DNA from: a virus
DNA: 61,923 nucleotides
IMG/VR virus record: IMGVR_UViG_3300028284_000458
Coordinates: 1-61,923 of that record
Strand: one strand, 5' to 3'
Made by a program: the position numbers and the translations under genes. The notes below the pieces were generated by a model. The model did not search any database, was not told the DNA's origin, and saw only the letters and a list, made by a program, of their open reading frames with translations. This document shows, piece after piece, positions 1 through 61,923 of this stretch (positions are counted from its first letter, which is position 1; each line of letters begins with the position of its first letter).

Positions 1-171
1 ACCTACATACACATTATCTTTACCAAACTTTTTTACAAGGTGCTGGTAAGTTCCATAGTGTCCTTTATGCATAGGTTGAAACCTACCCACATAGATAACT
101 ACTGTTTTTTTAATAGGATTTTCATCCTCAAGTAGTATTTGCTCTACCAAGTATTTTGAAAGTTCACTCAT
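1..171 (-). CDS. Nucleotidyltransferase, NadM/NadR-like (N-terminal part; runs off the window)
   Basis: Only the first 57 codons are in the window; the gene continues past base 1. After about 22 residues comes a beta strand followed by GRFQPMHKGHYGTY (residues 29-42), the HxGH signature of the nucleotidyltransferase superfamily. The GRFQPxHxGH form is the one typical of nicotinamide-nucleotide adenylyltransferases (NadM, NadR) and of related enzymes carried by large T4-like phages. If so, it would transfer AMP to NMN for NAD synthesis. The N-terminal extension before the motif is longer than in bacterial NadM. The ATG at 169-171 follows a copy of the candidate late-promoter motif at 192-201. 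The fold call is sure; the substrate cannot be decided from this fragment. Confidence 0.8.
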   Translation of the reverse strand, partial: MSELSKYLVEQILLEDENPIKKTVVIYVGRFQPMHKGHYGTYQHLVKKFGKDNVYVG

Positions 172-191
172 ATGAATTACACACTATTAGT

Positions 192-201
192 ATATAAATA
201 T
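192..201 (-). promoter_or_regulatory. Candidate late promoter motif
   Basis: The minus strand reads ATATTTATAT, followed by AC, about 20 bases before the start of the nucleotidyltransferase gene. The same ten bases recur in most intergenic gaps of the window. Confidence 0.45.
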
Positions 202-215
202 AAAGTATTGGATAA

Positions 216-332
216 TTAGTGATTTTTATAAGTAAAGGGATCTCTTTTTCGCAGTTCTTCTAATTTTTTTTTGTATACCTTATCCAATTTACGTTTCTTA
301 AGATACATTTTAATAATTTTTACTATATTCAT
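216..332 (-). CDS. Small basic protein, 38 aa, unknown function
   Basis: ATG at 330-332 and TAA at 216-218 enclose 38 codons. The product is highly charged, with many lysines (KKRKLDKVYKKKLEELRK) and a C-terminal DPFTYKNH tail; most of it is predicted to be one amphipathic helix. It sits 12 bases downstream of the RmlC-like gene, in the same orientation, and ends just before the next candidate promoter, so it would be the last gene of the glycan island. I recognise no family. The position, spacing and non-random composition favour a real gene. Confidence 0.5.
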   Translation of the reverse strand: MNIVKIIKMYLKKRKLDKVYKKKLEELRKRDPFTYKNH

Positions 333-344
333 AATTTTGTATTT

Positions 345-938
345 TTATTTACAATCATCTATTTTTGAAAGTATTGGATTTTTACAAGGCCATTCCATAT
401 TAAACTTAGTATCATCCCATCTTAATCTATTCTGATTATCTACACTATTAAATTCACCAGAGTATGCTAGTTTGTAATTCATAATGCTATCATCCTCCAT
501 TACATAATGTCCACTTGCAAACATTGGTGGAACTAATACTTGAGTAGCCGTTTCTGGTGATAGGATAAAAGATTCTGATTTACCATATTGTGGATTAGTA
601 TTTAAATTACCTCCCCTTAAATCTAATATTACTAAATAAATTTTTCCATGAGTACATGATATCAGTTTCCAAGTTTTGTTATCATAATACATTCCTCTCA
701 AAACTCCTTCTTTTGATTTAACATATCCATCATGTTTAAATTTTAATCCTGAATTTCTATCAACTGCAGGTAATATTCTATCATAATAATCAGTATGATA
801 TGTTGTTGAGGCAGAACCTCTTAATTCATACTGAGTTGATGGTTGTATAATCTTTACCTGATTTAGTATACTTCCATGGTAGAAGTGAAAATCATTCCAA
901 TCTCTTTCTTTATAAAATATACTACGCCCTTGTGCCAT
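345..938 (-). CDS. RmlC-like sugar-nucleotide 3,5-epimerase (cupin)
   Basis: The central GVLRGMYYD, the following THGKIYLVILDLR strand pair, and the C-terminal LRWDDTKFNMEWP match dTDP-4-dehydrorhamnose 3,5-epimerase (RmlC), which inverts C3 and C5 of a 4-keto-6-deoxy nucleotide sugar; about 197 residues against a usual 180-190. An in-frame ATG at 1034 also exists, but starting at 938 gives a 17-base overlap with the upstream gene and an N-terminus of family length. Other RmlC-family members act on different 4-keto sugars, so the exact substrate is open. RmlA, RmlB and RmlD are not recognised in the window, so its substrate would come from the host or from genes elsewhere in the phage. Confidence 0.8.
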   Translation of the reverse strand: MAQGRSIFYKERDWNDFHFYHGSILNQVKIIQPSTQYELRGSASTTYHTDYYDRILPAVDRNSGLKFKHDGYVKSKEGVLRGMYYDNKTWKLISCTHGKIYLVILDLRGGNLNTNPQYGKSESFILSPETATQVLVPPMFASGHYVMEDDSIMNYKLAYSGEFNSVDNQNRLRWDDTKFNMEWPCKNPILSKIDDCK

Positions 939-1635
939 AACTTTGCTTTTGTTTTTTAATAAAGGAATCCCAATCTTCTTGTGTTCCCCAATCAATGAAA
1001 TCTCGTGTACTTCTGCTAAAAAATGTTTTTCCATTTAATAACATTTTAAAAATTACATGTGATATGTAGATTTCTCCTTCTTGTTTTATGGATTCATATG
1101 TATCTACAAATTCCCTTGCATCTGAAAATGTATACAAGCCACAACAAAAATCCGATGAAATTACATTCTTCTCTACAATCGTTAAAACTTCTCCGCTATC
1201 ATTCTTTTTTATATATGATTTATTTCCAGGTGTTATGTTTGTACAATTATTCAAAGAATATGTACAAACTTCGTTTTTCTCAATCGTATCTATTTTAAAA
1301 TAATCATCTGCATCCTTAATAAATATAGAACCTGTTATATTCTTTTTATCAATTGTCTGTGAAACTGTATCCGATGCACTATGTGTATCATTTTCAAGTA
1401 ATAATAATTCGAAATTTGAAACATCTTTAAATTGTAAATTTACCAATTCAATGAGTTCATTTGTTAAATGTCTTTTTAATGCAACTATAATAATACGGTC
1501 AAATGTACTTAATGGTAATCCCTGAATTGATTCAAATACCATCAAATTTCCACTTGGATGTTCAAGTAACCATTTTGGTAGTTTAGTAGTAAATCTACTG
1601 CTTTTACCTGCACATGGAATTATAAGATTTCGCAT
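922..1635 (-). CDS. Sugar/phospho-alcohol nucleotidyltransferase (LicC/RmlA-like GT-A fold)
   Basis: The start MRNLIIPCAGKSSRF resembles the N-terminal Gly-rich nucleotide-binding loop of NTP transferases (LicC, RmlA, GlmU), and FIKDADDYF near residue 105 supplies the metal-binding Asp pair expected in this fold. At 237 residues it is the length of LicC-type CTP:phosphocholine cytidylyltransferases. It follows a choline-kinase-like gene with a 16-base overlap, the same kinase/nucleotidyltransferase pairing seen in LicA/LicC and in capsule phospho-decoration loci. Activation of a phosphorylated alcohol or sugar as a CDP or NDP derivative is inferred; the substrate is unknown. Confidence 0.7.
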   Translation of the reverse strand: MRNLIIPCAGKSSRFTTKLPKWLLEHPSGNLMVFESIQGLPLSTFDRIIIVALKRHLTNELIELVNLQFKDVSNFELLLLENDTHSASDTVSQTIDKKNITGSIFIKDADDYFKIDTIEKNEVCTYSLNNCTNITPGNKSYIKKNDSGEVLTIVEKNVISSDFCCGLYTFSDAREFVDTYESIKQEGEIYISHVIFKMLLNGKTFFSRSTRDFIDWGTQEDWDSFIKKQKQSYGTRA

Positions 1636-2369
1636 AACTTATTAATATTAGTTTCTAAATATTTTTTTATTTTAACATTATTCGTATATGGATAAATACG
1701 TTGTAAATTAATTATTTGTAATAACTCATATTTTTCTATTGGATAATTTTCCACCAACCAATCATCAATATATGATAATCCAAGTTTTATTTTAGATAAA
1801 TCGGTTACACTACTTATCATATTTAAAGACCAGTGTAGATGTGTATCTTGTCTTAACTTTACCAAATCCATAGTTGGTGATTCAATATATGAATCTAAAA
1901 AATCTATTAAATATATCTCATCCGTGAATATCATGTTTGAAAGAGTCATATCTCCATGAGCCAATCCTACCTTTATTCGTATATCAAGTTCATTATCTAG
2001 TAGTGGTAACAAAGCATCACCATTTGGTAATGATTTTAATTTATTTTTTAGTATCTGTACAGGTATCGTGGTTTCTCCAATAATACGCTCTTTAAAGTAT
2101 CCATCTATTTTACGTATCAACCCATCTAAATCTCGTTTAGTTGCTAAAGTAAAAAATTGGGAAAACGATTCTCCTTGAATATATTCCATTGAGAAGGAAT
2201 CATTATTTATTTCAATTACAGCAGGTGATTTAAAGTGATTGGATTTAAATTCTTTTTGTTTTAGTGCAGACTTTACTAACCTAATATCATCAATATCTGA
2301 TGATTTTGACACAACATTTTCATGTAGTTTTAAATTATAGTTACTATGTCCTTTTACTTTAAAATCCAA
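1620..2369 (-). CDS. Choline kinase / aminoglycoside phosphotransferase-like kinase
   Basis: Residues around 155-195 contain HGDMTLSNMIF, the catalytic Brenner loop (HxDxxxxN), followed by YLIDFLDSY, the DFxx metal-binding segment equivalent to the kinase DFG. Both are typical of the APH/choline kinase superfamily. The N-lobe is short and no aminoglycoside-specific features are seen. The only workable start is a TTG at 2367-2369, which overlaps the preceding gene by 16 bases; an in-frame stop lies six codons upstream. Paired with the next gene, an NTP transferase, it may phosphorylate a small alcohol or amino alcohol before nucleotide activation. Function is by analogy with LicA; substrate unproven. 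Confidence 0.7.
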   Translation of the reverse strand: MDFKVKGHSNYNLKLHENVVSKSSDIDDIRLVKSALKQKEFKSNHFKSPAVIEINNDSFSMEYIQGESFSQFFTLATKRDLDGLIRKIDGYFKERIIGETTIPVQILKNKLKSLPNGDALLPLLDNELDIRIKVGLAHGDMTLSNMIFTDEIYLIDFLDSYIESPTMDLVKLRQDTHLHWSLNMISSVTDLSKIKLGLSYIDDWLVENYPIEKYELLQIINLQRIYPYTNNVKIKKYLETNINKLCEIL

Positions 2370-3349
2370 TCGTAATCTTTTATGTTATCAGTAATCTGTA
2401 ATCTTACCCAGTCTGTTCCTCTTTCTGGTATTACACAATTTTTTCTAAATTCCACATCTCGTTCCATGTGTTTTAATAATGGCAAATCACGTTCTCTTAT
2501 GTGAAACCAATTACATACAGATGGTATAAACTTAATTCCTCTATCATATAATTTAATTAATAATTCACTACGAGTTTTTTTTACATTTAATATGTATTCA
2601 TCTGCGAAATCTTTATTTTTACATATTGTTTGTATCCATTTTAAAGTTTGACCAGATACTTCGTACATATCTCTATATTGAATCATAGAATCTATGTTTT
2701 GTTTCTGAGAAAATATTACTCCAAATCTAGCACCTGCAGAACCATATGCTTTTGAAAATGTTCGAGTAACATATAGATTGGGGTATTTATCTATTAACTC
2801 AATACAACTTCTTTCATTTGAAAATTCTATATATGCCTCATCTATTAAAGTAGGTACTCCCTTATCGAGTATTCTAAGTATGTCATAATATGAAATTGCA
2901 TCTCCTATTGGTGAAGATGGATTTGATATAATTACAATAGAGTTTTTAGTAATAGATTTTAAAAAAGATTCAATTGGAAACTTTATTATATTATATGGTA
3001 TGGAGTGTATTTTTAAATCATACATTTGTCCATATACTCCAAACATAGGAAATGTAGGTTCTGAAATTATTAATTTTTTTCTTCCCCTTAACCAATGTTT
3101 TTTTGAATTAGACTGTACAAAGTACTTTATACATCTATCAGAACCAAATCCCATTAAAAAGTTATCATTTCCATAAAAATCAGATAATGGTTCTTTGAGT
3201 TCTTCCGTGTTTGGATAAAACCTTAAATCATCTTCTGTGAGTGAATCTTTATAATCTTTAAATACGTTTGCCCAAGATGTATTTCTTTCTGCAGAATGCA
3301 ATCTTAGTTTTTTGTGAGATATCGATGGGTTAAATTTTCTTTGTATCAT
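2354..3349 (-). CDS. PLP-dependent aminotransferase, HisC/CobD-like
   Basis: A fold-type I PLP enzyme of 331 residues. Visible landmarks are NPSSPIG near 143-149, LIDEAYIEF near 168-176 with the PLP-pairing Asp170, and TRTFSKAYGSAGARFG with the Schiff-base Lys200. These match histidinol-phosphate aminotransferase (HisC) and the closely related CobD threonine-phosphate decarboxylase. It starts with an ATGA overlap on the NeuB-like gene and is followed by a kinase and an NTP transferase. In this setting histidine synthesis is unlikely; making an amino sugar or an amino-alcohol phosphate for glycan decoration is more plausible, but that is inference. Confidence 0.85.
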   Translation of the reverse strand: MIQRKFNPSISHKKLRLHSAERNTSWANVFKDYKDSLTEDDLRFYPNTEELKEPLSDFYGNDNFLMGFGSDRCIKYFVQSNSKKHWLRGRKKLIISEPTFPMFGVYGQMYDLKIHSIPYNIIKFPIESFLKSITKNSIVIISNPSSPIGDAISYYDILRILDKGVPTLIDEAYIEFSNERSCIELIDKYPNLYVTRTFSKAYGSAGARFGVIFSQKQNIDSMIQYRDMYEVSGQTLKWIQTICKNKDFADEYILNVKKTRSELLIKLYDRGIKFIPSVCNWFHIRERDLPLLKHMERDVEFRKNCVIPERGTDWVRLQITDNIKDYDWILK

Positions 3350-4179
3350 ACAAATCTTCCTCTATAATAATCGTGATTGTGTTCTTGTTGTTTATTGAAT
3401 TTATTGATTTCTATATATTGTTCCCTTTGTGGAAGTTTTGAAAATCTTTTTAATTCTGATAACATTGATGGTGTCATAGATACTTTACCATCCCTAGTTT
3501 CATCTATTTCTAATATTGTAAAATGTCTTTCTAATACATCAATACCTTGAAATATTGCTAATTTTGTTGTAAGTAAATTATCTTCATGTGGATTGGAATG
3601 ATCACTATAACCTACTTTATCTAAACCAAAATAAAATCTATAAAAATCTATATTTTGTAGATTTGCCTTTTCTAAAGGAGTTGGATAAACACAAGTACAT
3701 CCAAGTAGGCAAAAGTCTATATTCATTTCTTTAAGATTGGTTACAGTTTTACTTATTTCATCTAAAGTTAAACTTGATGCAGAAAAGTATAATGTTTTGA
3801 ACTTTATATCTTTTAATAATTTACCATATCCAAACGCAGGTATTGAGTATCCAGATAGTTTCAAATTATCATAACCCAATGAATTAAAATATTCTGTGTG
3901 TCTTGGTGTGAATAATGTAGTCATAGATTCTACATCATGTTCCTTACATTTATCTATAAAGAATTTTTCATCTTCCCATGATAATTCAATACCCTTTAAT
4001 CTTTGGTACTCTTCCTTATATGGTCTAAACTCTTCATACTCTTCTCTCTCAGTAAACGTATCTGCTTTAATGGATTGTATTTTTAATATATCACTATCCA
4101 CAGCTGCAAACTCTATCATAGATTCTAGAATAGCTCTATCACCATTATGATTTTGACATAACTCTGAGATTATTTTCAT
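3346..4179 (-). CDS. neuB: NeuB-family nonulosonate (sialic acid-type) synthase, lacking SAF domain
   Basis: NeuB-type enzymes condense phosphoenolpyruvate with an N-acetyl hexosamine to give sialic, legionaminic or pseudaminic acid. Family landmarks are SELCQNHNGD (5-14), LKIQ (32-35), LGCTCVYPTP (159-168), GYSDHS (190-195) and ERHFTI (217-222), which supply the TIM-barrel active site. At 277 residues it is some 60 short of typical NeuB (about 340), and the sequence stops soon after the barrel, so the C-terminal antifreeze-like SAF domain, which completes the neighbouring active site in the dimer, is missing. Two CMP-sugar synthetases lie a few genes upstream. Which nonulosonate it makes cannot be read from sequence. 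Confidence 0.85.
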   Translation of the reverse strand: MKIISELCQNHNGDRAILESMIEFAAVDSDILKIQSIKADTFTEREEYEEFRPYKEEYQRLKGIELSWEDEKFFIDKCKEHDVESMTTLFTPRHTEYFNSLGYDNLKLSGYSIPAFGYGKLLKDIKFKTLYFSASSLTLDEISKTVTNLKEMNIDFCLLGCTCVYPTPLEKANLQNIDFYRFYFGLDKVGYSDHSNPHEDNLLTTKLAIFQGIDVLERHFTILEIDETRDGKVSMTPSMLSELKRFSKLPQREQYIEINKFNKQQEHNHDYYRGRFV

Positions 4180-4181
4180 AA

Positions 4182-5006
4182 CTAATTTATTTTTTCGATT
4201 ACTCTATTATATGCTTTTTCTTGAGATTCCAATGCAGTACCCCCAACATGTGGTGTTATTATAATTTTATTATTTTTTATTGATAATAAAATAGAATTTT
4301 TAACACTATGTTCATTTTGGATAACATCAGTTGCATATCCTTTTATTTTATCTTCATTTATTAGAGTTAAAATATCCAATTCATTGATAATCTCTCCTCT
4401 ACTTGTATTTACTATATATATTTGTTTTTGAAATTTTGATATATATTCCGAATCTATCATACCAATATTTTCATCACGCAAATCTACATTTATACTTAAG
4501 AAATCAGTTTCATTAAAAAATTGACTATCTGTATAATTTATATCTGATGTGTATACATTTTTAAATATTGGTTTACAGATATGTTCAATCATTTTTCCTA
4601 ATCTACCATATCCAAGAATACCAAGAGTTTTTTCATGTAACTCTACAATATTTTTTGTATTTCTTGGTAGTGATAACATTAAATATAAATTGTGTTCGGC
4701 AGTTGACCATATGTTTTCCAAAACCTTGTCATTTTTAATTGAAATAACAGGTATTGATACATCTATATGATTTGTTCCAGTTGATGGAGATACTACCATA
4801 GATATTTTTGTATTTTTTATAAAATCATCTGTTATTTGAAACTTTTGGTAATTTGGTGCAGAAAACAAATAATCACTAGTTTGTATACTATACTTTTGTT
4901 CCAATTCTGTTAAGTCTGATAAATCTAAACATTTGTATTTAGATTCAACATTTTTTTTAAAATTTGGTAAGTGCTTGTATGGTGTTAAAAATGCAATTCG
5001 TTTCAT
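4182..5006 (-). CDS. D-isomer-specific 2-hydroxyacid dehydrogenase (SerA/PdxB-like)
   Basis: An NAD-binding Rossmann motif (LGILGYGRLGKMI) in the middle, NTSRGEIINE with the catalytic Arg, and ITPHVGG with the catalytic His mark a D-2-hydroxyacid dehydrogenase. At 274 residues it is shorter than D-3-phosphoglycerate dehydrogenase (about 310 for the catalytic part). The start at 5006 is chosen because it gives an ATGA overlap with the preceding gene and leaves MKRIAFLTP as the first strand; an in-frame ATG 10 codons upstream would overlap more. It directly precedes the NeuB-like and HisC-like genes, so it may supply a keto acid or amino-acid-like precursor for the glycan. The true substrate is unknown. 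Confidence 0.8.
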   Translation of the reverse strand: MKRIAFLTPYKHLPNFKKNVESKYKCLDLSDLTELEQKYSIQTSDYLFSAPNYQKFQITDDFIKNTKISMVVSPSTGTNHIDVSIPVISIKNDKVLENIWSTAEHNLYLMLSLPRNTKNIVELHEKTLGILGYGRLGKMIEHICKPIFKNVYTSDINYTDSQFFNETDFLSINVDLRDENIGMIDSEYISKFQKQIYIVNTSRGEIINELDILTLINEDKIKGYATDVIQNEHSVKNSILLSIKNNKIIITPHVGGTALESQEKAYNRVIEKIN

Positions 5007-6466
5007 GGTGTGTAAAATGTTTCTGGTAATATCCATTCTTTATAGTTTTTACCAGTTTTCCAATATTCATGCTCACAATTTATTATTGCAACTTTATTAT
5101 CATTACTTCGTGTCATAGATACTTCGGAATTTATACAAAATAAAAATTCATGTATATCTCTATCATTTATTCCAATTACACGTTCTTCTATGTACATACA
5201 AATTCCACTAAAATTATTTTTTGTTACTAGCTCTTTCCAGTTATCAGCGGAAGGTGTAACAAAACATTCATCAAGAGATACGTAATTTGGTTGAAACGCA
5301 AACGTTTTAGAATTTGAAAATACATCTTTCAACAATTCCTTATTTTCTTGTAAAAAATTGTAATATTTTTTTAGTAATTCAGTTTCATTATCTGAAAACA
5401 TCCCATCTTCGTTAGGAATCATAGTATCCCACGGCATATCATTATTGAAAACCATAGCCCCATAGCTATCATATGATTCTGATATACTGTTTCCATATTT
5501 TATTCGAGGCGGATATCCCCCTTTATGTTTACTATAGATATAGTATAAATGATGTTGGTTTATATTGTTTTTATTATCCGACCTTAGCGCGTTACTCGTA
5601 TATATGTAAAATTTGTTATTTGATAATAATTTATAAAAGTAATTAATAGATTTTAGTGATTTATACGTATACAAAGTAGATGAGTGGTAACTACGTTTAA
5701 GTCCTCCTAATAAAGTGTTAGGTTCTTTAATATCAAAACACTTTAGTATAGTAATATCATGTTCTTTGTGTGTTTTGAATCCTCTATCATAGTCAGTACC
5801 TGTAACATTTGGTGTTGAGAAACTAATTACTTTATTATTTTTATCTACCTTAGAATTTGGTCTATAAACTTTAAGTAACTGCTCAATTGATTCAATCTTT
5901 GTAATATAGTTACTCGAATTCATTTTAACATCAACATTATGTTTTTTATTTACATAAATTAATACATTTTTTAAATTGGTTCGTGTAAAAACACTAGCCT
6001 GTGCTCTTGTTTGACCTGGATGAATTATGAAACTATAATTATTTATTGAATCATCATTAAGATTTAGTGTTGTATTATCATACGATTCATCATTAGAAGA
6101 TTGGGGAAAAACTCTAACTTCCTTATATAAAGCTTTTGCATATGGTTTAAAACTTACATGTAGTGGTAAATTTGAATCAAAATCACAATCAAGTAATTCA
6201 TTTACTATATTAATACGTTGTCTTAATGTAACGGGACAATCACCATGCTCAAAATACTCATCTATAAGTTTGAATGTATTTGAGTAATCATCAAGTGATT
6301 TAAATAATCCTGAGTTATCATACATCCACCTATTTCTTAATGAAAAAGATGCATCATTTCCACAATCTCTAGCTGCAACTATCCATGGTAATGACGTAAC
6401 ATGATATATATCTTGTTTTGATAAAATTTCATTTATCATAGATTTATCATACTCTGATATAGTCAT
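5003..6466 (-). CDS. Unknown protein, 487 aa, with an HPGQTR motif
   Basis: I do not recognise a characterised family. Near residue 150 there is SFIIHPGQTRAQAS, which resembles the Gly-His/Arg turn (HPGxTR) of ParB/sulfiredoxin-like domains and recurs in a weaker form (RGTHR) in the protein at 8778-9644. The remainder is mixed alpha/beta, rich in Asn, Asp, Tyr and Ser, with no signal peptide or membrane span. It lies in the glycan island, 9 bases downstream of a radical SAM gene and sharing ATGA with the 2-hydroxyacid dehydrogenase gene. A role in glycan synthesis or in control of the island is possible but only by context. Confidence 0.75.
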   Translation of the reverse strand: MTISEYDKSMINEILSKQDIYHVTSLPWIVAARDCGNDASFSLRNRWMYDNSGLFKSLDDYSNTFKLIDEYFEHGDCPVTLRQRINIVNELLDCDFDSNLPLHVSFKPYAKALYKEVRVFPQSSNDESYDNTTLNLNDDSINNYSFIIHPGQTRAQASVFTRTNLKNVLIYVNKKHNVDVKMNSSNYITKIESIEQLLKVYRPNSKVDKNNKVISFSTPNVTGTDYDRGFKTHKEHDITILKCFDIKEPNTLLGGLKRSYHSSTLYTYKSLKSINYFYKLLSNNKFYIYTSNALRSDNKNNINQHHLYYIYSKHKGGYPPRIKYGNSISESYDSYGAMVFNNDMPWDTMIPNEDGMFSDNETELLKKYYNFLQENKELLKDVFSNSKTFAFQPNYVSLDECFVTPSADNWKELVTKNNFSGICMYIEERVIGINDRDIHEFLFCINSEVSMTRSNDNKVAIINCEHEYWKTGKNYKEWILPETFYTP

Positions 6467-6475
6467 AATTTATAT

Positions 6476-7402
6476 TTAGTTACTAGTTTTTATATTTTCT
6501 AGCATTGGTACAAGTTCTTTATATGAACAATTTTTACAATGAGATGTTGGATTGTTTGTATTACATCCATTTTGTACATTTTGAAAATCTTCTGAACTTC
6601 GTATATCATCTAAACTTTCTTCAAATAGATTTCCGAATGGTTCAGCTGCGGTATTTAAACAACACATCTTTACATTACCCTCTACGGTTGTATATAATCC
6701 TTCATTAACCCAATAACAATCTTCATAATCCCATTTAGATTTTCCTTTTACATTATCACCCCAAGATTTTAAATACTGTAGTTGTTCATTAGTATATCCA
6801 CCAGGCATACTCTTATCTTCACTCCAATCTTGTGCAATATTTAAACGAAGTTCTTCTAAACCATATCCATCTACGATTTCATCACTTACTCTCTGTATAT
6901 CACTTACGTTTTGAGGGTTTACAACATAATTACAAGTTACTCTACAACCACGTCTATCCATTTCTTTGAAATCTTTTAGAAACGTTAATAATCTACTCCA
7001 CTTTGCAGGGGAACGGTCTCTTTCATAACTTTTATCATACCCATCAATTGAAAAGTATAGTAAATCAATATATTGTAATGCATCTTGAAATCGTTCCCTT
7101 AGAGGCCTTCCTTCACCAATATTATATTGACAATTGGTAGCAACTATTAAGAAAGCATCTGGAAAATATTCTTTAAATATTTTACATACTTCATTAAATT
7201 TTGGATGTAACATTGGCTCACCCATTCCCATTAGTTTAGCTTCAGTTATTGGGTGATGTTTTATACTTTCCATTAAAGTTCTAAACTTTTCGATGGGCAT
7301 GTGATTCAATGCACCAATTACTTCATCTCTATTACAAAATGAACAAGCAAGATTACAATAGTTTGTAGTTTCTAAGTAAACATATGTGATTGGTTTATTC
7401 AT
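6476..7402 (-). CDS. Radical SAM enzyme with SPASM-like C-terminus
   Basis: CNLACSFC (Cys16, Cys20, Cys23) is the CxxxCxxC motif that binds the SAM-cleaving [4Fe-4S] cluster, and MGMGEP near residue 58 is the SAM-binding GGE-like motif. Toward the end, CYW, CCLN, and later Cys residues (in SSEDFQNVQNGC and HCKNCSYKE) form the arrangement of a SPASM auxiliary-cluster domain. SPASM enzymes modify peptides or carbohydrates (for example aminoglycoside dehydrogenation or epimerisation). At 308 residues it is short but complete. It overlaps the NeuA-like gene by 8 bases. Oxidation, dehydration or epimerisation of a sugar is a reasonable guess; a peptide substrate is also possible. Confidence 0.85.
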   Translation of the reverse strand: MNKPITYVYLETTNYCNLACSFCNRDEVIGALNHMPIEKFRTLMESIKHHPITEAKLMGMGEPMLHPKFNEVCKIFKEYFPDAFLIVATNCQYNIGEGRPLRERFQDALQYIDLLYFSIDGYDKSYERDRSPAKWSRLLTFLKDFKEMDRRGCRVTCNYVVNPQNVSDIQRVSDEIVDGYGLEELRLNIAQDWSEDKSMPGGYTNEQLQYLKSWGDNVKGKSKWDYEDCYWVNEGLYTTVEGNVKMCCLNTAAEPFGNLFEESLDDIRSSEDFQNVQNGCNTNNPTSHCKNCSYKELVPMLENIKTSN

Positions 7403-8051
7403 TATATATAAGTTTTGCTAATTTAAAATCTAATTCAGTATCTACATCAATTAGTTCATTTTCACTCCAATCTGTTACAAGTGGAAATGGATTATCTTTT
7501 GTGTTTGGAAACAATTCCCATTCAGATAACATATAATTTTTTTCATAAAACACTAAAGAGTGTGTGGCTAAATAAACCCAAGGTCCTGCAGTTGTAGATA
7601 ATCTATCATTTGGTTTAAAATTTATTGGATTTTTTGTTTTATCCCAAAAAAAGTTTCTTTCTTTCTGAACCGTTATTGCACTCTTACAATCCGATTGTTT
7701 AAACCAATCTATTAATTTCTGCAGCTCCTCTACTTTAACAAACGGTTGACACGGATTATAGTTTACTATAAACTCTGATTTTACATTTTCTAAATGTCTA
7801 TACATTATCGAGTGATGACAATTACCTGGTGCAACCGAATCATAATCTCTATTTAGTATTTGTACCCCATCAATAACTTTATCTTTTAGTTCTTGGTCAT
7901 ACACTGCAAGATACTTTTCATCCACATCCAACTTACTTAAATTATCTAAGGCAATATCAATCAATGTTGTATTACCAAAAGGTCTTAAATGTTTATTAGG
8001 ACATCTAGTACTTGTTTTTCTTGCATGTGCAATTGCTGCAATTGTTTTCAT
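7395..8051 (-). CDS. CMP-acylneuraminate cytidylyltransferase-like (NeuA family)
   Basis: The N-terminal IAHARKTSTRCPNKHLRPFGNTTLI fits the family pattern IPARxxSxRxPxKN, which binds CTP in CMP-sialate and other CMP-nonulosonate synthetases, although the opening Pro-Ala is replaced by Ala-His. At 218 residues it is the length of bacterial NeuA catalytic domains. The C-terminal DVDTELDFKLA is also typical of the family. It overlaps KdsB by an ATGA and sits a few genes upstream of the NeuB-like synthase, so it probably activates that enzyme's product. The sugar specificity cannot be fixed from sequence. Confidence 0.7.
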   Translation of the reverse strand: MKTIAAIAHARKTSTRCPNKHLRPFGNTTLIDIALDNLSKLDVDEKYLAVYDQELKDKVIDGVQILNRDYDSVAPGNCHHSIMYRHLENVKSEFIVNYNPCQPFVKVEELQKLIDWFKQSDCKSAITVQKERNFFWDKTKNPINFKPNDRLSTTAGPWVYLATHSLVFYEKNYMLSEWELFPNTKDNPFPLVTDWSENELIDVDTELDFKLAKLIYNE

Positions 8052-8770
8052 AATATTTTTTCTATTTTAATAATATCATCAGGCGTATCTACTGAAACTC
8101 CATCGTATTCTACATTTATACATTTTATACAAATCCCATGTTCAATAAATCGTAACATTTCAACATCTTCTATATTTTCTAATGTTGATTTTCTATACAT
8201 GCCTAATCTATAAAATTCATCCAAATCCTTTTTTAAAAACCCATAAATTGGTACATGTTTATATGCGTTTATAAAATTTTTGTTTTTTGTAGTTGGGATT
8301 GGTGATCTAGATGCAAATAGTAAACTACTATCATCTCCCGTTACTACTTTTACAATATTTGGATTTCTAAATTCATCTTCTTCATATATTTTTGTCTTAC
8401 ATGTTATAGTATATTTATTTAACTTACTATATTCATATAAATTAGATATCACACTTTCTGTAATCATCGGCTCATCACCCTGTACGTTTATTATGTATGT
8501 ATCATCACTAAACTTTTTGGATGCTTCTGCAACTCTATCAGTTCCAGTTAAACAATCACTAGAGGTAAGTATAACATTGTAACCATACTCCATACACATC
8601 TTTTCAATCCGTATATCATCAGTTGCAACATAAACAGATTCTTTACCAAATGAAGATTCACAAGACATACATGTTCTGATTATCATTGGAATTCCGTTTA
8701 ATTTAATTAACGGTTTTCCAGGCAATCTACTTGATTCAAATCTTGCAGGTATAATGATTACCGTATTCAT
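8048..8770 (-). CDS. kdsB: 3-deoxy-manno-octulosonate cytidylyltransferase (KdsB-like)
   Basis: The product joins CMP to KDO or a KDO-like acid. It opens with VIIIPARFESSRLPGKPL, has VATDDIRIE, a TSSDCLTGTDRVAEA segment, and INVQGDEPMI, all diagnostic for KdsB; length 240 fits. I prefer the ATG at 8770 because it starts just before the first strand, as KdsB does, and an AGGGA lies five bases upstream; an ATG at 8785 would add MGREN and overlap the upstream gene by eight bases. KDO is an inner-core LPS sugar, so host substrate would be present in a Gram-negative cell. Related enzymes use 8-amino-KDO, so the exact substrate is not settled. Confidence 0.88.
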   Translation of the reverse strand: MNTVIIIPARFESSRLPGKPLIKLNGIPMIIRTCMSCESSFGKESVYVATDDIRIEKMCMEYGYNVILTSSDCLTGTDRVAEASKKFSDDTYIINVQGDEPMITESVISNLYEYSKLNKYTITCKTKIYEEDEFRNPNIVKVVTGDDSSLLFASRSPIPTTKNKNFINAYKHVPIYGFLKKDLDEFYRLGMYRKSTLENIEDVEMLRFIEHGICIKCINVEYDGVSVDTPDDIIKIEKIL

Positions 8771-8777
8771 ATTTTCC

Positions 8778-9644
8778 CTACCCATACGTTTCCACTAATT
8801 TATCACTAATATAAAATTGTAATTTTTTATTTTTTTTATCTATAATCATTTTTGTTCTATATTCACCAAAATAATCACCCAATTTCATTTCCCATTGTTT
8901 GTTTGATAAATCATCAATAGTAACATAGTTACTCAATTTCTTATATGGAGATTGTACAAATATTGGAACTGCACTACCCAATGATGATAAGAATAACATT
9001 CGGTGAGTACCCCTATCTAACATATAACTTGTACTATTATAACAAATTGGATATATTATTCCATTTTTTTTCATATTAACATATTGCCTTTCATCCAAAT
9101 CAATTCTCCATGCAAATTCTTCATACGTTCTAAAGAAGTTTGTTATTGAAATTTTAGTAGGATATTTTATATCAAAAAGTGCAGATACTTCATCTATCGA
9201 TTCTTTACTTAAATCCGTTTTATCAATCTCTTTCATAAACTCCCTATATATTTCTATATTTGGATTTGAATGTACTGCTTTCTGATATTTATCAAAGAAT
9301 ATACTTGGAATTTCTAAATACATGAAAGAATCCCATGTTTTGTTTAACCCAGTCATATCCATTGATACCACATCTGATTTGGTTACAGTTTCCGTATTAT
9401 CATCATTTCGTATCCAATGGCATTTCGGAGGATATCCCCACCAAAATCCATCATCATCCTTTTCATCAACATCAGAATTAAATGGAACTGTATTAGTTCC
9501 ATCATTTGCTTCTGATTCTAAATTACTTTGTATTCTAAGTTCTGTTTCATTATACAAATCGATAACCTCTTGATATGGTATAATATCAAATGGCTTAAGG
9601 TGTTGAAATACATCAAATAAATATTTTACTTTACTTTTCTTCAT
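8778..9644 (-). CDS. Unknown protein with a possible ParB/sulfiredoxin-like C-terminal motif
   Basis: At 288 residues, soluble, acidic in its first third (DVDEKDDDG). The only motif I can point to is in residues about 205-240: SYMLDRGTHRMLFLSSLGSA followed by VPIFVQ, which resembles the GxHR...LG...VPV core of ParB-like nuclease/sulfiredoxin folds that bind nucleotides. Similar domains turn up in small-molecule modification loci as kinases or nucleases. It lies between an SGNH hydrolase and KdsB in the island. Function is unassigned, and the fold match is weak. Confidence 0.7.
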   Translation of the reverse strand: MKKSKVKYLFDVFQHLKPFDIIPYQEVIDLYNETELRIQSNLESEANDGTNTVPFNSDVDEKDDDGFWWGYPPKCHWIRNDDNTETVTKSDVVSMDMTGLNKTWDSFMYLEIPSIFFDKYQKAVHSNPNIEIYREFMKEIDKTDLSKESIDEVSALFDIKYPTKISITNFFRTYEEFAWRIDLDERQYVNMKKNGIIYPICYNSTSYMLDRGTHRMLFLSSLGSAVPIFVQSPYKKLSNYVTIDDLSNKQWEMKLGDYFGEYRTKMIIDKKNKKLQFYISDKLVETYG

Positions 9645-10425
9645 TTATATATCTATACAATTCATTTGCAAACAATACATGTCCATCTCTACTTGGATGT
9701 GCAGGTGTATTTTTATTTGATTTCCATTCATCTTTTTCAAATAATGATTTATCATTAAATTCATGTAAAAATGATGAAATATTTTTTGAATCAAACTCCC
9801 AATATTTGGTTTTATCTATTAAATCAATTTTATCATATTCTTTAGAATATACCATAGATTCAAATGCATCAATCATTATATAATTTATATTATTATGTTT
9901 TAAATATTTTTGAAGTATCATTATAATATTTTGATTGTACATTGAATAATAATAATCATCATACATATCTGTTATGTAAAACTTTGTATATTCACTCATG
10001 AAAGATTGGATATCGTTATTTTCTGGATCATCTAATTCATCTTTTAAACTTTCTTTGATTTCGATTCTACTATCTGCGATACCGTTTATTCTATCTCTTT
10101 TCTTAAAATTAGAGGGAAAGAACGATGGAGTATCTCGTAACGAAGAAGTAAATGATATTAATACAAAATCATCAGAAGTTATTGATTCGCTGAATACCTT
10201 ATTAAGTATATCAATATTAGAACAACCATTTTCTCCTAAATTTAGATAATCACAATTAAACTTATCTGCTAGAAATTTTGTGAAAGAATTATTTATTCTA
10301 AATTTTCTCTGATGTTTTCTAGATTCTGCTTTATCCTCATGATTATCAAATATTTGTTGTTCGTGTTCTCTATCAGTTCCCAATCCTGCTGTAAAACTAT
10401 CTCCAAATGATACTATTCTTTTCAT
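9631..10425 (-). CDS. SGNH/GDSL-type esterase or acetyltransferase-like hydrolase
   Basis: The N-terminus MKRIVSFGDSFTAG carries the block I GDS motif with Ser10 as the likely nucleophile; LGENGCSN near residue 80 is the block III Gly/Asn; and HPSRDGHVLFA near the end supplies the catalytic Asp and His (DxxH). These blocks define SGNH hydrolases, which remove or transfer acyl groups on sugars and lipids. Length 264 fits. It starts with an ATGA overlap on the exostosin-like gene. It is the first of three SGNH-like genes in the island. O-deacetylation or O-acetylation of the glycan is inferred. Confidence 0.8.
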   Translation of the reverse strand: MKRIVSFGDSFTAGLGTDREHEQQIFDNHEDKAESRKHQRKFRINNSFTKFLADKFNCDYLNLGENGCSNIDILNKVFSESITSDDFVLISFTSSLRDTPSFFPSNFKKRDRINGIADSRIEIKESLKDELDDPENNDIQSFMSEYTKFYITDMYDDYYYSMYNQNIIMILQKYLKHNNINYIMIDAFESMVYSKEYDKIDLIDKTKYWEFDSKNISSFLHEFNDKSLFEKDEWKSNKNTPAHPSRDGHVLFANELYRYINEEK

Positions 10426-11270
10426 ATTTCTAAATATTTTACAAAATTATCAAAATCTAATAAATTATAATTAGACCAATCAGCTGAATCATACACTCCA
10501 TCTAAATCAGATAATTTAAACACGTTCCAATCATCTACTAGTACTATAGGAAATAATTTAGCAAAATGCTCAGTAACTACGTTTCTATGACATATTGGAA
10601 TTATTTTAAGATATAAACACTCCCACATCCTATGACAATCTATTCCGTTTCCTTCTGGACTTAAACAGAATTTGTATCTAGCTAAATCTTTAACGTACTC
10701 TTTAAACTTTAACCTTTTACTTTCAGTTAAATTTAACCTAACTCCTGCAGCATAACATAATGGTCTCCAGTATTTTCTCTGTCCTCCTATAATTTCAAAG
10801 TTAAAATACACCAATTCTGTTTTAGGTATATCGTTACCAATTACTGAATTGAAGTAATCCAAATCTCCCCACTCCCATCTACTATTAGCTAATCCTATAG
10901 GAATAGGAATTAATCTCTCATGAGTAGTATTTACATTTTGACTATATATTTTTTTAATATTGGGTATATCAAAAAGGATTTTATGAGCTTCATTAAAAGA
11001 ATCATCAGACTGATGAAGTATTAAATCAAAAGGGTTTTTGAATTTTTTAAGTTTATCAATGAACTCACTTTCAAGCAATTTAGGTTTAAATCTATTCAAA
11101 AGAGAACTATTTGCGTATACTAAAGAAGGGTTATTATAATTCTCAAAATCAAATTCATCGATATCCAACCATAAACTATCTACATTACTACTTTCGAAAG
11201 TTGTATGTTCTTTTTTACTAATCCCTACATGACAAATATCTTGCCATTTTTCTCCTGATATTATATTCAT
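10422..11270 (-). CDS. Exostosin-like (GT47-type) glycosyltransferase
   Basis: A 282-residue protein whose C-terminal third contains ARYKFCLSPEGNGIDCHRMWE followed by LKIIPI, the conserved exostosin motif (the Glu and His of the acceptor-binding GT-B domain). The same segment is seen in GT47-like proteins encoded by algae, large viruses and some phages. The N-terminal half is degenerate. Expected role: addition of a sugar from a nucleotide donor, with UDP-glucuronate one candidate because a UDP-sugar dehydrogenase is next to it. It shares ATGA overlaps on both sides. Confidence 0.7.
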   Translation of the reverse strand: MNIISGEKWQDICHVGISKKEHTTFESSNVDSLWLDIDEFDFENYNNPSLVYANSSLLNRFKPKLLESEFIDKLKKFKNPFDLILHQSDDSFNEAHKILFDIPNIKKIYSQNVNTTHERLIPIPIGLANSRWEWGDLDYFNSVIGNDIPKTELVYFNFEIIGGQRKYWRPLCYAAGVRLNLTESKRLKFKEYVKDLARYKFCLSPEGNGIDCHRMWECLYLKIIPICHRNVVTEHFAKLFPIVLVDDWNVFKLSDLDGVYDSADWSNYNLLDFDNFVKYLEI

Positions 11271-12040
11271 TTTTGAATTCTTTTATTTTCATCTATAATA
11301 AACTTAAAAATATTTAGATTCAATTTTTCTTTTTCTACAAATGATGATAGGGCGGATACATCCTTTGGTAAACACGAACCACCAAATCCCTTAAACTCTT
11401 TACTATAACCCAAATATTCATCTTCACCTACGTTTTCTAATAAAAATGCATTTAGTACTTGATTATAATCTACACCTAAATGGTTACTAAGTTCTCCATA
11501 TGTAGTTGAAAAGATAGTTCTTAAAGCTTTATAAGAATTAGAATAATATTTAGCGAGTTCTGATTCTGATGGTTTTACTTGTGTAACTGTTTTAGGATAA
11601 TGTCCATGAGAATTAACTACATCTAAATATGCTGATTTATGAGTAGTTCCTACGATAAGTACATTGTGGTTTTCTGTAAAATCCTCATACCCACATCGTT
11701 CTCTTAAAAATTCAGGTACATGGGCTAACTTTAAATCACTATACTCATCTTGTAGTTTTGCAGTAGTACCTGGTTGTGTTGTAGATTTAATGGCTACTGT
11801 TCCTTTATATTCATACTCTGATAATTTCCTTACTATTTGTTCTACTATTGAAACATCACACGAACCATCTTTATTTTGTTTTGTAGGAACACATATATAA
11901 ATTATATCACTACTTAGAGTACCCTCTAATGAAGATTCAGTTATTTTAATATCATAAACATATACCGAATGATTTAGTTTCTTAAATGCTTTTGTAATTG
12001 CAGTACCAACCATTCCATAACCTATAACCCCTACATTCAT
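11267..12040 (-). CDS. UDP-glucose/GDP-mannose dehydrogenase family, short form
   Basis: MNVGVIGYGMVGTA is the N-terminal Rossmann NAD motif (GxGxxG), and KEFKGFGGSCLPKDV near residue 225 carries the catalytic cysteine of nucleotide-sugar dehydrogenases (UDP-glucose to UDP-glucuronate, or GDP-mannose to GDP-mannuronate). VPEFLRERC around residue 105 is also family-typical. At 257 residues it ends after the central domain; the C-terminal UDP-binding domain of the usual 400-plus-residue enzymes is absent. No frameshift remnant follows: the stop overlaps the next start. It may be a natural short version or partly inactive. Confidence 0.82.
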   Translation of the reverse strand: MNVGVIGYGMVGTAITKAFKKLNHSVYVYDIKITESSLEGTLSSDIIYICVPTKQNKDGSCDVSIVEQIVRKLSEYEYKGTVAIKSTTQPGTTAKLQDEYSDLKLAHVPEFLRERCGYEDFTENHNVLIVGTTHKSAYLDVVNSHGHYPKTVTQVKPSESELAKYYSNSYKALRTIFSTTYGELSNHLGVDYNQVLNAFLLENVGEDEYLGYSKEFKGFGGSCLPKDVSALSSFVEKEKLNLNIFKFIIDENKRIQK

Positions 12041-12987
12041 ATAACCTTTTTTAAGTAATCAGATATTTTTTCATACGCATTGAATTCGTATGTTTTTCTT
12101 TTATATAAATATATATCTACCAAATTTTGAATATTTTTTAATGAGAATTCATCACTAATATCATGTGAGATCCCAAGTCCCATTTTTTCTATTAACTTTG
12201 CAGTTTCTATTATCTCAGATGAATCTGATTTATCATAAACACAGATTGGAAATGTGCCATTTTCTATACAATGAGTTAACATTCCAATTCCAGGTCTGAT
12301 TACAAATATTGAATCGTTATCACTATCACGTAAATCATTGGAAATCAGATAGTTATCTTTATATTTTTTAGAAATTTTATTAAAAAAGTTTGTATAGTTG
12401 TCCAAGTATGATAAACTTGGTTTTACAATTACAATTTTTTTAAAATTATTAGTTGGTTTTATTATCTTATATTCACACCCCCATCCAAATTGTATTTTAT
12501 TTGAATGTTTTCGTAATGTACCAGTTTCTACATACTTGTTGGTAATTATTCTTGGTGTGTTTTCTTGAATTAAATTAGAATCAAACGTACTTAATTCATT
12601 TGTACCGAATTTATTGAAATACACATCATGCCATAAAAAAGAACCCATTAAAATTATATCTTTTCTATGAAGTAAAAGCCCTGCTACATTATCACTCACA
12701 ACAACATCATAATCAAACAAATGAGTTTTGTTTTCATTTATCCAATCCATGTATTGTTTAAAATAAATTTTATTATTTTCAAGTACTTTATCCCATCTTA
12801 TATTTTCAATATTATAAAATTTAAAACTTATAGGAAGTTCGGATATTTCTTTATTAAATTTATCGTATTGATATTTTTCACAGAATATAGTTACATGAAA
12901 GTCTTCTAATAAATTCTTAGAAACTTCTACAACTCTTTTTAAGTGACCGTATCCATTTGAACATGTAAAAAATGCTATTGTTTTCAT
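12037..12987 (-). CDS. GT-B glycosyltransferase (MurG/GT1-like)
   Basis: The N-terminus IAFFTCSNGYGHLKRVVEVSKNL matches the Gly-rich acceptor loop (GxGHxxR) of GT-B enzymes such as MurG and GT1 glycosyltransferases. The C-terminal part (IFVIRPGIGMLTHCIENGTFPICVYD) has the donor-binding RPGxG...E region. Length 316 fits a compact GT-B enzyme. It directly follows the sulfotransferase-like gene with a TAATG overlap. Donor and acceptor are unknown. Confidence 0.72.
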   Translation of the reverse strand: MKTIAFFTCSNGYGHLKRVVEVSKNLLEDFHVTIFCEKYQYDKFNKEISELPISFKFYNIENIRWDKVLENNKIYFKQYMDWINENKTHLFDYDVVVSDNVAGLLLHRKDIILMGSFLWHDVYFNKFGTNELSTFDSNLIQENTPRIITNKYVETGTLRKHSNKIQFGWGCEYKIIKPTNNFKKIVIVKPSLSYLDNYTNFFNKISKKYKDNYLISNDLRDSDNDSIFVIRPGIGMLTHCIENGTFPICVYDKSDSSEIIETAKLIEKMGLGISHDISDEFSLKNIQNLVDIYLYKRKTYEFNAYEKISDYLKKVI

Positions 12988-13763
12988 TATAGTTTATCAA
13001 TATTCCAAACCTTCATCATTTCACCAACAACTGGCTCATAATAATCAACATAGTTTTTAGAATGATATCTAGTCTTTACTATTGTTTTGATAAGTTTATC
13101 AATCAAATTAGAATCAGATGAGTCTTTAAAATATTTATCTTTAAACTGAATCATTTTTTCTTTAGATTCAAATTCTTCATAATAAACATGTGTTAGCTGA
13201 TGTTCCTTTTGTATGGTGTGTATCATCTGTATTTCATATGTAAAGATACGTAATATGGTGTTCATCCATTCAATTGAAGGAGATACTTCTATAGGTAAAT
13301 GTGTTCCTAAGTATATATGTTCTGCTTCTATCTTATTTAACATCTTATCGTGGAATATTTTCATATTTTCAGGCGTCTGTGATTCCACATCTACAAACAA
13401 TCCCTCGTTTATTAAATGTTGCCACAATGGAAGTGATAATAAAACATTTTCTTTATTTTTACGTTCTAACATTATGATATTATATTCTTTTTTTAATTTT
13501 TCAAACCGATTGGTAGAGTATAAAAATGATATAACAACAGGATTGTTTAATAAAATAATATCGTAAATTCCATCCTCGTGTAATACTTGTGATTCAAATT
13601 GTTCTATTAAATTATTTTGTGTTTCATCAAAATTAATTTCTCCAATATAGTTATGTGGAAATTCCTCACCAATTGCACTTAATATAATACTTTTTAATTG
13701 TGTACCACCGGATCTATAATGTGATAGTATTATAGTTCCTTTTTTGCTTTTATCTATTATCAT
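12987..13763 (-). CDS. Sulfotransferase-like P-loop protein
   Basis: The N-terminus IILSHYRSGGTQLKSII looks like the 5'-phosphosulfate loop (xxxRSGTTLL) that binds PAPS in sulfotransferases, and NIIMLERKNKENVLLSL fits the 3'-phosphate-binding Arg/Ser segment. VYYEEFESKE resembles the common YEDL motif. At 258 residues the size is right. It lies between two glycosyltransferase genes, separated from one by three bases. Sulfation of the glycan from PAPS is the likely role, but the loop is degenerate and other P-loop kinases are possible. Confidence 0.55.
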   Translation of the reverse strand: MIIDKSKKGTIILSHYRSGGTQLKSIILSAIGEEFPHNYIGEINFDETQNNLIEQFESQVLHEDGIYDIILLNNPVVISFLYSTNRFEKLKKEYNIIMLERKNKENVLLSLPLWQHLINEGLFVDVESQTPENMKIFHDKMLNKIEAEHIYLGTHLPIEVSPSIEWMNTILRIFTYEIQMIHTIQKEHQLTHVYYEEFESKEKMIQFKDKYFKDSSDSNLIDKLIKTIVKTRYHSKNYVDYYEPVVGEMMKVWNIDKL

Positions 13764-13766
13764 AAT

Positions 13767-14597
13767 TTAAATTAATTTTGGTTGATACCATTCTCTAAAA
13801 TATTTATCCATAGCTCTGTATCCCTTTGGCGTTAGTAAATCTAAATCAGTAGGACATCCATCTTTTATTAATGTTTCAAGATAATCAACTCCAACTTCAG
13901 TTGTTATTCCATAATCACGACAATACTCACCTATCAGAACACCTGGTCCCATGATATCATAATTTTTATAATTTGGTATTTTTTTATTTATTTTTTGTTG
14001 TCTATAAAAATACATGTTTATCATTAAATCCATGGTATATGAGTTTGATAAAAATACACAATCGTTTATATTAAACATATCAAATTCATGAGGCATATGA
14101 CCACCATGTGTAGTGAATAGTTTATTATTAGAATATATTTCTTTAAAATATTGGTATGATGCAGAATTAGTTTTTTCTTGTTCTATCACAGGCCATGATG
14201 GTCCATTATGAGGATTAAAAATAACATCAGGTCTAGATTTGATAACTATATCATATTCAAAACCATTTTCTAGTTCATATTCACGTTTTAATAATATAGA
14301 TTGTGAAAATCCATAAAACAAGGAGCTCCAATGGTCGTTTCCATTAAAAAAATGTTGTTTTTTAGAATCTAATATTGATTTTTTAGGTTTGTAAGTTTGA
14401 ATAAATCTATCATATTCTTCTCTATTTATATCTCTATTTACATAATCAGCGCTGATATGTGTTCTATCACCACTATAATCCCATGTGTGTGTGAAGTAAT
14501 CTATTTCATGTCCACCATACGACCAATGATTTATTTGATTGGAGTAGGCGAGTTCCCAGTTACGTAACTGGCCACTTAAACAAACTGCTATTCTCAT
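13767..14597 (-). CDS. Glycosyltransferase-like protein (RIAVCLSGQLR type)
   Basis: It begins MRIAVCLSGQLRNWE and contains FEYDIVIKSRPDVIF, where the R-x-D-V-I strand end resembles the DxD-type metal motif of GT-A enzymes. Proteins with the same opening occur in large viruses and marine phages and are usually annotated as glycosyltransferases, though I know of no characterised member. 276 residues, soluble. The ATG overlaps the upstream gene by 38 bases, a long overlap for this region, yet the next start would cut away the first strand. Function by family resemblance only. Confidence 0.6.
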   Translation of the reverse strand: MRIAVCLSGQLRNWELAYSNQINHWSYGGHEIDYFTHTWDYSGDRTHISADYVNRDINREEYDRFIQTYKPKKSILDSKKQHFFNGNDHWSSLFYGFSQSILLKREYELENGFEYDIVIKSRPDVIFNPHNGPSWPVIEQEKTNSASYQYFKEIYSNNKLFTTHGGHMPHEFDMFNINDCVFLSNSYTMDLMINMYFYRQQKINKKIPNYKNYDIMGPGVLIGEYCRDYGITTEVGVDYLETLIKDGCPTDLDLLTPKGYRAMDKYFREWYQPKLI

Positions 14598-15021
14598 TGT
14601 TAAAAGTTTTTAATTCAATTCTATGACTGATACAATCACCATAGATATTATTATTAGTTCTACTAGAATTTGCAGCTATTGCAAATACAAATGAATTACA
14701 ATACATAATATCTTCATTAAGATAACATTCACTACTGTGGCCACTATGGTTTATTTCTTGAGTAAATAGTACATTGTAGGTTACATCGATATTATTAAAA
14801 TATTTTGTGAATATCAACTCTTTTAAATTTTTAAACAATGATATATTGTTTAATATTAAGTGACCTGTGTAAAATTCATCATTATCTAATTCATGTTTTT
14901 TAATTTTAGTATAACATTCTTCAATTGTACCAACGTATAAATCAACATGAGGTGGAAACGAATAATTTAGTTCTTCTGAAATTATTAATGATATTTTTCC
15001 GTTGTAAAAATTAGTGTTCAT
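14560..15021 (-). CDS. Unknown protein, 153 aa
   Basis: No family recognised. The protein is predicted alpha/beta with several Asn and Tyr residues and a CYLNEDIMYCNSF segment with paired cysteines. It has no signal peptide or membrane helix. It overlaps its upstream neighbour by 11 bases and its downstream neighbour by 38, the longest overlap in the island, so translation of the three genes is probably coupled. Role unknown. Confidence 0.65.
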   Translation of the reverse strand: MNTNFYNGKISLIISEELNYSFPPHVDLYVGTIEECYTKIKKHELDNDEFYTGHLILNNISLFKNLKELIFTKYFNNIDVTYNVLFTQEINHSGHSSECYLNEDIMYCNSFVFAIAANSSRTNNNIYGDCISHRIELKTFNNENSSLFKWPVT

Positions 15022-16300
15022 TAAGTATTTTTTTAATTAAATTATCCTTTATATTATAATTATTAATTAAATCAGAATTATGTTGTAATACCTCTTTCAT
15101 ATCTACAATCATATTAAACACGTTTTCAATAGGCATTTTTGAAATCTTAGTTGATATATCCATTACCATTTTAAGTCTTTTATATCCATTTATTTCATTA
15201 TCATATGATTCATCCCACCATTTTGAAAATGTTTTAAACCCATTTTTCTTCATTTGTTTTAAATGTTGATATGGTCCAAATTGAATTACAGGATGTCCAC
15301 AAAACATTGGATTATATGTAGAACTATGTAAATGACATGCATTTTCTTGAAATGGAAATGCACACATTACCAAACTTATAAGAGAGTTCTTATAATGTAT
15401 TGGGTCAAATGGTAAATCTGCATTAAACATACCTACTTCATGACCAGGATCACCAACATTTGTTTCATCTGTAACATCTATGTGAAATGGTGTCTTTGAA
15501 CGTAGTGAGTTTATATTATCGGTTGTTGTTAAATTCTCAAAAATACTAGCGGCTACTGTGTGTTCACCCATATCTTGGAATTGTGGAAAACTTACTAAAC
15601 TATTTTCTAATATATTGTTCTTATTCATGTGTAACATAAATAAATTACGTTCCCATCTATCGGTTCTGTTAACCTTTAAAAAATGTTTTATATTATGTAA
15701 GTTATCCTTTTTATATTTTAATTCATCTTCCATGATTATACTATCAGGTAAACATGGTATTTTTTTTAATCGTTGAATATCATGGACATTGTACATAAAT
15801 GAAAATAGGTTTATATATTTTCTAATATTATTACTACTCTTCCATTTTTCATGAGTTGATTCTGCTAATAAATTGTTAGTTACAAAATATAATTTATCTG
15901 CTGGTAGATTTAACTCATCAATTGATTTATATATTATATTTAAAAACTGATTATATGGTGCACCTTCCATTGTATCATCAAACACTAATTTACCATATCC
16001 ATTACGAACATTATCTAATATGATTTTTGGAATTTTATTTATATGCTTAGCCCATAAATTTGTATTATGATGAACACATACAAAATATATAAATGGTTCT
16101 TTAAAATCAAATTCTTTCACATGTACTGCATCTGTACCGAATGTATTAGGCAAACTTGAATGTGAAAACAATGGTCTATTTATCAAAATTCCCCTATTAT
16201 CAAGTTCTTTAATTTCACTCACATCATCATATAACTTTAAAATAGATTCAGAGGCATCATGCATACTACATTGATTAAATGCATCAATTACGTGTTTCAT
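15011..16300 (-). CDS. Glycosyltransferase-like protein, 429 aa
   Basis: The middle FLKVNRTDRWERNLFMLHM and the late stretch CHLHSSTYNPMFCGHPVIQFG, then LKQMKKNGFKTFSKWWDESYD, match a pattern I associate with uncharacterised glycosyltransferase-like phage and bacterial proteins (KNRxPRxHR ... TYKPIxxxxPFIxxG ... GFKTFxxxxDESYD). This arrangement recalls GT-B folds such as fucosyltransferases. The N-terminal half is not recognised. It starts with ATGA overlapping the SGNH gene upstream. A role in sugar transfer is inferred from this pattern and the neighbours. Confidence 0.6.
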   Translation of the reverse strand: MKHVIDAFNQCSMHDASESILKLYDDVSEIKELDNRGILINRPLFSHSSLPNTFGTDAVHVKEFDFKEPFIYFVCVHHNTNLWAKHINKIPKIILDNVRNGYGKLVFDDTMEGAPYNQFLNIIYKSIDELNLPADKLYFVTNNLLAESTHEKWKSSNNIRKYINLFSFMYNVHDIQRLKKIPCLPDSIIMEDELKYKKDNLHNIKHFLKVNRTDRWERNLFMLHMNKNNILENSLVSFPQFQDMGEHTVAASIFENLTTTDNINSLRSKTPFHIDVTDETNVGDPGHEVGMFNADLPFDPIHYKNSLISLVMCAFPFQENACHLHSSTYNPMFCGHPVIQFGPYQHLKQMKKNGFKTFSKWWDESYDNEINGYKRLKMVMDISTKISKMPIENVFNMIVDMKEVLQHNSDLINNYNIKDNLIKKILNEH

Positions 16301-17034
16301 AGTAGTTTATGTATTTTATTTGCAATTAATTTACATTGTTCTATGTTCGGATGACTTGTATAATCAATTTCATCCTCTGGAATAAAAATCTCTATAATAT
16401 TAGAATAATCAATTTTATTTATTAATCCTTCTAAATCATTAAAATATGTTTTACTCTGTATTGTACCTTTCCAAACTATGAATTTATAATCAAATCCTTC
16501 AGTTTTTAGAAATGATTGTAAAGATATAATATTTACTAAATGATTAATCATTTGATCCTTTTCTAAGTTTTTATCTAATTTTATTAAAGATTCATAATAT
16601 TTAGAATAATGATAAAGTGGTAGTTGGTATTCCTCTTTTTTATATAATTCATCTATTTGAATACGTGATAACTTATCTAGGTGGTTGTATGGTGATTTGG
16701 CTCTTCTCCATGAACCAATTTTAGAATTAAATTCACCCATTTTTCTACCGATATCAGCAGGTGTGATGTTAACTGTCATTCCATCAATTAGAAAACCATA
16801 ACGTGGTGGCCATGTTAATCCAATAATTACCAAAGTAGATGATGCATCAAACTTAGATAAATGACTTATACTATTTAATTTTATATTATCTAATGATTGC
16901 CCGTTTGCTGCTAAACTATTCATAGGTACTCCAAGTAAATTCGATAACAATACTGGCCAAGTATTTTCATCTAATAGTTCATGCCCTGCCGTATAACTAC
17001 ATCCGTTTACATATATGTTTTTATATTCTTTCAT
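16297..17034 (-). CDS. SGNH-hydrolase-like protein
   Basis: Near the N-terminus YVNGCSYTAGHELL is a block I variant (G-C-S in place of GDS), with AANGQSLDNI supplying the Asn-containing block III. A typical C-terminal DxxH is not clear; the late SHPNIEQCKLIANKIHKLL has a His in about the right place. The start at 17034 is chosen because it makes an ATGA overlap with the upstream gene; an alternative start would add nine residues. 245 residues. It is a paralogue-like neighbour of the next SGNH gene. Likely an acyl esterase or transferase acting on glycans; activity is not certain. Confidence 0.65.
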   Translation of the reverse strand: MKEYKNIYVNGCSYTAGHELLDENTWPVLLSNLLGVPMNSLAANGQSLDNIKLNSISHLSKFDASSTLVIIGLTWPPRYGFLIDGMTVNITPADIGRKMGEFNSKIGSWRRAKSPYNHLDKLSRIQIDELYKKEEYQLPLYHYSKYYESLIKLDKNLEKDQMINHLVNIISLQSFLKTEGFDYKFIVWKGTIQSKTYFNDLEGLINKIDYSNIIEIFIPEDEIDYTSHPNIEQCKLIANKIHKLL

Positions 17035-17855
17035 ATATGTAATTTTAAATAATTTGCCCACTTCTGATGTGATAGCTCAGTTGGGTGATGATTATCAAAT
17101 AAATCAACTTGCTTATGTTCTTTTAGTGTTGTGAGTATAAATTCTTTAAATGTTATATCTAGAAAATTACTCTCACGTAACTTTATGTATTGTTTTTTTA
17201 TTTGAAGATTTTCTGATGAAAATGGTATTCTTTTAATAGCTTTTATTAAATTAACACTATCCAATATACCATGTTTCGATGGGTCATTTGTTGCTTCAAA
17301 TGTTTCATAGAATGCATCAAAAAATATATGTTTTATATTATGTGAATTTAAATAAGTATGTATATTGATATTTTGAATTAAGTATCTCATAATATACTCT
17401 TCTTGATTCCAAAAATAAGTAGTATATAATTTGGTAAATTCTTCAAATCCATTAGATGGTGTATGGATAGCAGGTGATGCTGGATATATAGTTTCCCACC
17501 TACCTGAATCAGATTCATTCATTATATCTCTATAATAGAAATCCTTTCTTTCAGGAGAAGTCCATCCTACTATTACAAAAATTTCATCTGCATTATATTT
17601 TTCTAATAAATTTCCAACTTGTGATATTACTCTTTTTTCTATACCATCATTAGATGAACCTGCATGTGAAGTATTACGTACCTCAATGTTAGTTAGTTTT
17701 GATAACTTATCTGGCCATACTTTTGGTAATCGGTATGCATCATTATCTCTGTGGTCAATATTTGTGATACCACGTGCTTCTAATTTAGGATCTATTATAT
17801 CACCAGCTGTCCAACTATCTCCCTCGGTTAGTATTATCTTTATATTATTATTCAT
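17031..17855 (-). CDS. SGNH-hydrolase-like protein
   Basis: IILTEGDSWTAGD near residue 8 is the block I GDSx motif with the serine, TSHAGSSNDGI near 70 is block III, and NHHPTELSHQKWANYL at the end carries the DxxH-like His. The start at 17855 (MNNNIKI) overlaps the upstream LamG gene by eight bases; a start at 17897 would add 14 residues with no match to the fold. 274 residues. It is the third SGNH-type protein in the island and adjoins the second, suggesting either tandem duplication or a two-step acylation/deacylation. Confidence 0.75.
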   Translation of the reverse strand: MNNNIKIILTEGDSWTAGDIIDPKLEARGITNIDHRDNDAYRLPKVWPDKLSKLTNIEVRNTSHAGSSNDGIEKRVISQVGNLLEKYNADEIFVIVGWTSPERKDFYYRDIMNESDSGRWETIYPASPAIHTPSNGFEEFTKLYTTYFWNQEEYIMRYLIQNINIHTYLNSHNIKHIFFDAFYETFEATNDPSKHGILDSVNLIKAIKRIPFSSENLQIKKQYIKLRESNFLDITFKEFILTTLKEHKQVDLFDNHHPTELSHQKWANYLKLHI

Positions 17856-18618
17856 TATCAACCCATTCGTTTTTGAATAAAACAGGGTGGAATCCATTAC
17901 CAGACATATCCATTAATTTATAATACGTTCGTTTTGAAAAATCAGTAGAAAATACATTTCTTAAACCACTAGTACCATACTCATATGCCTTTTTTAACCA
18001 AGAATTATAATCAGTAAAAAACTCAGTCCAACTCAACTCATCTGCCGTACTAAGTTGAATACTTATTTTTGAAATATCTCCACAGAATATTGATTGATGG
18101 GTTTCTGCTATTAATGTTGCACAACCTATCCATGTGTAAGAATCTGAATAATCAATTATATTATCATAGTTCATTTTTTCAGAAAGCTCAGATTTAGTTT
18201 CTATTAATGTAAATTCTTTCCTATTAAGGTTGTGATTTAAAACAATATCATAATATCTATCTTCTTCAATCTCCCCATTATTGAAATCCCAATTTAAATC
18301 GAACTCCATACGTTTTTCCACATCCGTTCCTGTTTCGATATCATGTGACCAAAAAACCCATCCTATTTTTTTATAAATCAAACCATTATCTCCTCTATAT
18401 CCGTTATGAAATATTCCAGCATGTTTACCATTCTTTGCAATTACTGCTCCATTGTATACACCTGTTTCTTCTATAATTTTATTTATTTTTTTTGTATCTG
18501 GTTTAAATCTACAATATATAGAAAAATCTCCCTTAAGTAAATCTTGCATATTATAGTTAACTAAATTGTATTTATCTCCGTTTGCAAAGAAAAATATATT
18601 ATTTTTATCTATTATCAT
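17848..18618 (-). CDS. LamG/concanavalin A-like lectin protein
   Basis: The succession of beta strands, FSIYCRFKPDT near residue 32, YYDIVLNHNLNRKEFTLIE in the middle and MDMSGNGFHPVLF at the end, is the pattern of a LamG/concanavalin A-like jelly-roll domain; the closing LSGNGxxG-type motif also ends the LamG domains of the two GT7 fusions downstream. No enzymatic domain is attached. At 256 residues it is a single domain. It shares ATGA with the radical SAM gene and probably binds the glycan or the surface on which it is built. Confidence 0.6.
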   Translation of the reverse strand: MIIDKNNIFFFANGDKYNLVNYNMQDLLKGDFSIYCRFKPDTKKINKIIEETGVYNGAVIAKNGKHAGIFHNGYRGDNGLIYKKIGWVFWSHDIETGTDVEKRMEFDLNWDFNNGEIEEDRYYDIVLNHNLNRKEFTLIETKSELSEKMNYDNIIDYSDSYTWIGCATLIAETHQSIFCGDISKISIQLSTADELSWTEFFTDYNSWLKKAYEYGTSGLRNVFSTDFSKRTYYKLMDMSGNGFHPVLFKNEWVDNE

Positions 18619-20048
18619 AATTTTATAGTTTGTGTATGTTCGTAAAAATCTGCTAGTTCTGGATAAACTTCTTTAAAATTAGTTTCTCTACGTCTATCAT
18701 GTTCTTTAAAGAACACCCCAAAATCACGTCTTTGTTTTAACAGCTCCTCTTCGTTTCTATCGGTAAGCATCCAATCATATGTTCTTTTTACTTTTTGTAT
18801 CTCAACATCAGAATATCCCACATGTACATGTTCAAATTTTGGAATACCAAGGTAATCCATGTGTCTTGCAGCATCTTTTATTTTTATAGCCCATTCTTCT
18901 GGTAAAACTTTTACAGTTTGGTGTTTAGGATATCGTAAATAAGATGTATCTAAAAATACTGCAGAGTTCCAATATCTATCACTCGAAGTATATTTCATCT
19001 TTAAATCATAAATATAATCTATTAATTCTTTATAACTTGGTACTGATAGTGCATTAAAGGTTGACATTACCGTGATGCTAACTCGCTTACAACTTGCAAG
19101 AATTTTATTTACATTTTTATCAAATTGTTCCCAATTCAATCCGTTTCTAATGTACTCTGCTTGTGCACCAAATCCATCAACAGATGTAAATATAATAAAT
19201 TCTTCTACAAGTTCCCTATCTTCAATTGCTTGAATTTTTTCTATTAATCTATCAACCAATTTATCAGGAATTCCTAAATTAGAATTTATTGCTAATCTTA
19301 ATTTTTTGTTTGGATTGGGTTCGTTTATAATATAATCCAATACTCCCCACGTATCCTTACTCATAAGTGGTTCTCCACCTGTAATTCTGAATGTATGTAA
19401 ATCTCTATATAAATCTGGCCACCATTTCCAAAATGCTTCTACATATGGATTGTGTTCTGTATGTAATATAGGAACTTTTCCTTCTCCAATCAATCCATCC
19501 AAATCATTAAATTTATCAAGTGTTGGATATGCTCCTTCTGCTTTTACTTCTTGCATCCATGCTGATGAAAAAGAAGGTCCACAATATGAACATTTAAAGT
19601 TACAAGCGTTTGAGAATGCAACTTCTACGTATTTAGGATTGTAATCTCCCCTCCAACCCAAATCTTTAATTTCTTGCATGTGTGGAAGTGACCAAGATTC
19701 TGCTGATTTAAATACCCTATCTGAAAACTGAGGTGATGCATCTTCAACATCCCAACAATAATGACATTCTTCAGGCCTTCCACCTTCTAACATTTCTTTA
19801 CGAATACGTTTTTTATAACGTGTATTATGTAATGCAGAAGGGTTTCGTTTTATCTCACTTTCATTTATCTTATGTGTTGTTGGGTGATGACAAGAATGAG
19901 TATGTCCCATTTGTAAGTGAATTGTAACTTGTGTCCACTTAGCTAAACAGAATCCACATCCTTGTGCATCAAGTTCTTTCTTAGTATTAAGATAGATTGG
20001 ATTGTTAGCAAAAGCTAAAGAAGGATCCTTTTTTGGTGTTTCACTCAT
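18615..20048 (-). CDS. Twitch-domain-like radical SAM enzyme
   Basis: SNACNFKCSYCG holds Cys149, Cys153 and Cys156 (CxxxCxxC) for the SAM-binding [4Fe-4S] cluster, and ITGGEPLMS is the GGE motif. N-terminal cysteines (CGFC at 31-34, Cys53, ECHYCW at 95-98) could bind an extra cluster. Radical SAM proteins with this layout are common in marine T4-like phages, where their substrates are unknown. At 477 residues it is full length. ATGA overlaps tie it to the LamG gene downstream and the GT7-LamG gene upstream. A role in modifying a sugar or a protein is open. Confidence 0.85.
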   Translation of the reverse strand: MSETPKKDPSLAFANNPIYLNTKKELDAQGCGFCLAKWTQVTIHLQMGHTHSCHHPTTHKINESEIKRNPSALHNTRYKKRIRKEMLEGGRPEECHYCWDVEDASPQFSDRVFKSAESWSLPHMQEIKDLGWRGDYNPKYVEVAFSNACNFKCSYCGPSFSSAWMQEVKAEGAYPTLDKFNDLDGLIGEGKVPILHTEHNPYVEAFWKWWPDLYRDLHTFRITGGEPLMSKDTWGVLDYIINEPNPNKKLRLAINSNLGIPDKLVDRLIEKIQAIEDRELVEEFIIFTSVDGFGAQAEYIRNGLNWEQFDKNVNKILASCKRVSITVMSTFNALSVPSYKELIDYIYDLKMKYTSSDRYWNSAVFLDTSYLRYPKHQTVKVLPEEWAIKIKDAARHMDYLGIPKFEHVHVGYSDVEIQKVKRTYDWMLTDRNEEELLKQRRDFGVFFKEHDRRRETNFKEVYPELADFYEHTQTIKL

Positions 20049-21520
20049 AATTTTACGTTTATTAATTTTGCTTTTGGTGTTATCTCTTCAATTTCAAGTA
20101 ATTCATATTCCAACTGTTCAATACCATCGGATTTATAATCCCACGTTCCTTGTTGCATCTCGTGAATGTACCTTTTCTCATTTCGAGCAGTAGTTTTTCC
20201 CTTTGCCCAAACATCATTTCCATTTGAATCCTTAACCATACCTTCATCCTTATGTGGCAAACAATTCATTTTTCCATCTTTACGATGTGGTATAACGGTA
20301 TGTGGAATTTTAATTTCTTCTTTATTAAACATCCCTCTTGTTATTTTACCATCTATACCATTACCACTCAAATCAATAGCTATTCTTGTTGAATCAATTT
20401 GTTCTTTGTTGTTAAAATCATAGTGTAACACAAGTTTATCGGTTGGTATTTCTTTATGTATGTTTGAAATCTCATCTGAATCTAAACATCGATTCCACAT
20501 CATTACTTTAGCTATATCACCCTTAAACCATTTATTGGGTTCTGTTTTAGAAGTTGAAGTGGTTGTTCCTAAATAATAATCATCTAATCCATATGATTTT
20601 AATCTATCTTGATATTTAAGTGGTGATTGTGTACCATGTCCATGTCTTGCATCTGATTCTTTACCATTTAAATAAAAGTGTATATTTTGTTTAGATGTAT
20701 CAACACTCAAGGTAATCCATGCCCATTGGTTTTCATATCGTTTTATCCATTGATACAAATGATTCTGAGTACTATCCCACAATTGAGCAGTATATGCTCT
20801 AGAGTTATTATAACTCAATCCATAATCATATCCTGGTCTTCTTAATATTGGATATTCACAGAACCTTCTATCATCATCACCTATTAACCAAATTGGAACT
20901 TTTTCTTCTTGTTGATTTGCTCTTACTAATACTGATATAGTGTGGGAACGAGAGGTTAATGATTTTAATTTCTTATGTCTTGGTATTTTTACAAAACTAT
21001 TTTTACCGTTAAATGATAGGTAGTTATCTAATTTACTTGAATAATCAAGATACGTATCATTTGCATATCCTTCTAAAGCACATCTCCAAAACAAATCATC
21101 ATCTTCCATTCCCCAATCCCAATAATCATTTGAATAACCATTGGTTCTTTCAACTTGTTCTTTTGAGAATATAACAGCTCCTCCAAAATACTCTTCATAT
21201 TTTAGATTATAATCCATTTGGGATATTGAAGTTGCAATATGTATTGGAGTTGTATTAGGAAAAGAATAATCTGCTCCACCATCTTCTTCAGGTATCATAT
21301 CAATATCATGCCAAACTATATAATCACACCCATCTTCAAATGCGTGTTTTGCAGCAACGTTTTTCATTGCTCCTCTATTAAATAATTTATCATCACATTG
21401 ATGACCAAAATACATACAATAATCAATACCCATCTTATCAAGATATTCACCAACCTCTGGTACAAATCTTTTTAAATGAGCTTCCCTATTTCTATATGGT
21501 ACACAAACTCCTAGTTTCAT
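20045..21520 (-). CDS. GT7-type galactosyltransferase fused to LamG lectin domain
   Basis: Residues 1-155 are a GT-A enzyme like the N-terminal part of beta-1,4-galactosyltransferase (GT7): VPYRNR (7-12), FNRG (47-50), HDIDMIP (71-77, DxD-like metal site) and WDWGMEDDDLFWR (134-146). From about 165 to 390 the chain reads as a LamG/concanavalin A-like domain, with DLSGNGIDGKI at its end. A C-terminal 70-residue tail follows. The protein would transfer galactose or a related sugar while its lectin domain holds the acceptor. A homologue with the same domain order is encoded at 21921-23360. It is linked by ATGA overlaps on both sides. Confidence 0.82.
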   Translation of the reverse strand: MKLGVCVPYRNREAHLKRFVPEVGEYLDKMGIDYCMYFGHQCDDKLFNRGAMKNVAAKHAFEDGCDYIVWHDIDMIPEEDGGADYSFPNTTPIHIATSISQMDYNLKYEEYFGGAVIFSKEQVERTNGYSNDYWDWGMEDDDLFWRCALEGYANDTYLDYSSKLDNYLSFNGKNSFVKIPRHKKLKSLTSRSHTISVLVRANQQEEKVPIWLIGDDDRRFCEYPILRRPGYDYGLSYNNSRAYTAQLWDSTQNHLYQWIKRYENQWAWITLSVDTSKQNIHFYLNGKESDARHGHGTQSPLKYQDRLKSYGLDDYYLGTTTSTSKTEPNKWFKGDIAKVMMWNRCLDSDEISNIHKEIPTDKLVLHYDFNNKEQIDSTRIAIDLSGNGIDGKITRGMFNKEEIKIPHTVIPHRKDGKMNCLPHKDEGMVKDSNGNDVWAKGKTTARNEKRYIHEMQQGTWDYKSDGIEQLEYELLEIEEITPKAKLINVKL

Positions 21521-21930
21521 AATGTATTTGAAATTTCTTCTTTAAATTTTGTCGTACTCCAACCATGAGAACGATCTATCCAATGAATAAGTATGCCCAA
21601 ATCATCTCCTGTATATTTTTTATCTACATAATCATCTCCTAAAAATCTTACATCAGGATTAATTGATTTTAATAAAAAATACAATTCTTTCTCGGTATTA
21701 TAAGTTAAAAAAGTAGGTTGGGTAAAAAAATACTTTAACATACTCTTACGTTCTTCTGTATTGAGTATTGGTTTTAGCTTTTCAGGTCGTTCTATTTGTG
21801 GATTATCGTGTAACAAAACATATTGATTAGTACACTTTTTATTCATCTCTTCAAATAGTTTAATATAACCTGGATGTACTACATCAAAGTTTCCACATAT
21901 TACTCCTATTTCTAATTTACTTACTTCCAT
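21517..21930 (-). CDS. TagD/RfaE-like cytidylyltransferase with altered HxGH
   Basis: A 137-residue protein with GVICGNFDVVHPGYIKL, the position of the HxGH nucleotide-binding signature, and a late RSHGWSTTKFKEEI that matches the STTxxxxxI motif of glycerol-3-phosphate cytidylyltransferase and RfaE/HldE-type enzymes. The size fits TagD. The second histidine of HxGH is tyrosine here (HPGY); this residue normally helps stabilise the transition state, so activity may be reduced. It could activate glycerol phosphate or a heptose phosphate. Located between the two GT7-LamG genes. Confidence 0.68.
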   Translation of the reverse strand: MEVSKLEIGVICGNFDVVHPGYIKLFEEMNKKCTNQYVLLHDNPQIERPEKLKPILNTEERKSMLKYFFTQPTFLTYNTEKELYFLLKSINPDVRFLGDDYVDKKYTGDDLGILIHWIDRSHGWSTTKFKEEISNTL

Positions 21931-23360
21931 AGTTCTACTGATAAAAAATAATAATTTTCCATTTTTGTATCTGATAATAATTTAAATCTAACATTATCAA
22001 TACCATCTCTTTTATAATCGGATTTTCCTTTTAATACTTTATTATAAAAGTGTAATTGGTTTTTTCGTGTATCTGTCCAAGTCCATTTATTTTCATAGAA
22101 ACCATTTTCTTTATGATACAACAATTCAAATGTAGAATCTCTTCTCCAAGGAATTGGTATTGACATAAAATCACTAGCTTGTTGAATTGGTACTTTATCA
22201 CAATCTATAACTTCAGCATTTCTACCCTTTCGGTTTCCACTTAAATCAGGAATATTAGAATAAGTTGCAGTTTTCATATCATAACATACTTCAAGAGTAT
22301 GTGGTGCAATATAATTACCATAAGCCTCAGTAAGTCCCATTGATTTGTTTGTAGATATTTCCTTAACTTGAGCTTCTTCTAGTGAATGATTAAATATTGC
22401 AAAATAATCAATAGTTCCACCAAACGGTCTTCTATTATTAAATTCCAATGAAGGAGAATCACCCAAGTACATCTTCTTTTCAGAAGCATAGTTTATTAAA
22501 TTACCAGGAAATTCAATTAAATCTACTAACTCTCCATCTTGATAAAATTTAATAATATTATCATCTTGATTTACAGTAACACATAGTGTAGTTTGCTTAG
22601 GAGGAGATATATTTGATTTTAAACTTATACAATCTTTATCGGTATTGAATACTTCAAATTTATATCTTTTATATGAATTATACGAAAAACTTAAATCATA
22701 TCCAGGAATACAGAAAATATTATACTCATCTGATGCATATCCTTCATTACATTCGATTTCATTTGGCTCAAACGAACAAAATATAGTATAGTTTTTTAAC
22801 CTAAAAGGTTTAGGTATAGTAACCTTACTAGTATATCCATTTAGTTTTAATGCGGCTGAAGAGTGTGAATTTAATGGTAGTTCTTTTTTGTTAAAATCAG
22901 TAAAGTTTTCCTTACATCTCCAAAGTAAATCATCATCCTCATAACCCCATCCCCAATATTTGTTAGAATAACCATTTATATGGTAATAATCATTTATTGG
23001 AAACATAGTAACACCACCAAAATATTCATCAAAAACAATACGTTTCTGTTTTTTGTAGTGATTTGATATAAAATTAGTAGCTAAATGAGTAGGTCTATCA
23101 ACTATAGAATAATCGACAGCCGTACTTGGTATCATATCAACATCATGTAGTACTATGTAGTTACACCCAAGTTCCTTAGCTTTATTCACACCTATGTTTA
23201 ATAGAGAACCTCGATTGAACGGAAGTTCATCGGATTGTTCTACTATAATCAATTCATAATCTATCTTAGATTTATTGAAATGATTTTTTATAGATGTTGT
23301 AAAGTGATTTAGGTGCGTTCTACGATTCCTATATGGTACAATGATACCAAGTTTATTCAT
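21921..23360 (-). CDS. GT7-type galactosyltransferase fused to LamG lectin domain
   Basis: This is the paralogue of the protein at 20045-21520, with the same order: VPYRNR (8-13), FNRG (48-51), HDVDMIP (72-78) and WGWGYEDDDLLWR (136-148) in a GT-A domain, then a LamG-like jelly roll (about 165-390; begins LKLNGYTSKVTIP and has DLSGNRKGRNAE late). Length 479. The N-terminal halves are clearly alike, and the lectin halves differ more, as expected if they recognise different acceptors. It is the first large gene of the long polycistronic unit, 10 bases downstream of a small gene. Confidence 0.82.
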   Translation of the reverse strand: MNKLGIIVPYRNRRTHLNHFTTSIKNHFNKSKIDYELIIVEQSDELPFNRGSLLNIGVNKAKELGCNYIVLHDVDMIPSTAVDYSIVDRPTHLATNFISNHYKKQKRIVFDEYFGGVTMFPINDYYHINGYSNKYWGWGYEDDDLLWRCKENFTDFNKKELPLNSHSSAALKLNGYTSKVTIPKPFRLKNYTIFCSFEPNEIECNEGYASDEYNIFCIPGYDLSFSYNSYKRYKFEVFNTDKDCISLKSNISPPKQTTLCVTVNQDDNIIKFYQDGELVDLIEFPGNLINYASEKKMYLGDSPSLEFNNRRPFGGTIDYFAIFNHSLEEAQVKEISTNKSMGLTEAYGNYIAPHTLEVCYDMKTATYSNIPDLSGNRKGRNAEVIDCDKVPIQQASDFMSIPIPWRRDSTFELLYHKENGFYENKWTWTDTRKNQLHFYNKVLKGKSDYKRDGIDNVRFKLLSDTKMENYYFLSVELWK

Positions 23361-23370
23361 CGATACTTAT

Positions 23371-23556
23371 TTATTTTTTTAGAGGTTTGATTGTATTCTC
23401 ATACCACTCAGACATGTACCACTCTAATCTGGGACCCCATGCTTCTTTATCAATCTCCTCTACCCACAATGTAAGTGCATCTAAGGAATTACCGATTTTT
23501 TCAAGTGCTTTTACTTTTCTTTCTTCTAGAATTTGTGAAGTTTCATCTTTTGCCAT
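23371..23556 (-). CDS. Small acidic protein, 61 aa
   Basis: No family recognised. The sequence is largely helical and acidic, with several tryptophans near the C-terminus (LTLWVEEIDKEAWGPRLEWY). It has no signal or membrane segment. It opens the longest transcription unit of the island: the candidate late-promoter motif sits 40 bases upstream at 23596-23605 and the GT7-LamG gene follows after 10 bases. There is no Shine-Dalgarno sequence before the ATG, in line with the other island genes. Confidence 0.6.
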   Translation of the reverse strand: MAKDETSQILEERKVKALEKIGNSLDALTLWVEEIDKEAWGPRLEWYMSEWYENTIKPLKK

Positions 23557-23595
23557 AACGTAAATTTATTAATTGTTTTTGTTTTTGTTTGTTGT

Positions 23596-23605
23596 ATATA
23601 AATAT
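23596..23605 (-). promoter_or_regulatory. Candidate late promoter motif
   Basis: ATATTTATAT on the minus strand, followed by AC, lies 40 bases before the 61-residue gene and would drive the 23-kb glycan operon. Confidence 0.45.
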
Positions 23606-23614
23606 ATAAAATTA

Positions 23615-24463
23615 TTAAATACTAATAATTTTTCTTGTTAATCTATTCCATTTTGAATAATCAAAATGAAACTTATTTTCTGTTTTTTCTATCATAAATT
23701 CTGGATTGTTGATATCTATTTTCCAATCATTAATTTCGATTGCTTTATACATCTTTTTATATTCTTTCCAGAATGAATAATCTTCAAGTGTTTCAGATAC
23801 TTCTTTTAAACGTTCTAAAACAGTTGAATCCCATTTAAAATGATGAACTTGTACAAATCCCTCACCTCTTCCAATTGGGTATCTGAGAGGGTGTTTAAAT
23901 CCTTCCATACCCCATACATGAGATTCGTTTATTATTGCATAGTGTTGACCAGGCGTTACATCCACCGAACCTTTCATTATACAAACTTTATTTGGACAAG
24001 CTCCACTCATTGGATATCTAAAATACCCCACAAGTGGAAACTTACTCCATATATCAGTTTCGTTTGTTACCAAAGGAAACTCTCCGTTCTCTCCTATCCT
24101 ATCGAGAAAACCTCCTGTTATGAATTTCCATCCATTCTCCTCACATTCAGAAATCATCTCTCTGATTGGTTTTGGGTAAACATGGAATTCATCATCATCC
24201 GAAACCACCCACCATTCCTGAGGCTTTGTTCGTTTAACTTCGTTATATAATTGGGTTACTCTTTCCCAATTAAATTTTTCTTCTGTTACTATTTTATGTG
24301 GGGTTATTCCAAGAGATTTTATTTCATCTAAAATCCCATCGTTTTCATGTTGTCTATAAACAACAACATAAATTTCATCAACAATGTTTTTATAGTGTTC
24401 CATCATATGTGGAAGCATTGTAATGTTATGACCAACAACTGTAACTAAATTTATTTTTTGCAT
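23615..24463 (-). CDS. GT2-like glycosyltransferase
   Basis: QKINLVTVVGHNITMLPHM at the N-terminus and EWWVVSDDDEFHVYPKPIRE near residue 95 show a GT-A family 2-like enzyme whose DDDE is the DxD metal-binding motif. The C-terminal HHFKWDSTVLERLKEV is also seen in related phage and bacterial transferases. 282 residues, no transmembrane segment. It overlaps the methyltransferase gene by 13 bases. Donor and acceptor unknown. Confidence 0.75.
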   Translation of the reverse strand: MQKINLVTVVGHNITMLPHMMEHYKNIVDEIYVVVYRQHENDGILDEIKSLGITPHKIVTEEKFNWERVTQLYNEVKRTKPQEWWVVSDDDEFHVYPKPIREMISECEENGWKFITGGFLDRIGENGEFPLVTNETDIWSKFPLVGYFRYPMSGACPNKVCIMKGSVDVTPGQHYAIINESHVWGMEGFKHPLRYPIGRGEGFVQVHHFKWDSTVLERLKEVSETLEDYSFWKEYKKMYKAIEINDWKIDINNPEFMIEKTENKFHFDYSKWNRLTRKIISI

Positions 24464-25230
24464 CTTTGTAGAAATGTTAATCCAGTTGAAGATGGTCTAC
24501 TTTTAAGTATACCATTGTTAAAAAAATTGAAAATTTCCCACTCTTTATTTTCCTTTAATTCTGCTATAAGCTTAGAAGGTCCAGCTGCGTACTCATGGTG
24601 AAACTCATCAAGAATATCATCTGAAATGATATGTTCCTTCTCATATGATGAATCGGTATCGTGAATTGTTATGATACCATGTGGTGAGAGTATTTTTGAA
24701 TATAACTCAAAATCATTTTTAACATCCTCATAGGTATGACCTGCATCTATGTGTAGATAATCTATCTTAATACCCTCCTTTACAAAAAAGTTATAGTAAG
24801 CATTTTCTGTTGTATCTAGTATGAATCTACACGGAAACGTTTTTCTAAAATATGAATCTTTATTGTTCCAATCCGTATATCCACCAACTCCATTTGAAGC
24901 ATCAACTAATATGGTTGTACCACTATCACCCCATTCCATTGCTTTATCACCATCAAATATTTCTTGCTCATGTAAATCAATTCTTGCTTGGGACATTATT
25001 CTTGGAATAAATCCACCACCACTTCCTAAACATACACAAGTTTTTGCTCTCATGTATTGTATTGTACTATAGATTAACATACCATCTCCCAAATGTTTAT
25101 CGGTAGCCCCATGAGTCCATCGATACTTAACAGGTGTTAATTCATCATATGCAATACCATTGACATCGATACATTCTTTCCTATTATTAGTAAAGTAATC
25201 TTTTATAAGATTGAAATTTATAATACTCAT
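24451..25230 (-). CDS. Class I SAM-dependent methyltransferase (Methyltransf_24-like)
   Basis: TCVCLGSGGGFIP carries the glycine-rich SAM-binding motif I, and IDYLHIDAGHTYEDVKNDFE with a following GIITIHDTD is the conserved pattern of the Methyltransf_24 family, which includes sugar O-methyltransferases. The length of 259 residues is typical. It is the first gene after a 203-base leader containing two tandem copies of the candidate promoter motif. It most likely methylates a glycan or sugar nucleotide; the target is not known. Confidence 0.8.
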   Translation of the reverse strand: MSIINFNLIKDYFTNNRKECIDVNGIAYDELTPVKYRWTHGATDKHLGDGMLIYSTIQYMRAKTCVCLGSGGGFIPRIMSQARIDLHEQEIFDGDKAMEWGDSGTTILVDASNGVGGYTDWNNKDSYFRKTFPCRFILDTTENAYYNFFVKEGIKIDYLHIDAGHTYEDVKNDFELYSKILSPHGIITIHDTDSSYEKEHIISDDILDEFHHEYAAGPSKLIAELKENKEWEIFNFFNNGILKSRPSSTGLTFLQRCKK

Positions 25231-25433
25231 TTGTGATTATTGAAAGTAAAATTTTTGATAAAAGGGGGAAACCTCTAGTGATCTACTATATTAGTGTCTT
25301 AGTTATTAGTATTTCTTTTTTCTTTATATTCTCAGTTATTACCTACTCTTAGCGCTGTCCCCCAAACCCCCATGTTTATAAGTATTAAGTTTTTCACCAA
25401 ACGTATATAAATATATATAAATATATTAAATAA
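25231..25433 (-). promoter_or_regulatory. Intergenic leader with tandem promoter motifs and C/G tracts
   Basis: A 203-base non-coding gap. Two copies of the candidate promoter motif, ten bases apart, lie at 25405-25414 and 25415-25424. Downstream in the transcript there are G tracts (five G at 25359-25363 and 25367-25371, plus-strand CCCCC) that can pair with a C tract at 25264-25268 followed by a U-run. This is unusual in an AT-rich genome and could form a regulatory or terminator-like structure. A 13-codon ORF starts in the first tract but is not convincing. The first island gene begins at 25230. Confidence 0.4.
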
Positions 25434-26627
25434 TTATGAAATATGTGAATTTATATTTTCTACCCACGATTTTCTATTATCAAAAGACATCATATAAGTT
25501 TTTAATTTTGCAAACTCTGCAAATCTATCATTATGTGTATCTCTACGTATTTGCTTAATACATTTATCAAATTCATTCTTTGTAGATGCTCTGTATTTGT
25601 AATCAACTCCCTTTGCCCAATTAGTATGTATTATTGGCAACTTACCATAATCAACAGCTTGAAAGATTGAGTATCCGAATGGTTCTTTAAAATATGCTCC
25701 ATGGAATATTCCAAAATCTTTTCTCATAAAAGAATCAAGAATCTCTGGCATCCATTGATAAAATTTAATATTAGGAAACGTGTAATTGGTACTATCTTTT
25801 AAATTTTGAAAATCATACTTGCTTGATAAAATAAATCCAGAACTACCATGCATCCAATGCATACACTTTCTTGTTTCTGCTCTTGATGCAAACCCCACAT
25901 TTTCAAAATTAAGACTATCGGTAAACGGAATATTATGTTTAAATTCATAATAATTAGGAATAGAATATGTGTAATTTGGAAAATCATCAACAAGTTGTGT
26001 TGGATTGTTTCCTATCCAAATTCTTTTATCAAATGATTGTACAAATTCTTTATAGAAAGCAGAATCAACTTTCGTATTAAATTGTAATCTTTTTAATTCT
26101 GGCATATGTGTTAGAACTTCTTCCATTTCACTTGGATATGCATGAACAAATATTAATTTAAATTTATTTTCATATTTCCAAATGTGTTCTCTTTTGTGAT
26201 AATGAGAATGTAAATAGTATATCTCCGAACATTCTTCTAACAAATCAGTTGTTATTTCATTATCATCTCCATGAAAGTGCCAATCTAAATCACTTGGTAG
26301 TGAATCCGGATTAAAGTCAACAGGTTTTTTAGAATCAATTAATAACTTCCAATTTTTTCTAAATTTAATTCCCTTCCAAATATTTTCTATAAAATTATTT
26401 GTCCAAATATCAGCACCACCTTCAATTGTATTACCACAACCGGTAGTAATCATTAATTTTTTACCCATTTTTTTACCATCGGTGGGATTTCTAAACTTTT
26501 CATCAAAAGATAATTGATTGTTTATTTTAGAAACTAATACATCGGTATCAATATATTCATCTGAATTTATTAGGTAATTTACTAACGAAGATGTTAGTTC
26601 TTTTTTTTCTTTTTTGTATAACTTCAT
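25434..26627 (-). CDS. GT4-like GT-B glycosyltransferase
   Basis: A 397-residue protein with an early TGCGNTIEGGADIWTNNF (the N-terminal domain's Gly-rich acceptor loop), and a late DFGIFHGAYFKEPFGYSIFQAVDYGKLPIIH, where KEPFGYSxxxAxxxGxxPI matches the E(x7)E donor-binding region of GT4-family enzymes. It is the gene directly after the giant tail protein (11 bases), ahead of the leader for the rest of the island, so it may be co-expressed with the tail fibre and could glycosylate it. Substrates unknown. Confidence 0.72.
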   Translation of the reverse strand: MKLYKKEKKELTSSLVNYLINSDEYIDTDVLVSKINNQLSFDEKFRNPTDGKKMGKKLMITTGCGNTIEGGADIWTNNFIENIWKGIKFRKNWKLLIDSKKPVDFNPDSLPSDLDWHFHGDDNEITTDLLEECSEIYYLHSHYHKREHIWKYENKFKLIFVHAYPSEMEEVLTHMPELKRLQFNTKVDSAFYKEFVQSFDKRIWIGNNPTQLVDDFPNYTYSIPNYYEFKHNIPFTDSLNFENVGFASRAETRKCMHWMHGSSGFILSSKYDFQNLKDSTNYTFPNIKFYQWMPEILDSFMRKDFGIFHGAYFKEPFGYSIFQAVDYGKLPIIHTNWAKGVDYKYRASTKNEFDKCIKQIRRDTHNDRFAEFAKLKTYMMSFDNRKSWVENINSHIS

Positions 26628-26638
26628 TAATTTTATTT

Positions 26639-29600
26639 TTAACCACAGTAGAGGTAACCATATACATCTTCCATTCTACCATTTGAATCCCATGAAGATG
26701 ATTCCATGGCTTTTGCTACTGTATACGAACATTGTGTTTGTCTTTCTTCGTAAATTGGAGTTGTATCACCATTAAAGCCAGTTACAACCCACTCTGATGG
26801 TTGTTTCATTAAATAACCTGGTGTATCCGAAGAACAAAGTAAATCACCAGGTACAACATCACCACCTTGATTACACATTTTGAATCCTGTCACAGTATAA
26901 TAAGAGCCAGATTGATTATAGTCTCTACTATCCCCAACAGAAGCTACCTTCCAAATTTCTTTAGAACCAGTCTCACTCGTAGGAATAAAATTACAAAAAG
27001 AATCCATAAACGAACCAGATGTAAAATAATCAGGTGGATTATTATTTTTAGAACCAGTTGATTCTCCAATAATCGATAACCCAGACGAATTATATTCTAA
27101 CTCAAGTTTCTCCCATAAAATCCCAACAACAGAAGTATCTTTTGCCGTTGAAACTTTTTGAAGTTCGTTATTTGAATCTAACTTTACTAAATCACCTGAT
27201 GAGATTGATACTGTTTTATCTTTTTTATATCGGTGTCCTAATGTTACAAGTTCTGCTAATTTTGCATTCACATTATGTGAAAGTATTCCATCTGAAATAT
27301 AATTATGAACTATATCTAATTCATAATTCCAAACTTGAACTTCTTCATCAAAAGTTTCTATACTTTTTATTTTATCAATAATCAATTTTTTATCTTCATA
27401 AACATACAACTCACCACCAACTCCAAGTTCATCTATTGCAATCGCAGAGTTTGGATAATCAGGATGATATAGTAAATGTGAGTTAGAACATTTTAATTTT
27501 TTACCTAATTCTGTTTCGATTTTACTCCATCCTTGTACTTTATTGGTAATAATTTCATCAATTGATGACCATCCCCATTCTTTAGTTTCAAAGTTAAATA
27601 TTTTGATTACATCATCTTCTTTTGTATCTTCTACATTTATCTCACCTCGTTTAGAAATAATTTTAGTACCAGGCAATACACAACTATATCCAGTTAAATT
27701 ACTTGAAATACTCGATAATTCAGTATCAATATCCGCTTGCAAGCCTGAGAATGATGAACTACCAAATCTAGTACTAGAATTAAATTTAAAACCACTATTA
27801 TCAATTGAAAAGATACTACTAAATGCAGCTGTTCTAGTACCATCAAGTACTTTCGCTTCTTTTCTAATTCTCAGGTCTGTACCAGATGGGTCAAATACAC
27901 TACTAAAAGGTGCACCACCAACTTTAGCAGTAGTACCAAATGATGCAACACCTGAAGAACTTATATTAAAATCTGGTGCTGATATGAATCCACCTGAATT
28001 TATAATCATACCACTAGTCGTATTAGTTCCATCACCCCCACCACTTACAGTTCCACCTTGTAATTGAGTTGAGGTAAGTGCCCATCCACCAATAGTTCCT
28101 GATGTTGCCGTTATTGCTCCAGATACATTTACACCGGTTGCCGTTAAAACTCCTGCAGAATCTACTGAGAATGCTGGTGAAGAAGAACCTCCAAACCTCA
28201 TATTTCCACCAGCAATATTAATCTGACCACCTGCAGTTGTAGTCCAATTCGCGGATTCTATTGTTCCTGTGGTGATTTTAGAACCATCAATGGTTGTTAC
28301 ATTTGCCATATCACTAGTAGCAAAACCTCCAGCATTAATTAAATTTTGAGCCGCAGTTGCTGCAGCTGTTGCAGTAGTTGGAGTTACACTAGTCGTACCA
28401 TCTGTTAATCCGGCTCCTGAGAATGTTACCAATCCACTAAATCCTATTGCTTGTGTTACAGTACCAAATGTTACAGTACTTGCGTATCCAGGTCTATCAC
28501 TATCCTCTGTTGCGGTGTAGTTTGAATACCAATATTTGTTAGAGTTACCAGATGCATAAGTTGGTGTTGCCGTACTCCAATTTGTTGTAAGTGATGTGAA
28601 TGTATCTGGAAATGTTAATCTAGTTGCAGTAGGTAAAGCAGGTGCGGTTGCAGCTACATTTGCAAAGTTTACTCTACCTGTTACTGTTCTCAATCCATCA
28701 GCACCACCAGGACCTGTACCTCCATCAACTGCAAAGTTAGCAAATTGTGTTGCTCCTGAGAATGAACCAAATGATCCATTTACTGAAGTTCTTTGACTAA
28801 CCCACACATATTTGTTAGAAGCCGTTGGTGTACCAGGAGTAGTTGTCCAACTATCTGTACCGGCTGCAGTTGGTGTAGTTGGAGGCGTTGATGTATTATT
28901 TAATAAGTATATAAATTGAACACCACCTCCTTCTGCACCACTAAACGATTTAGTTATTGTTTGTGTTTTAGTGAATGGACCAAATGCAGTTCCGTTTAAA
29001 GTTTTACCACTAATAGCGTATGATATGGTTACCGAATTAGCTGAATCTGACATTGCTGAGTGGTCTGCAACAAGTGCATTATTTGATGAATCTGTTATAC
29101 CCCCAACCGTAATTCCTGTTGTAGTGGCTGCAACTGTCCAATGACCTGCAGTTGTACCAGCATTATCATAATCTAATTGAGTTGCTCCCTCATAGACACT
29201 TATTGTAGTTCCACTACCACCATGTGAAGAAACCACACCGGCATTACTTGCTGGTACTACGTGAGCCTCATTTGATAATATACCTTGTACATTTCCACTT
29301 CCTACATCTAATTGTTTTAAAGTAAATGTATCCGAAACACTACCATCAGCAGCTGCTGCGGTATAAGTTACAACCATTCCATCTACAAAGTTTGCACTTG
29401 TAACAGTTGTAGAACCACCACTTGTAGATACTGAGGTTGATGTTAATGTTCCAGCTGATGTGGTGAAAGCTCCATTTGCAGTTAAGTTTTGTCCATTTGC
29501 AGTTAATACAATTGAGGTAGGGGTTATATCACCATTTTGTGCTTTTGTAAATATATTAGATGTTCCACCAAGTACTACTGTTTTAGCATTATCCCCAGCA

Positions 29601-32600
29601 ATTCCTTCTTTTGCTTTACTTATTGCCTGAGTTTTATTGAAACTAAAATCAGTTCCGTTTAAAGTTTTACCACTAATAGCATATGTTATTACAACTGAAT
29701 CTGTTGAATCTGACATTGCTGAGTGTTGTGCAACAACGGCAAAATTCGTATCATCTGATATAGTACCGATTGTGAGTGTTGAACTTGGAGATTGAGTAGT
29801 AGTAACTGTCCAATGACCTGCAGTTGTACCATCATTATCATAATCCAATGCAGTTGCTCCTTCGAATACACTTATTGTAGTTCCACTGCCACCATAAGAT
29901 GTAACCGAACCATCCACATCTGCTGGTAGTACATGTGCTTCGTTTGATAATATTGCAGTTACATTACCACTTCCTTCATCTAATTGATTGAATGTTACAG
30001 TATCTGCTATTGAATCATCATTACTATGTGCAGTATAAGTTACAGTCATACCATCTACAAAATCTGAAGCTAGAAGAGTTGCAGTTCCACCATTTACACT
30101 TTCTGTTACCGAATCTAGAGTTACAGAATCCGTTGCTGTAAATGAACCTGCTTGAGTTAAGTTTTGTCCATTTGCAGTTATTACTATTGATGTTGGACTT
30201 AAAACACCAGCTCTACTTTTTCTGAATATTGGTGATGCTGAAGTTAAGGTTACCGTTTTAGCATTTGTACCAACTACTCCCTCTTTTGCTTTTGAAAAAC
30301 TTTGAGTTGTTGTACGTGAAAAATCATCTCCTCCAAGTCTTTTTCCTGATATAGTATAAGTTAAAACAACAGAATCAACACTCATTGCACTTGGTGCTGC
30401 TATGGTTGCCTTTTGTGTTCCATTACCAGTAACTGCTCCTTCTGTTAATCCACCAACATCTTCTACACTAATACTAAATTCACCATCTGTAGGTGTTCCT
30501 GATGTAAATGTTAAAATATCCGCACCTTCATAAACTTCTATTGTAGTACCACCACCTGTGAAATCCGATACTGAACCTTCTGCAGTTGCAGGAAATGTAT
30601 GAGATGAATTAGAATTAGATATTTGTATTGCATCTTTTCCTGCTCTACCTTTAGTAATACTTTGTTGAAATGAACCACTAAATAATTCTCCATTCAGTTT
30701 TCTACCGATATATGGATATGCAATATTAACCACATCAGTATCTATATCCATTGCAGTATGGTCTGCAACCACTGCGTATTTCCCACCATCAGTTATACCA
30801 CCTATTGTTAATTTATTAGCTGGTGTTACAATAGATGTAGTTAATTTCCAATGTCCTTGATATGGACTTGTTGGATTTAAGGGATTGAATTCTAGTAGAG
30901 TTGCTCCCTCATATATACTTAATTGTGTACCACTATTAGAAAAATCTAAAATAGAACCAGTCGCATCTGCTGGAAACATATGAGCTTGATTTGTATTTAA
31001 AATAGTCAAACCATCCGTTCCAGTATCTACTCTAATAATTGAAACGGAATCTTCAAACACAACCCCATCCTCAGAACCTGATACAGTAACTACCGTAGAA
31101 GTTTCTGAACCAGAAATTTCCTCTTTTGCAATTGTTCTTGTTAAACCAGAACCTACCAATGCAATTCCGTTTGTTGAACTAAAATTGAGTGATCCTGAGA
31201 TGTTCTCTTTAGTTGCAGTAAGTGTTATTGAAGATGGAGTAATTGTACCATCTTTTGCTTTTATAAAAACTTGTCCTGATGATTGTAATGAAACTGTTTT
31301 TGCACTAATCCCATCTGCCCCATCAGAAATAATATACCAAGTTTCATTAATTGTATTTTTTTGTCCAGTTCCTGGATCCGTAAATACTGCAGTAACATTT
31401 ATATCTTTAGATGCATATGCAGTATCAAATGCTATGTTGGTTTCATCACCATCAGCTGCTGTCATTACTATATGACCTGTTCCACTTTGTCCAGAAGTAG
31501 GAGTTGCAATTGTCCATTCATCTAAAGGATCACCAAAACTAGGTGTTATTCTTGTAGATAATCTATATTCACTACCTGTTGTATCAAAAAATACTGCAGT
31601 TGCCTTTAAGTATGATGGGTCATATGATGAACTTCCTACCAACCTTCTTGAAACTTTACCTTTAGATGCCACAAACGAACCACCACCAAGACCATCGGTA
31701 ACATCTACCAATGCTATAGTATCAAGCAATGTTCCATCATTTTTTCGTAAATGATATGTTGCTTGTCCATTTATTGCACTACTATCAAGAACTGGATTAT
31801 AAGTTACCCCATTTCCACCATCACTTGTTCCTAATAATGAAGTAGTAAGAAGAGTACTTCCACTATAAATTTGAGCATCTCCTTGAGAAGAACCACTTAC
31901 ATCAAATGAACCTGTTCCATCAATACCTTGTACTTGTAATTCTAAGGTAGCCGTAGGTATATATGCTCCCAACGTGGGTTTAGATGTTCTTCCTGCATTC
32001 TTTATTTGAGTACCTCTCAATGGTCTAATAAAAAATGTTGGTTTTACATCCTCACCAGGTTTTACAAATATAATACTTTCGGTATCTGCAAATAATTCTG
32101 TTGTAGAATCAGTAGCTTCTGAAACACCAACTCTGAATGAAAGTGGTGTACTTATAAAAGTAGAAGGTGGTGTAAATGTTGTAGTTTTACTATTAGCAGT
32201 ATCTCCATCAGTAAACGATGTTTCATCAGTAAAATGAACTCCTCCACCTGTAAATTTGAATTGTGCATCTCTAAAATTAAGAGAATTTGCGGTCAGAGTT
32301 ACAGAAGATGGAACAGGATTTGTTCCATCTGCATCATACATAATAGAATTATCACTAAATGATAAACCTACTTTTTTTGATGGTGAACCCTCTGCAGAAA
32401 CTCCAACTATAAAATTAATTGTTTTACCTGTAAGTTCACTTCCTTCTGAATTTGTTAAAGATACTGTGATAACTCCAGTTACTGCCGTTCCATCTGTTGG
32501 TGTATTTGGAGTGATTGTTCCATCATTATTATTTGTTCCATTTGTTACACCAGTAATTTTAAATTTATTAGCAGTTACAGTTCCTGTTGTATATGTAAAA

Positions 32601-35600
32601 TCAGTAGAACCTTGGTTTACACTAACACTTATATCTGATGGTGTACTAAATGTAAGAAAGTCATATTCTGAATTTACGGTTTGAGTTTGTGGATTCGCTA
32701 TTATTGTTGTAATGGGTTTTGCTTCTCTAATACGAGATATACTTGCAACAATATTTTTAGTATCAGAAGTTCCTTCACCATCTGTAAAGTTTACTGGAAT
32801 AGTAAGAGTTTCTGTATCAGATAACATATCATCCGCAGTATCACTAAATGTAATAGTATTTGATGATACTGTTCCACTCAATCCACCACTATATACCACA
32901 GTTCCTATTGAATCAAATCTATTCTCACCACCTTCTGTTGCTTTTACTTCAATAGTTTTAGGTGATTCAGAACCACTTCCTACTGAATTTGCATTTATTC
33001 CTTGTGATTGTAAGTTTACACTTACCTCTACATTTGGAACTGCTTTTTTAGATTTTGTATAAGATACAATTTTTTGAAATGATTGAGATGTTGAGTTATC
33101 ACCTGCAAGATATTCTATATTTAAACTTAATGAACCACTATCGTGTTGATTTGGAAATGCAGATATACCATACTCAGATGTTGTTGGTGATGTTGATATT
33201 GCAGTTACATTTGTTTCTGTTATCGAAGTAATATCAAATGTGTTTTTATTTCTTCCCCCACCAATATCATCATGTTCTATTTGAGTTCCTCCAATGAACA
33301 TTTGAACATTTCCTTTACTTGAACCAAATCCACCAGGTACATCTCCTGTTGATTTTGCTGGAAATGAAGTTGATTCATTTGAAAGTACAAGTGAAACTGC
33401 ATCAAAGTTTATAACTGGTGATATTGTTATCTCATCTGAAAATGGTAAATCAAATTGGTCAGAACCAGTAAATGAATAAGTTGTTTCTGGAAATGATCCA
33501 CCAGCAAATGATGAAGAATATTGTAAAGCTGATATTGTGTATGTATCAATACCTGTTCCATTATCAGTTACAGGTCCAACCAATGGTGGAGCTCCACTTC
33601 CTGAGTTTACTTCTATTGGGGTTGTTAATGAAAATAAGTTTTTACGTTGGGCTCTTATAGTTGCACTTTGCCCACCTGGTTTTGGTGAAAGAGTTGTTGG
33701 TTCGTATATAAATTGATTTACATTTGAAGTTACAATAAGTTGTGGTGCATTATCACCATCTTCTAATCTATATACAGTTTCAAATTCTTCAAGTTCTTCT
33801 ATTGAAGCAGTATAAACAATAGAACCAACTGTAATAGAATCATCACTACCACTAAAATCAGCTATTTTTATAATTGCACCTGCTGATGTTACATTTGAAA
33901 GAGTTCCAGGATAAGTACCACTATATGATGATGGATTTATATATGCTCCATTTACATCAAAAGCGGATGATGCGTAAGTTACAGAACCTGTTAAGTTATT
34001 TGTACGAGTTTTAAATTGTATTTGTTGAAATGGTGGATTCCCTATTGAACCACTTGTAAATCTAAATGCATTTCTATCCGATTCAAATGTTAATAATTTA
34101 TCACTTGAAGGGAAATCGTTACCACCTGTAAATGCTTTTGTTGAAGTTACATCAACAGGTATGTAATTATTATTTATATCATAAAACTCAAATTTGAAAT
34201 CAAATGTTTCTATCGCAAGTTTTCTTGGTATATCTTGTATTAACGTAAACTCATCTGGTGAGAATGATGTATCTTGTGCATTCTTAAGAGATACATTAGA
34301 GATATACCAATCACCACCATCTATATCAAATTTTAAATATGTATCCGTAGCTGTATCGGTTGCTAATATATTTTGAGATACCGTTTGTCTTGTGTTGTAT
34401 ATATCAGAATTATCTATTGTTAAGAAATTCTGTTCATAATTAGAACCACTAAAATATGCACGTATTGATGGAGTACCCACCGAACCACTTTTTAAAGTTC
34501 TGAAATTAAGAGTATATTCAACTCCACTTGATATTTCAAAACTACCACTTGTAGATAATGTTTGAATACCACCTTCGGATTCATCATAATCTATTTTAAC
34601 AGATGCGTTTAATATATCCGAATTGATTGTAACAGGATGGTCATCAGATGATGTTACCCAATAGTTACTTAAATTATTTTCATCGAATCTACCATAAGAT
34701 AATTCAGTATCAGTTGTAGTTGTTATATCTTTTAATAATTCTGATGATTCTAGTTTTGATTCTTGCACAAATTGAAAATCTCCAATTGTGTTTCTTGATT
34801 TCCTAAATACCTTAACTCTGGCAACATCCCCAACAAAGGTTTTTAGATTATTAAAGTTTATTTTTGCAAAAGAACCTGTTAATGCAGAATCTGTTATTGT
34901 TTGTCCTTCTACGAATTCAAAGGTTGTTGTGTATGGAGCTGGAAAGAAATCACCAACCGAAGCATCACTTGAAGTAAATGGAGTATCAACCATCACTTCC
35001 TTATTACTCAATACTTCAATTACATTTGCAGAATAGTTTAATGATGGAACTGAAATTGTATTATCATCTACTGAAGATGTCCAATTACTAATACCATCCT
35101 CTATTTTTAATTTATAATTTACACCAGCTCTCCATTTAGATAAATCAGTTCCACTTGGTGGATTTTGTGATATACCTGATAAACTACCTGTTTGTGTAAT
35201 TTGGGGAATATTTTTTGTAAATATGGGTTTTACGAGTTCATCTATTTTTACGGTAGGTCTTTTGTAAAATCTAACAATAGTTTCATTAGAAACGTTTTTA
35301 TTTATCTGTATATTCTTTTCCCACTTTACATTATAAACTCCCTTCCACTCATTAGGTATATCCAATACCTCATCAAGATCACTTAAATATGTTTTTAATT
35401 CACCAAGAATAGTAATTTTACCAATACCAATAGATACATCATCATAAACATGTATTGCTATTAATTTAGAATTTCCTTCATAATATTCAGGAACTCCATC
35501 ACCAGGTTCAAAATATATTGGATTACCATCCACATCAAGAATCTCTATTTTGATTTCAGTAGATTCTTTTAAGTGTTCAGAACCTTCAATTAAGAATCCA

Positions 35601-35731
35601 TTTTTACCACCTGTTAAAGTTTCGTTTAATTCTGTAATTCTGAAGTATTCCGAGTTTGGTTGCTCATCATTTTCAAATACTTGAAAATTTGATAAGTTCA
35701 AAAAAGGAGCGTATGATTTAATTATTGCCAT
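26639..35731 (-). CDS. Giant tail fibre/host-specificity protein with Ig-like repeats and Hint domain (3030 aa)
   Basis: A structural protein of 3030 residues, Ser/Thr/Gly rich with few charges. A long N-terminal part is followed by Ig-like/cadherin-like repeats (two clear copies at 28950-30290, more divergent copies up to about 31300), then a C-terminal region with coil-like ATGVNVSGAITATSGTIGG, typical of phage host-specificity (J-like) tails. A Hint domain is inserted at 2684-2820, leaving 210 residues after it. I place the start at the ATG 35731; a TTG at 35749 would add six residues. The candidate late-promoter motif sits about 20 bases upstream. It likely forms the long distal tail fibre; receptor unknown. 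Confidence 0.85.
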   Translation of the reverse strand: MAIIKSYAPFLNLSNFQVFENDEQPNSEYFRITELNETLTGGKNGFLIEGSEHLKESTEIKIEILDVDGNPIYFEPGDGVPEYYEGNSKLIAIHVYDDVSIGIGKITILGELKTYLSDLDEVLDIPNEWKGVYNVKWEKNIQINKNVSNETIVRFYKRPTVKIDELVKPIFTKNIPQITQTGSLSGISQNPPSGTDLSKWRAGVNYKLKIEDGISNWTSSVDDNTISVPSLNYSANVIEVLSNKEVMVDTPFTSSDASVGDFFPAPYTTTFEFVEGQTITDSALTGSFAKINFNNLKTFVGDVARVKVFRKSRNTIGDFQFVQESKLESSELLKDITTTTDTELSYGRFDENNLSNYWVTSSDDHPVTINSDILNASVKIDYDESEGGIQTLSTSGSFEISSGVEYTLNFRTLKSGSVGTPSIRAYFSGSNYEQNFLTIDNSDIYNTRQTVSQNILATDTATDTYLKFDIDGGDWYISNVSLKNAQDTSFSPDEFTLIQDIPRKLAIETFDFKFEFYDINNNYIPVDVTSTKAFTGGNDFPSSDKLLTFESDRNAFRFTSGSIGNPPFQQIQFKTRTNNLTGSVTYASSAFDVNGAYINPSSYSGTYPGTLSNVTSAGAIIKIADFSGSDDSITVGSIVYTASIEELEEFETVYRLEDGDNAPQLIVTSNVNQFIYEPTTLSPKPGGQSATIRAQRKNLFSLTTPIEVNSGSGAPPLVGPVTDNGTGIDTYTISALQYSSSFAGGSFPETTYSFTGSDQFDLPFSDEITISPVINFDAVSLVLSNESTSFPAKSTGDVPGGFGSSKGNVQMFIGGTQIEHDDIGGGRNKNTFDITSITETNVTAISTSPTTSEYGISAFPNQHDSGSLSLNIEYLAGDNSTSQSFQKIVSYTKSKKAVPNVEVSVNLQSQGINANSVGSGSESPKTIEVKATEGGENRFDSIGTVVYSGGLSGTVSSNTITFSDTADDMLSDTETLTIPVNFTDGEGTSDTKNIVASISRIREAKPITTIIANPQTQTVNSEYDFLTFSTPSDISVSVNQGSTDFTYTTGTVTANKFKITGVTNGTNNNDGTITPNTPTDGTAVTGVITVSLTNSEGSELTGKTINFIVGVSAEGSPSKKVGLSFSDNSIMYDADGTNPVPSSVTLTANSLNFRDAQFKFTGGGVHFTDETSFTDGDTANSKTTTFTPPSTFISTPLSFRVGVSEATDSTTELFADTESIIFVKPGEDVKPTFFIRPLRGTQIKNAGRTSKPTLGAYIPTATLELQVQGIDGTGSFDVSGSSQGDAQIYSGSTLLTTSLLGTSDGGNGVTYNPVLDSSAINGQATYHLRKNDGTLLDTIALVDVTDGLGGGSFVASKGKVSRRLVGSSSYDPSYLKATAVFFDTTGSEYRLSTRITPSFGDPLDEWTIATPTSGQSGTGHIVMTAADGDETNIAFDTAYASKDINVTAVFTDPGTGQKNTINETWYIISDGADGISAKTVSLQSSGQVFIKAKDGTITPSSITLTATKENISGSLNFSSTNGIALVGSGLTRTIAKEEISGSETSTVVTVSGSEDGVVFEDSVSIIRVDTGTDGLTILNTNQAHMFPADATGSILDFSNSGTQLSIYEGATLLEFNPLNPTSPYQGHWKLTTSIVTPANKLTIGGITDGGKYAVVADHTAMDIDTDVVNIAYPYIGRKLNGELFSGSFQQSITKGRAGKDAIQISNSNSSHTFPATAEGSVSDFTGGGTTIEVYEGADILTFTSGTPTDGEFSISVEDVGGLTEGAVTGNGTQKATIAAPSAMSVDSVVLTYTISGKRLGGDDFSRTTTQSFSKAKEGVVGTNAKTVTLTSASPIFRKSRAGVLSPTSIVITANGQNLTQAGSFTATDSVTLDSVTESVNGGTATLLASDFVDGMTVTYTAHSNDDSIADTVTFNQLDEGSGNVTAILSNEAHVLPADVDGSVTSYGGSGTTISVFEGATALDYDNDGTTAGHWTVTTTQSPSSTLTIGTISDDTNFAVVAQHSAMSDSTDSVVITYAISGKTLNGTDFSFNKTQAISKAKEGIAGDNAKTVVLGGTSNIFTKAQNGDITPTSIVLTANGQNLTANGAFTTSAGTLTSTSVSTSGGSTTVTSANFVDGMVVTYTAAAADGSVSDTFTLKQLDVGSGNVQGILSNEAHVVPASNAGVVSSHGGSGTTISVYEGATQLDYDNAGTTAGHWTVAATTTGITVGGITDSSNNALVADHSAMSDSANSVTISYAISGKTLNGTAFGPFTKTQTITKSFSGAEGGGVQFIYLLNNTSTPPTTPTAAGTDSWTTTPGTPTASNKYVWVSQRTSVNGSFGSFSGATQFANFAVDGGTGPGGADGLRTVTGRVNFANVAATAPALPTATRLTFPDTFTSLTTNWSTATPTYASGNSNKYWYSNYTATEDSDRPGYASTVTFGTVTQAIGFSGLVTFSGAGLTDGTTSVTPTTATAAATAAQNLINAGGFATSDMANVTTIDGSKITTGTIESANWTTTAGGQINIAGGNMRFGGSSSPAFSVDSAGVLTATGVNVSGAITATSGTIGGWALTSTQLQGGTVSGGGDGTNTTSGMIINSGGFISAPDFNISSSGVASFGTTAKVGGAPFSSVFDPSGTDLRIRKEAKVLDGTRTAAFSSIFSIDNSGFKFNSSTRFGSSSFSGLQADIDTELSSISSNLTGYSCVLPGTKIISKRGEINVEDTKEDDVIKIFNFETKEWGWSSIDEIITNKVQGWSKIETELGKKLKCSNSHLLYHPDYPNSAIAIDELGVGGELYVYEDKKLIIDKIKSIETFDEEVQVWNYELDIVHNYISDGILSHNVNAKLAELVTLGHRYKKDKTVSISSGDLVKLDSNNELQKVSTAKDTSVVGILWEKLELEYNSSGLSIIGESTGSKNNNPPDYFTSGSFMDSFCNFIPTSETGSKEIWKVASVGDSRDYNQSGSYYTVTGFKMCNQGGDVVPGDLLCSSDTPGYLMKQPSEWVVTGFNGDTTPIYEERQTQCSYTVAKAMESSSWDSNGRMEDVYGYLYCG
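27272..27682 (-). other. Hint (intein/BIL-like) autoprocessing domain within the tail protein
   Basis: Residues 2684-2820 of the tail protein. They begin with a cysteine (CVLPGTKI, the block A start), carry a block B-type histidine (CSNSHLLY), and end in VWNYELDIVHNY followed by GILSHN, the block F/G consensus of Hint domains with terminal His-Asn. At 137 residues, and without an endonuclease, it resembles bacterial intein-like type A domains. The residue after Asn is Val, not Ser, Thr or Cys, so classical splicing is unlikely; cleavage at the C-terminal Asn or at Cys1 is expected. Confidence 0.82.
28950..30290 (-). repeat. Tandem repeat region in tail protein (period about 675 bases)
   Basis: Two adjacent units, about 225 codons each, are recognisable at both DNA and protein level. 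Their landmarks are SNEAHVLPAD/SNEAHVVPAS, GGSGTTISVFEG/GGSGTTISVYEG, DYDNDGTTAGHWTV/DYDNAGTTAGHWTV and the boundary KAKEG...KTVVLGG/KAKEG...KTVTLTS. More diverged units carrying NQAHMFPAD and SNSSHTFPAT continue to about 31300. They probably form Ig-like beta domains in a rod and may vary in number between relatives. Confidence 0.75.
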
Positions 35732-35748
35732 AGAAATGTATCTTTCCA

Positions 35749-35758
35749 ATATAAATAT
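35749..35758 (-). promoter_or_regulatory. Candidate late promoter motif
   Basis: ATATTTATAT on the minus strand, with TGG following, about 20 bases upstream of the giant tail gene start. Confidence 0.4.
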
Positions 35759-35784
35759 TTAGAAAAAATATTTACTCATATATA

Positions 35785-35802
35785 TCTATAGAAATCTATA
35801 GA
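35785..35802 (+). promoter_or_regulatory. Tandem 8-bp palindromes, likely operator
   Basis: TCTATAGA occurs twice, at 35785-35792 and 35795-35802, with starts exactly ten bases apart, and ends two bases before the ATG of the ribbon-helix-helix gene. Two perfectly palindromic octamers one helical turn apart fit the paired sites bound by MetJ/Arc-type dimers. The position lies between the divergent tail gene and this gene, so it could control either. I saw no other TCTATAGA copy in the window. Confidence 0.55.
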
Positions 35803-35804
35803 TA

Positions 35805-35966
35805 ATGGGAAAATATACTACAATACAAATAAAGAAAGAGTTGTACTCCGAATTGAAAACTTATTGTTCTGATAATGGTTGTACTAAAAGTGGGTTAATT
35901 GAACAATTAATAAGACAAAAAATTGGCCAACCTAAGTTGACCAATATATTAAGGGTATCTGATTAA
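35805..35966 (+). CDS. Small ribbon-helix-helix DNA-binding protein (53 aa)
   Basis: A 53-codon gene from ATG 35805 to TAA 35964-35966, the only convincing plus-strand gene. The order KYTTIQIKKELYSEL (beta strand then helix A), turn SDNGCTKSG, then LIEQLIRQKIG (helix B) is the CopG/Arc-type ribbon-helix-helix fold, a dimeric repressor that reads DNA with its strand. Tandem octamer palindromes touch its start and are probably its own operator. It lies in the gap between the giant tail gene and the fused recombination nuclease, pointing toward the latter, so its transcript would run antisense to that gene's end. Confidence 0.75.
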   Translation: MGKYTTIQIKKELYSELKTYCSDNGCTKSGLIEQLIRQKIGQPKLTNILRVSD

Positions 35967-35979
35967 TTGCGTAATATAT

Positions 35980-38900
35980 TTAATATTTTACGTTAGAGAA
36001 TCCTTTTTCTTTTTTGATTGTCATCAAGTCATCTACTACATCTCTCATAGAATCTATGTGTGAGATAATCATTACGAAATCAAATTGAGTTTTAAGGTAT
36101 GTAAACAACATAAATAAAGATTGTAAGTTCTCACTATCCAAAGTACCAAATCCTTCATCTATCACGAGGAAATTAGGTCTAGGAAGGTTACATACATTTA
36201 TAAGTGCAACTCGAATTGCCAATCCACTAATGAATCTTTCCATTCCACTACACATTTCTAAACTCCATCTCTGGTCTCCATACACAAGGTAAGCATTAAT
36301 GTTCTTACCATCAATTTCCAATTGCATTCCGAAATCAACGATTTGACCTAATATATTGTTTACTTCTCCTTCAATCATCGGAAGTGATTTTTCAATCAAC
36401 TCATATGATACTCCATCCTTTCCAAGAGCATTTAAATAATAATCAAATAATTTAGATTGAGATTCTAACTCTTTAACTTCTGATACTCTATCTTCAATTG
36501 TTTCCTTTTGGTTCTGTAATGCTGATATTTTACCATTTAATGAAAGAATTTCTGAATTGGAGTTTCTAATCTGTTGTTTGATTTTTTCCCAATCACTTCT
36601 AACATCTACAATCTCATCTCGTATTTCTCTATTCTTGTTAATTTGAGTTTCATTCTTATAATACTCTTCAATAAGTTGCTCTTGTTGAGCCAATTGAGTA
36701 GAATTACGATATTCTTCGGTTTCCGTTGTTGATAACTTGTTAATAAGTCCTGATATTTCTCTATCAATTTTATCTTCTTTGGATTTTGCTTCTTGAAAAT
36801 TAGCCCATTCTTTTTCATATGGAACTAAAGAATCAATTGATAATGTTATTTCAAGGTGTTGTTGATTAAAGTCATGTAAGTAAGATTCACCATCTTTTAT
36901 GTTGGAATCTACCTTTGCCTTCTGTTCTCTAATTGTTTGAGAGTTCTCCATACAAACATCACACTCCTCATCATACTTGTGAGAATCTAAGTGTTCTTTC
37001 CTCTCGTACAAGGAATCTAATTTAATTTTAGTCTTTTCAATATCAGATTGTAAAGTTCGTTGACTTACCTTATTTTCCTTTAATTTAGTAATACCCTCTT
37101 CCAAATCCTCTTCATCGAACTTATCAAGAATTTCATCAAGAGTAATTTGTAACTCCTCCCTATGTGTAATTCTCTCTTGAATTGAATTTTTAGATTCCTT
37201 TAACTCATCTTGTTTATTAGAAAGTATCTTTCTTCTTTTTTCCAATTCTTCAATAGAAACACCACTATCTGCATTTAACTTAACAATTTTCTCATTTAAT
37301 TTGATTATTTCTTTGTTAAGTGATTCTTCTTTTGTCTTGGCAGAATCTTGCTGAATATCTAAAAGTTTGTATTCTGATTTCTTTTCTTTTAATTCAACTA
37401 CAATATCTGCTAATTTCTGAGTGAAATCATCTTGTTTAAATTTTCTAATTAATGAAGCATTATCTCTATTTTCATCACTTGCTTGTTGATATAGTTTATC
37501 AAAAATATCAACACCAATAAATTGTGATAGAACTTCTTTTCGTTCACTTTGAGATTTATCAATAAATAATGCATTGTTTCCTTGTAAAGAAAGTGTAGTT
37601 AAAACAAAATCTTCAAACTTACCTAAATATCTTTCTATCTCTTTATTTGTATCTTTTCGTTGTTCTCCGTTTAATGATTGGATAACCCCACCATCTTCTT
37701 TCCAAAAGTTTACATCCACCTTAACAGATGTTCCTTTCCTAACATATTTGGCAATACGTTCAATATAATAATCAACCCCATCTATCTCGAAGTTAAACTT
37801 ACAATAAAACTTATCCTTACGGTTGTTTAAGATGTTCTTAGAAACGTTTGTACGAGAAGTCTTATCATATATACAAAACGATAATGCATCGAACAGAGAG
37901 GATTTACCAGAGGCATTAGGAGCGAAGATACCAACGATACCACGAGCTCTATCAAATCTGATTAAATTATCTTCTCCATATGAAAACATATTAGAAAACT
38001 TAAAATCCTTTGGTGTCCATAGAATATTCTCTGCTATCTTAGAATCATCTATTAAACCATTCATTTGTTTATTTATATCTGTTATCTGATTTAATTCATC
38101 ATCCTCTAACAAATATCTTCTTTCTAAATAATCTCGTATTAATTGGTTCTGAAATGTTTCTTCTTTAACATTACCAACTATGTTTTTATTTAGTTTACTA
38201 TCCTGTTTAAGTTGACCCATTGTATCAGTTCGTGTAACTGTTACCTCTGCAACTTTAAATATTTTCTTTAATTCTGTAATACGAAGTTTCATTTCTGCTC
38301 CTCCTGTATTTGTAAATCGTAATCTTAATCTTGGATTCTTTGGAAGTTTAGTATTAACCTCATCATATACCCATTGTGGTATTTTTCCATCAACCACATC
38401 AACCGTTATAAAACCATAGTCATTATGAATATGATGTTCGGTAAATGTTCTTGTAGGAATATCCCATAATAGATATCCATGATTCTCTAACATCTCACCA
38501 TGATTCTGTTGAACCATAGAACCTGCATATGCAACATGCTCATACCCTTTACCAAATGTTTGTCTTTTGTGGATATCCCCCAACATAGCCATATCGAATC
38601 CATCAAACATTTCCACTTGGAAGGAATTTGAAGAAACAACATATCCAATATCTGTTTGTGCTTTGTTTACCGGTCCATGAAAAAGACAAATTGTATTTTC
38701 ACCTTCAACATCTTTTCCCTTTGGCCAATTCTCTTTCTCATCTAATATAGAATATACACAAAATGTAAGGTTATGAATGTTATACACTCCAGTATCTCTT
38801 AAATAATGAATACGTGGGTTATTTAGATTATCTACAATTGGAGTAAGTACATCTAATCTATAATTGTTATTTAAGTTACAATCATGATTACCCGTAATTA

Positions 38901-39138
38901 ATATTGTTTCTCGTAGTTTAGCACACTCTGTTAGAAACCATGATATTTCTTGAAGTAACTCAGGACTCATTTCTGTTTTAGCATGAGCAATATCACCGGC
39001 GAGATAGATAACCGAATCTTGGATATCATCTTCTATTACTTGTTTTAAGAATTTGTTGAATACCAATCTGTATTCTTTGTGCCTTTGTAGATTTCTAATG
39101 TGTAAATCTGCAAGGTGGTAGACCTTATTTATTATCAT
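35980..39138 (-). CDS. Fused Mre11-Rad50 (T4 gp47-gp46-like) recombination nuclease, single chain
   Basis: Residues 1-240 form an Mre11/SbcD metallophosphoesterase: HLADLH (Asp11, His13), AGDIAH (Asp49), TGNHD (Asn84, His85) and LGDIH. Residues about 400-1050 form a Rad50/SbcC ATPase: Walker A in GIFAPNASGKSS (403-414), two long coiled coils around a zinc hook CDVC (726-729), a signature-like MCSGMERF and a Walker B FLVIDEGFGTLD. In T4 these are separate genes (47 and 46); here they are one 1052-residue polypeptide. The complex processes DNA ends for recombination-dependent replication. Shares ATGA with the primase gene. Confidence 0.92.
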   Translation of the reverse strand: MIINKVYHLADLHIRNLQRHKEYRLVFNKFLKQVIEDDIQDSVIYLAGDIAHAKTEMSPELLQEISWFLTECAKLRETILITGNHDCNLNNNYRLDVLTPIVDNLNNPRIHYLRDTGVYNIHNLTFCVYSILDEKENWPKGKDVEGENTICLFHGPVNKAQTDIGYVVSSNSFQVEMFDGFDMAMLGDIHKRQTFGKGYEHVAYAGSMVQQNHGEMLENHGYLLWDIPTRTFTEHHIHNDYGFITVDVVDGKIPQWVYDEVNTKLPKNPRLRLRFTNTGGAEMKLRITELKKIFKVAEVTVTRTDTMGQLKQDSKLNKNIVGNVKEETFQNQLIRDYLERRYLLEDDELNQITDINKQMNGLIDDSKIAENILWTPKDFKFSNMFSYGEDNLIRFDRARGIVGIFAPNASGKSSLFDALSFCIYDKTSRTNVSKNILNNRKDKFYCKFNFEIDGVDYYIERIAKYVRKGTSVKVDVNFWKEDGGVIQSLNGEQRKDTNKEIERYLGKFEDFVLTTLSLQGNNALFIDKSQSERKEVLSQFIGVDIFDKLYQQASDENRDNASLIRKFKQDDFTQKLADIVVELKEKKSEYKLLDIQQDSAKTKEESLNKEIIKLNEKIVKLNADSGVSIEELEKRRKILSNKQDELKESKNSIQERITHREELQITLDEILDKFDEEDLEEGITKLKENKVSQRTLQSDIEKTKIKLDSLYERKEHLDSHKYDEECDVCMENSQTIREQKAKVDSNIKDGESYLHDFNQQHLEITLSIDSLVPYEKEWANFQEAKSKEDKIDREISGLINKLSTTETEEYRNSTQLAQQEQLIEEYYKNETQINKNREIRDEIVDVRSDWEKIKQQIRNSNSEILSLNGKISALQNQKETIEDRVSEVKELESQSKLFDYYLNALGKDGVSYELIEKSLPMIEGEVNNILGQIVDFGMQLEIDGKNINAYLVYGDQRWSLEMCSGMERFISGLAIRVALINVCNLPRPNFLVIDEGFGTLDSENLQSLFMLFTYLKTQFDFVMIISHIDSMRDVVDDLMTIKKEKGFSNVKY

Positions 39139-40076
39139 AAACCTTTTAATTTTTGTGATATAATATCACTAAATCCTGTTTGTTTGGATTCTTTTAATTT
39201 ACTATTGACTTCTGAGAATCCCATATCAGATGCATCTTTACCTGTTGGGATAATGTTTTTTGTTTTAATACCTTGATTGGTAAATTGCATTGTATAATGT
39301 AATGCCTGTCCTTGGGCATCTTCATCTAGAAATATATTTATAGATTTTACTCCTTTTTTATATATATTTTCATTTAGTTTTTTTGGTATAAACTTACCAA
39401 GTATAGGAATTGCATTACGTTTAACTGCCATCGCATCAAATACCCCTTCTACTAAGGTTATAGGCTCATCCCAATTGATTTGGTTTTCAAACATTATAAC
39501 ATTCTTAGAAACAGGTGGATTTTTATATTTAAATGATTCATCAGGAAATACCGAACGTGCAATAAAGTAATTAATCCTATTATCAGAATCATACGATGGT
39601 ATGATAATACGACCTGCATAGTGTCCCCCATCACAATAACCAATGTTATATCTTCTAATATCTTCTGTGGTAAGATTACGTTGTTTTGCGTATTCAACTA
39701 CCCTCTTAAATGTAGGATTAAATCCATCTGGTACTTTTAGTAGTGATTTAAATTCACTAGGTAACCTAAGTTCTACCTTTTCTTCTTCGGATTCTTTAGA
39801 GTAAACTACATAATCATCTCCATAGATTTCATATATTTTCTTTAACTTATGTGTATTTACATTAAGTCTTTTTAATAATCTTTGTATTCGTTTTCCTTTT
39901 GCATCACATACCCAACAATGCCATTGTTGTGTCTTTAAGTTAATTTGTAATTTTTTCTTATGATGATGACAAAATGGACAATGATGAGCTTGTTCATCGT
40001 TTTTCATAGATGTACCAATCCCCAAAGTATCATTTAATATATTAATAACCTCTTGTCTTTCGTGGTGTGAAAGCAT
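39135..40076 (-). CDS. DnaG-type primase (T4 gp61-like)
   Basis: A short primase of 313 residues that makes RNA primers for lagging-strand synthesis. The N-terminal zinc ribbon reads CPFC (33-36) ... CWVC (54-57), as in CHC2-type DnaG; the Toprim domain has VEGVFDA (metal-binding Glu) and FLDEDAQG (the DxD acidic motif). It is the right size for a T4 gp61-class primase without the helicase-binding domain of bacterial DnaG. It shares ATGA with the fused nuclease gene. A Bacteroidota-like promoter lies 20-60 bases upstream. Confidence 0.92.
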   Translation of the reverse strand: MLSHHERQEVINILNDTLGIGTSMKNDEQAHHCPFCHHHKKKLQINLKTQQWHCWVCDAKGKRIQRLLKRLNVNTHKLKKIYEIYGDDYVVYSKESEEEKVELRLPSEFKSLLKVPDGFNPTFKRVVEYAKQRNLTTEDIRRYNIGYCDGGHYAGRIIIPSYDSDNRINYFIARSVFPDESFKYKNPPVSKNVIMFENQINWDEPITLVEGVFDAMAVKRNAIPILGKFIPKKLNENIYKKGVKSINIFLDEDAQGQALHYTMQFTNQGIKTKNIIPTGKDASDMGFSEVNSKLKESKQTGFSDIISQKLKGL

Positions 40077-40096
40077 ATTTACACTTTTTATTAAAA

Positions 40097-40127
40097 CAAA
40101 TATACGAAATTAAATCCACATATCCAA
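40097..40127 (-). promoter_or_regulatory. Host-type early promoter for the primase unit
   Basis: On the minus strand TTG (40127-40125), 20 bases, then TATATTTG (40104-40097). This equals the Bacteroidota -33 TTG and -7 TAnnTTTG. A start about seven bases further on leaves a leader of only about 14 bases to the primase ATG at 40076. Confidence 0.6.
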
Positions 40128-40145
40128 GTCTTTTCTTGATTATTT

Positions 40146-40313
40146 TTACATCCAAACTGGCATATTATGATTATCACAAATCCATACGCTATCTTTACCC
40201 CATAAAGGAATTTGTTTATCTACACTTTTCTGTGCTACTGAATAATCATCAGTATCCGTTATATGGATGTATGTACCACTTTTAGGTGTTACTACTTTTA
40301 CTGTGTATCGCAT
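40146..40313 (-). CDS. Small protein, 55 aa, unknown function
   Basis: ATG 40311-40313 to TAA 40146-40148, 55 codons. The N-terminal half is predicted as beta strands (MRYTVKVVTPKSGTYIHI), followed by a helix and a C-terminal WICDNHNMPVWM with three Trp-rich residues. No family recognised. It is flanked by two copies of the same early promoter, one upstream and one downstream, which argues that it is its own small transcription unit or the start of the primase unit. An early-expressed, possibly host-directed protein is a reasonable guess without direct support. Confidence 0.5.
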   Translation of the reverse strand: MRYTVKVVTPKSGTYIHITDTDDYSVAQKSVDKQIPLWGKDSVWICDNHNMPVWM

Positions 40314-40341
40314 AATTTTACGTTTTAAGTTATTTACATAG

Positions 40342-40372
40342 TAAATATACGAAATTAATTTGATATATCCAA
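40342..40372 (-). promoter_or_regulatory. Host-type early promoter for the 55-residue gene
   Basis: On the minus strand TTG (40372-40370), 20 bases, then TATATTTA (40349-40342). It is nearly identical over 40 bases to the primase promoter. Its -33 element lies inside the last codons of the GIY-YIG gene. Confidence 0.55.
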
Positions 40373-40819
40373 GTCTTTTCTGAAAAACTTTCCTAATAGG
40401 TTATCGTTTAGTGATAATTCATCAGCTAATACATTATGTGAAAACTGTTCTTGTAACTCATAATAAGTTAAAGATTTCTTATTTGAACAAAATTTAAGTA
40501 TTTTTAATTCAAGTCTATCATTAGAAGTTGGATTCGGTCTTCCACCTTTATCAAACCAACCACTAACGGTTTTGTTTGAAGAACGATAATCTACCCAATT
40601 GGATTCTTTAGTAACCATTTCATAACGCTTCATTCTTTTATCAGTTAATGCAGCAGTTTCCTTTTTACCAAACTTTCTCTTACGAGTAGATTGTACTTGT
40701 TTTTTACCGATGTAATATTCACCAGTTAATCCATTTGTTATTTTGTATATAAACCCATGCGTACCTTCTGGCATATCATGTAGTTCATTTATTACTCTAC
40801 CTTGGTAAGTCCATGTCAT
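40355..40819 (-). CDS. GIY-YIG endonuclease-like protein (Seg-like)
   Basis: After MTWTYQGRVINELHDMP, a GFIYKITNGLTGEYYIG motif places the GIY-YIG signature (IYK...YIG) in residues about 20-40 of 154. LELKILKFCSNKKSLTYYELQ and the final third match a short family of phage proteins that accompany many T4-like genomes (Seg-like). The start at 40819 (MTWTY) overlaps the sulfotransferase gene by 23 bases; a start at 40840 would add seven residues. Such proteins are either homing endonucleases or phage-retained nucleases. No intron or homing site is visible next to it. Confidence 0.72.
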   Translation of the reverse strand: MTWTYQGRVINELHDMPEGTHGFIYKITNGLTGEYYIGKKQVQSTRKRKFGKKETAALTDKRMKRYEMVTKESNWVDYRSSNKTVSGWFDKGGRPNPTSNDRLELKILKFCSNKKSLTYYELQEQFSHNVLADELSLNDNLLGKFFRKDLDISN

Positions 40820-41375
40820 AGTTAAAAATTTTGAAATCATCTAGATACCTTTCTTTTACCCAATCAATCATCCACTCTTCTGTAAAGAAATTATTGTAAT
40901 ATTTTTCTTGATTTAAAGTAGGATGAGTATCGTAAATTGGATTACGGTTAAGATGCGGAATAGTTGAAGTACAATTTATTTTATTTAATATTTGTGTTAC
41001 ATCGTTCCCATAATTTTCATAATAGGCTACGTATGATATTTTTCTGTTTTTCGTCTTTCCTGCATTAATATAGTAACTTTGGGGAAGTATCCATTGATGG
41101 AATGGATTAGAATTTTTTAAAAACTCACCGAATGTATAGTTGTGTGTTTTTTTTCTAAGTTCATGGTTATATGCCGATGCAATTCGTGTGTATGGATTTC
41201 TTACAATTGTAAAAATGTAATAATCAGATACATCATCAACCCATCTAATAGAATCGTGACCTGTGATTTGATTCGTACCACCTATGTTTCGTATGATAGA
41301 AGATAATGATGTTCCACCAGTTTTAGGTATATGAATAAATGCCCATTTTTCAGAACTATTTATCAGTAAACTCAA
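40797..41375 (-). CDS. Carbohydrate sulfotransferase (HS2ST-like)
   Basis: A 192-residue protein with FIHIPKTGGTSL near the N-terminus, the 5'-phosphosulfate loop for PAPS, and TIVRNPYTRIASAYNHE, the 3'-phosphate-binding motif of carbohydrate O-sulfotransferases. The size matches the short bacterial and viral members. The start is TTG at 41375, since no ATG exists in frame; this is unusual for the window. It is found between replication and structural genes rather than in the glycan island, and may sulfate a virion-bound or host glycan. Confidence 0.8.
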   Translation of the reverse strand: MSLLINSSEKWAFIHIPKTGGTSLSSIIRNIGGTNQITGHDSIRWVDDVSDYYIFTIVRNPYTRIASAYNHELRKKTHNYTFGEFLKNSNPFHQWILPQSYYINAGKTKNRKISYVAYYENYGNDVTQILNKINCTSTIPHLNRNPIYDTHPTLNQEKYYNNFFTEEWMIDWVKERYLDDFKIFNYDMDLPR

Positions 41376-41384
41376 GTTGTTGGT

Positions 41385-41567
41385 TTATCGTTCTACTGAG
41401 TCAGAATATCTTGTTTGGTTTAATTTACCACCACGAGCCGTTGCTAACGCTTTATCGTCTTTATGTAGTTTATTAACCATATCAGCTGAAGTTGGAGTTT
41501 TATCCGCCTTCGAACCATTCAATTTTGCAAATTCTGATTTGCTGTACAAGTCTTGTATTGATGCCAT
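41385..41567 (-). CDS. Small Lys/Ala/Ser-rich protein, 60 aa
   Basis: No family recognised. The sequence is hydrophilic, with KSEFAKLNGSKADKTPTSADMVNKLHKDDKALATARGG, and probably largely disordered or helical. The candidate late-promoter motif lies 46 bases upstream at 41613-41622, which favours a real, late-expressed gene, perhaps a small virion protein. It is followed after nine bases by the sulfotransferase gene. Confidence 0.6.
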   Translation of the reverse strand: MASIQDLYSKSEFAKLNGSKADKTPTSADMVNKLHKDDKALATARGGKLNQTRYSDSVER

Positions 41568-41612
41568 AATATTATTTTTCTTTTTATTTTTAAGATATAT
41601 TAAAACCTTCCC

Positions 41613-41622
41613 ATATAAATAT
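41613..41622 (-). promoter_or_regulatory. Candidate late promoter motif
   Basis: ATATTTATAT on the minus strand in the gap before the 60-residue gene; here it is followed by GG rather than AC. Confidence 0.4.
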
Positions 41623-41656
41623 GGTGAATTAATAAAAACGTTTTTGTATTTAATTA

Positions 41657-42811
41657 TTAAGTATCTAGTCTAACTAAGAAATTGATATCATAATCAGGTA
41701 GATTCTTTATTGGTTGTGGTAACTTTGCTACTGCAATCATATCACCATCTTGATCATAAATACCAATGGTTGATATAAAAGGTGCTAAATATGAACCTGT
41801 TGGGTCGTATGATGCAGATGCATCGTAATCATCCCATGAGCCACTTATTGATGGATTATATGAACCACTAATATATTGGGATTTGTAGATATCATCAATT
41901 ACTGTTATTTTCTGTGATCCTGAAACTATTCCGGTATCTGGTGTTATTTCAGTTTCGTATGAACCACTAATTTCCATAGTTACTGCCGATGGAGATTGTG
42001 AAACGTTAAACTCCCCTGCTTTGGCTGAAAGTAATATTTCTAATTCACTAATAGTTTTAGTTGATTTAAAATCTAATGTATAACTACTCATTTGTGTTGC
42101 AGTATCGTTGAGTATAACCAATCCTTCGGAGTATATCACATTACCAAATCGTAATTGATCAATATCTTGTCCATCAAACTCTAGTGCAACTTCAAATTGA
42201 ATAGTACCCTCTTCAAAATCTATATTCATTACATAGATAGTATCAGTATCACTACCAAATGTCATCTTTACAAGTCCTGATTCCATATCCATTGCCGATA
42301 CACCAGGTGATGAAAATAATGTTCCTGTAAATATTTCTCCTTCCGAATCTACTATAGTAATTTCATTAGTTTCAAAATCAATATTTGTTAATACATATTT
42401 TGCATATCTAGAAGTTAGGTTTCCAAAACCATCATCTGTATAATCAGTTTCATTTGTTAAATCCTTTAAAATAATAGATTTTGGTTTTATACCTTCTCCA
42501 TATTTTTTCTGAGGTATTGTAATTACATATCCTGTTGTACCAATTACTCTTTCTTGGCGTTCACCAATATTTTCCATAACACCATGTAACAATAATGGAT
42601 TGGATATCTCATCATAGTATTTAGATTTTATAGATTTAAATAAAGGATATGTATATAATCCATTCTGTTGAATAGCGGTTTTTTTATCGAACGCTCCTTC
42701 AGTAGTGAATGAACCCGATATTATGGGATATTCATCACTCGAAACTGTCCAAGCTTTATTAACTTGAAATGCCCGTTTGGAAATACTTGATTTTGGTATT
42801 GTCTTTAACAT
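41657..42811 (-). CDS. Virion structural protein, 384 aa
   Basis: Unclassified structural protein with many Ser, Gly, Tyr and acidic residues, no enzyme motif. Its C-terminus (PFISTIGIYDQDGDMIAVAKLPQPI) has the same pattern as the end of the next protein upstream at 42902-44125 (FITTIGLMNDANEIIAVAKTSQPI), so the two share a domain that may dock to a common partner. A candidate late-promoter motif and a terminator lie just upstream, so it may be its own transcript. Tail or head identity cannot be decided. Confidence 0.75.
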   Translation of the reverse strand: MLKTIPKSSISKRAFQVNKAWTVSSDEYPIISGSFTTEGAFDKKTAIQQNGLYTYPLFKSIKSKYYDEISNPLLLHGVMENIGERQERVIGTTGYVITIPQKKYGEGIKPKSIILKDLTNETDYTDDGFGNLTSRYAKYVLTNIDFETNEITIVDSEGEIFTGTLFSSPGVSAMDMESGLVKMTFGSDTDTIYVMNIDFEEGTIQFEVALEFDGQDIDQLRFGNVIYSEGLVILNDTATQMSSYTLDFKSTKTISELEILLSAKAGEFNVSQSPSAVTMEISGSYETEITPDTGIVSGSQKITVIDDIYKSQYISGSYNPSISGSWDDYDASASYDPTGSYLAPFISTIGIYDQDGDMIAVAKLPQPIKNLPDYDINFLVRLDT

Positions 42812-42828
42812 ATGGTTTTAACTCCTCT

Positions 42829-42838
42829 ATATAAATAT
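42829..42838 (-). promoter_or_regulatory. Candidate late promoter motif with SD-like sequence downstream
   Basis: ATATTTATAT on the minus strand, followed by AGAGGAG, then the ATG at 42811. This is the only copy directly followed by a good Shine-Dalgarno. Confidence 0.45.
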
Positions 42839-42841
42839 ACT

Positions 42842-42872
42842 AAAACAAAAAACCTCACTTTGTGGGGTGAGG
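42842..42872 (-). terminator. Rho-independent terminator after the 407-residue gene
   Basis: The minus strand has a stem of GCCTCAC pairing with GTGAGG, with an eight-base loop, followed by TTTTTTGTTTT. It lies 30 bases beyond the stop of the gene at 42902-44125 and just before the candidate promoter at 42829. Confidence 0.8.
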
Positions 42873-42901
42873 CTTTTCTTTGATTAGGGGGTTACTAGTT
42901 T

Positions 42902-44125
42902 TTAGAAATCTAATTTAACTTTTATCAATACTTCTTTATCATATGATTTAGGAATCGGTTGTGATGTTTTAGCCACCGCAATTATTTCATTTGCATCATT
43001 CATCAATCCAATTGTTGTAATAAACGTTCTTGGGTCTTTTTCAAATGTTGGTTCAACAAATGAATTATCAGAACCAGTTACGAATGTAGGATTGTTTGAG
43101 AAGTTAAATTCTCTGTTTGTTGCTCTTACAAAGTAATGTGATGTAGAAACGTTTTCTGTTCTTCTTGCTTGGAAATCATTTCCACCTTTAATAGCGTTGT
43201 GTAATAAGAAGTGATTTTGTCCTTCATATGCAGTTCCTGCGTAAAGACCAGCTCCACTATTTGAACCACTATCTATTGATGTTCCAATTAAGGAATGTAC
43301 AGCAGATGGGTTAAGTAGTACTAATCCTTGGTCTGGATAAAATCTACCCAATCCAGCTCCATTTGAAGCAGTTATAGAGTTAATTGTTGCTTCGTTTTCA
43401 GTTCCTAAATTAAGTGAACCACTTGCTACATTAAATACTCTACCTGATTTTCCAACATCATCTGAAAATTTCTTACCACTATCATCAATTAAAGTGTGTG
43501 TTCCTGTAGAACCACTTAAAATTAGTGACCAGTTTCCTGCATCCATTTTCTCTTTGTAACGGGCACGAGCTACATTAAGTACATAGATATCATTTGTGTT
43601 TGTTTCAGCACCAAGACTATCTGTGAATGTGAAAAACTCTTCACCTGCATCTAGTAATATAGATTTATATTGTGCGTAAGTTGCTTTACTTGCTAACGTT
43701 GATGAATCGGAAGTTGTTAAATCAACCGAACCACTTGCGTATTTATGTCCATATGCAATCGCATATTGTACAGCTGCTCCTGCATCAGTTGCCGGATCCT
43801 TATCATATACATTAACATAGTAGTTTTTACTTGCCTCTGTTTGTGTAGATGATGTATGGAAAGATTCTAAACTTCCTGTATCTCCACTCCAAAGACCAGT
43901 TGTTACAACTTCTATCTTTCCGTTTACTTGATCAAATTCACCAAATCTTTTATAGATACCATTGGAGATAGAACCTCCAGTTGCACCTAATTTATCTCCA
44001 CCCGAAAGGTATTGATTGGTGATTTTCATTATTTGCTCAGAGGTCAAATTACCTTGATTAGCATCTAGATAGTTTGCTAATTCCTGTGATAAATTTGTTC
44101 CAGCTTGTCCGTTTATTTGTGCCAT
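42902..44125 (-). CDS. Virion structural protein, 407 aa
   Basis: Begins MAQINGQAGTNLSQELANYLDANQ and carries a conserved C-terminal FITTIGLMNDANEIIAVAKTSQPI that it shares with its downstream neighbour. Rich in Gly/Ser/Asn/Thr. No catalytic motif. In marine T4-like phages a protein of this size sits next to the baseplate/tail proteins, and I infer a virion structural role. A hairpin terminator follows its stop. Confidence 0.75.
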   Translation of the reverse strand: MAQINGQAGTNLSQELANYLDANQGNLTSEQIMKITNQYLSGGDKLGATGGSISNGIYKRFGEFDQVNGKIEVVTTGLWSGDTGSLESFHTSSTQTEASKNYYVNVYDKDPATDAGAAVQYAIAYGHKYASGSVDLTTSDSSTLASKATYAQYKSILLDAGEEFFTFTDSLGAETNTNDIYVLNVARARYKEKMDAGNWSLILSGSTGTHTLIDDSGKKFSDDVGKSGRVFNVASGSLNLGTENEATINSITASNGAGLGRFYPDQGLVLLNPSAVHSLIGTSIDSGSNSGAGLYAGTAYEGQNHFLLHNAIKGGNDFQARRTENVSTSHYFVRATNREFNFSNNPTFVTGSDNSFVEPTFEKDPRTFITTIGLMNDANEIIAVAKTSQPIPKSYDKEVLIKVKLDF

Positions 44126-44159
44126 GTTTCTTTTTTCTCTCTATTAGTTTATTTTACTA

Positions 44160-44816
44160 TTAACTACCAAGGTTAGCTTCATTTCTTATAAAACGTTTCT
44201 TTTGGATTACTTGTACTGGTATAGTTTGTGAACCACCCGTTTCGTTTCCATAGATAGTAATGGTTGTCTTGATGCTTTGTGTTAAGTTTGGATTTGGGAT
44301 AAAAACAAAATTTAATCCTGTTTCAATAGCTGCGGTTGCAGTTAGTTCATCACCCAAAAATGTTGGTGTTGTTCCTTCTCCAGCTGCTAATCCTTGTCCA
44401 ACTATAGAACCTGCGTTCTTGTTAGCTAATATCATAGTATACCCAGCTTGTGTATTTCCACTAGGTGAGGTTGTTGGAGAAAGTGCTACTTTACCAGAAT
44501 CAGGAGAAACTCTTAAACTCGGAATTCCAAATTCTACTTTTGGAATCTTAACTGTTCCTTTTGGTAATGTTACTAATTTATATTTTAATACCTGTGTTTC
44601 ATCAGGTGATGCTTCTGTAATTGGAATTGCTTTGATAGCTGCATCATAATAAGCACTACCCTTTGGATGTGCTGGTTCATATAATGTGTAATCTATCTCA
44701 TCATCACCCAAGGCGAATTTTGAGATACTAAGTCCTTCACCAGCCGCTAGCTTTTCTCTACCTTTTTTGGTTAAGATAGCATCTACTGTTATTTCTGCGT
44801 TATTTAAATAAGCCAT
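44160..44816 (-). CDS. Virion structural protein, 218 aa
   Basis: A protein of 218 residues opening with MAYLNNAEITVDAILTKKGREKLAAGEG, a pattern seen in many marine T4-like structural genes, then beta-rich sequence with SISKFALGDDEIDYTLYEPA. No family I can name. It starts 27 bases downstream of a candidate late-promoter motif, with a weak purine stretch (AAAGGGAAAA) before the ATG. Confidence 0.72.
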   Translation of the reverse strand: MAYLNNAEITVDAILTKKGREKLAAGEGLSISKFALGDDEIDYTLYEPAHPKGSAYYDAAIKAIPITEASPDETQVLKYKLVTLPKGTVKIPKVEFGIPSLRVSPDSGKVALSPTTSPSGNTQAGYTMILANKNAGSIVGQGLAAGEGTTPTFLGDELTATAAIETGLNFVFIPNPNLTQSIKTTITIYGNETGGSQTIPVQVIQKKRFIRNEANLGS

Positions 44817-44843
44817 AATGTAATTTTCCCTTTGTTATTCAAT

Positions 44844-44853
44844 ATATAAATAT
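44844..44853 (-). promoter_or_regulatory. Candidate late promoter motif
   Basis: ATATTTATAT on the minus strand, in the 81-base gap between the 1791-residue gene and the 218-residue gene. Confidence 0.45.
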
Positions 44854-44897
44854 AAGGATTTAATAAAATACCATAATTTATAAATTATTTTTTGTTA

Positions 44898-47800
44898 TTA
44901 ATCAACTTCTAATATTGGTTCACCACTTCCTCTACCACTATCAGATACTCTTAATGTATTTGGATTAGTTGTAAACGTTTGTACAGGAGAACCACCATCT
45001 AAAGTAGTTTTACTTGTTTGTTTAGAACCATTTGAGAATGAATTTTCCAATCCACTTGTTAAATCTCCAACGTTTCTGTAGTGATATGGTACGTAACCAT
45101 TTAATGGTACAACACTAACGATGTTATCACCTGTAATTGAACCTGAATCTGAAAAGTTTCTAAAACTTATCTTTTTTCTTTCGAATGTTTGTGTTACGAA
45201 ATGTCTTCCCATCGATGAATCTGATGAATTTATATTTTCTGGAACTTCTACTGTATAGCTTTCTGTTACAACATCAACCCTTTTTCTTACTTTGTAGAAA
45301 TTATTATCGTTATCTATTTTAGTAATAATAGCATGTCCATTTTGTCCATACAATCCAAATCCAGCTACTGTTAATGAATCTGGTTCCATACCAATTTGAT
45401 TGAATACATCCCCATCATACTCACCTTGAACAGAACCAGTAACTGCTGCATCTACTATAAATGAAATACCTCCCATATCAGAACCACTATTTATTGTAAC
45501 AAATCCTTGTTCGTTTGTTAAGTTGTTTATATTCAATGTAGCATTTATAACTTTATTCGAACCTACTAACTTAGTTGAATCTGTTGAATCTATGAATCCA
45601 TTAAAATCGGTTTTATCACCTTTCAGTTTGGTATCATCTTGTGCAGATAATTTACCTGATATAACATTATCCGCAGATGTAATAGTGTGTTCTACCTTCA
45701 CCTCTCCTGCGTGGTTGTTGGGTGATGCCGTTGCAGGTCTTTGTTCTATCTTACTTCTTTCAAGAATGTGAGGTGAAATTAATATACCAGTTGCAACCTT
45801 TGCTCTTGCTGGTACTAAAGATTCCAACACATCAAATAAAGATTTATCTATATATCTAACCAATTGGATATATTCACCAATATTTAAGTTATATCTTTCA
45901 AAATAATAATTTCTTAATTTAGATAATTCACCATACTCTTGCTTAAACGCATCACCAGGATCTCCAATGTAATTATCTATTTCAAAACCACCAAGGGATT
46001 TCATAATATCTAAATTAATTTCTTTGGTAGGTGAGAAAAATAATCCTAATTTATCAGAATCAAGTGGTGCTTGGTCTAATGATTTTTTAGTAGCTCTACT
46101 TCTGTATGATAAATCTGTTATTTTAGTTTGGGTTTCAAATCTTACTTTGTTACCAGGTGCAAATCCACTAGATGGTACTTCTGCCGTTACATTTCTATCA
46201 TACACAACATATTGATGTGGATAATCTGTAATTGATGTAAAGTTAGAAGCAGTTGCAAATGAACTATATGTTGTATCTATTGAAACATTCTTAATAGATG
46301 TATCTCCACTCGAACTTCTATCCTTTGGGTATTCAAAATCTAATCTAAACAACAAATCGTCAGTAGATGATGATATGTGATTTCCATTAATAGATTCTGG
46401 TAATAATGTATGGTTTTTAATTACAGATTCACTCAAAGGAGCTGACCATAATCTAAATTCATCAATAGAACCTGTTAAAGTAGAACCACCAATTGTTAAT
46501 ACATTTCCAGATTCCCATCCGTTACTTGCAGTTGGAACTGTAAATGTACTAAAAGTACTATTTCTTATTCGTCCATCCAACCCTTCTTTTAAATAAACAG
46601 TATAGGTATCATCTACACTTCCAATACTTCCTGTTATTCTATTGATTGCTATTTGTGTATATTCATCATTAAAGAATGAAACTTGTTCCGTTGAAGATGA
46701 TACATAAGTACCATTACTTAATATGTTAAAGGTTAATTTAGCAAGTGAACCAGATTCTGGATAATCTATATTAAGATTCCATCCTGTTGCAGTTACTAAT
46801 CTTTGGTCTTTTTTCTGGTCTGTGTTTATTCTAAACTCTATACAATCAGGATATTTTTCTTTATGAGATTTCCATGGTACTATTATAGAATCACTTCCTG
46901 TAATATTAATTGCAGATGTTCTATCCTCGTATGTAAATGTACTCGTTCCATTTCCAGGCTGTGGTCCACCAAACTCCATCACAGTCAACATCGATTGTGG
47001 TATTCCGTAACAACTTAATGCCGCGGATATTGCTCTTCGTGTACCTTTGTTTTTATGTAAATATGGTAAGTTATTAAGTAATCTTCTCCAAATTTCATTT
47101 TGTCTTTCCTTACCACTCATTGCGGTTGCAGTAGAACCATCTGAATTCTTACCAAATGCATATTCCCAAAGTGTTTGAGATTGTGCACCCATATCAGCAT
47201 CCCATCCTAGGGATTCTAACATGTGATAAATTAACTTATCATTAATTCCGTTTTCAAACTTATGTTCTAATTGTTTTGTTTGAGATATTCCCTTTATATG
47301 TAACCACAACACATCAAAGTGTTGTCCTACCATATCAAAGAATAATGGGAAAGTAGATCCTTCTGGATCATTTTTTATATGTAGTGGTAGATTATTAACT
47401 AACCTAGAACTATTATCTGCATCGAAATTAGAAGCACTTGTAATTGTATCTTCGTACCATTTTAACACACTTTGATGTGATGATGCTGATAATTCATTTT
47501 GTCCTGCTCCTGGATATGTAATATTGCTTATCGATGAACTTGTGAATAAGAATTTTTCAAAAGAATCAAATCCTTTCTTCACATCATTTATCTTACCAAG
47601 TGTTCGTTGTGCTTCATTCCTTACTGCAACTGAACTAGTAACCCCTCCTATAAGATTACCCGTTGTTCCTCCAAAGTTAATAGAACTTCCTGATACCAAT
47701 CCATCATATCTTTCCTCATATGATTGAATTAGTTTAACTTTATAAACAAAATTTTCTACCCTTTCTTCAGCAGATGAATATTTTACAAAGTTTTTAAAAT

Positions 47801-50273
47801 CGATTGACCTACTAGGATGTTCTAATGAATACGTTCCTGTTGTTCCCTCACCCTCTATTAATTGTAACTCAGATGTAACAAAGTTTATATTTAAATTTTC
47901 TAGTGAGAATTCAGAAGATGATACAAATTGATTAACAACATCAGTTGATGTTTGTTGACCAGTTGCAATTAAATCATCCAAAACTTGATAACCAATTACA
48001 TCATTTGTTTCTAATGCAAAATTAGGAGTTAATGGTGTACAGTTTTTTGAAATATCATCAACTATTGTAATTTGGTCAATTATAGGTACTGCTTGTAATT
48101 TTGATATCCAAAGAGAATCATTTAAACTAACACTAGGAGGAAGTGGTTCATATAGTTTTAAAACTAATGATTTTTGTACCTCACCTATTAATTCTTTTTT
48201 GTTATTTTCTGGATTAATTCTAAAATCTGAAAATGTTGTATCATCTATTCCCCACGTTGCTACTAACTTGTTATTACCTTCACCTAAATGTAGATAATGA
48301 GTTAAGAAGGGAGATATTGAATCCTCAAATATAGAAGGATCGAAACGATTTACAAATGCAGATTTGATATCAGAAATAACATCACCTCTTCGTAAATTTA
48401 AATCTCCTTTTTCAAAAGAAATACTAACCTTTTCAGTCTTACCTTCAGTTAAAGAATCACCTTCTGTATTAAATGGAACTAAAAGTAAATCAAATTGTAT
48501 TACTCCCTTAACCTCTATTGGTTTAATATTTACAGAATTTAACTTTTGTAAAACATCCTTAATGTTAAATGAAGCTACACCAGATTCTGATAATCTACCT
48601 AATGATGCCTTAGAGTTTTTACTACCGGCATAAATGTAAATATAATTCGTATTAATAGATTGCCAGCTTATATCAAATGGAACATTGTTTCCTTTAAAAT
48701 CTGCTCCAACAATATTTTGTGGATAGTTAATGTGTGTAATATCAGGACCAGGTATAAAAGCTCTACTTTCAACCGTTACTGATATCTTTTCATTTTGACT
48801 ACTACCTCCCTTATTGGATACTGCTTGTAAGTAAATTGTATAATTACCAACTCCATTATAAAAATCGGAGTTTTTTAATGATAAACTACCATTTTTCTCA
48901 ATTTCTCTTCTCGTTGTACCAAGAGTATAATATACTTTATCTGCATTAACACTTCTATATGGTATATTTACTGATGTGTTAGCTGCTAAGTTAAGTTTAA
49001 CTCGATTGATATCAACAGCAATAGTTGGTTGAATTGGAGATGGCTCTACTGCAACTTTAGTAGCATTAACTACAACATTGGTTTGACCTGGAACTAAATC
49101 AATAGTAAGTTCTTTTGTCTTATTAGTTTGATTAGTTCGATTCTCAGGTGTGTTGTATGTAAACGTTACAGTATGTGTAAAGTCAGAAATACCAACAGAA
49201 GAGAATGTTACAGATGGTGGTATTTTACTATTTTCTGGAAGATATTCTAAATCAACATCCCCATCGTTTATTAAAAATCCACTCTTTCCCCATGATGTTT
49301 TATACTGAATTATATTATCAGCTGAAACAAAACTTTCTATACTTAATTCAACTGGAGTATTAACAATAGGATCTTCCTTTGGGTCTTCCTTTACAATAAC
49401 TTTTGTTAAATCAAAATCTAAATTAGCAAATTGAGCTTTGTTAATAGTATCGGTTATTTTATTTATTTGATTTAAAAGTGGAATTTCTTTTCCGTTCTTT
49501 TGTAATCTAAACTCATAATAATCAAATTCTATTAGACTAACTGGTCTGGGTTTTTTTGGAATTCTATTTCTAGTAGGAGTAGAGTATCCCAAATCTCTAC
49601 TACGTGTTCCACGAATATTTGAATCGTTGAATTGAAAATCATCATTTAATCCTGATCCATATAATCCAAATCCTCTATCATTGAACTGATTCCCACTTCC
49701 TCTAATGGGGATGAGTTCCCTTTCATCGTAATCAATAAAATCATCAAATTGATCTACCGTAGCTGTTACTAATGGTACTACAGTTTTAGTAAATTTTCTT
49801 TTTACAGAAAATAGTTTATATTCATCTTCTGAAAGATAACCTGCTCTGGCTATTTTGAAATACTTTGGTGTTAGTAGTTGTTTTCCAGTATAGGTATATA
49901 TCTTAGCTGGAGTTGATAATGTATCCTTACCATCTACTACAATAGTACCACCATTAGTAGAAGTAACATTAACTTGTATAGTTCTACTTTGTGATAATAC
50001 TGCTGGTGGTTTTGATGGATATTTACAACTACCATCACTAATAGTAGCTGATGGGTTATAGTTTGTTGCAGTTCTATCAATACATCCACGTATAACAGTT
50101 ATATTACCTCTACCACCACCACCGCTACCACGGCCGCCACCTCCACCGAAGTTTCGTGTAAAGTCAACGCCTTCACCACCACCATTGAGGTTTCCTCCAC
50201 CACCAAAGTCATCATTTTGGTTACGGTTGTATCCACTTCCTTCATCTAGGAATTCGTTTTGTCTAACTGCCAT
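44898..50273 (-). CDS. Large baseplate/tail structural protein with LamG domain, 1791 aa
   Basis: 1791 residues. The N-terminus has a Gly-rich stretch and a Cys-flanked motif (GCIDRTATNYNPSA ... GSC near residue 65). Ig-like segments follow. Around residue 1050-1090 there is RRLLNNLPYLHKNKGTRRAISAALSCYGIP, a region I associate with marine phage tail proteins next to gp6. A LamG/concanavalin A-like domain occupies about 1120-1295. The C-terminal third is beta-rich. Its position, a few genes from gp6, suggests a large wedge or side-fibre attachment protein (T4 gp7-gp10 region). Function inferred by position. Confidence 0.78.
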   Translation of the reverse strand: MAVRQNEFLDEGSGYNRNQNDDFGGGGNLNGGGEGVDFTRNFGGGGGRGSGGGGRGNITVIRGCIDRTATNYNPSATISDGSCKYPSKPPAVLSQSRTIQVNVTSTNGGTIVVDGKDTLSTPAKIYTYTGKQLLTPKYFKIARAGYLSEDEYKLFSVKRKFTKTVVPLVTATVDQFDDFIDYDERELIPIRGSGNQFNDRGFGLYGSGLNDDFQFNDSNIRGTRSRDLGYSTPTRNRIPKKPRPVSLIEFDYYEFRLQKNGKEIPLLNQINKITDTINKAQFANLDFDLTKVIVKEDPKEDPIVNTPVELSIESFVSADNIIQYKTSWGKSGFLINDGDVDLEYLPENSKIPPSVTFSSVGISDFTHTVTFTYNTPENRTNQTNKTKELTIDLVPGQTNVVVNATKVAVEPSPIQPTIAVDINRVKLNLAANTSVNIPYRSVNADKVYYTLGTTRREIEKNGSLSLKNSDFYNGVGNYTIYLQAVSNKGGSSQNEKISVTVESRAFIPGPDITHINYPQNIVGADFKGNNVPFDISWQSINTNYIYIYAGSKNSKASLGRLSESGVASFNIKDVLQKLNSVNIKPIEVKGVIQFDLLLVPFNTEGDSLTEGKTEKVSISFEKGDLNLRRGDVISDIKSAFVNRFDPSIFEDSISPFLTHYLHLGEGNNKLVATWGIDDTTFSDFRINPENNKKELIGEVQKSLVLKLYEPLPPSVSLNDSLWISKLQAVPIIDQITIVDDISKNCTPLTPNFALETNDVIGYQVLDDLIATGQQTSTDVVNQFVSSSEFSLENLNINFVTSELQLIEGEGTTGTYSLEHPSRSIDFKNFVKYSSAEERVENFVYKVKLIQSYEERYDGLVSGSSINFGGTTGNLIGGVTSSVAVRNEAQRTLGKINDVKKGFDSFEKFLFTSSSISNITYPGAGQNELSASSHQSVLKWYEDTITSASNFDADNSSRLVNNLPLHIKNDPEGSTFPLFFDMVGQHFDVLWLHIKGISQTKQLEHKFENGINDKLIYHMLESLGWDADMGAQSQTLWEYAFGKNSDGSTATAMSGKERQNEIWRRLLNNLPYLHKNKGTRRAISAALSCYGIPQSMLTVMEFGGPQPGNGTSTFTYEDRTSAINITGSDSIIVPWKSHKEKYPDCIEFRINTDQKKDQRLVTATGWNLNIDYPESGSLAKLTFNILSNGTYVSSSTEQVSFFNDEYTQIAINRITGSIGSVDDTYTVYLKEGLDGRIRNSTFSTFTVPTASNGWESGNVLTIGGSTLTGSIDEFRLWSAPLSESVIKNHTLLPESINGNHISSSTDDLLFRLDFEYPKDRSSSGDTSIKNVSIDTTYSSFATASNFTSITDYPHQYVVYDRNVTAEVPSSGFAPGNKVRFETQTKITDLSYRSRATKKSLDQAPLDSDKLGLFFSPTKEINLDIMKSLGGFEIDNYIGDPGDAFKQEYGELSKLRNYYFERYNLNIGEYIQLVRYIDKSLFDVLESLVPARAKVATGILISPHILERSKIEQRPATASPNNHAGEVKVEHTITSADNVISGKLSAQDDTKLKGDKTDFNGFIDSTDSTKLVGSNKVINATLNINNLTNEQGFVTINSGSDMGGISFIVDAAVTGSVQGEYDGDVFNQIGMEPDSLTVAGFGLYGQNGHAIITKIDNDNNFYKVRKRVDVVTESYTVEVPENINSSDSSMGRHFVTQTFERKKISFRNFSDSGSITGDNIVSVVPLNGYVPYHYRNVGDLTSGLENSFSNGSKQTSKTTLDGGSPVQTFTTNPNTLRVSDSGRGSGEPILEVD

Positions 50274-50275
50274 GT

Positions 50276-50285
50276 ATATAAATAT
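50276..50285 (-). promoter_or_regulatory. Late-promoter-like motif directly before a start codon
   Basis: ATATTTATAT on the minus strand ends two bases short of the ATG of the 1791-residue gene. This leaves no space for a leader, so here the motif may not act as a -10 element, or transcription starts within the gene's first codons. Confidence 0.3.
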
Positions 50286-50300
50286 GGTTATTTATTATTG

Positions 50301-52301
50301 TTATAACATCCTTGGATTACGTCCTCTTCTGAGAACAATTTCTCTTCCATTACCATTATTCCTTCCCATTCCTCTATCATTGAAATAATTACGGTCTAAA
50401 TCCTCTCCACCAATATATCCACCTGATCCTGAACCGGATCCTCCTCTATTAATCTGAATTGGTTTTGGTGTTGGTTTTGGTGGTGCTGGTCTTGGTATAG
50501 GTTTTGGTTTAGGTCTTGGTGGTACAGGTTTTATAACAACAACCGGTGGTTTTGGTTTTGGTTGTTGTGTAACACAAGGTCCTAACTCAATACATACAAT
50601 ACCAGGTCCTTTTGATATAGAACCCCTTTGTGCACATATAGTTGTTGTATCACCTGGAAGTAAATTAGTAGATGATTTAGTATTACCTACTGCATCTTTA
50701 TATGTTACCGATAATGGTACTTGAATTACATCACGTGTGTATGGTTGGTAGAACTTATTTTGTTCAAACCCACCTATTCCATAATTACCTCTGTTTTGGT
50801 TGTATGAAATATTGCCACTTCCAGGTCCGTATCTTTCTCTGTAATCGTTATGTATTAAACCCATAGGAGATAAAGTTTGTTGCTTATTGTTAGTATTTCT
50901 AACACTATACATACGTGTTGTTGCTGTTTTGGTTGGTTTAGGTACTTCCCTAACATCTCCTACAAATTTGAAACTATTTACATCATGTGTAATCTGAAAT
51001 GAATCATATTCAACCCCTTTAATAGTTTTTATATTTCCATTTTGCTTATATTTGATATTAGCAGTTGCAGACCATACATAATAGTTTTTTCCAACTGTAT
51101 CAATTCTATCTTTATACTTACAAGTACCATTATCTTCAGTTGCATTTCTATTGTAATTAAGTGCAGATGAATCCATACAACCTTTTATTGTTGGTGGTAC
51201 TTCTTCTTCTACTTCTACTTCCTTATATATACAACTACCATCATTATCTTGAGCTAATGGATTATAATTATCAGCCTTTGGGTCTGTACAACCTCGTACT
51301 CGTGCATTAACTTTATCTGGAACAGTTGAAGTATATGATGAATTTGATGTAACAGATTTTAATATCTGAGAAACCTTATCCATTGTTATTTGTTCTTCCT
51401 TACTTAATATATTATCTTTTTGTATATCTCGTTTTGGTAGATAAAAGTCTATACAATTAATTAAAGATTGTTGTGCATCTTGTTGTAATTGTGAAATTGA
51501 TAAATCAATACAATCCGCTTTATCTCCCAATGCATTACCATAATTTACATCATTAATACTCCAATTTCTATTTGAAGCATAATAATTCATTGATTCAATA
51601 AATTTTGTTTTAACTCTGTTTATTAATATTTCAAAACTAGGTATGTTAAATTCTGTTTTAATTAAATTTATATATTCAACACCCTCGGATTCATTTCCCT
51701 TTGACATCAAGAAATCTTGTAATATTTTTTCTAAATCTAAATTTTCAATAAAAACATTTACATAATAAATTACATCATCTCTAAATGTACCATTATCAAG
51801 AAATACAGATAATCTTTTTTCTAAATCTTTGTTTTTTCTTTTAGCTCTATTCGGCAATAATCTAATCTCAGTTCTTGATGGTGAAATTTCATGTACCCAT
51901 AAATTATTATCATCATCGTTTGCATCAGTTCCAACTCTTCTATTCAAAAGAGTTACCTGTGTTTTAAATATTCCATTAGAGTATCCTGCCTCTCTAATTA
52001 GTTTTTCAATATCTACTATAAATTCAGGAGTTCCATTTTTCTTTTTAGTAAATTGATTATCTGATATTATAAAGTAATCGTTAATGTTTACATCATCTAG
52101 GTAAATATAACGTACCATCTTACCATCATCACCTTGTGGTAATTGATTTTCACTTGAATCAAATAAGATAAATTCGATCATATCAGAACACCCAAGTCCA
52201 AAGTTAGATTTAGATATTTCTCTTTCAAATACCTTTCTATCCTCAGGATTAACTTTATATCCCTTTCTATCGATAATCTCTTTAAATCCTTCTATTGCCA
52301 T
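50301..52301 (-). CDS. Structural protein with Cys-flanked NYN motifs and Pro-Lys tail, 666 aa
   Basis: The N-terminal 300 residues are unassigned alpha/beta. Residues about 335-400 have two copies of a motif, GCTDPKADNYNPLAQDNDGSC and GCMDSSALNYNRNA...GTC, also present in the 1791-residue protein. The C-terminal part has a Lys/Pro stretch (PKPKPPVVVIKPVPPRPKPKPIPRP) and a Gly/Ser tail ending in RGRNPRML. A stiff Pro-Lys linker between a virion-bound domain and the tip is a fair guess. It overlaps the coiled-coil gene by one base (TAATG). Confidence 0.72.
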   Translation of the reverse strand: MAIEGFKEIIDRKGYKVNPEDRKVFEREISKSNFGLGCSDMIEFILFDSSENQLPQGDDGKMVRYIYLDDVNINDYFIISDNQFTKKKNGTPEFIVDIEKLIREAGYSNGIFKTQVTLLNRRVGTDANDDDNNLWVHEISPSRTEIRLLPNRAKRKNKDLEKRLSVFLDNGTFRDDVIYYVNVFIENLDLEKILQDFLMSKGNESEGVEYINLIKTEFNIPSFEILINRVKTKFIESMNYYASNRNWSINDVNYGNALGDKADCIDLSISQLQQDAQQSLINCIDFYLPKRDIQKDNILSKEEQITMDKVSQILKSVTSNSSYTSTVPDKVNARVRGCTDPKADNYNPLAQDNDGSCIYKEVEVEEEVPPTIKGCMDSSALNYNRNATEDNGTCKYKDRIDTVGKNYYVWSATANIKYKQNGNIKTIKGVEYDSFQITHDVNSFKFVGDVREVPKPTKTATTRMYSVRNTNNKQQTLSPMGLIHNDYRERYGPGSGNISYNQNRGNYGIGGFEQNKFYQPYTRDVIQVPLSVTYKDAVGNTKSSTNLLPGDTTTICAQRGSISKGPGIVCIELGPCVTQQPKPKPPVVVIKPVPPRPKPKPIPRPAPPKPTPKPIQINRGGSGSGSGGYIGGEDLDRNYFNDRGMGRNNGNGREIVLRRGRNPRML

Positions 52302-53641
52302 TATCCTTTTTTATTTTTTCTAACCTTCCAAGTAAGATTTTCTACTTTTACATTACCATTTCCATCTTCAAATTCAATTTCTATTTTAAATTTACCAGCA
52401 TAATCTCTGGCTTTGTTACCGTAGTTTTTTGGTTTTGGACTATTCTTTCCACCAATTGATTTTCTAAAGTAAAATGGTTCTGAATATTCTTGTCCTTGTT
52501 CAATATTTACATTTACTGATTGTTTCATTCCACTACTATCATTACCAAGACCTATTACTTTTCCTGAAATACCTCCACCAGATGTTTGTATTAATTTAAT
52601 CTTAGTTATTTTCTTCCCATCATCTCTAAGATTCTTTACCTTTATTACACCAGCCTTACCACTAGAGTTTGCAGATTTCCTTGCAGTTGTCCATTTTGCA
52701 CCGTTTTCTTCACCACTATCCTGGTCACTTACAACTGCAAAATAAACTTCATTACCAGCAGTTGGTGTTAATCCACTTGCTGCGGCCGCACTTTCTGCAG
52801 CTGCTCCTGATACTTGACTTGTAAGTTGAGCAACAATATCTTTTTGTACTTCTAGTAACGATTTTAACGTAGCTTTTTGTGCTTGTAATCCTTGAACTTG
52901 TGCAGTAAGAGATACTCTCTCTATACCTTCCTTAGTACCCTTAATAATAGCTTGTTGAAAATCTGATAATAATTTTGTAAACCTATCATTAGCAACTTCA
53001 GTTTCATCTTCAGCGGCGGCTCTTTGTAGTAATGCCGAATCTTCTGATACTTCAAGTTGTGATACAATACTTCTCAATTCTTCACTAATTGAAATCTCGT
53101 TATTTAACTGAACTCTTAAATCTTCAAGTTCACTCACCTTATCATCAAATCTAGCTTGAAGTTTAAGGTATTTACTTTTAAGTATGTAAGGAGCTTTTTC
53201 TGGCTTGGTTTTTTTTATTAACTCATCAACCTTTACATCAAGAGATTTTTTTAGTTCCTCTTCGTTATATTTTGGTTTTTCTATATAACCTGATGTTTCT
53301 CCACTAAATTTTTCTTGTTGTTCTGATATAATATCAAATTCATCAGTATCCATCCAATCGGATTTATACTTTATAGAATTTGGATTTTTTAAATCTCTTA
53401 TTGGTTGTAACCCATACTTAACAAATGGTTTTTCTTTTTTTAACCAACTAATAGATTTACCTCGTTTTTTAAATTTAACAAATGTCTTTGCATCATCTCT
53501 AGATAATCCAATTGGAATTTGTCTACCTCCCATTTTGCGCACCATGATTGAACCAGTTTTTTTATCTCTGGTTTTATCTATTGCCTTAGAACCTTTTGAT
53601 AAAAGTTCACTAACTCTAAAATCTTCTGGTTTAGCTGCCAT
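52301..53641 (-). CDS. Coiled-coil structural protein, 446 aa
   Basis: The first 100 residues are basic. Residues about 150-270 form heptad-rich coiled coils (KYLKLQARFDDKVSELEDLRVQL ... LLEVQKDIVAQLTSQVS), and after an Ala/Gly linker the last 170 are beta-rich. No enzyme motif. It lies between gp6 neighbours and the 666-residue protein, consistent with a fibrous or connector role at the baseplate. Starts one base before the end of the DNRLRE gene region with a 1-base gap. Confidence 0.7.
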   Translation of the reverse strand: MAAKPEDFRVSELLSKGSKAIDKTRDKKTGSIMVRKMGGRQIPIGLSRDDAKTFVKFKKRGKSISWLKKEKPFVKYGLQPIRDLKNPNSIKYKSDWMDTDEFDIISEQQEKFSGETSGYIEKPKYNEEELKKSLDVKVDELIKKTKPEKAPYILKSKYLKLQARFDDKVSELEDLRVQLNNEISISEELRSIVSQLEVSEDSALLQRAAAEDETEVANDRFTKLLSDFQQAIIKGTKEGIERVSLTAQVQGLQAQKATLKSLLEVQKDIVAQLTSQVSGAAAESAAAASGLTPTAGNEVYFAVVSDQDSGEENGAKWTTARKSANSSGKAGVIKVKNLRDDGKKITKIKLIQTSGGGISGKVIGLGNDSSGMKQSVNVNIEQGQEYSEPFYFRKSIGGKNSPKPKNYGNKARDYAGKFKIEIEFEDGNGNVKVENLTWKVRKNKKG

Positions 53642-53642
53642 C

Positions 53643-54704
53643 TTATAATTCTACGGTGAATGTTAAATCTTTATCTTCGAAATATTCAATCACGCCGTTT
53701 CTATTTATCTTTATTTCAATATAATAATCTCTATTGATTTCCCAATTTGTCAAATTTAATTTAAAGAAGTGTCCATTTGCATCACAACTAACCTTAGTAT
53801 AGTTATCATCGAATGGAACAACCACTTCACCAGTTACTATATCTTTAATTTGATAATAAGTGGTTGTTGGTAAATATTTTACATCAGTATAAGAATATGT
53901 GTTAGTATAAGTTTTAAGAGGATATTTCTCTCTTGCAAAAACTCTGATTGTAGGTTTACTTCCTCTCTTATATGAAGTTTTTAATCTCTTGAAAGTTACA
54001 TGTATATCATCTGATGTAAGTTCTGTAAGAGATCCTGTTGTATACGTAGAATCATCCCAACCAATTCTTAGTTTAGGTTGGTAAATTGTATTTGTTTCTT
54101 TAGAAAAGAATTTTAATTGTCCATAATCCTCAGTATCGTTTTCTAATTCCGAATCATGTTTTAATATCAATCCATTATTTGGAATCGAACCAGATATCCA
54201 TGCTTGTATTGGGGTTAGTACATCCATTGTTATATCAGCCGATTGATATGAAAATGTTTGAGATGCGGATGATCCTGTTAGCCACATTCCTCCCTTACCA
54301 TTGTGTGAACCGGAACTCTCCAATGAAGCAGAACCAATTAACCAATTAGAAGAAGATGTTCTTTTATTCCAAGTTGAACCATCGGTTGATATTTTATCAA
54401 ATCTAGTACCAAGTCCAGCATCCCATGATTGAGAGATTGGATAAGCATATATTGTATAATCAGTTGGAATTTCTACGGATTCACATTCTCTAAGTATTAA
54501 TTCTGCCGAGTGAATTTCTATTTCACCACTTGCATTTGAAGCAGATATATTATTTGTATTAAATTGAATTAATGAATGTGAAACATCCTTTAAATTACCA
54601 TAATACGTTTTTGATATTTCCAATATCTCATCTCTACCAGTATTTTGAGATGGTTGTTGTAAATAAATTGTTGAATCTTTTGATGCTGTTACGAAATAGT
54701 ACAT
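53643..54704 (-). CDS. DNRLRE-like structural protein, 353 aa
   Basis: The first 200 residues follow the pattern of a DNRLRE/CBM-like beta-sandwich: ASKDSTIYLQ near the N-terminus, SLIQFNTNNISASNASGEIEIHSAELIL, and LKISTDGSTWNKRTSSSNW in the middle. Such domains occur in adhesins and phage structural proteins. The C-terminal region is also beta-rich. It shares TAATG with gp6. Likely a baseplate-associated or fibre-attachment protein; precise position in the particle unknown. Confidence 0.62.
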   Translation of the reverse strand: MYYFVTASKDSTIYLQQPSQNTGRDEILEISKTYYGNLKDVSHSLIQFNTNNISASNASGEIEIHSAELILRECESVEIPTDYTIYAYPISQSWDAGLGTRFDKISTDGSTWNKRTSSSNWLIGSASLESSGSHNGKGGMWLTGSSASQTFSYQSADITMDVLTPIQAWISGSIPNNGLILKHDSELENDTEDYGQLKFFSKETNTIYQPKLRIGWDDSTYTTGSLTELTSDDIHVTFKRLKTSYKRGSKPTIRVFAREKYPLKTYTNTYSYTDVKYLPTTTYYQIKDIVTGEVVVPFDDNYTKVSCDANGHFFKLNLTNWEINRDYYIEIKINRNGVIEYFEDKDLTFTVEL

Positions 54705-56719
54705 TATACAACCCTCCCTTTTATATCTTTGTTAGGAAACTTAACTTCAAATACCGATGGATCTAAAGATGGATAAACCATTTTACCTTTAGTTGCATCT
54801 GATATATTATATGAGTGAGATGAGTAACTTCCTAAACATTTATTTACTATCTCACACTTTGGTACGGATTGAACTCCCTCAACACCTGCAATTAATAATT
54901 CTATTTCAGAAATATTAATAGCCATATTAAATGTCCAATTATCTATATTAAAATATTTTGCTAATGCTTGTTGTACCTTAACTAATACTTCTCTCTTATT
55001 ATATCCACCATAAACTCTTATTTCAAAATCACATCCAATGTTTATAACGTAACCATCAATTAAATTAATACCATCGGTTAACATTCTATATTCACTAATA
55101 TATGTTTTTAAGTTTTCTTTAACTGCTTGGTTTAGTGTTGATAAACTTTTATTACCATCATATCCAAGTATGTATAAGTTAATTGCAAATGGATTGTTCT
55201 TCTCAGTTGCATTACCTTTTTTACCACCTAAGAATTTAGTTACTTCGGATTTTATTTCATCATCTGTTTTACTAGAACCTCCAAGTGATTGAACCAATCC
55301 TGTAAACTCTTCAAGTGAATTTGGATTACTCAGTATAGAAGCTGGTGAGTTATTATCCAACTCCCCATCTGGTGCACAATATGCTTTTGCAATACCACCA
55401 TATTTTGCTGGTAGTGATAACGCTCTTACTTGATAATCTTTTCTTGTTACTGCTCTATTCTGTGAACCAAAGTTTGCCAACGAGTTTTCTCTAATTTCGT
55501 CAATAGTATCAGCTCCTCTACCACCTGTTCCCGGTTCCTCGTTATCACAAGCTACTGAGGCTTTAGATGCTTGATATAATCTTAGTTCTGCTGGTAGAAA
55601 TGATGTACCATCATCATCAAATTGAATTGTTTCAATATTATTTAATTCACCAACACCACAATTTGACTTAACTCCACCACCAGTTAAATAAGATACGGTA
55701 AATACACCTTTTGGAGCTTGTCCATATGATTTTGTTTTTAAAAAGTTTGAAGGATCAAATGATGCTCCCATTTTATCAATAGAAGAATTAAGACCTAATC
55801 CTACATTTTTAAAAGTAGGAACTAATGTTGAATCATCATCTGCCGAATTACCTGCACCGAATACAAGAGTTGTTGTATTAGTTGGATTTATTTTTGTTGT
55901 AAATCTTCTTGATGTTTTTAAAACTTTAAGAACATTTGGTACAGATTCTTTGAATTGAGCCAAATCTTTATCGTTTTGTTCTGAATTTGCATAATCAACA
56001 TAAACCATTTCTTGTGCTAAATAAGGAACTTCATACCACTTATTACCATTAGAATCTCTTACATCATAAATATCGATTACATTAGTATCACCAATATCTA
56101 TTTTAGAAAATTGTGATGGTGATGATCCGAAATCATATACAATGGTTTTTAATTCTGCAGATTGTGCATTTATATATTTTTTTAATAAATATGTTGTAGG
56201 TGCTCCATCATTACTTTGATATATTGAAATCTCTCTATCATCTTCTACTGAAAAATCTAATAACTCCGTTGTTCTAAACCGAGTACCACTTGAATTTGCT
56301 ACAACAACCATTCCTTCTTTAATTCTCAAACAATATTCTAAATCAGGCCTTACATCTTCTCCTACTCCTATTGATGGTACTGTTTGGTATACTGCAAGTT
56401 TAACAATAGATGCTGCTGTTACTCTTGGCTTATAACCAAGGTACTCTGCTAGTGCAACTACATTTTGTTTATCTTCAGAATATAACATTAAAGACTCTTT
56501 CAATGAATCATCTGTGTAATAAGATAATACATCTCCAAGATATGATGCCATTTCTATGAACATCATTCCAGGAGAAGCTTCGTTAAAATCAGAATAAGTT
56601 TGTGGGAAATATGTTTTTGCGTAATCAATTAAGTTTTCTCTAAATTGTGAGAAATCTTTATTAAGGTACTTTATGTCCCTACCTGAATTTGATTTTTTTG
56701 TGGTTTGATTTAATGCCAT
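54704..56719 (-). CDS. 6: Baseplate wedge protein gp6-like (BaseplateJ family)
   Basis: Opens MALNQTTKKSNSGRDIKYLNKDFSQFRENLIDYAKTYFPQTY, then FNEASPGMMFIEMASYLGDVLSYYTDDSLKESLM, the conserved start of T4 gp6 and BaseplateJ-like wedge proteins. At 671 residues it is close to T4 gp6 (660). In T4, gp6 forms the continuous ring that joins wedges around the hub. gp25 lies directly upstream, the same order as in other T4-like phages. A GAGGC sequence precedes the start. Confidence 0.92.
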   Translation of the reverse strand: MALNQTTKKSNSGRDIKYLNKDFSQFRENLIDYAKTYFPQTYSDFNEASPGMMFIEMASYLGDVLSYYTDDSLKESLMLYSEDKQNVVALAEYLGYKPRVTAASIVKLAVYQTVPSIGVGEDVRPDLEYCLRIKEGMVVVANSSGTRFRTTELLDFSVEDDREISIYQSNDGAPTTYLLKKYINAQSAELKTIVYDFGSSPSQFSKIDIGDTNVIDIYDVRDSNGNKWYEVPYLAQEMVYVDYANSEQNDKDLAQFKESVPNVLKVLKTSRRFTTKINPTNTTTLVFGAGNSADDDSTLVPTFKNVGLGLNSSIDKMGASFDPSNFLKTKSYGQAPKGVFTVSYLTGGGVKSNCGVGELNNIETIQFDDDGTSFLPAELRLYQASKASVACDNEEPGTGGRGADTIDEIRENSLANFGSQNRAVTRKDYQVRALSLPAKYGGIAKAYCAPDGELDNNSPASILSNPNSLEEFTGLVQSLGGSSKTDDEIKSEVTKFLGGKKGNATEKNNPFAINLYILGYDGNKSLSTLNQAVKENLKTYISEYRMLTDGINLIDGYVINIGCDFEIRVYGGYNKREVLVKVQQALAKYFNIDNWTFNMAINISEIELLIAGVEGVQSVPKCEIVNKCLGSYSSHSYNISDATKGKMVYPSLDPSVFEVKFPNKDIKGRVV

Positions 56720-56724
56720 TTCTT

Positions 56725-57159
56725 TTATGCCTCTATGTTGAATGTTAATTCTTGTGATTCAAATTGCCCACCAACTGAAAATAACAATTTTACTACTGCT
56801 CTATTTAAATCTTTCATCTCATCAGTCATTTGTACTTCTATTTCATCAATATCAATATATGGTAACCAATAATTAACACTAGTTGTTATTGCTGATTCAA
56901 GTTTTTCTTCTAGAACCCCCTCTACGAGTGGTTCAAACAATAAAGATGCAAGGCCAGTTCCAAAATTTGGCTGAAATGGTCTTTCTCCTTTATTTGTTAA
57001 TAGTAAATTTTTTAAATTGCTTTTAGCAGCTTCAAACGAGGAATATGATTGATTAAACATAGTACCTCCTCCTGATTGTATAGGCAAAGTAATTCCATAC
57101 GCGGAGTTCGAAAACTCTTCGGTATCTTTTACTATTTTCTTATCAAGAATGTAAGCCAT
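56725..57159 (-). CDS. 25: Baseplate wedge protein gp25-like
   Basis: 144 residues with NLLLTNKGERPFQPNFGTGLASLLFEP in the middle, the signature of the gp25/GpW family of baseplate wedge proteins that couple the wedge to the sheath initiator. Length matches T4 gp25 (132). It precedes gp6 by five bases. An AAGGA lies upstream of its ATG. Confidence 0.94.
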   Translation of the reverse strand: MAYILDKKIVKDTEEFSNSAYGITLPIQSGGGTMFNQSYSSFEAAKSNLKNLLLTNKGERPFQPNFGTGLASLLFEPLVEGVLEEKLESAITTSVNYWLPYIDIDEIEVQMTDEMKDLNRAVVKLLFSVGGQFESQELTFNIEA

Positions 57160-57174
57160 TTATTTATCCTTATT

Positions 57175-57822
57175 TTATCTCTTAAACTTTTTAACAAGTT
57201 CAGAGTTATCTCTATTTAATATTCTATCTAAACCAGGTAACCCAGTCTGAACTCCTAAACCTGTTTTATTTGGTTGAGTTCCTTTTGTTTGATATCCCAT
57301 TTTGTGAGCCATTTGTGCTCTTAATGCTTCCGTTCCACCTGCTCCTAAAGATGTTCCCATATTAACTGTTTGGTCAATATCTGGTTCTGCATCCATATAA
57401 GAAGGTATGTAAGTATTTTCTTGAACTGTTGGTTGTTGTGTTTGTTGTGGCAATCCATCTAATACAGATGCTCCACCACCTTGACCACTTCTCTGTGCTT
57501 TAGAAAAGGGAGTTGTTTGATTTAATACTTGATTTAATACTGGATTCTTTGAAAATGTTCTCTGTTGTGTTTGTACACTTTCTTGTATTGGAACAACTGT
57601 TTCTGATTGTTCTCTTCTAAGAACTTCATTTGCCATATCAAATGGATCCTGTACTTTCTTCTTTAATACCTTTTTAGGTGCGCTTGTAACTTCCAATAAT
57701 CTTTTACTAACTTCAGCTTCTAAGATTTTAGGAAATGTTTTAGACAAAAATAGAGTTTGCTTTTTAGCAACTTCTACTTCAACGAGTGCCTTTATTACTT
57801 TAATTAATTGTTTGTTATTCAT
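57175..57822 (-). CDS. Unknown virion-region protein, 215 aa
   Basis: The first 50 residues look like one long helix (MNNKQLIKVIKALVEVEVAKKQTLFL). The rest is Gln/Pro/Thr-rich and probably flexible (QTQQRTFSKNPVLNQVLNQTTPFSKAQRSGQGGG), ending in a charged helix. No family recognised. The location between the lysin and gp25 suggests a baseplate or tail protein. A variant of the late-promoter motif lies upstream at 57843-57852. Confidence 0.68.
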   Translation of the reverse strand: MNNKQLIKVIKALVEVEVAKKQTLFLSKTFPKILEAEVSKRLLEVTSAPKKVLKKKVQDPFDMANEVLRREQSETVVPIQESVQTQQRTFSKNPVLNQVLNQTTPFSKAQRSGQGGGASVLDGLPQQTQQPTVQENTYIPSYMDAEPDIDQTVNMGTSLGAGGTEALRAQMAHKMGYQTKGTQPNKTGLGVQTGLPGLDRILNRDNSELVKKFKR

Positions 57823-57842
57823 TTCTAATTCTTGTTATCTTA

Positions 57843-57852
57843 CTATAAATAT
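57843..57852 (-). promoter_or_regulatory. Candidate late promoter motif (variant)
   Basis: The minus strand reads ATATTTATAG, one base different from the exact motif, 20 bases upstream of the 215-residue gene. Confidence 0.35.
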
Positions 57853-57874
57853 ATCTTTGTTGATTTTATGGTTC

Positions 57875-59284
57875 TTATACACACGATGGAGGTACTACAA
57901 ATCCTAAATATCTCTTAGGAACTTTTTGAAATACACCACAACCGTTTCTACTAAAACCTCCCCCACCTGTATTTCCTTCTATTGTAATAACTCCTCCTGT
58001 TTCGGTTACACCAGCAACAATTCCGATATGATGTGCATCTGAAGGACTACCATATAATACTGCTGCTCCTATCTTGGGTTCGGATGACCAGTATCCTTTT
58101 GATTTTCCCCAACTCATCCAATTATCACAACTTGCTCCACCACTTGGAGTTTCCAATCCAGCTTCTTGCCACCAAGTAGCAACCGCGGCTGCACACCAAT
58201 AATATCCACTTCCACTCTTTTGTACTTTTGCTTGGTTATTTAATCCAACATTATCAAACATATCATCAATCCTACCTCGTTTGTTAAGTTGTTGTCCACC
58301 AGGAAAACCTCCATAGTTTAATCCAGGTGGTGTTCCATATTCTAATATACCAATATCTCTTCGTGCAATTGCAACTACCCTAGTTCCATCTTCACATTTA
58401 TATTTATCTGGTGTATTTTCTTCAATAGCTGCTAACTCTTCATCCGATAAATTAACAGGTGCTGCATTTATTTCACCAGATGATATTTCACTTGCTTTTA
58501 ATTTAGAATATTCTTTTGCACTCCCTCTACCATCAGCAGGTAATGATATATCATTAGCAACAGCATCAGCTTCTGCTTTTTCTAATTTTGCAGATTCTAT
58601 TTGTGCTGGTGACATTAATACGTTGGTAACTGCATTTACCACTACTGAAAGTATTCTACTAAGAAAACTACTCTCATTGGTTGATTCTCCTGGTTTTGAT
58701 GGTACTGCTACACCCGGTCCTGCAGGTGGAACTGTAAACCCAGTCCATGTTAATACACCCGGTGCAACAAATGGAGGTGCACCTGGATATAATGATACTG
58801 TCATATACAATCCTTGAATTGTTGGTATATGTGATACCATTGATGCAATAAGTTTATCTAAAAAGACACCACTATCATCAGTTGGGTTAAGTGGTCCTAC
58901 AGGTGTCCAAGTTCCTGGTGTAGTTACAAATGCTGCAGTTGATGATATATTTAACATAGAACCCGGAGCTGGAATAATTGGTGGAATTCCCACTACTAAT
59001 GTTGCACCTGTCCAATAACCCAATACACCCTTTCCTATATCATCAGCAAAAGTATGTTTTCCTTTTTGTTTTGCAAGTGCAGTTGTACATGCAAGTGTAA
59101 CTAAAGTTTGCATTAATGCAATATTTGGCGTTTGTATTGGAATGTTATTTACAGTTTGTAACCCTCTTCTAATACACATATCATATTCTGAAGTAATCTT
59201 CTGAGCGAATTCAGGAAATGCCTTTATACCATCCTGATTTTTCATGTAGCTCATCATATTTGATTTGAATATTGCGAAAGACAT
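57875..59284 (-). CDS. Tail-associated lysin with C-terminal CHAP domain
   Basis: Residues 300-455 form a CHAP (NlpC/P60-like) cysteine amidase/peptidase: YYWCAAAVATWW with Cys364 as nucleophile, DAHHIGIV with His418-419 and GVITIEGNTGGGG with Glu436/Asn438 to complete the site. The first 200 residues are a Pro/Gly-rich region with some hydrophobic stretches, absent from free endolysins. The gene is between the gp5-like spike and the gp25 region, so the protein probably digests peptidoglycan during tail penetration, in place of the lysozyme domain normally fused to gp5 in T4. Confidence 0.85.
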   Translation of the reverse strand: MSFAIFKSNMMSYMKNQDGIKAFPEFAQKITSEYDMCIRRGLQTVNNIPIQTPNIALMQTLVTLACTTALAKQKGKHTFADDIGKGVLGYWTGATLVVGIPPIIPAPGSMLNISSTAAFVTTPGTWTPVGPLNPTDDSGVFLDKLIASMVSHIPTIQGLYMTVSLYPGAPPFVAPGVLTWTGFTVPPAGPGVAVPSKPGESTNESSFLSRILSVVVNAVTNVLMSPAQIESAKLEKAEADAVANDISLPADGRGSAKEYSKLKASEISSGEINAAPVNLSDEELAAIEENTPDKYKCEDGTRVVAIARRDIGILEYGTPPGLNYGGFPGGQQLNKRGRIDDMFDNVGLNNQAKVQKSGSGYYWCAAAVATWWQEAGLETPSGGASCDNWMSWGKSKGYWSSEPKIGAAVLYGSPSDAHHIGIVAGVTETGGVITIEGNTGGGGFSRNGCGVFQKVPKRYLGFVVPPSCV

Positions 59285-59287
59285 GAG

Positions 59288-60517
59288 TTATTCTGTATAA
59301 TTAAGTGTGGATAGTATAGTATCTAATTTAGATTTAATCTTATTGAAATCCCCACGGTTGTTCGGTCCCATCATTGTAGGTCCACATGGAGTTGAAAATA
59401 TTTGAGCATTTATAGCATCACATAATTCTGCAAGAATATCAATAAGAGTTTGTCCTCTTGATAATGGTTCTGCAGTTGATTCGGTATTTAAATAGATTTC
59501 TCCACTTCCTCCTAAGAAATACATGTTGTTATCATTAGTAGTGGTTCTATATTCTCCATTTAAATCTATCTCAGCACCATCCAATCCATTGTCTATTGTA
59601 AGTTTACCATCTGATATAAATGAATAGTTTCCTTTAGAGTAAAATAACATTTCAGAATCCTTAGATGATAATATAATTCTACCACTATTAATAAGAACTT
59701 GGTCAGTTCCTTTTAATTCAGGTTCTTCTGCATATATTGGAGTAGTCTCCATTGGTGTATCAATCTGACCAGGAGTGAATTCTAATAAATGTTCTCCACT
59801 TGATAATACAATGATTGATCCATCATCAACAATATTCTCATATAAAGGTGTTCCAATTTTTAGTTCTTCTAATGATTTAGAACCTTGTCTGTTTCGTATT
59901 ACAATAGTTGGTGCTAAAACATTATCTGTATTATTATATCCACTAAATCTTATTGATTGTCCAAATCTAGATTGAATAACCTTATCTCCTTCGTAAAACT
60001 GTAATGGGTTTATTTGAGTTGGTTCAAAATATTCATTTTCTGGTTCATCAGATGATCCTCCTGAACTATTTGGTGTACCTGTTTGTGATGTTGTTGAATA
60101 ATCACCAGCTCCCCCATCACTAGCCTTTTCTTTATCAGGATTCATTATAGAATTTACATCCTCAATATAGTTACCAGTATTAAGAGTACTACTAGTAATT
60201 CTCCTATAAACAAGTTGTCCGTTTCCACGTTTAATTATTTCAACAGATTCACCAACTATAGGTAATTCTAAGTTTGCATAATCATGTGGTTCGTAAAATC
60301 TAAGCTGCTCTATTGGAGTCGTGTTATCATCCAACCTTCTAAGTTTTGCAAACCCTATTTCGTATGTATTTCTTGTATCATTTTTTCCAACTCCCAAATC
60401 TATTATAGATTCATGTTCTTCGTTGGTAATCACATCAAGCACAATACCCATAAGAGCAGGAGTCCTTGATTTCTGTGACCTACCACTAATAGCTGATGAT
60501 TGTGATAATCTACTCAT
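59288..60517 (-). CDS. Baseplate hub/spike protein, gp5-like OB/beta-helix
   Basis: 409 residues. The N-terminal 100 residues (ALMGIVLDVITNEEH ... LPIVGESVEIIKRGNGQLVYRRI) fit an OB-fold as in the gp5/VgrG spike. A middle EGDKVIQSRFGQSIRFSG motif recurs in marine phage spike proteins, and the later part has beta-helix-like repeats. There is no lysozyme domain; the CHAP protein next door would replace it. Expected location: central spike under the hub. Confidence in the family is moderate because sequence identity to T4 gp5 is low. Confidence 0.7.
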   Translation of the reverse strand: MSRLSQSSAISGRSQKSRTPALMGIVLDVITNEEHESIIDLGVGKNDTRNTYEIGFAKLRRLDDNTTPIEQLRFYEPHDYANLELPIVGESVEIIKRGNGQLVYRRITSSTLNTGNYIEDVNSIMNPDKEKASDGGAGDYSTTSQTGTPNSSGGSSDEPENEYFEPTQINPLQFYEGDKVIQSRFGQSIRFSGYNNTDNVLAPTIVIRNRQGSKSLEELKIGTPLYENIVDDGSIIVLSSGEHLLEFTPGQIDTPMETTPIYAEEPELKGTDQVLINSGRIILSSKDSEMLFYSKGNYSFISDGKLTIDNGLDGAEIDLNGEYRTTTNDNNMYFLGGSGEIYLNTESTAEPLSRGQTLIDILAELCDAINAQIFSTPCGPTMMGPNNRGDFNKIKSKLDTILSTLNYTE

Positions 60518-60926
60518 TGTTTTTTACTTTTTGTTTTAATTCCTCTACTTCATTGGTAAGTTCATCAACTTTTATATCTTGTTCATCAGCCACCTGTGAA
60601 ATGGTTTCATCTAATTGTTTTAATAATTGTTCCTTTTCATCATCAGAAAGAAAACCAGTATCTCCATCTGAAGCTTGAGCTGCTCCTATAATCCTTTGTG
60701 CGATTGCAGCCATTTTTATAAGTGAATCATCATTCTTAACAGCCGAGTCAATTAAATCTCGTATAATCGGTCCCATTGCCATCATATCAGGTGCATGACG
60801 GACAAGTTTTCTCATCTCAGCAATTAATTCTGATATTCGTTGTTTCTTAACTTGTTGGTTATCGTAGATATCTTTAAACAGCCCACCTAAGTTCTTTCCT
60901 GGAAATAATTCAAATTCTGTACTCAT
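60510..60926 (-). CDS. Coiled-coil protein, 138 aa, unknown
   Basis: Helical throughout, with heptads in the last third (QLLKQLDETISQVADEQDIKVDELTNEVEELKQKVKNNE). It opens MSTEFELFPGKNLGGLFKDIYDNQQVKKQRISEL, a pattern I have seen in marine T4-like genomes without an assigned function. It overlaps the spike gene by eight bases. I considered the recombination mediator UvsY, usual in this part of T4-like genomes, but the sequence does not show UvsY features, so it is left unknown. Confidence 0.72.
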   Translation of the reverse strand: MSTEFELFPGKNLGGLFKDIYDNQQVKKQRISELIAEMRKLVRHAPDMMAMGPIIRDLIDSAVKNDDSLIKMAAIAQRIIGAAQASDGDTGFLSDDEKEQLLKQLDETISQVADEQDIKVDELTNEVEELKQKVKNNE

Positions 60927-60947
60927 AATTTTAACACATTATCTTGT

Positions 60948-60957
60948 ATATAAATAT
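60948..60957 (-). promoter_or_regulatory. Candidate late promoter motif
   Basis: ATATTTATAT on the minus strand, with AC following, 22 bases before the 138-residue gene and just after a terminator. Confidence 0.45.
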
Positions 60958-60960
60958 GAT

Positions 60961-60991
60961 AAACAAAAAAACCTCACTTTTTAAGGTGAGG
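60961..60991 (-). terminator. Rho-independent terminator after the small membrane protein gene
   Basis: The minus strand has ACCTCACCTT and AAGTGAGGT-type arms with a short loop, ending in a T-run of seven. It uses the same CCTCAC/GTGAGG stem as the terminator at 42842-42872. Confidence 0.8.
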
Positions 60992-61023
60992 TTTTCTTTA
61001 ATGTACATAGGTAGGAAGGTGTA

Positions 61024-61260
61024 TTATGCCTTCTTTTTCATGATATGGTATATAACTCCAGCTCCTACTAAACCTAGTAAGCCTTCATTACTTAATGAAC
61101 CTAATATACCCATAATGTTATCCACTACTGATACTGCAGGCCAAAAAGGAATCGGTGCACCTTTAAATAATACTTCAAGTACTACCCCTAATGCGATGAT
61201 ACTAATACCAATTTCTGTTAGTGATTTTGCCCAATCACCCATTTTTTTTAGAAATTCCAT
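61024..61260 (-). CDS. Small membrane protein, possibly holin (78 aa)
   Basis: Two hydrophobic segments, about residues 15-32 (LTEIGISIIALGVVLEVLF) and 55-73 (SLSNEGLLGLVGAGVIYHIM), separated by a polar Pro-containing stretch, with Lys at both ends. That is a class II holin-like layout, and size fits. It has the strongest Shine-Dalgarno of the window (AAAGGAGA, ten bases before the ATG), so it is highly translated. It is in the virion gene block, and no endolysin besides the tail CHAP protein is next to it; a different small membrane role is possible. Confidence 0.65.
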   Translation of the reverse strand: MEFLKKMGDWAKSLTEIGISIIALGVVLEVLFKGAPIPFWPAVSVVDNIMGILGSLSNEGLLGLVGAGVIYHIMKKKA

Positions 61261-61594
61261 ATTGTTGTTCTCCTTTGTTTTTATGTTAGAATTGCATAAC
61301 CTCTTCCTTATTTAAAACATCGGACATGTCTAGAATAACTATGATATATATGAAGTAAAAAGTTGCAATATATATTTAATACCCAATTATAGAAGTGTAT
61401 GAAGGGTTTATATATTTATGTATAAAAAAACCCCACCGAAAGGAAGGGTATTTTGTACTAACCACTTTTTTATACGATTAGAGATTTTTGAGGGAATTTA
61501 TAACCTATTATTAGTATCCTCTATCTTACAATAAGTATAATTTAATTAATTTAAAATTTAATTTATTTGTTTTTTACTTATGTAGTATATATCT
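61261..61594 (-). other. Intergenic gap with a terminator
   Basis: A 334-base gap with no convincing gene. It holds a rho-independent terminator at 61424-61449 (minus-strand ACCCTTCC/GGTGGGGT stem and T-run) for the upstream gene. Close to the start of the membrane protein gene are AT-rich segments that might be a promoter, but no exact copy of the window's late motif is present; the nearest is a reversed TATAAAT-like stretch at 61405-61415. A 13-codon ORF before the holin-like gene is too short to support. Confidence 0.55.
61424..61449 (-). terminator. Rho-independent terminator
   Basis: Minus-strand stem ACCCTTCC pairing with GGTGGGGT around a TTTC loop, followed by seven Ts at 61424-61430. 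One internal T-T mismatch and one G-T pair. Confidence 0.75.
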
Positions 61595-61923
61595 CTATTT
61601 TAGAGATTTCTCTATAGCCTTCTTAACTGCGGATGCAAATGATGTTTTATTAAATGGCAAGTTCTCATTTTGTAAATCGATAAATGTAGCCTTAACTGTA
61701 GATTTAGCCTTGCCTTCTACCTCAATTATCTTACCATCTATATAGACTAATAGAGTAACGATAGTCTTTTTACTGACTTTAGTCCATGGACCTATTGATA
61801 TTCCAGTTGTTGGTGCTTCTATTGAAGTTACTTTAACTTCAACTGGCTTACCATCTAAACATAAATCATACTTGTCTGAAATAACATCTTCCATCATTTG
61901 CTTAATACCAAATGTAATTCTTC
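61595..61923 (-). CDS. C-terminal part of an unidentified protein (runs off the window)
   Basis: The frame is open to the last base of the window. The ATG at 61897 would give 100 residues, but sense codons (RITFGIKQ) precede it, so the gene probably begins beyond the window. The visible part has a beta-rich middle (VEVKVTSIEAPTTGISIGPWTKVSKKTIVTLLVYIDGKIIEVEGK) and a helical Lys-rich end (TSFASAVKKAIEKSLK). No family recognised. A terminator follows it, and it is read in the same direction as the virion genes. Confidence 0.6.
   Translation of the reverse strand, partial: RITFGIKQMMEDVISDKYDLCLDGKPVEVKVTSIEAPTTGISIGPWTKVSKKTIVTLLVYIDGKIIEVEGKAKSTVKATFIDLQNENLPFNKTSFASAVKKAIEKSLK

Follow-up and report, generated by a model that had tools for sequence, protein, structure and literature searches.

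Organization of the island

The window analyzed here, 61,923 nucleotides from a bacterial virus of marine origin, contains a 25-kb block of 28 sugar-related genes (g1 to g28; 345 to 25230), all on the minus strand and most with start and stop codons that overlap those of their neighbors (Table 1). A 38-amino-acid ORF at ∼217 to 332, read by eye, accounts for the start at position 216 given by the initial annotation. The glycan island of ∼29 genes described there is real; a further gene, g29, extends it and separates the block from a giant gene, the product of which, recognized early on as a tail protein, is fiber-like.

TABLE 1 Genes of the island and the adjoining giant gene
Gene	Position	Strand	Assignment	Evidence
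g1	345–1034	−	RmlC-like cupin	PF00908, 1.4e-27
g2	922–1635	−	Nucleotidyltransferase-like (weak)	PF12804, 0.0059, below cutoff
g3	1620–2369	−	APH/kinase-like, subthreshold	PF01636, 9.3e-05, below cutoff
g4	2354–3349	−	HisC-like PLP aminotransferase	PF00155, 3.7e-26; TIGR01141, 8e-41, below equivalog cutoff
g5	3346–4179	−	SAF-less NeuB-type PEP-condensing synthase	PF03102, 113 bits (cutoff, 22)
g6	4182–5036	−	D-2-Hydroxyacid dehydrogenase, NeuB partner	PF02826, 7e-29
g7	5003–6466	−	Conserved cassette protein	Family F3, 36 members
g8	6476–7402	−	Radical SAM/SPASM enzyme	PF04055, PF13186
g9	7395–8051	−	NeuA-like CMP-sugar synthetase	PF02348 (CTP_transf_3), 1e-08, above cutoff
g10	8048–8785	−	KdsB-type CMP-Kdo synthetase, local addition	TIGR00466, above cutoff; 3k8d, 2.4e-37
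g11	8778–9644	−	Conserved cassette protein	Family F10, 26 loci
g12	9631–10425	−	SGNH-like	Weak GDSL and DUF6071
g13	10422–11270	−	Glycosyltransferase-like, order conserved	Weak RXYLT1_C; 52–67% in L170–L173
g14	11267–12040	−	Short UDP-sugar dehydrogenase, no UDP-binding domain	PF03721 and PF00984, no PF03720
g15	12037–12987	−	GT-B protein, GxGHxxR family (MJ1255/PseG/MurG-like)	
g16	12987–13763	−	Initially called sulfotransferase-like	No match in Pfam search
g17	13767–14597	−	Glycosyltransferase-like by eye	Family F15, 22 loci; no match in Pfam search
g18, g19, g20	14560–17061	−	g20 SGNH-like by motif	Order kept in L170–L172, except g20 absent from L171
g21	17031–17897	−	SGNH/DUF6071	PF19547, 7e-13
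g22	17848–18618	−	ConA/LamG-like by eye	No family match
g23	18615–20048	−	Twitch-domain radical SAM	NF033640, 2e-106
g24	20045–21520	−	GT7 (beta4GalT family) fused to LamG	
g25	21517–21930	−	Cytidylyltransferase-like (CTP_transf_like)	PF01467, 2e-09
g26	21921–23360	−	GT7 (beta4GalT family) fused to LamG	Beta-1,4-galactosyltransferase 1, E 3.6e-24
g27	23615–24463	−	GT2	PF13704; linked to GT7
g28	24451–25230	−	SAM methyltransferase	PF13578; linked to GT7
g29	25434–26627	−	GT-B-like by eye, extends island	Homolog beside tail fiber in viral locus L176
g30	26639–35749	−	Giant repetitive fiber-like protein, 3,036 aa; likely acceptor or neighbor	

Catalytic residues are intact in the NeuB, NeuA, 2-hydroxyacid dehydrogenase (2HADH), aminotransferase, radical SAM, and GT7 proteins that we checked. 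The g5 residues E6, K33, Q35, K107, S192, H194, E217, H219, and D230 (PEP, metal, and general catalysis) are invariant in 19 viral alignment rows, and alignment to 1xuu and 2wqp places the PEP and metal residues in a TIM barrel. R11, S14, K20, P103, and D204 of g9 do not vary across 23 sequences; the protein scores weakly against NCBIfam NeuA/PseF models and fits a profile of cellular NeuA. A NeuB-type synthase and a CMP-sugar synthetase, both with intact active-site residues, are linked to tail genes, as initially proposed. Also invariant are the PLP lysine (Lys200), Asp170, Arg208, and Asn143 of g4 (34 sequences) and nine cysteines of g8 (33 sequences); the catalytic R and H of g6 are kept in 43/43 sequences, and E in 41/43. 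The GT7 proteins carry the family motifs DVDxIP (DxDxxP), YFGG, and WGWGxEDDD.

Other assignments made from the sequence fared less well. There are two dehydrogenases (g6 and g14) rather than one, and g16 offers nothing in Pfam to uphold a sulfotransferase-like identity. The supposed RmlC-like epimerase matches the RmlC-like cupin family but not in the catalytic His, which is replaced by Tyr (GMYY here and in L002, the closest relative; GLHY in L050), and the proposed kinase/NTP transferase pair (g3 and g2) rests on matches that both fall below the cutoff. Two CMP-sugar synthetases were indeed matched, but g10, the KdsB, is a local extra; since L002 lacks it and its viral relatives (36 to 45%) lie in other contexts, we rejected a conserved KdsB-NeuA pair. 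KdsB stands alone of the Kdo pathway, with no match to KdsA or WaaA among the island genes. Pfam searches of the island proteins gave no family for g7, g11, g18, or g22, PHROGs gave none for g5, g7, g9, g11, g15, or g22, and g29 matched neither. The AlphaFold models of g7 (pLDDT, 80.5) and g11 (pLDDT, 79.9) were of fair quality but matched no PDB fold, g7 having no match below an E value of 0.3.

Recurrence among viral contigs

NeuB is encoded at 47 viral loci with 54 to 95% identity. GT7-LamG (g24) and the twitch radical SAM protein (g23) are present in 18/18 NeuB contigs with 21 kb or more of sequence upstream of this gene; each is found in 18 of the 47 NeuB records, a count that for the radical SAM protein is mostly limited by contig reach. 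Gene order is colinear with the window in the three contigs inspected. Because this order recurs across many independent viral contigs, the island is not a chance assembly. In its relatives, the block spans from tail fiber genes to the tail sheath gene, the nearest relative of the sheath being from a Flavobacterium phage, and capsid- and neck-like genes were seen by eye upstream in L177. The nearest isolated phages belong to the immuto group. Pairwise divergences of NeuB, 2HADH, the aminotransferase, g7, the radical SAM protein, and NeuA are correlated across viral loci (r, 0.54 to 0.82; 0/500 permutations as high), although common descent of the phages, and not a common function of the genes, may explain this. 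Among GenBank phages, the sole NeuB match was to a Moritella record (27.6%), g8 was matched once, weakly, and g24 had no match; our literature search found nothing specific on phage NeuB.

A SAF-less NeuB with relatives in marine cells

The NeuB of the island is not canonical. With 277 residues, g5 matches PF03102 only, lacks the C-terminal SAF/antifreeze-like domain, and ends in a YYRGRF-type tail; among proteins of solved structure, sialic and pseudaminic acid synthases are the closest to it. In a tree inferred by a quick method, 46 viral NeuB proteins form one clade (SH-aLRT, 99), sister to 46 cellular SAF-less NeuB proteins of SAR11, SAR116, Prochlorococcus, and Nitrososphaerota, with ∼30 to 42% identity between the two groups. 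The NeuB phylogeny called for at the outset reveals a deep, separate viral clade beside the cellular family, and on these grounds we reject the idea that the phages recently acquired NeuB from any of the cellular lineages sampled.

Near the 46 cellular genes, scanned with a dehydrogenase profile built with domain coordinates, we found NeuA (41/46), a UDP-sugar dehydrogenase (27), a GT-B protein (27), and a 2HADH (11), including one NeuA-2HADH fusion. Profiles of these neighbors match g9, g14, g15, and g6 of the island; g7, g11, and the HisC-like aminotransferase gave no match in the cellular neighborhoods. The two settings share SAF-less NeuB, NeuA, 2HADH, UDP-sugar dehydrogenase, and the GxGH GT-B protein, although the cellular UDP-sugar dehydrogenase is ∼560 residues long with CBS, whereas g14 is short. 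The PseG model matches 5 of the 11 GxGHxxR family members, weakly (best, 2e-5), and g15 itself matches MJ1255.

Comparison with known systems

Like canonical sialic, pseudaminic, and legionaminic acid pathways (NeuB/PseI plus NeuA/PseF), the island combines a NeuB barrel that retains its catalytic residues with a CMP-sugar synthetase; unlike them, it has no SAF domain and has an extra 2HADH. Pfam searches of the 29 genes found no NeuC, PseB, PseC, PseH, or legionaminic equivalents. The label "nonulosonic acid pathway" is therefore overstated, the more so as L002 lacks KdsB; since the precursor pathway is absent from the window, host supply or another, unrecognized route is required.

Large sugar clusters are already known in phages, so the claim that phages seldom carry a pathway at such a scale is wrong, a point to which the 47 viral NeuB loci add. 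Host recognition clusters, which average 44.6 kb in pelagimyophages and hold many glycosyltransferases and LPS genes, resemble the island in being large, variable islands among structural genes, with tail fibers, glycosyltransferases, UDP-glucose dehydrogenase, and radical SAM proteins in pelagimyophages and marine T4-like cyanophages (PMC7029224); "sialic" and "NeuB" are absent from the main text of that report, and the island described here is conserved in order. As in the marine T4-like host recognition regions, whose flanking genes are VrlC and the neck gene gp14, a glycosyltransferase-rich island lies beside tail fiber genes within the structural block. Capsular polysaccharide/LPS clusters of the jumbo cyanophage type, such as the 15-gene sugar cluster of P-SSM2, similarly join multigene sugar production to several glycosyltransferases (PMC7824862), but NeuB and sialic acid do not appear in that text. 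Its GT7 proteins share family motifs and significant similarity with animal beta-1,4-galactosyltransferases yet differ in being phage encoded, fused to LamG, and devoid of a TM segment.

Possible roles of the island

We infer the substrate, product, acceptor, and biological effect of the island from these data, and we judge the chances to be about even that marine myophages conserve it as a soluble unit for glycosylation, making a CMP-activated nonulosonate-like sugar for tail fibers. In this scheme, g5 would condense PEP with a sugar aldehyde to a nonulosonate-type 3-deoxy-ulosonic acid; g6, g14, g4, and g8 would modify the precursor or the product of this reaction; and g9 would convert the acid into a CMP-sugar. 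Glycosyltransferases, including the lectin-fused g24 and g26, could then assemble a glycan containing the g5-derived sugar, most likely on a tail fiber or adhesin protein from the adjacent genes.

Of the two possible targets, the virion and the host surface, we lean toward the virion, since the island has no membrane proteins and lies within the block of structural genes. Remodeling of host LPS or capsule against superinfection, or alteration of receptors, with the CMP-sugar feeding host glycosyltransferases and exporters, is in our view rather unlikely, even though a host surface role was preferred by the authors for both the pelagimyophage (PMC7029224) and the jumbo cyanophage (PMC7824862) clusters and NeuB relatives sit in cellular loci of the surface polysaccharide type. 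Among the 29 island genes there is no flippase, polymerase, or initiating transferase, and a hydropathy scan, which peripheral membrane glycosyltransferases would escape, found TM-like segments in 0/29 proteins, compared with segments near 35/46 cellular NeuB loci. Moreover, the block lies between tail fibers and tail sheath, where late expression would be expected, although such a position is no proof of late expression.

Somewhat more credible, if still doubtful, is that the product is not a nonulosonate: g5, 2HADH, and the HisC-like aminotransferase might instead yield some other keto or hydroxy acid in CMP-activated form, a surface or fiber tag compatible with either acceptor. NeuB without SAF, the missing classical precursor enzymes, g14 without its UDP-binding domain, and the 2HADH partner, which to our knowledge is foreign to classical nonulosonate pathways, all fit this idea; the kinship of g5 to solved sialic/pseudaminic acid synthases, the conserved NeuA-like partner, and the pairing of cellular relatives with PseG/MJ1255-like GT-B proteins argue against it. 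We think it improbable that the GT7/radical SAM fiber-modifying module and the sugar cassette are mere neighbors without joint function. The GT7 module does occur without this NeuB in 45/45 further contigs, of which many are fragments, and L050 to L053 carry SDR epimerases and other sugar genes in the same slot; however, this NeuB was never without the GT7 module where contigs are long enough (18/18), and the swapped slot still holds sugar donor genes, as fits one system with exchangeable donors.

Phage sugar islands have been a vague class; our analysis delimits one colinear unit among them whose enzyme core can be tested. It connects this unit with tail fibers across several groups of marine phages and with an uncharacterized acidic-sugar pathway of SAR11, Prochlorococcus, and ammonia-oxidizing archaea. 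More speculatively, and we would not expect all of it to hold, marine phages and the most abundant bacteria and archaea of the ocean might share an undescribed nonulosonate branch (SAF-less NeuB, 2HADH, and UDP-sugar dehydrogenase), with phages coating their tail fibers with a host-like acidic sugar by means of an animal-type, lectin-fused GT7. If the fibers do carry the sugar, this would be relevant to the control that marine phages exert over adsorption and the recognition of their hosts.

Conserved NeuB cassette and catalytic residues

NeuB (g5) recurs in 47 viral loci (54 to 95% identity), and most loci of sufficient length share one order around it: NeuA - g11 family - HAD - NTP transferase - GT - radical SAM - SGNH - aminotransferase - g7 - 2-hydroxyacid dehydrogenase (2HADH) - NeuB. 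Six cassette genes show correlated divergence across the viral loci. Judging from contig ranges, 18 contigs cover 21 kb or more on the upstream side of NeuB, and exactly these 18 NeuB contigs carry both the GT7-LamG and the twitch radical SAM genes; the GxGH GT-B gene (g15) is present in 17 of the 47 NeuB records, 16 of them among the 18. Contigs reached via g15 extend this picture: apart from small gains and losses, the gene order of L170, L171, and L172 follows that of the window between the GT7 genes and g8, and L173 spans the g15-g8 part. Both g7 and g11 are kept across viral cassettes; a PDB fold search with fair models gave no known fold for either.

The initial annotation had named missing active-site residues as grounds for rejecting a sugar pathway; they are retained in NeuB, 2HADH, the aminotransferase, the radical SAM protein, and NeuA, and this objection therefore falls away for these enzymes. 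In g5, E6, K33, Q35, K107, S192, H194, E217, H219, and D230 are invariant across 19 aligned viral sequences and align with the PEP- and metal-binding residues of Neisseria meningitidis NeuB (1xuu numbering); the equivalent of 1xuu N184 is Cys. The 2HADH has Arg and His in 43/43 sequences and Glu in 41/43, the aminotransferase has its PLP Lys, Asp, Arg, and Asn in 34/34, and the radical SAM/SPASM protein keeps all nine cysteines in 33/33. The main positions of NeuA are conserved in the alignment.

Family searches agreed with the initial gene list almost throughout, with four corrections. The dehydrogenase listed there stands, and a second, g14, had been missed; g1 does belong to the RmlC-like family but lacks the catalytic His; and the sulfotransferase label of g16 found no verification in these searches. 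The reduced g14 suggests an altered substrate. The window, a 61,923-base IMG/VR virus record, also carries genes for a baseplate wedge and a primase as well as SbcC-like and endolysin-like genes, and two genes outside the island may possibly serve NAD salvage. Hint-like stretches comparable to that of g30 were seen by eye in fibre-region genes of another viral locus (L176).

Features of the island and its surroundings in the window
Feature	Position	Strand	Description
g1-g28	345-25230	minus	ORFs, mostly overlapping
g7	5003-6466	minus	cassette gene
g10	8048-8785	minus	CMP-Kdo synthetase (KdsB) by score
g11	8778-9644	minus	cassette gene
g14	11267-12040	minus	UDP-sugar dehydrogenase; NAD and catalytic parts kept, UDP-binding domain absent
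g29	25434-26627	minus	GT-like, between island and giant fibre-like g30; added to the initial list
g30, residues about 2689-2828	27266-27685		intein/Hint-like stretch near C terminus, weak PF14890 match; opens with Cys, closes with HN (by eye)
Edge gene	1-173		start of nucleotidyltransferase-like gene (NMN adenylyltransferase-like by eye)
PHROG "NAD synthetase" family protein	40355-40840		

Cellular relatives of the viral NeuB

In a quick tree, the viral NeuB form a single clade (SH-aLRT, 99), and their sister group (support, 80) comprises SAF-less NeuB of SAR11, SAR116, Prochlorococcus, Nitrososphaerota, candidate phyla, and other bacteria; some of these SAR11 contigs also encode SAF-bearing NeuB, and those copies branch outside the SAF-less group. 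The SAF-less cellular proteins end in an LNRDYYRGRF tail, which we guess substitutes for the SAF arginine; the viral NeuB have a short form. Near the cellular SAF-less NeuB lie NeuA (41/46), a UDP-sugar dehydrogenase with CBS (27/46), the GxGH GT-B protein (27/46), and 2HADH (11/46), all with counterparts in the window. One NeuA~2HADH fusion adjoins a SAF-less NeuB on a Kuenenbacteria contig (L147, 10979-13537), and several Nitrososphaerota loci have a long NeuA (599 to 686 aa) beside NeuB.

Modularity, probable transfer, and proposed target of the island

Some 45 additional large phage contigs, of up to 336 kb, carry the GT7 part (g23-g28) too, often adjoined by a g30 homologue. A search with a positive control found g5-type NeuB in 0/45 of these contigs, many of which are fragments, and in L050-L053 SDR-type epimerases and other sugar genes occupy the g22-g1 slot. 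A near-constant transferase module is thus combined with swappable sugar-donor genes, the NeuB cassette being one donor set. Since g10 has no KdsA partner among the island genes and no counterpart in the nearest relative (L002; NeuB, 95% identical), KdsB lies outside the island core, as either a recent gain in the window or a loss in L002.

In the NeuB phages examined upstream, the block starts after tail-fibre or fibre-like genes; capsid- and neck-like genes lie farther upstream in L177 (by eye). In the largest group, it terminates at tail sheath and tail tube genes, the sheath being 65% identical to that of Flavobacterium phage immuto and 48% to that of Microcystis phage Mel-JY01. The baseplate wedge of the window is closest to those of Mel-JY01, an uncultured 484-kb phage, and immuto. 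These sheath and wedge relatives make Bacteroidota hosts plausible, albeit unproven. A second group (L037, L039-L043, L045, L047, and L048) has other genes downstream, among them ones for lysozyme-like and terminase-like proteins; this difference points to movement of the island between phage lineages.

A case can be made that the island acts on the host surface, as published proposals for similar phage clusters have it. We favor the virion as the target because of the position of the block and the absence of any membrane protein among the island proteins: a cytoplasmic pathway would yield a CMP-activated sugar, inferred to be nonulosonate-like, for transfer onto a virion protein.

PHROGs hold no representation of the core proteins g5, g7, g9, g11, and g15, and the unit is hardly represented among GenBank phages. 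Large phage sugar islands are already known; what appears to be new is a conserved unit that combines a SAF-less NeuB core with lectin-fused GT7 enzymes.
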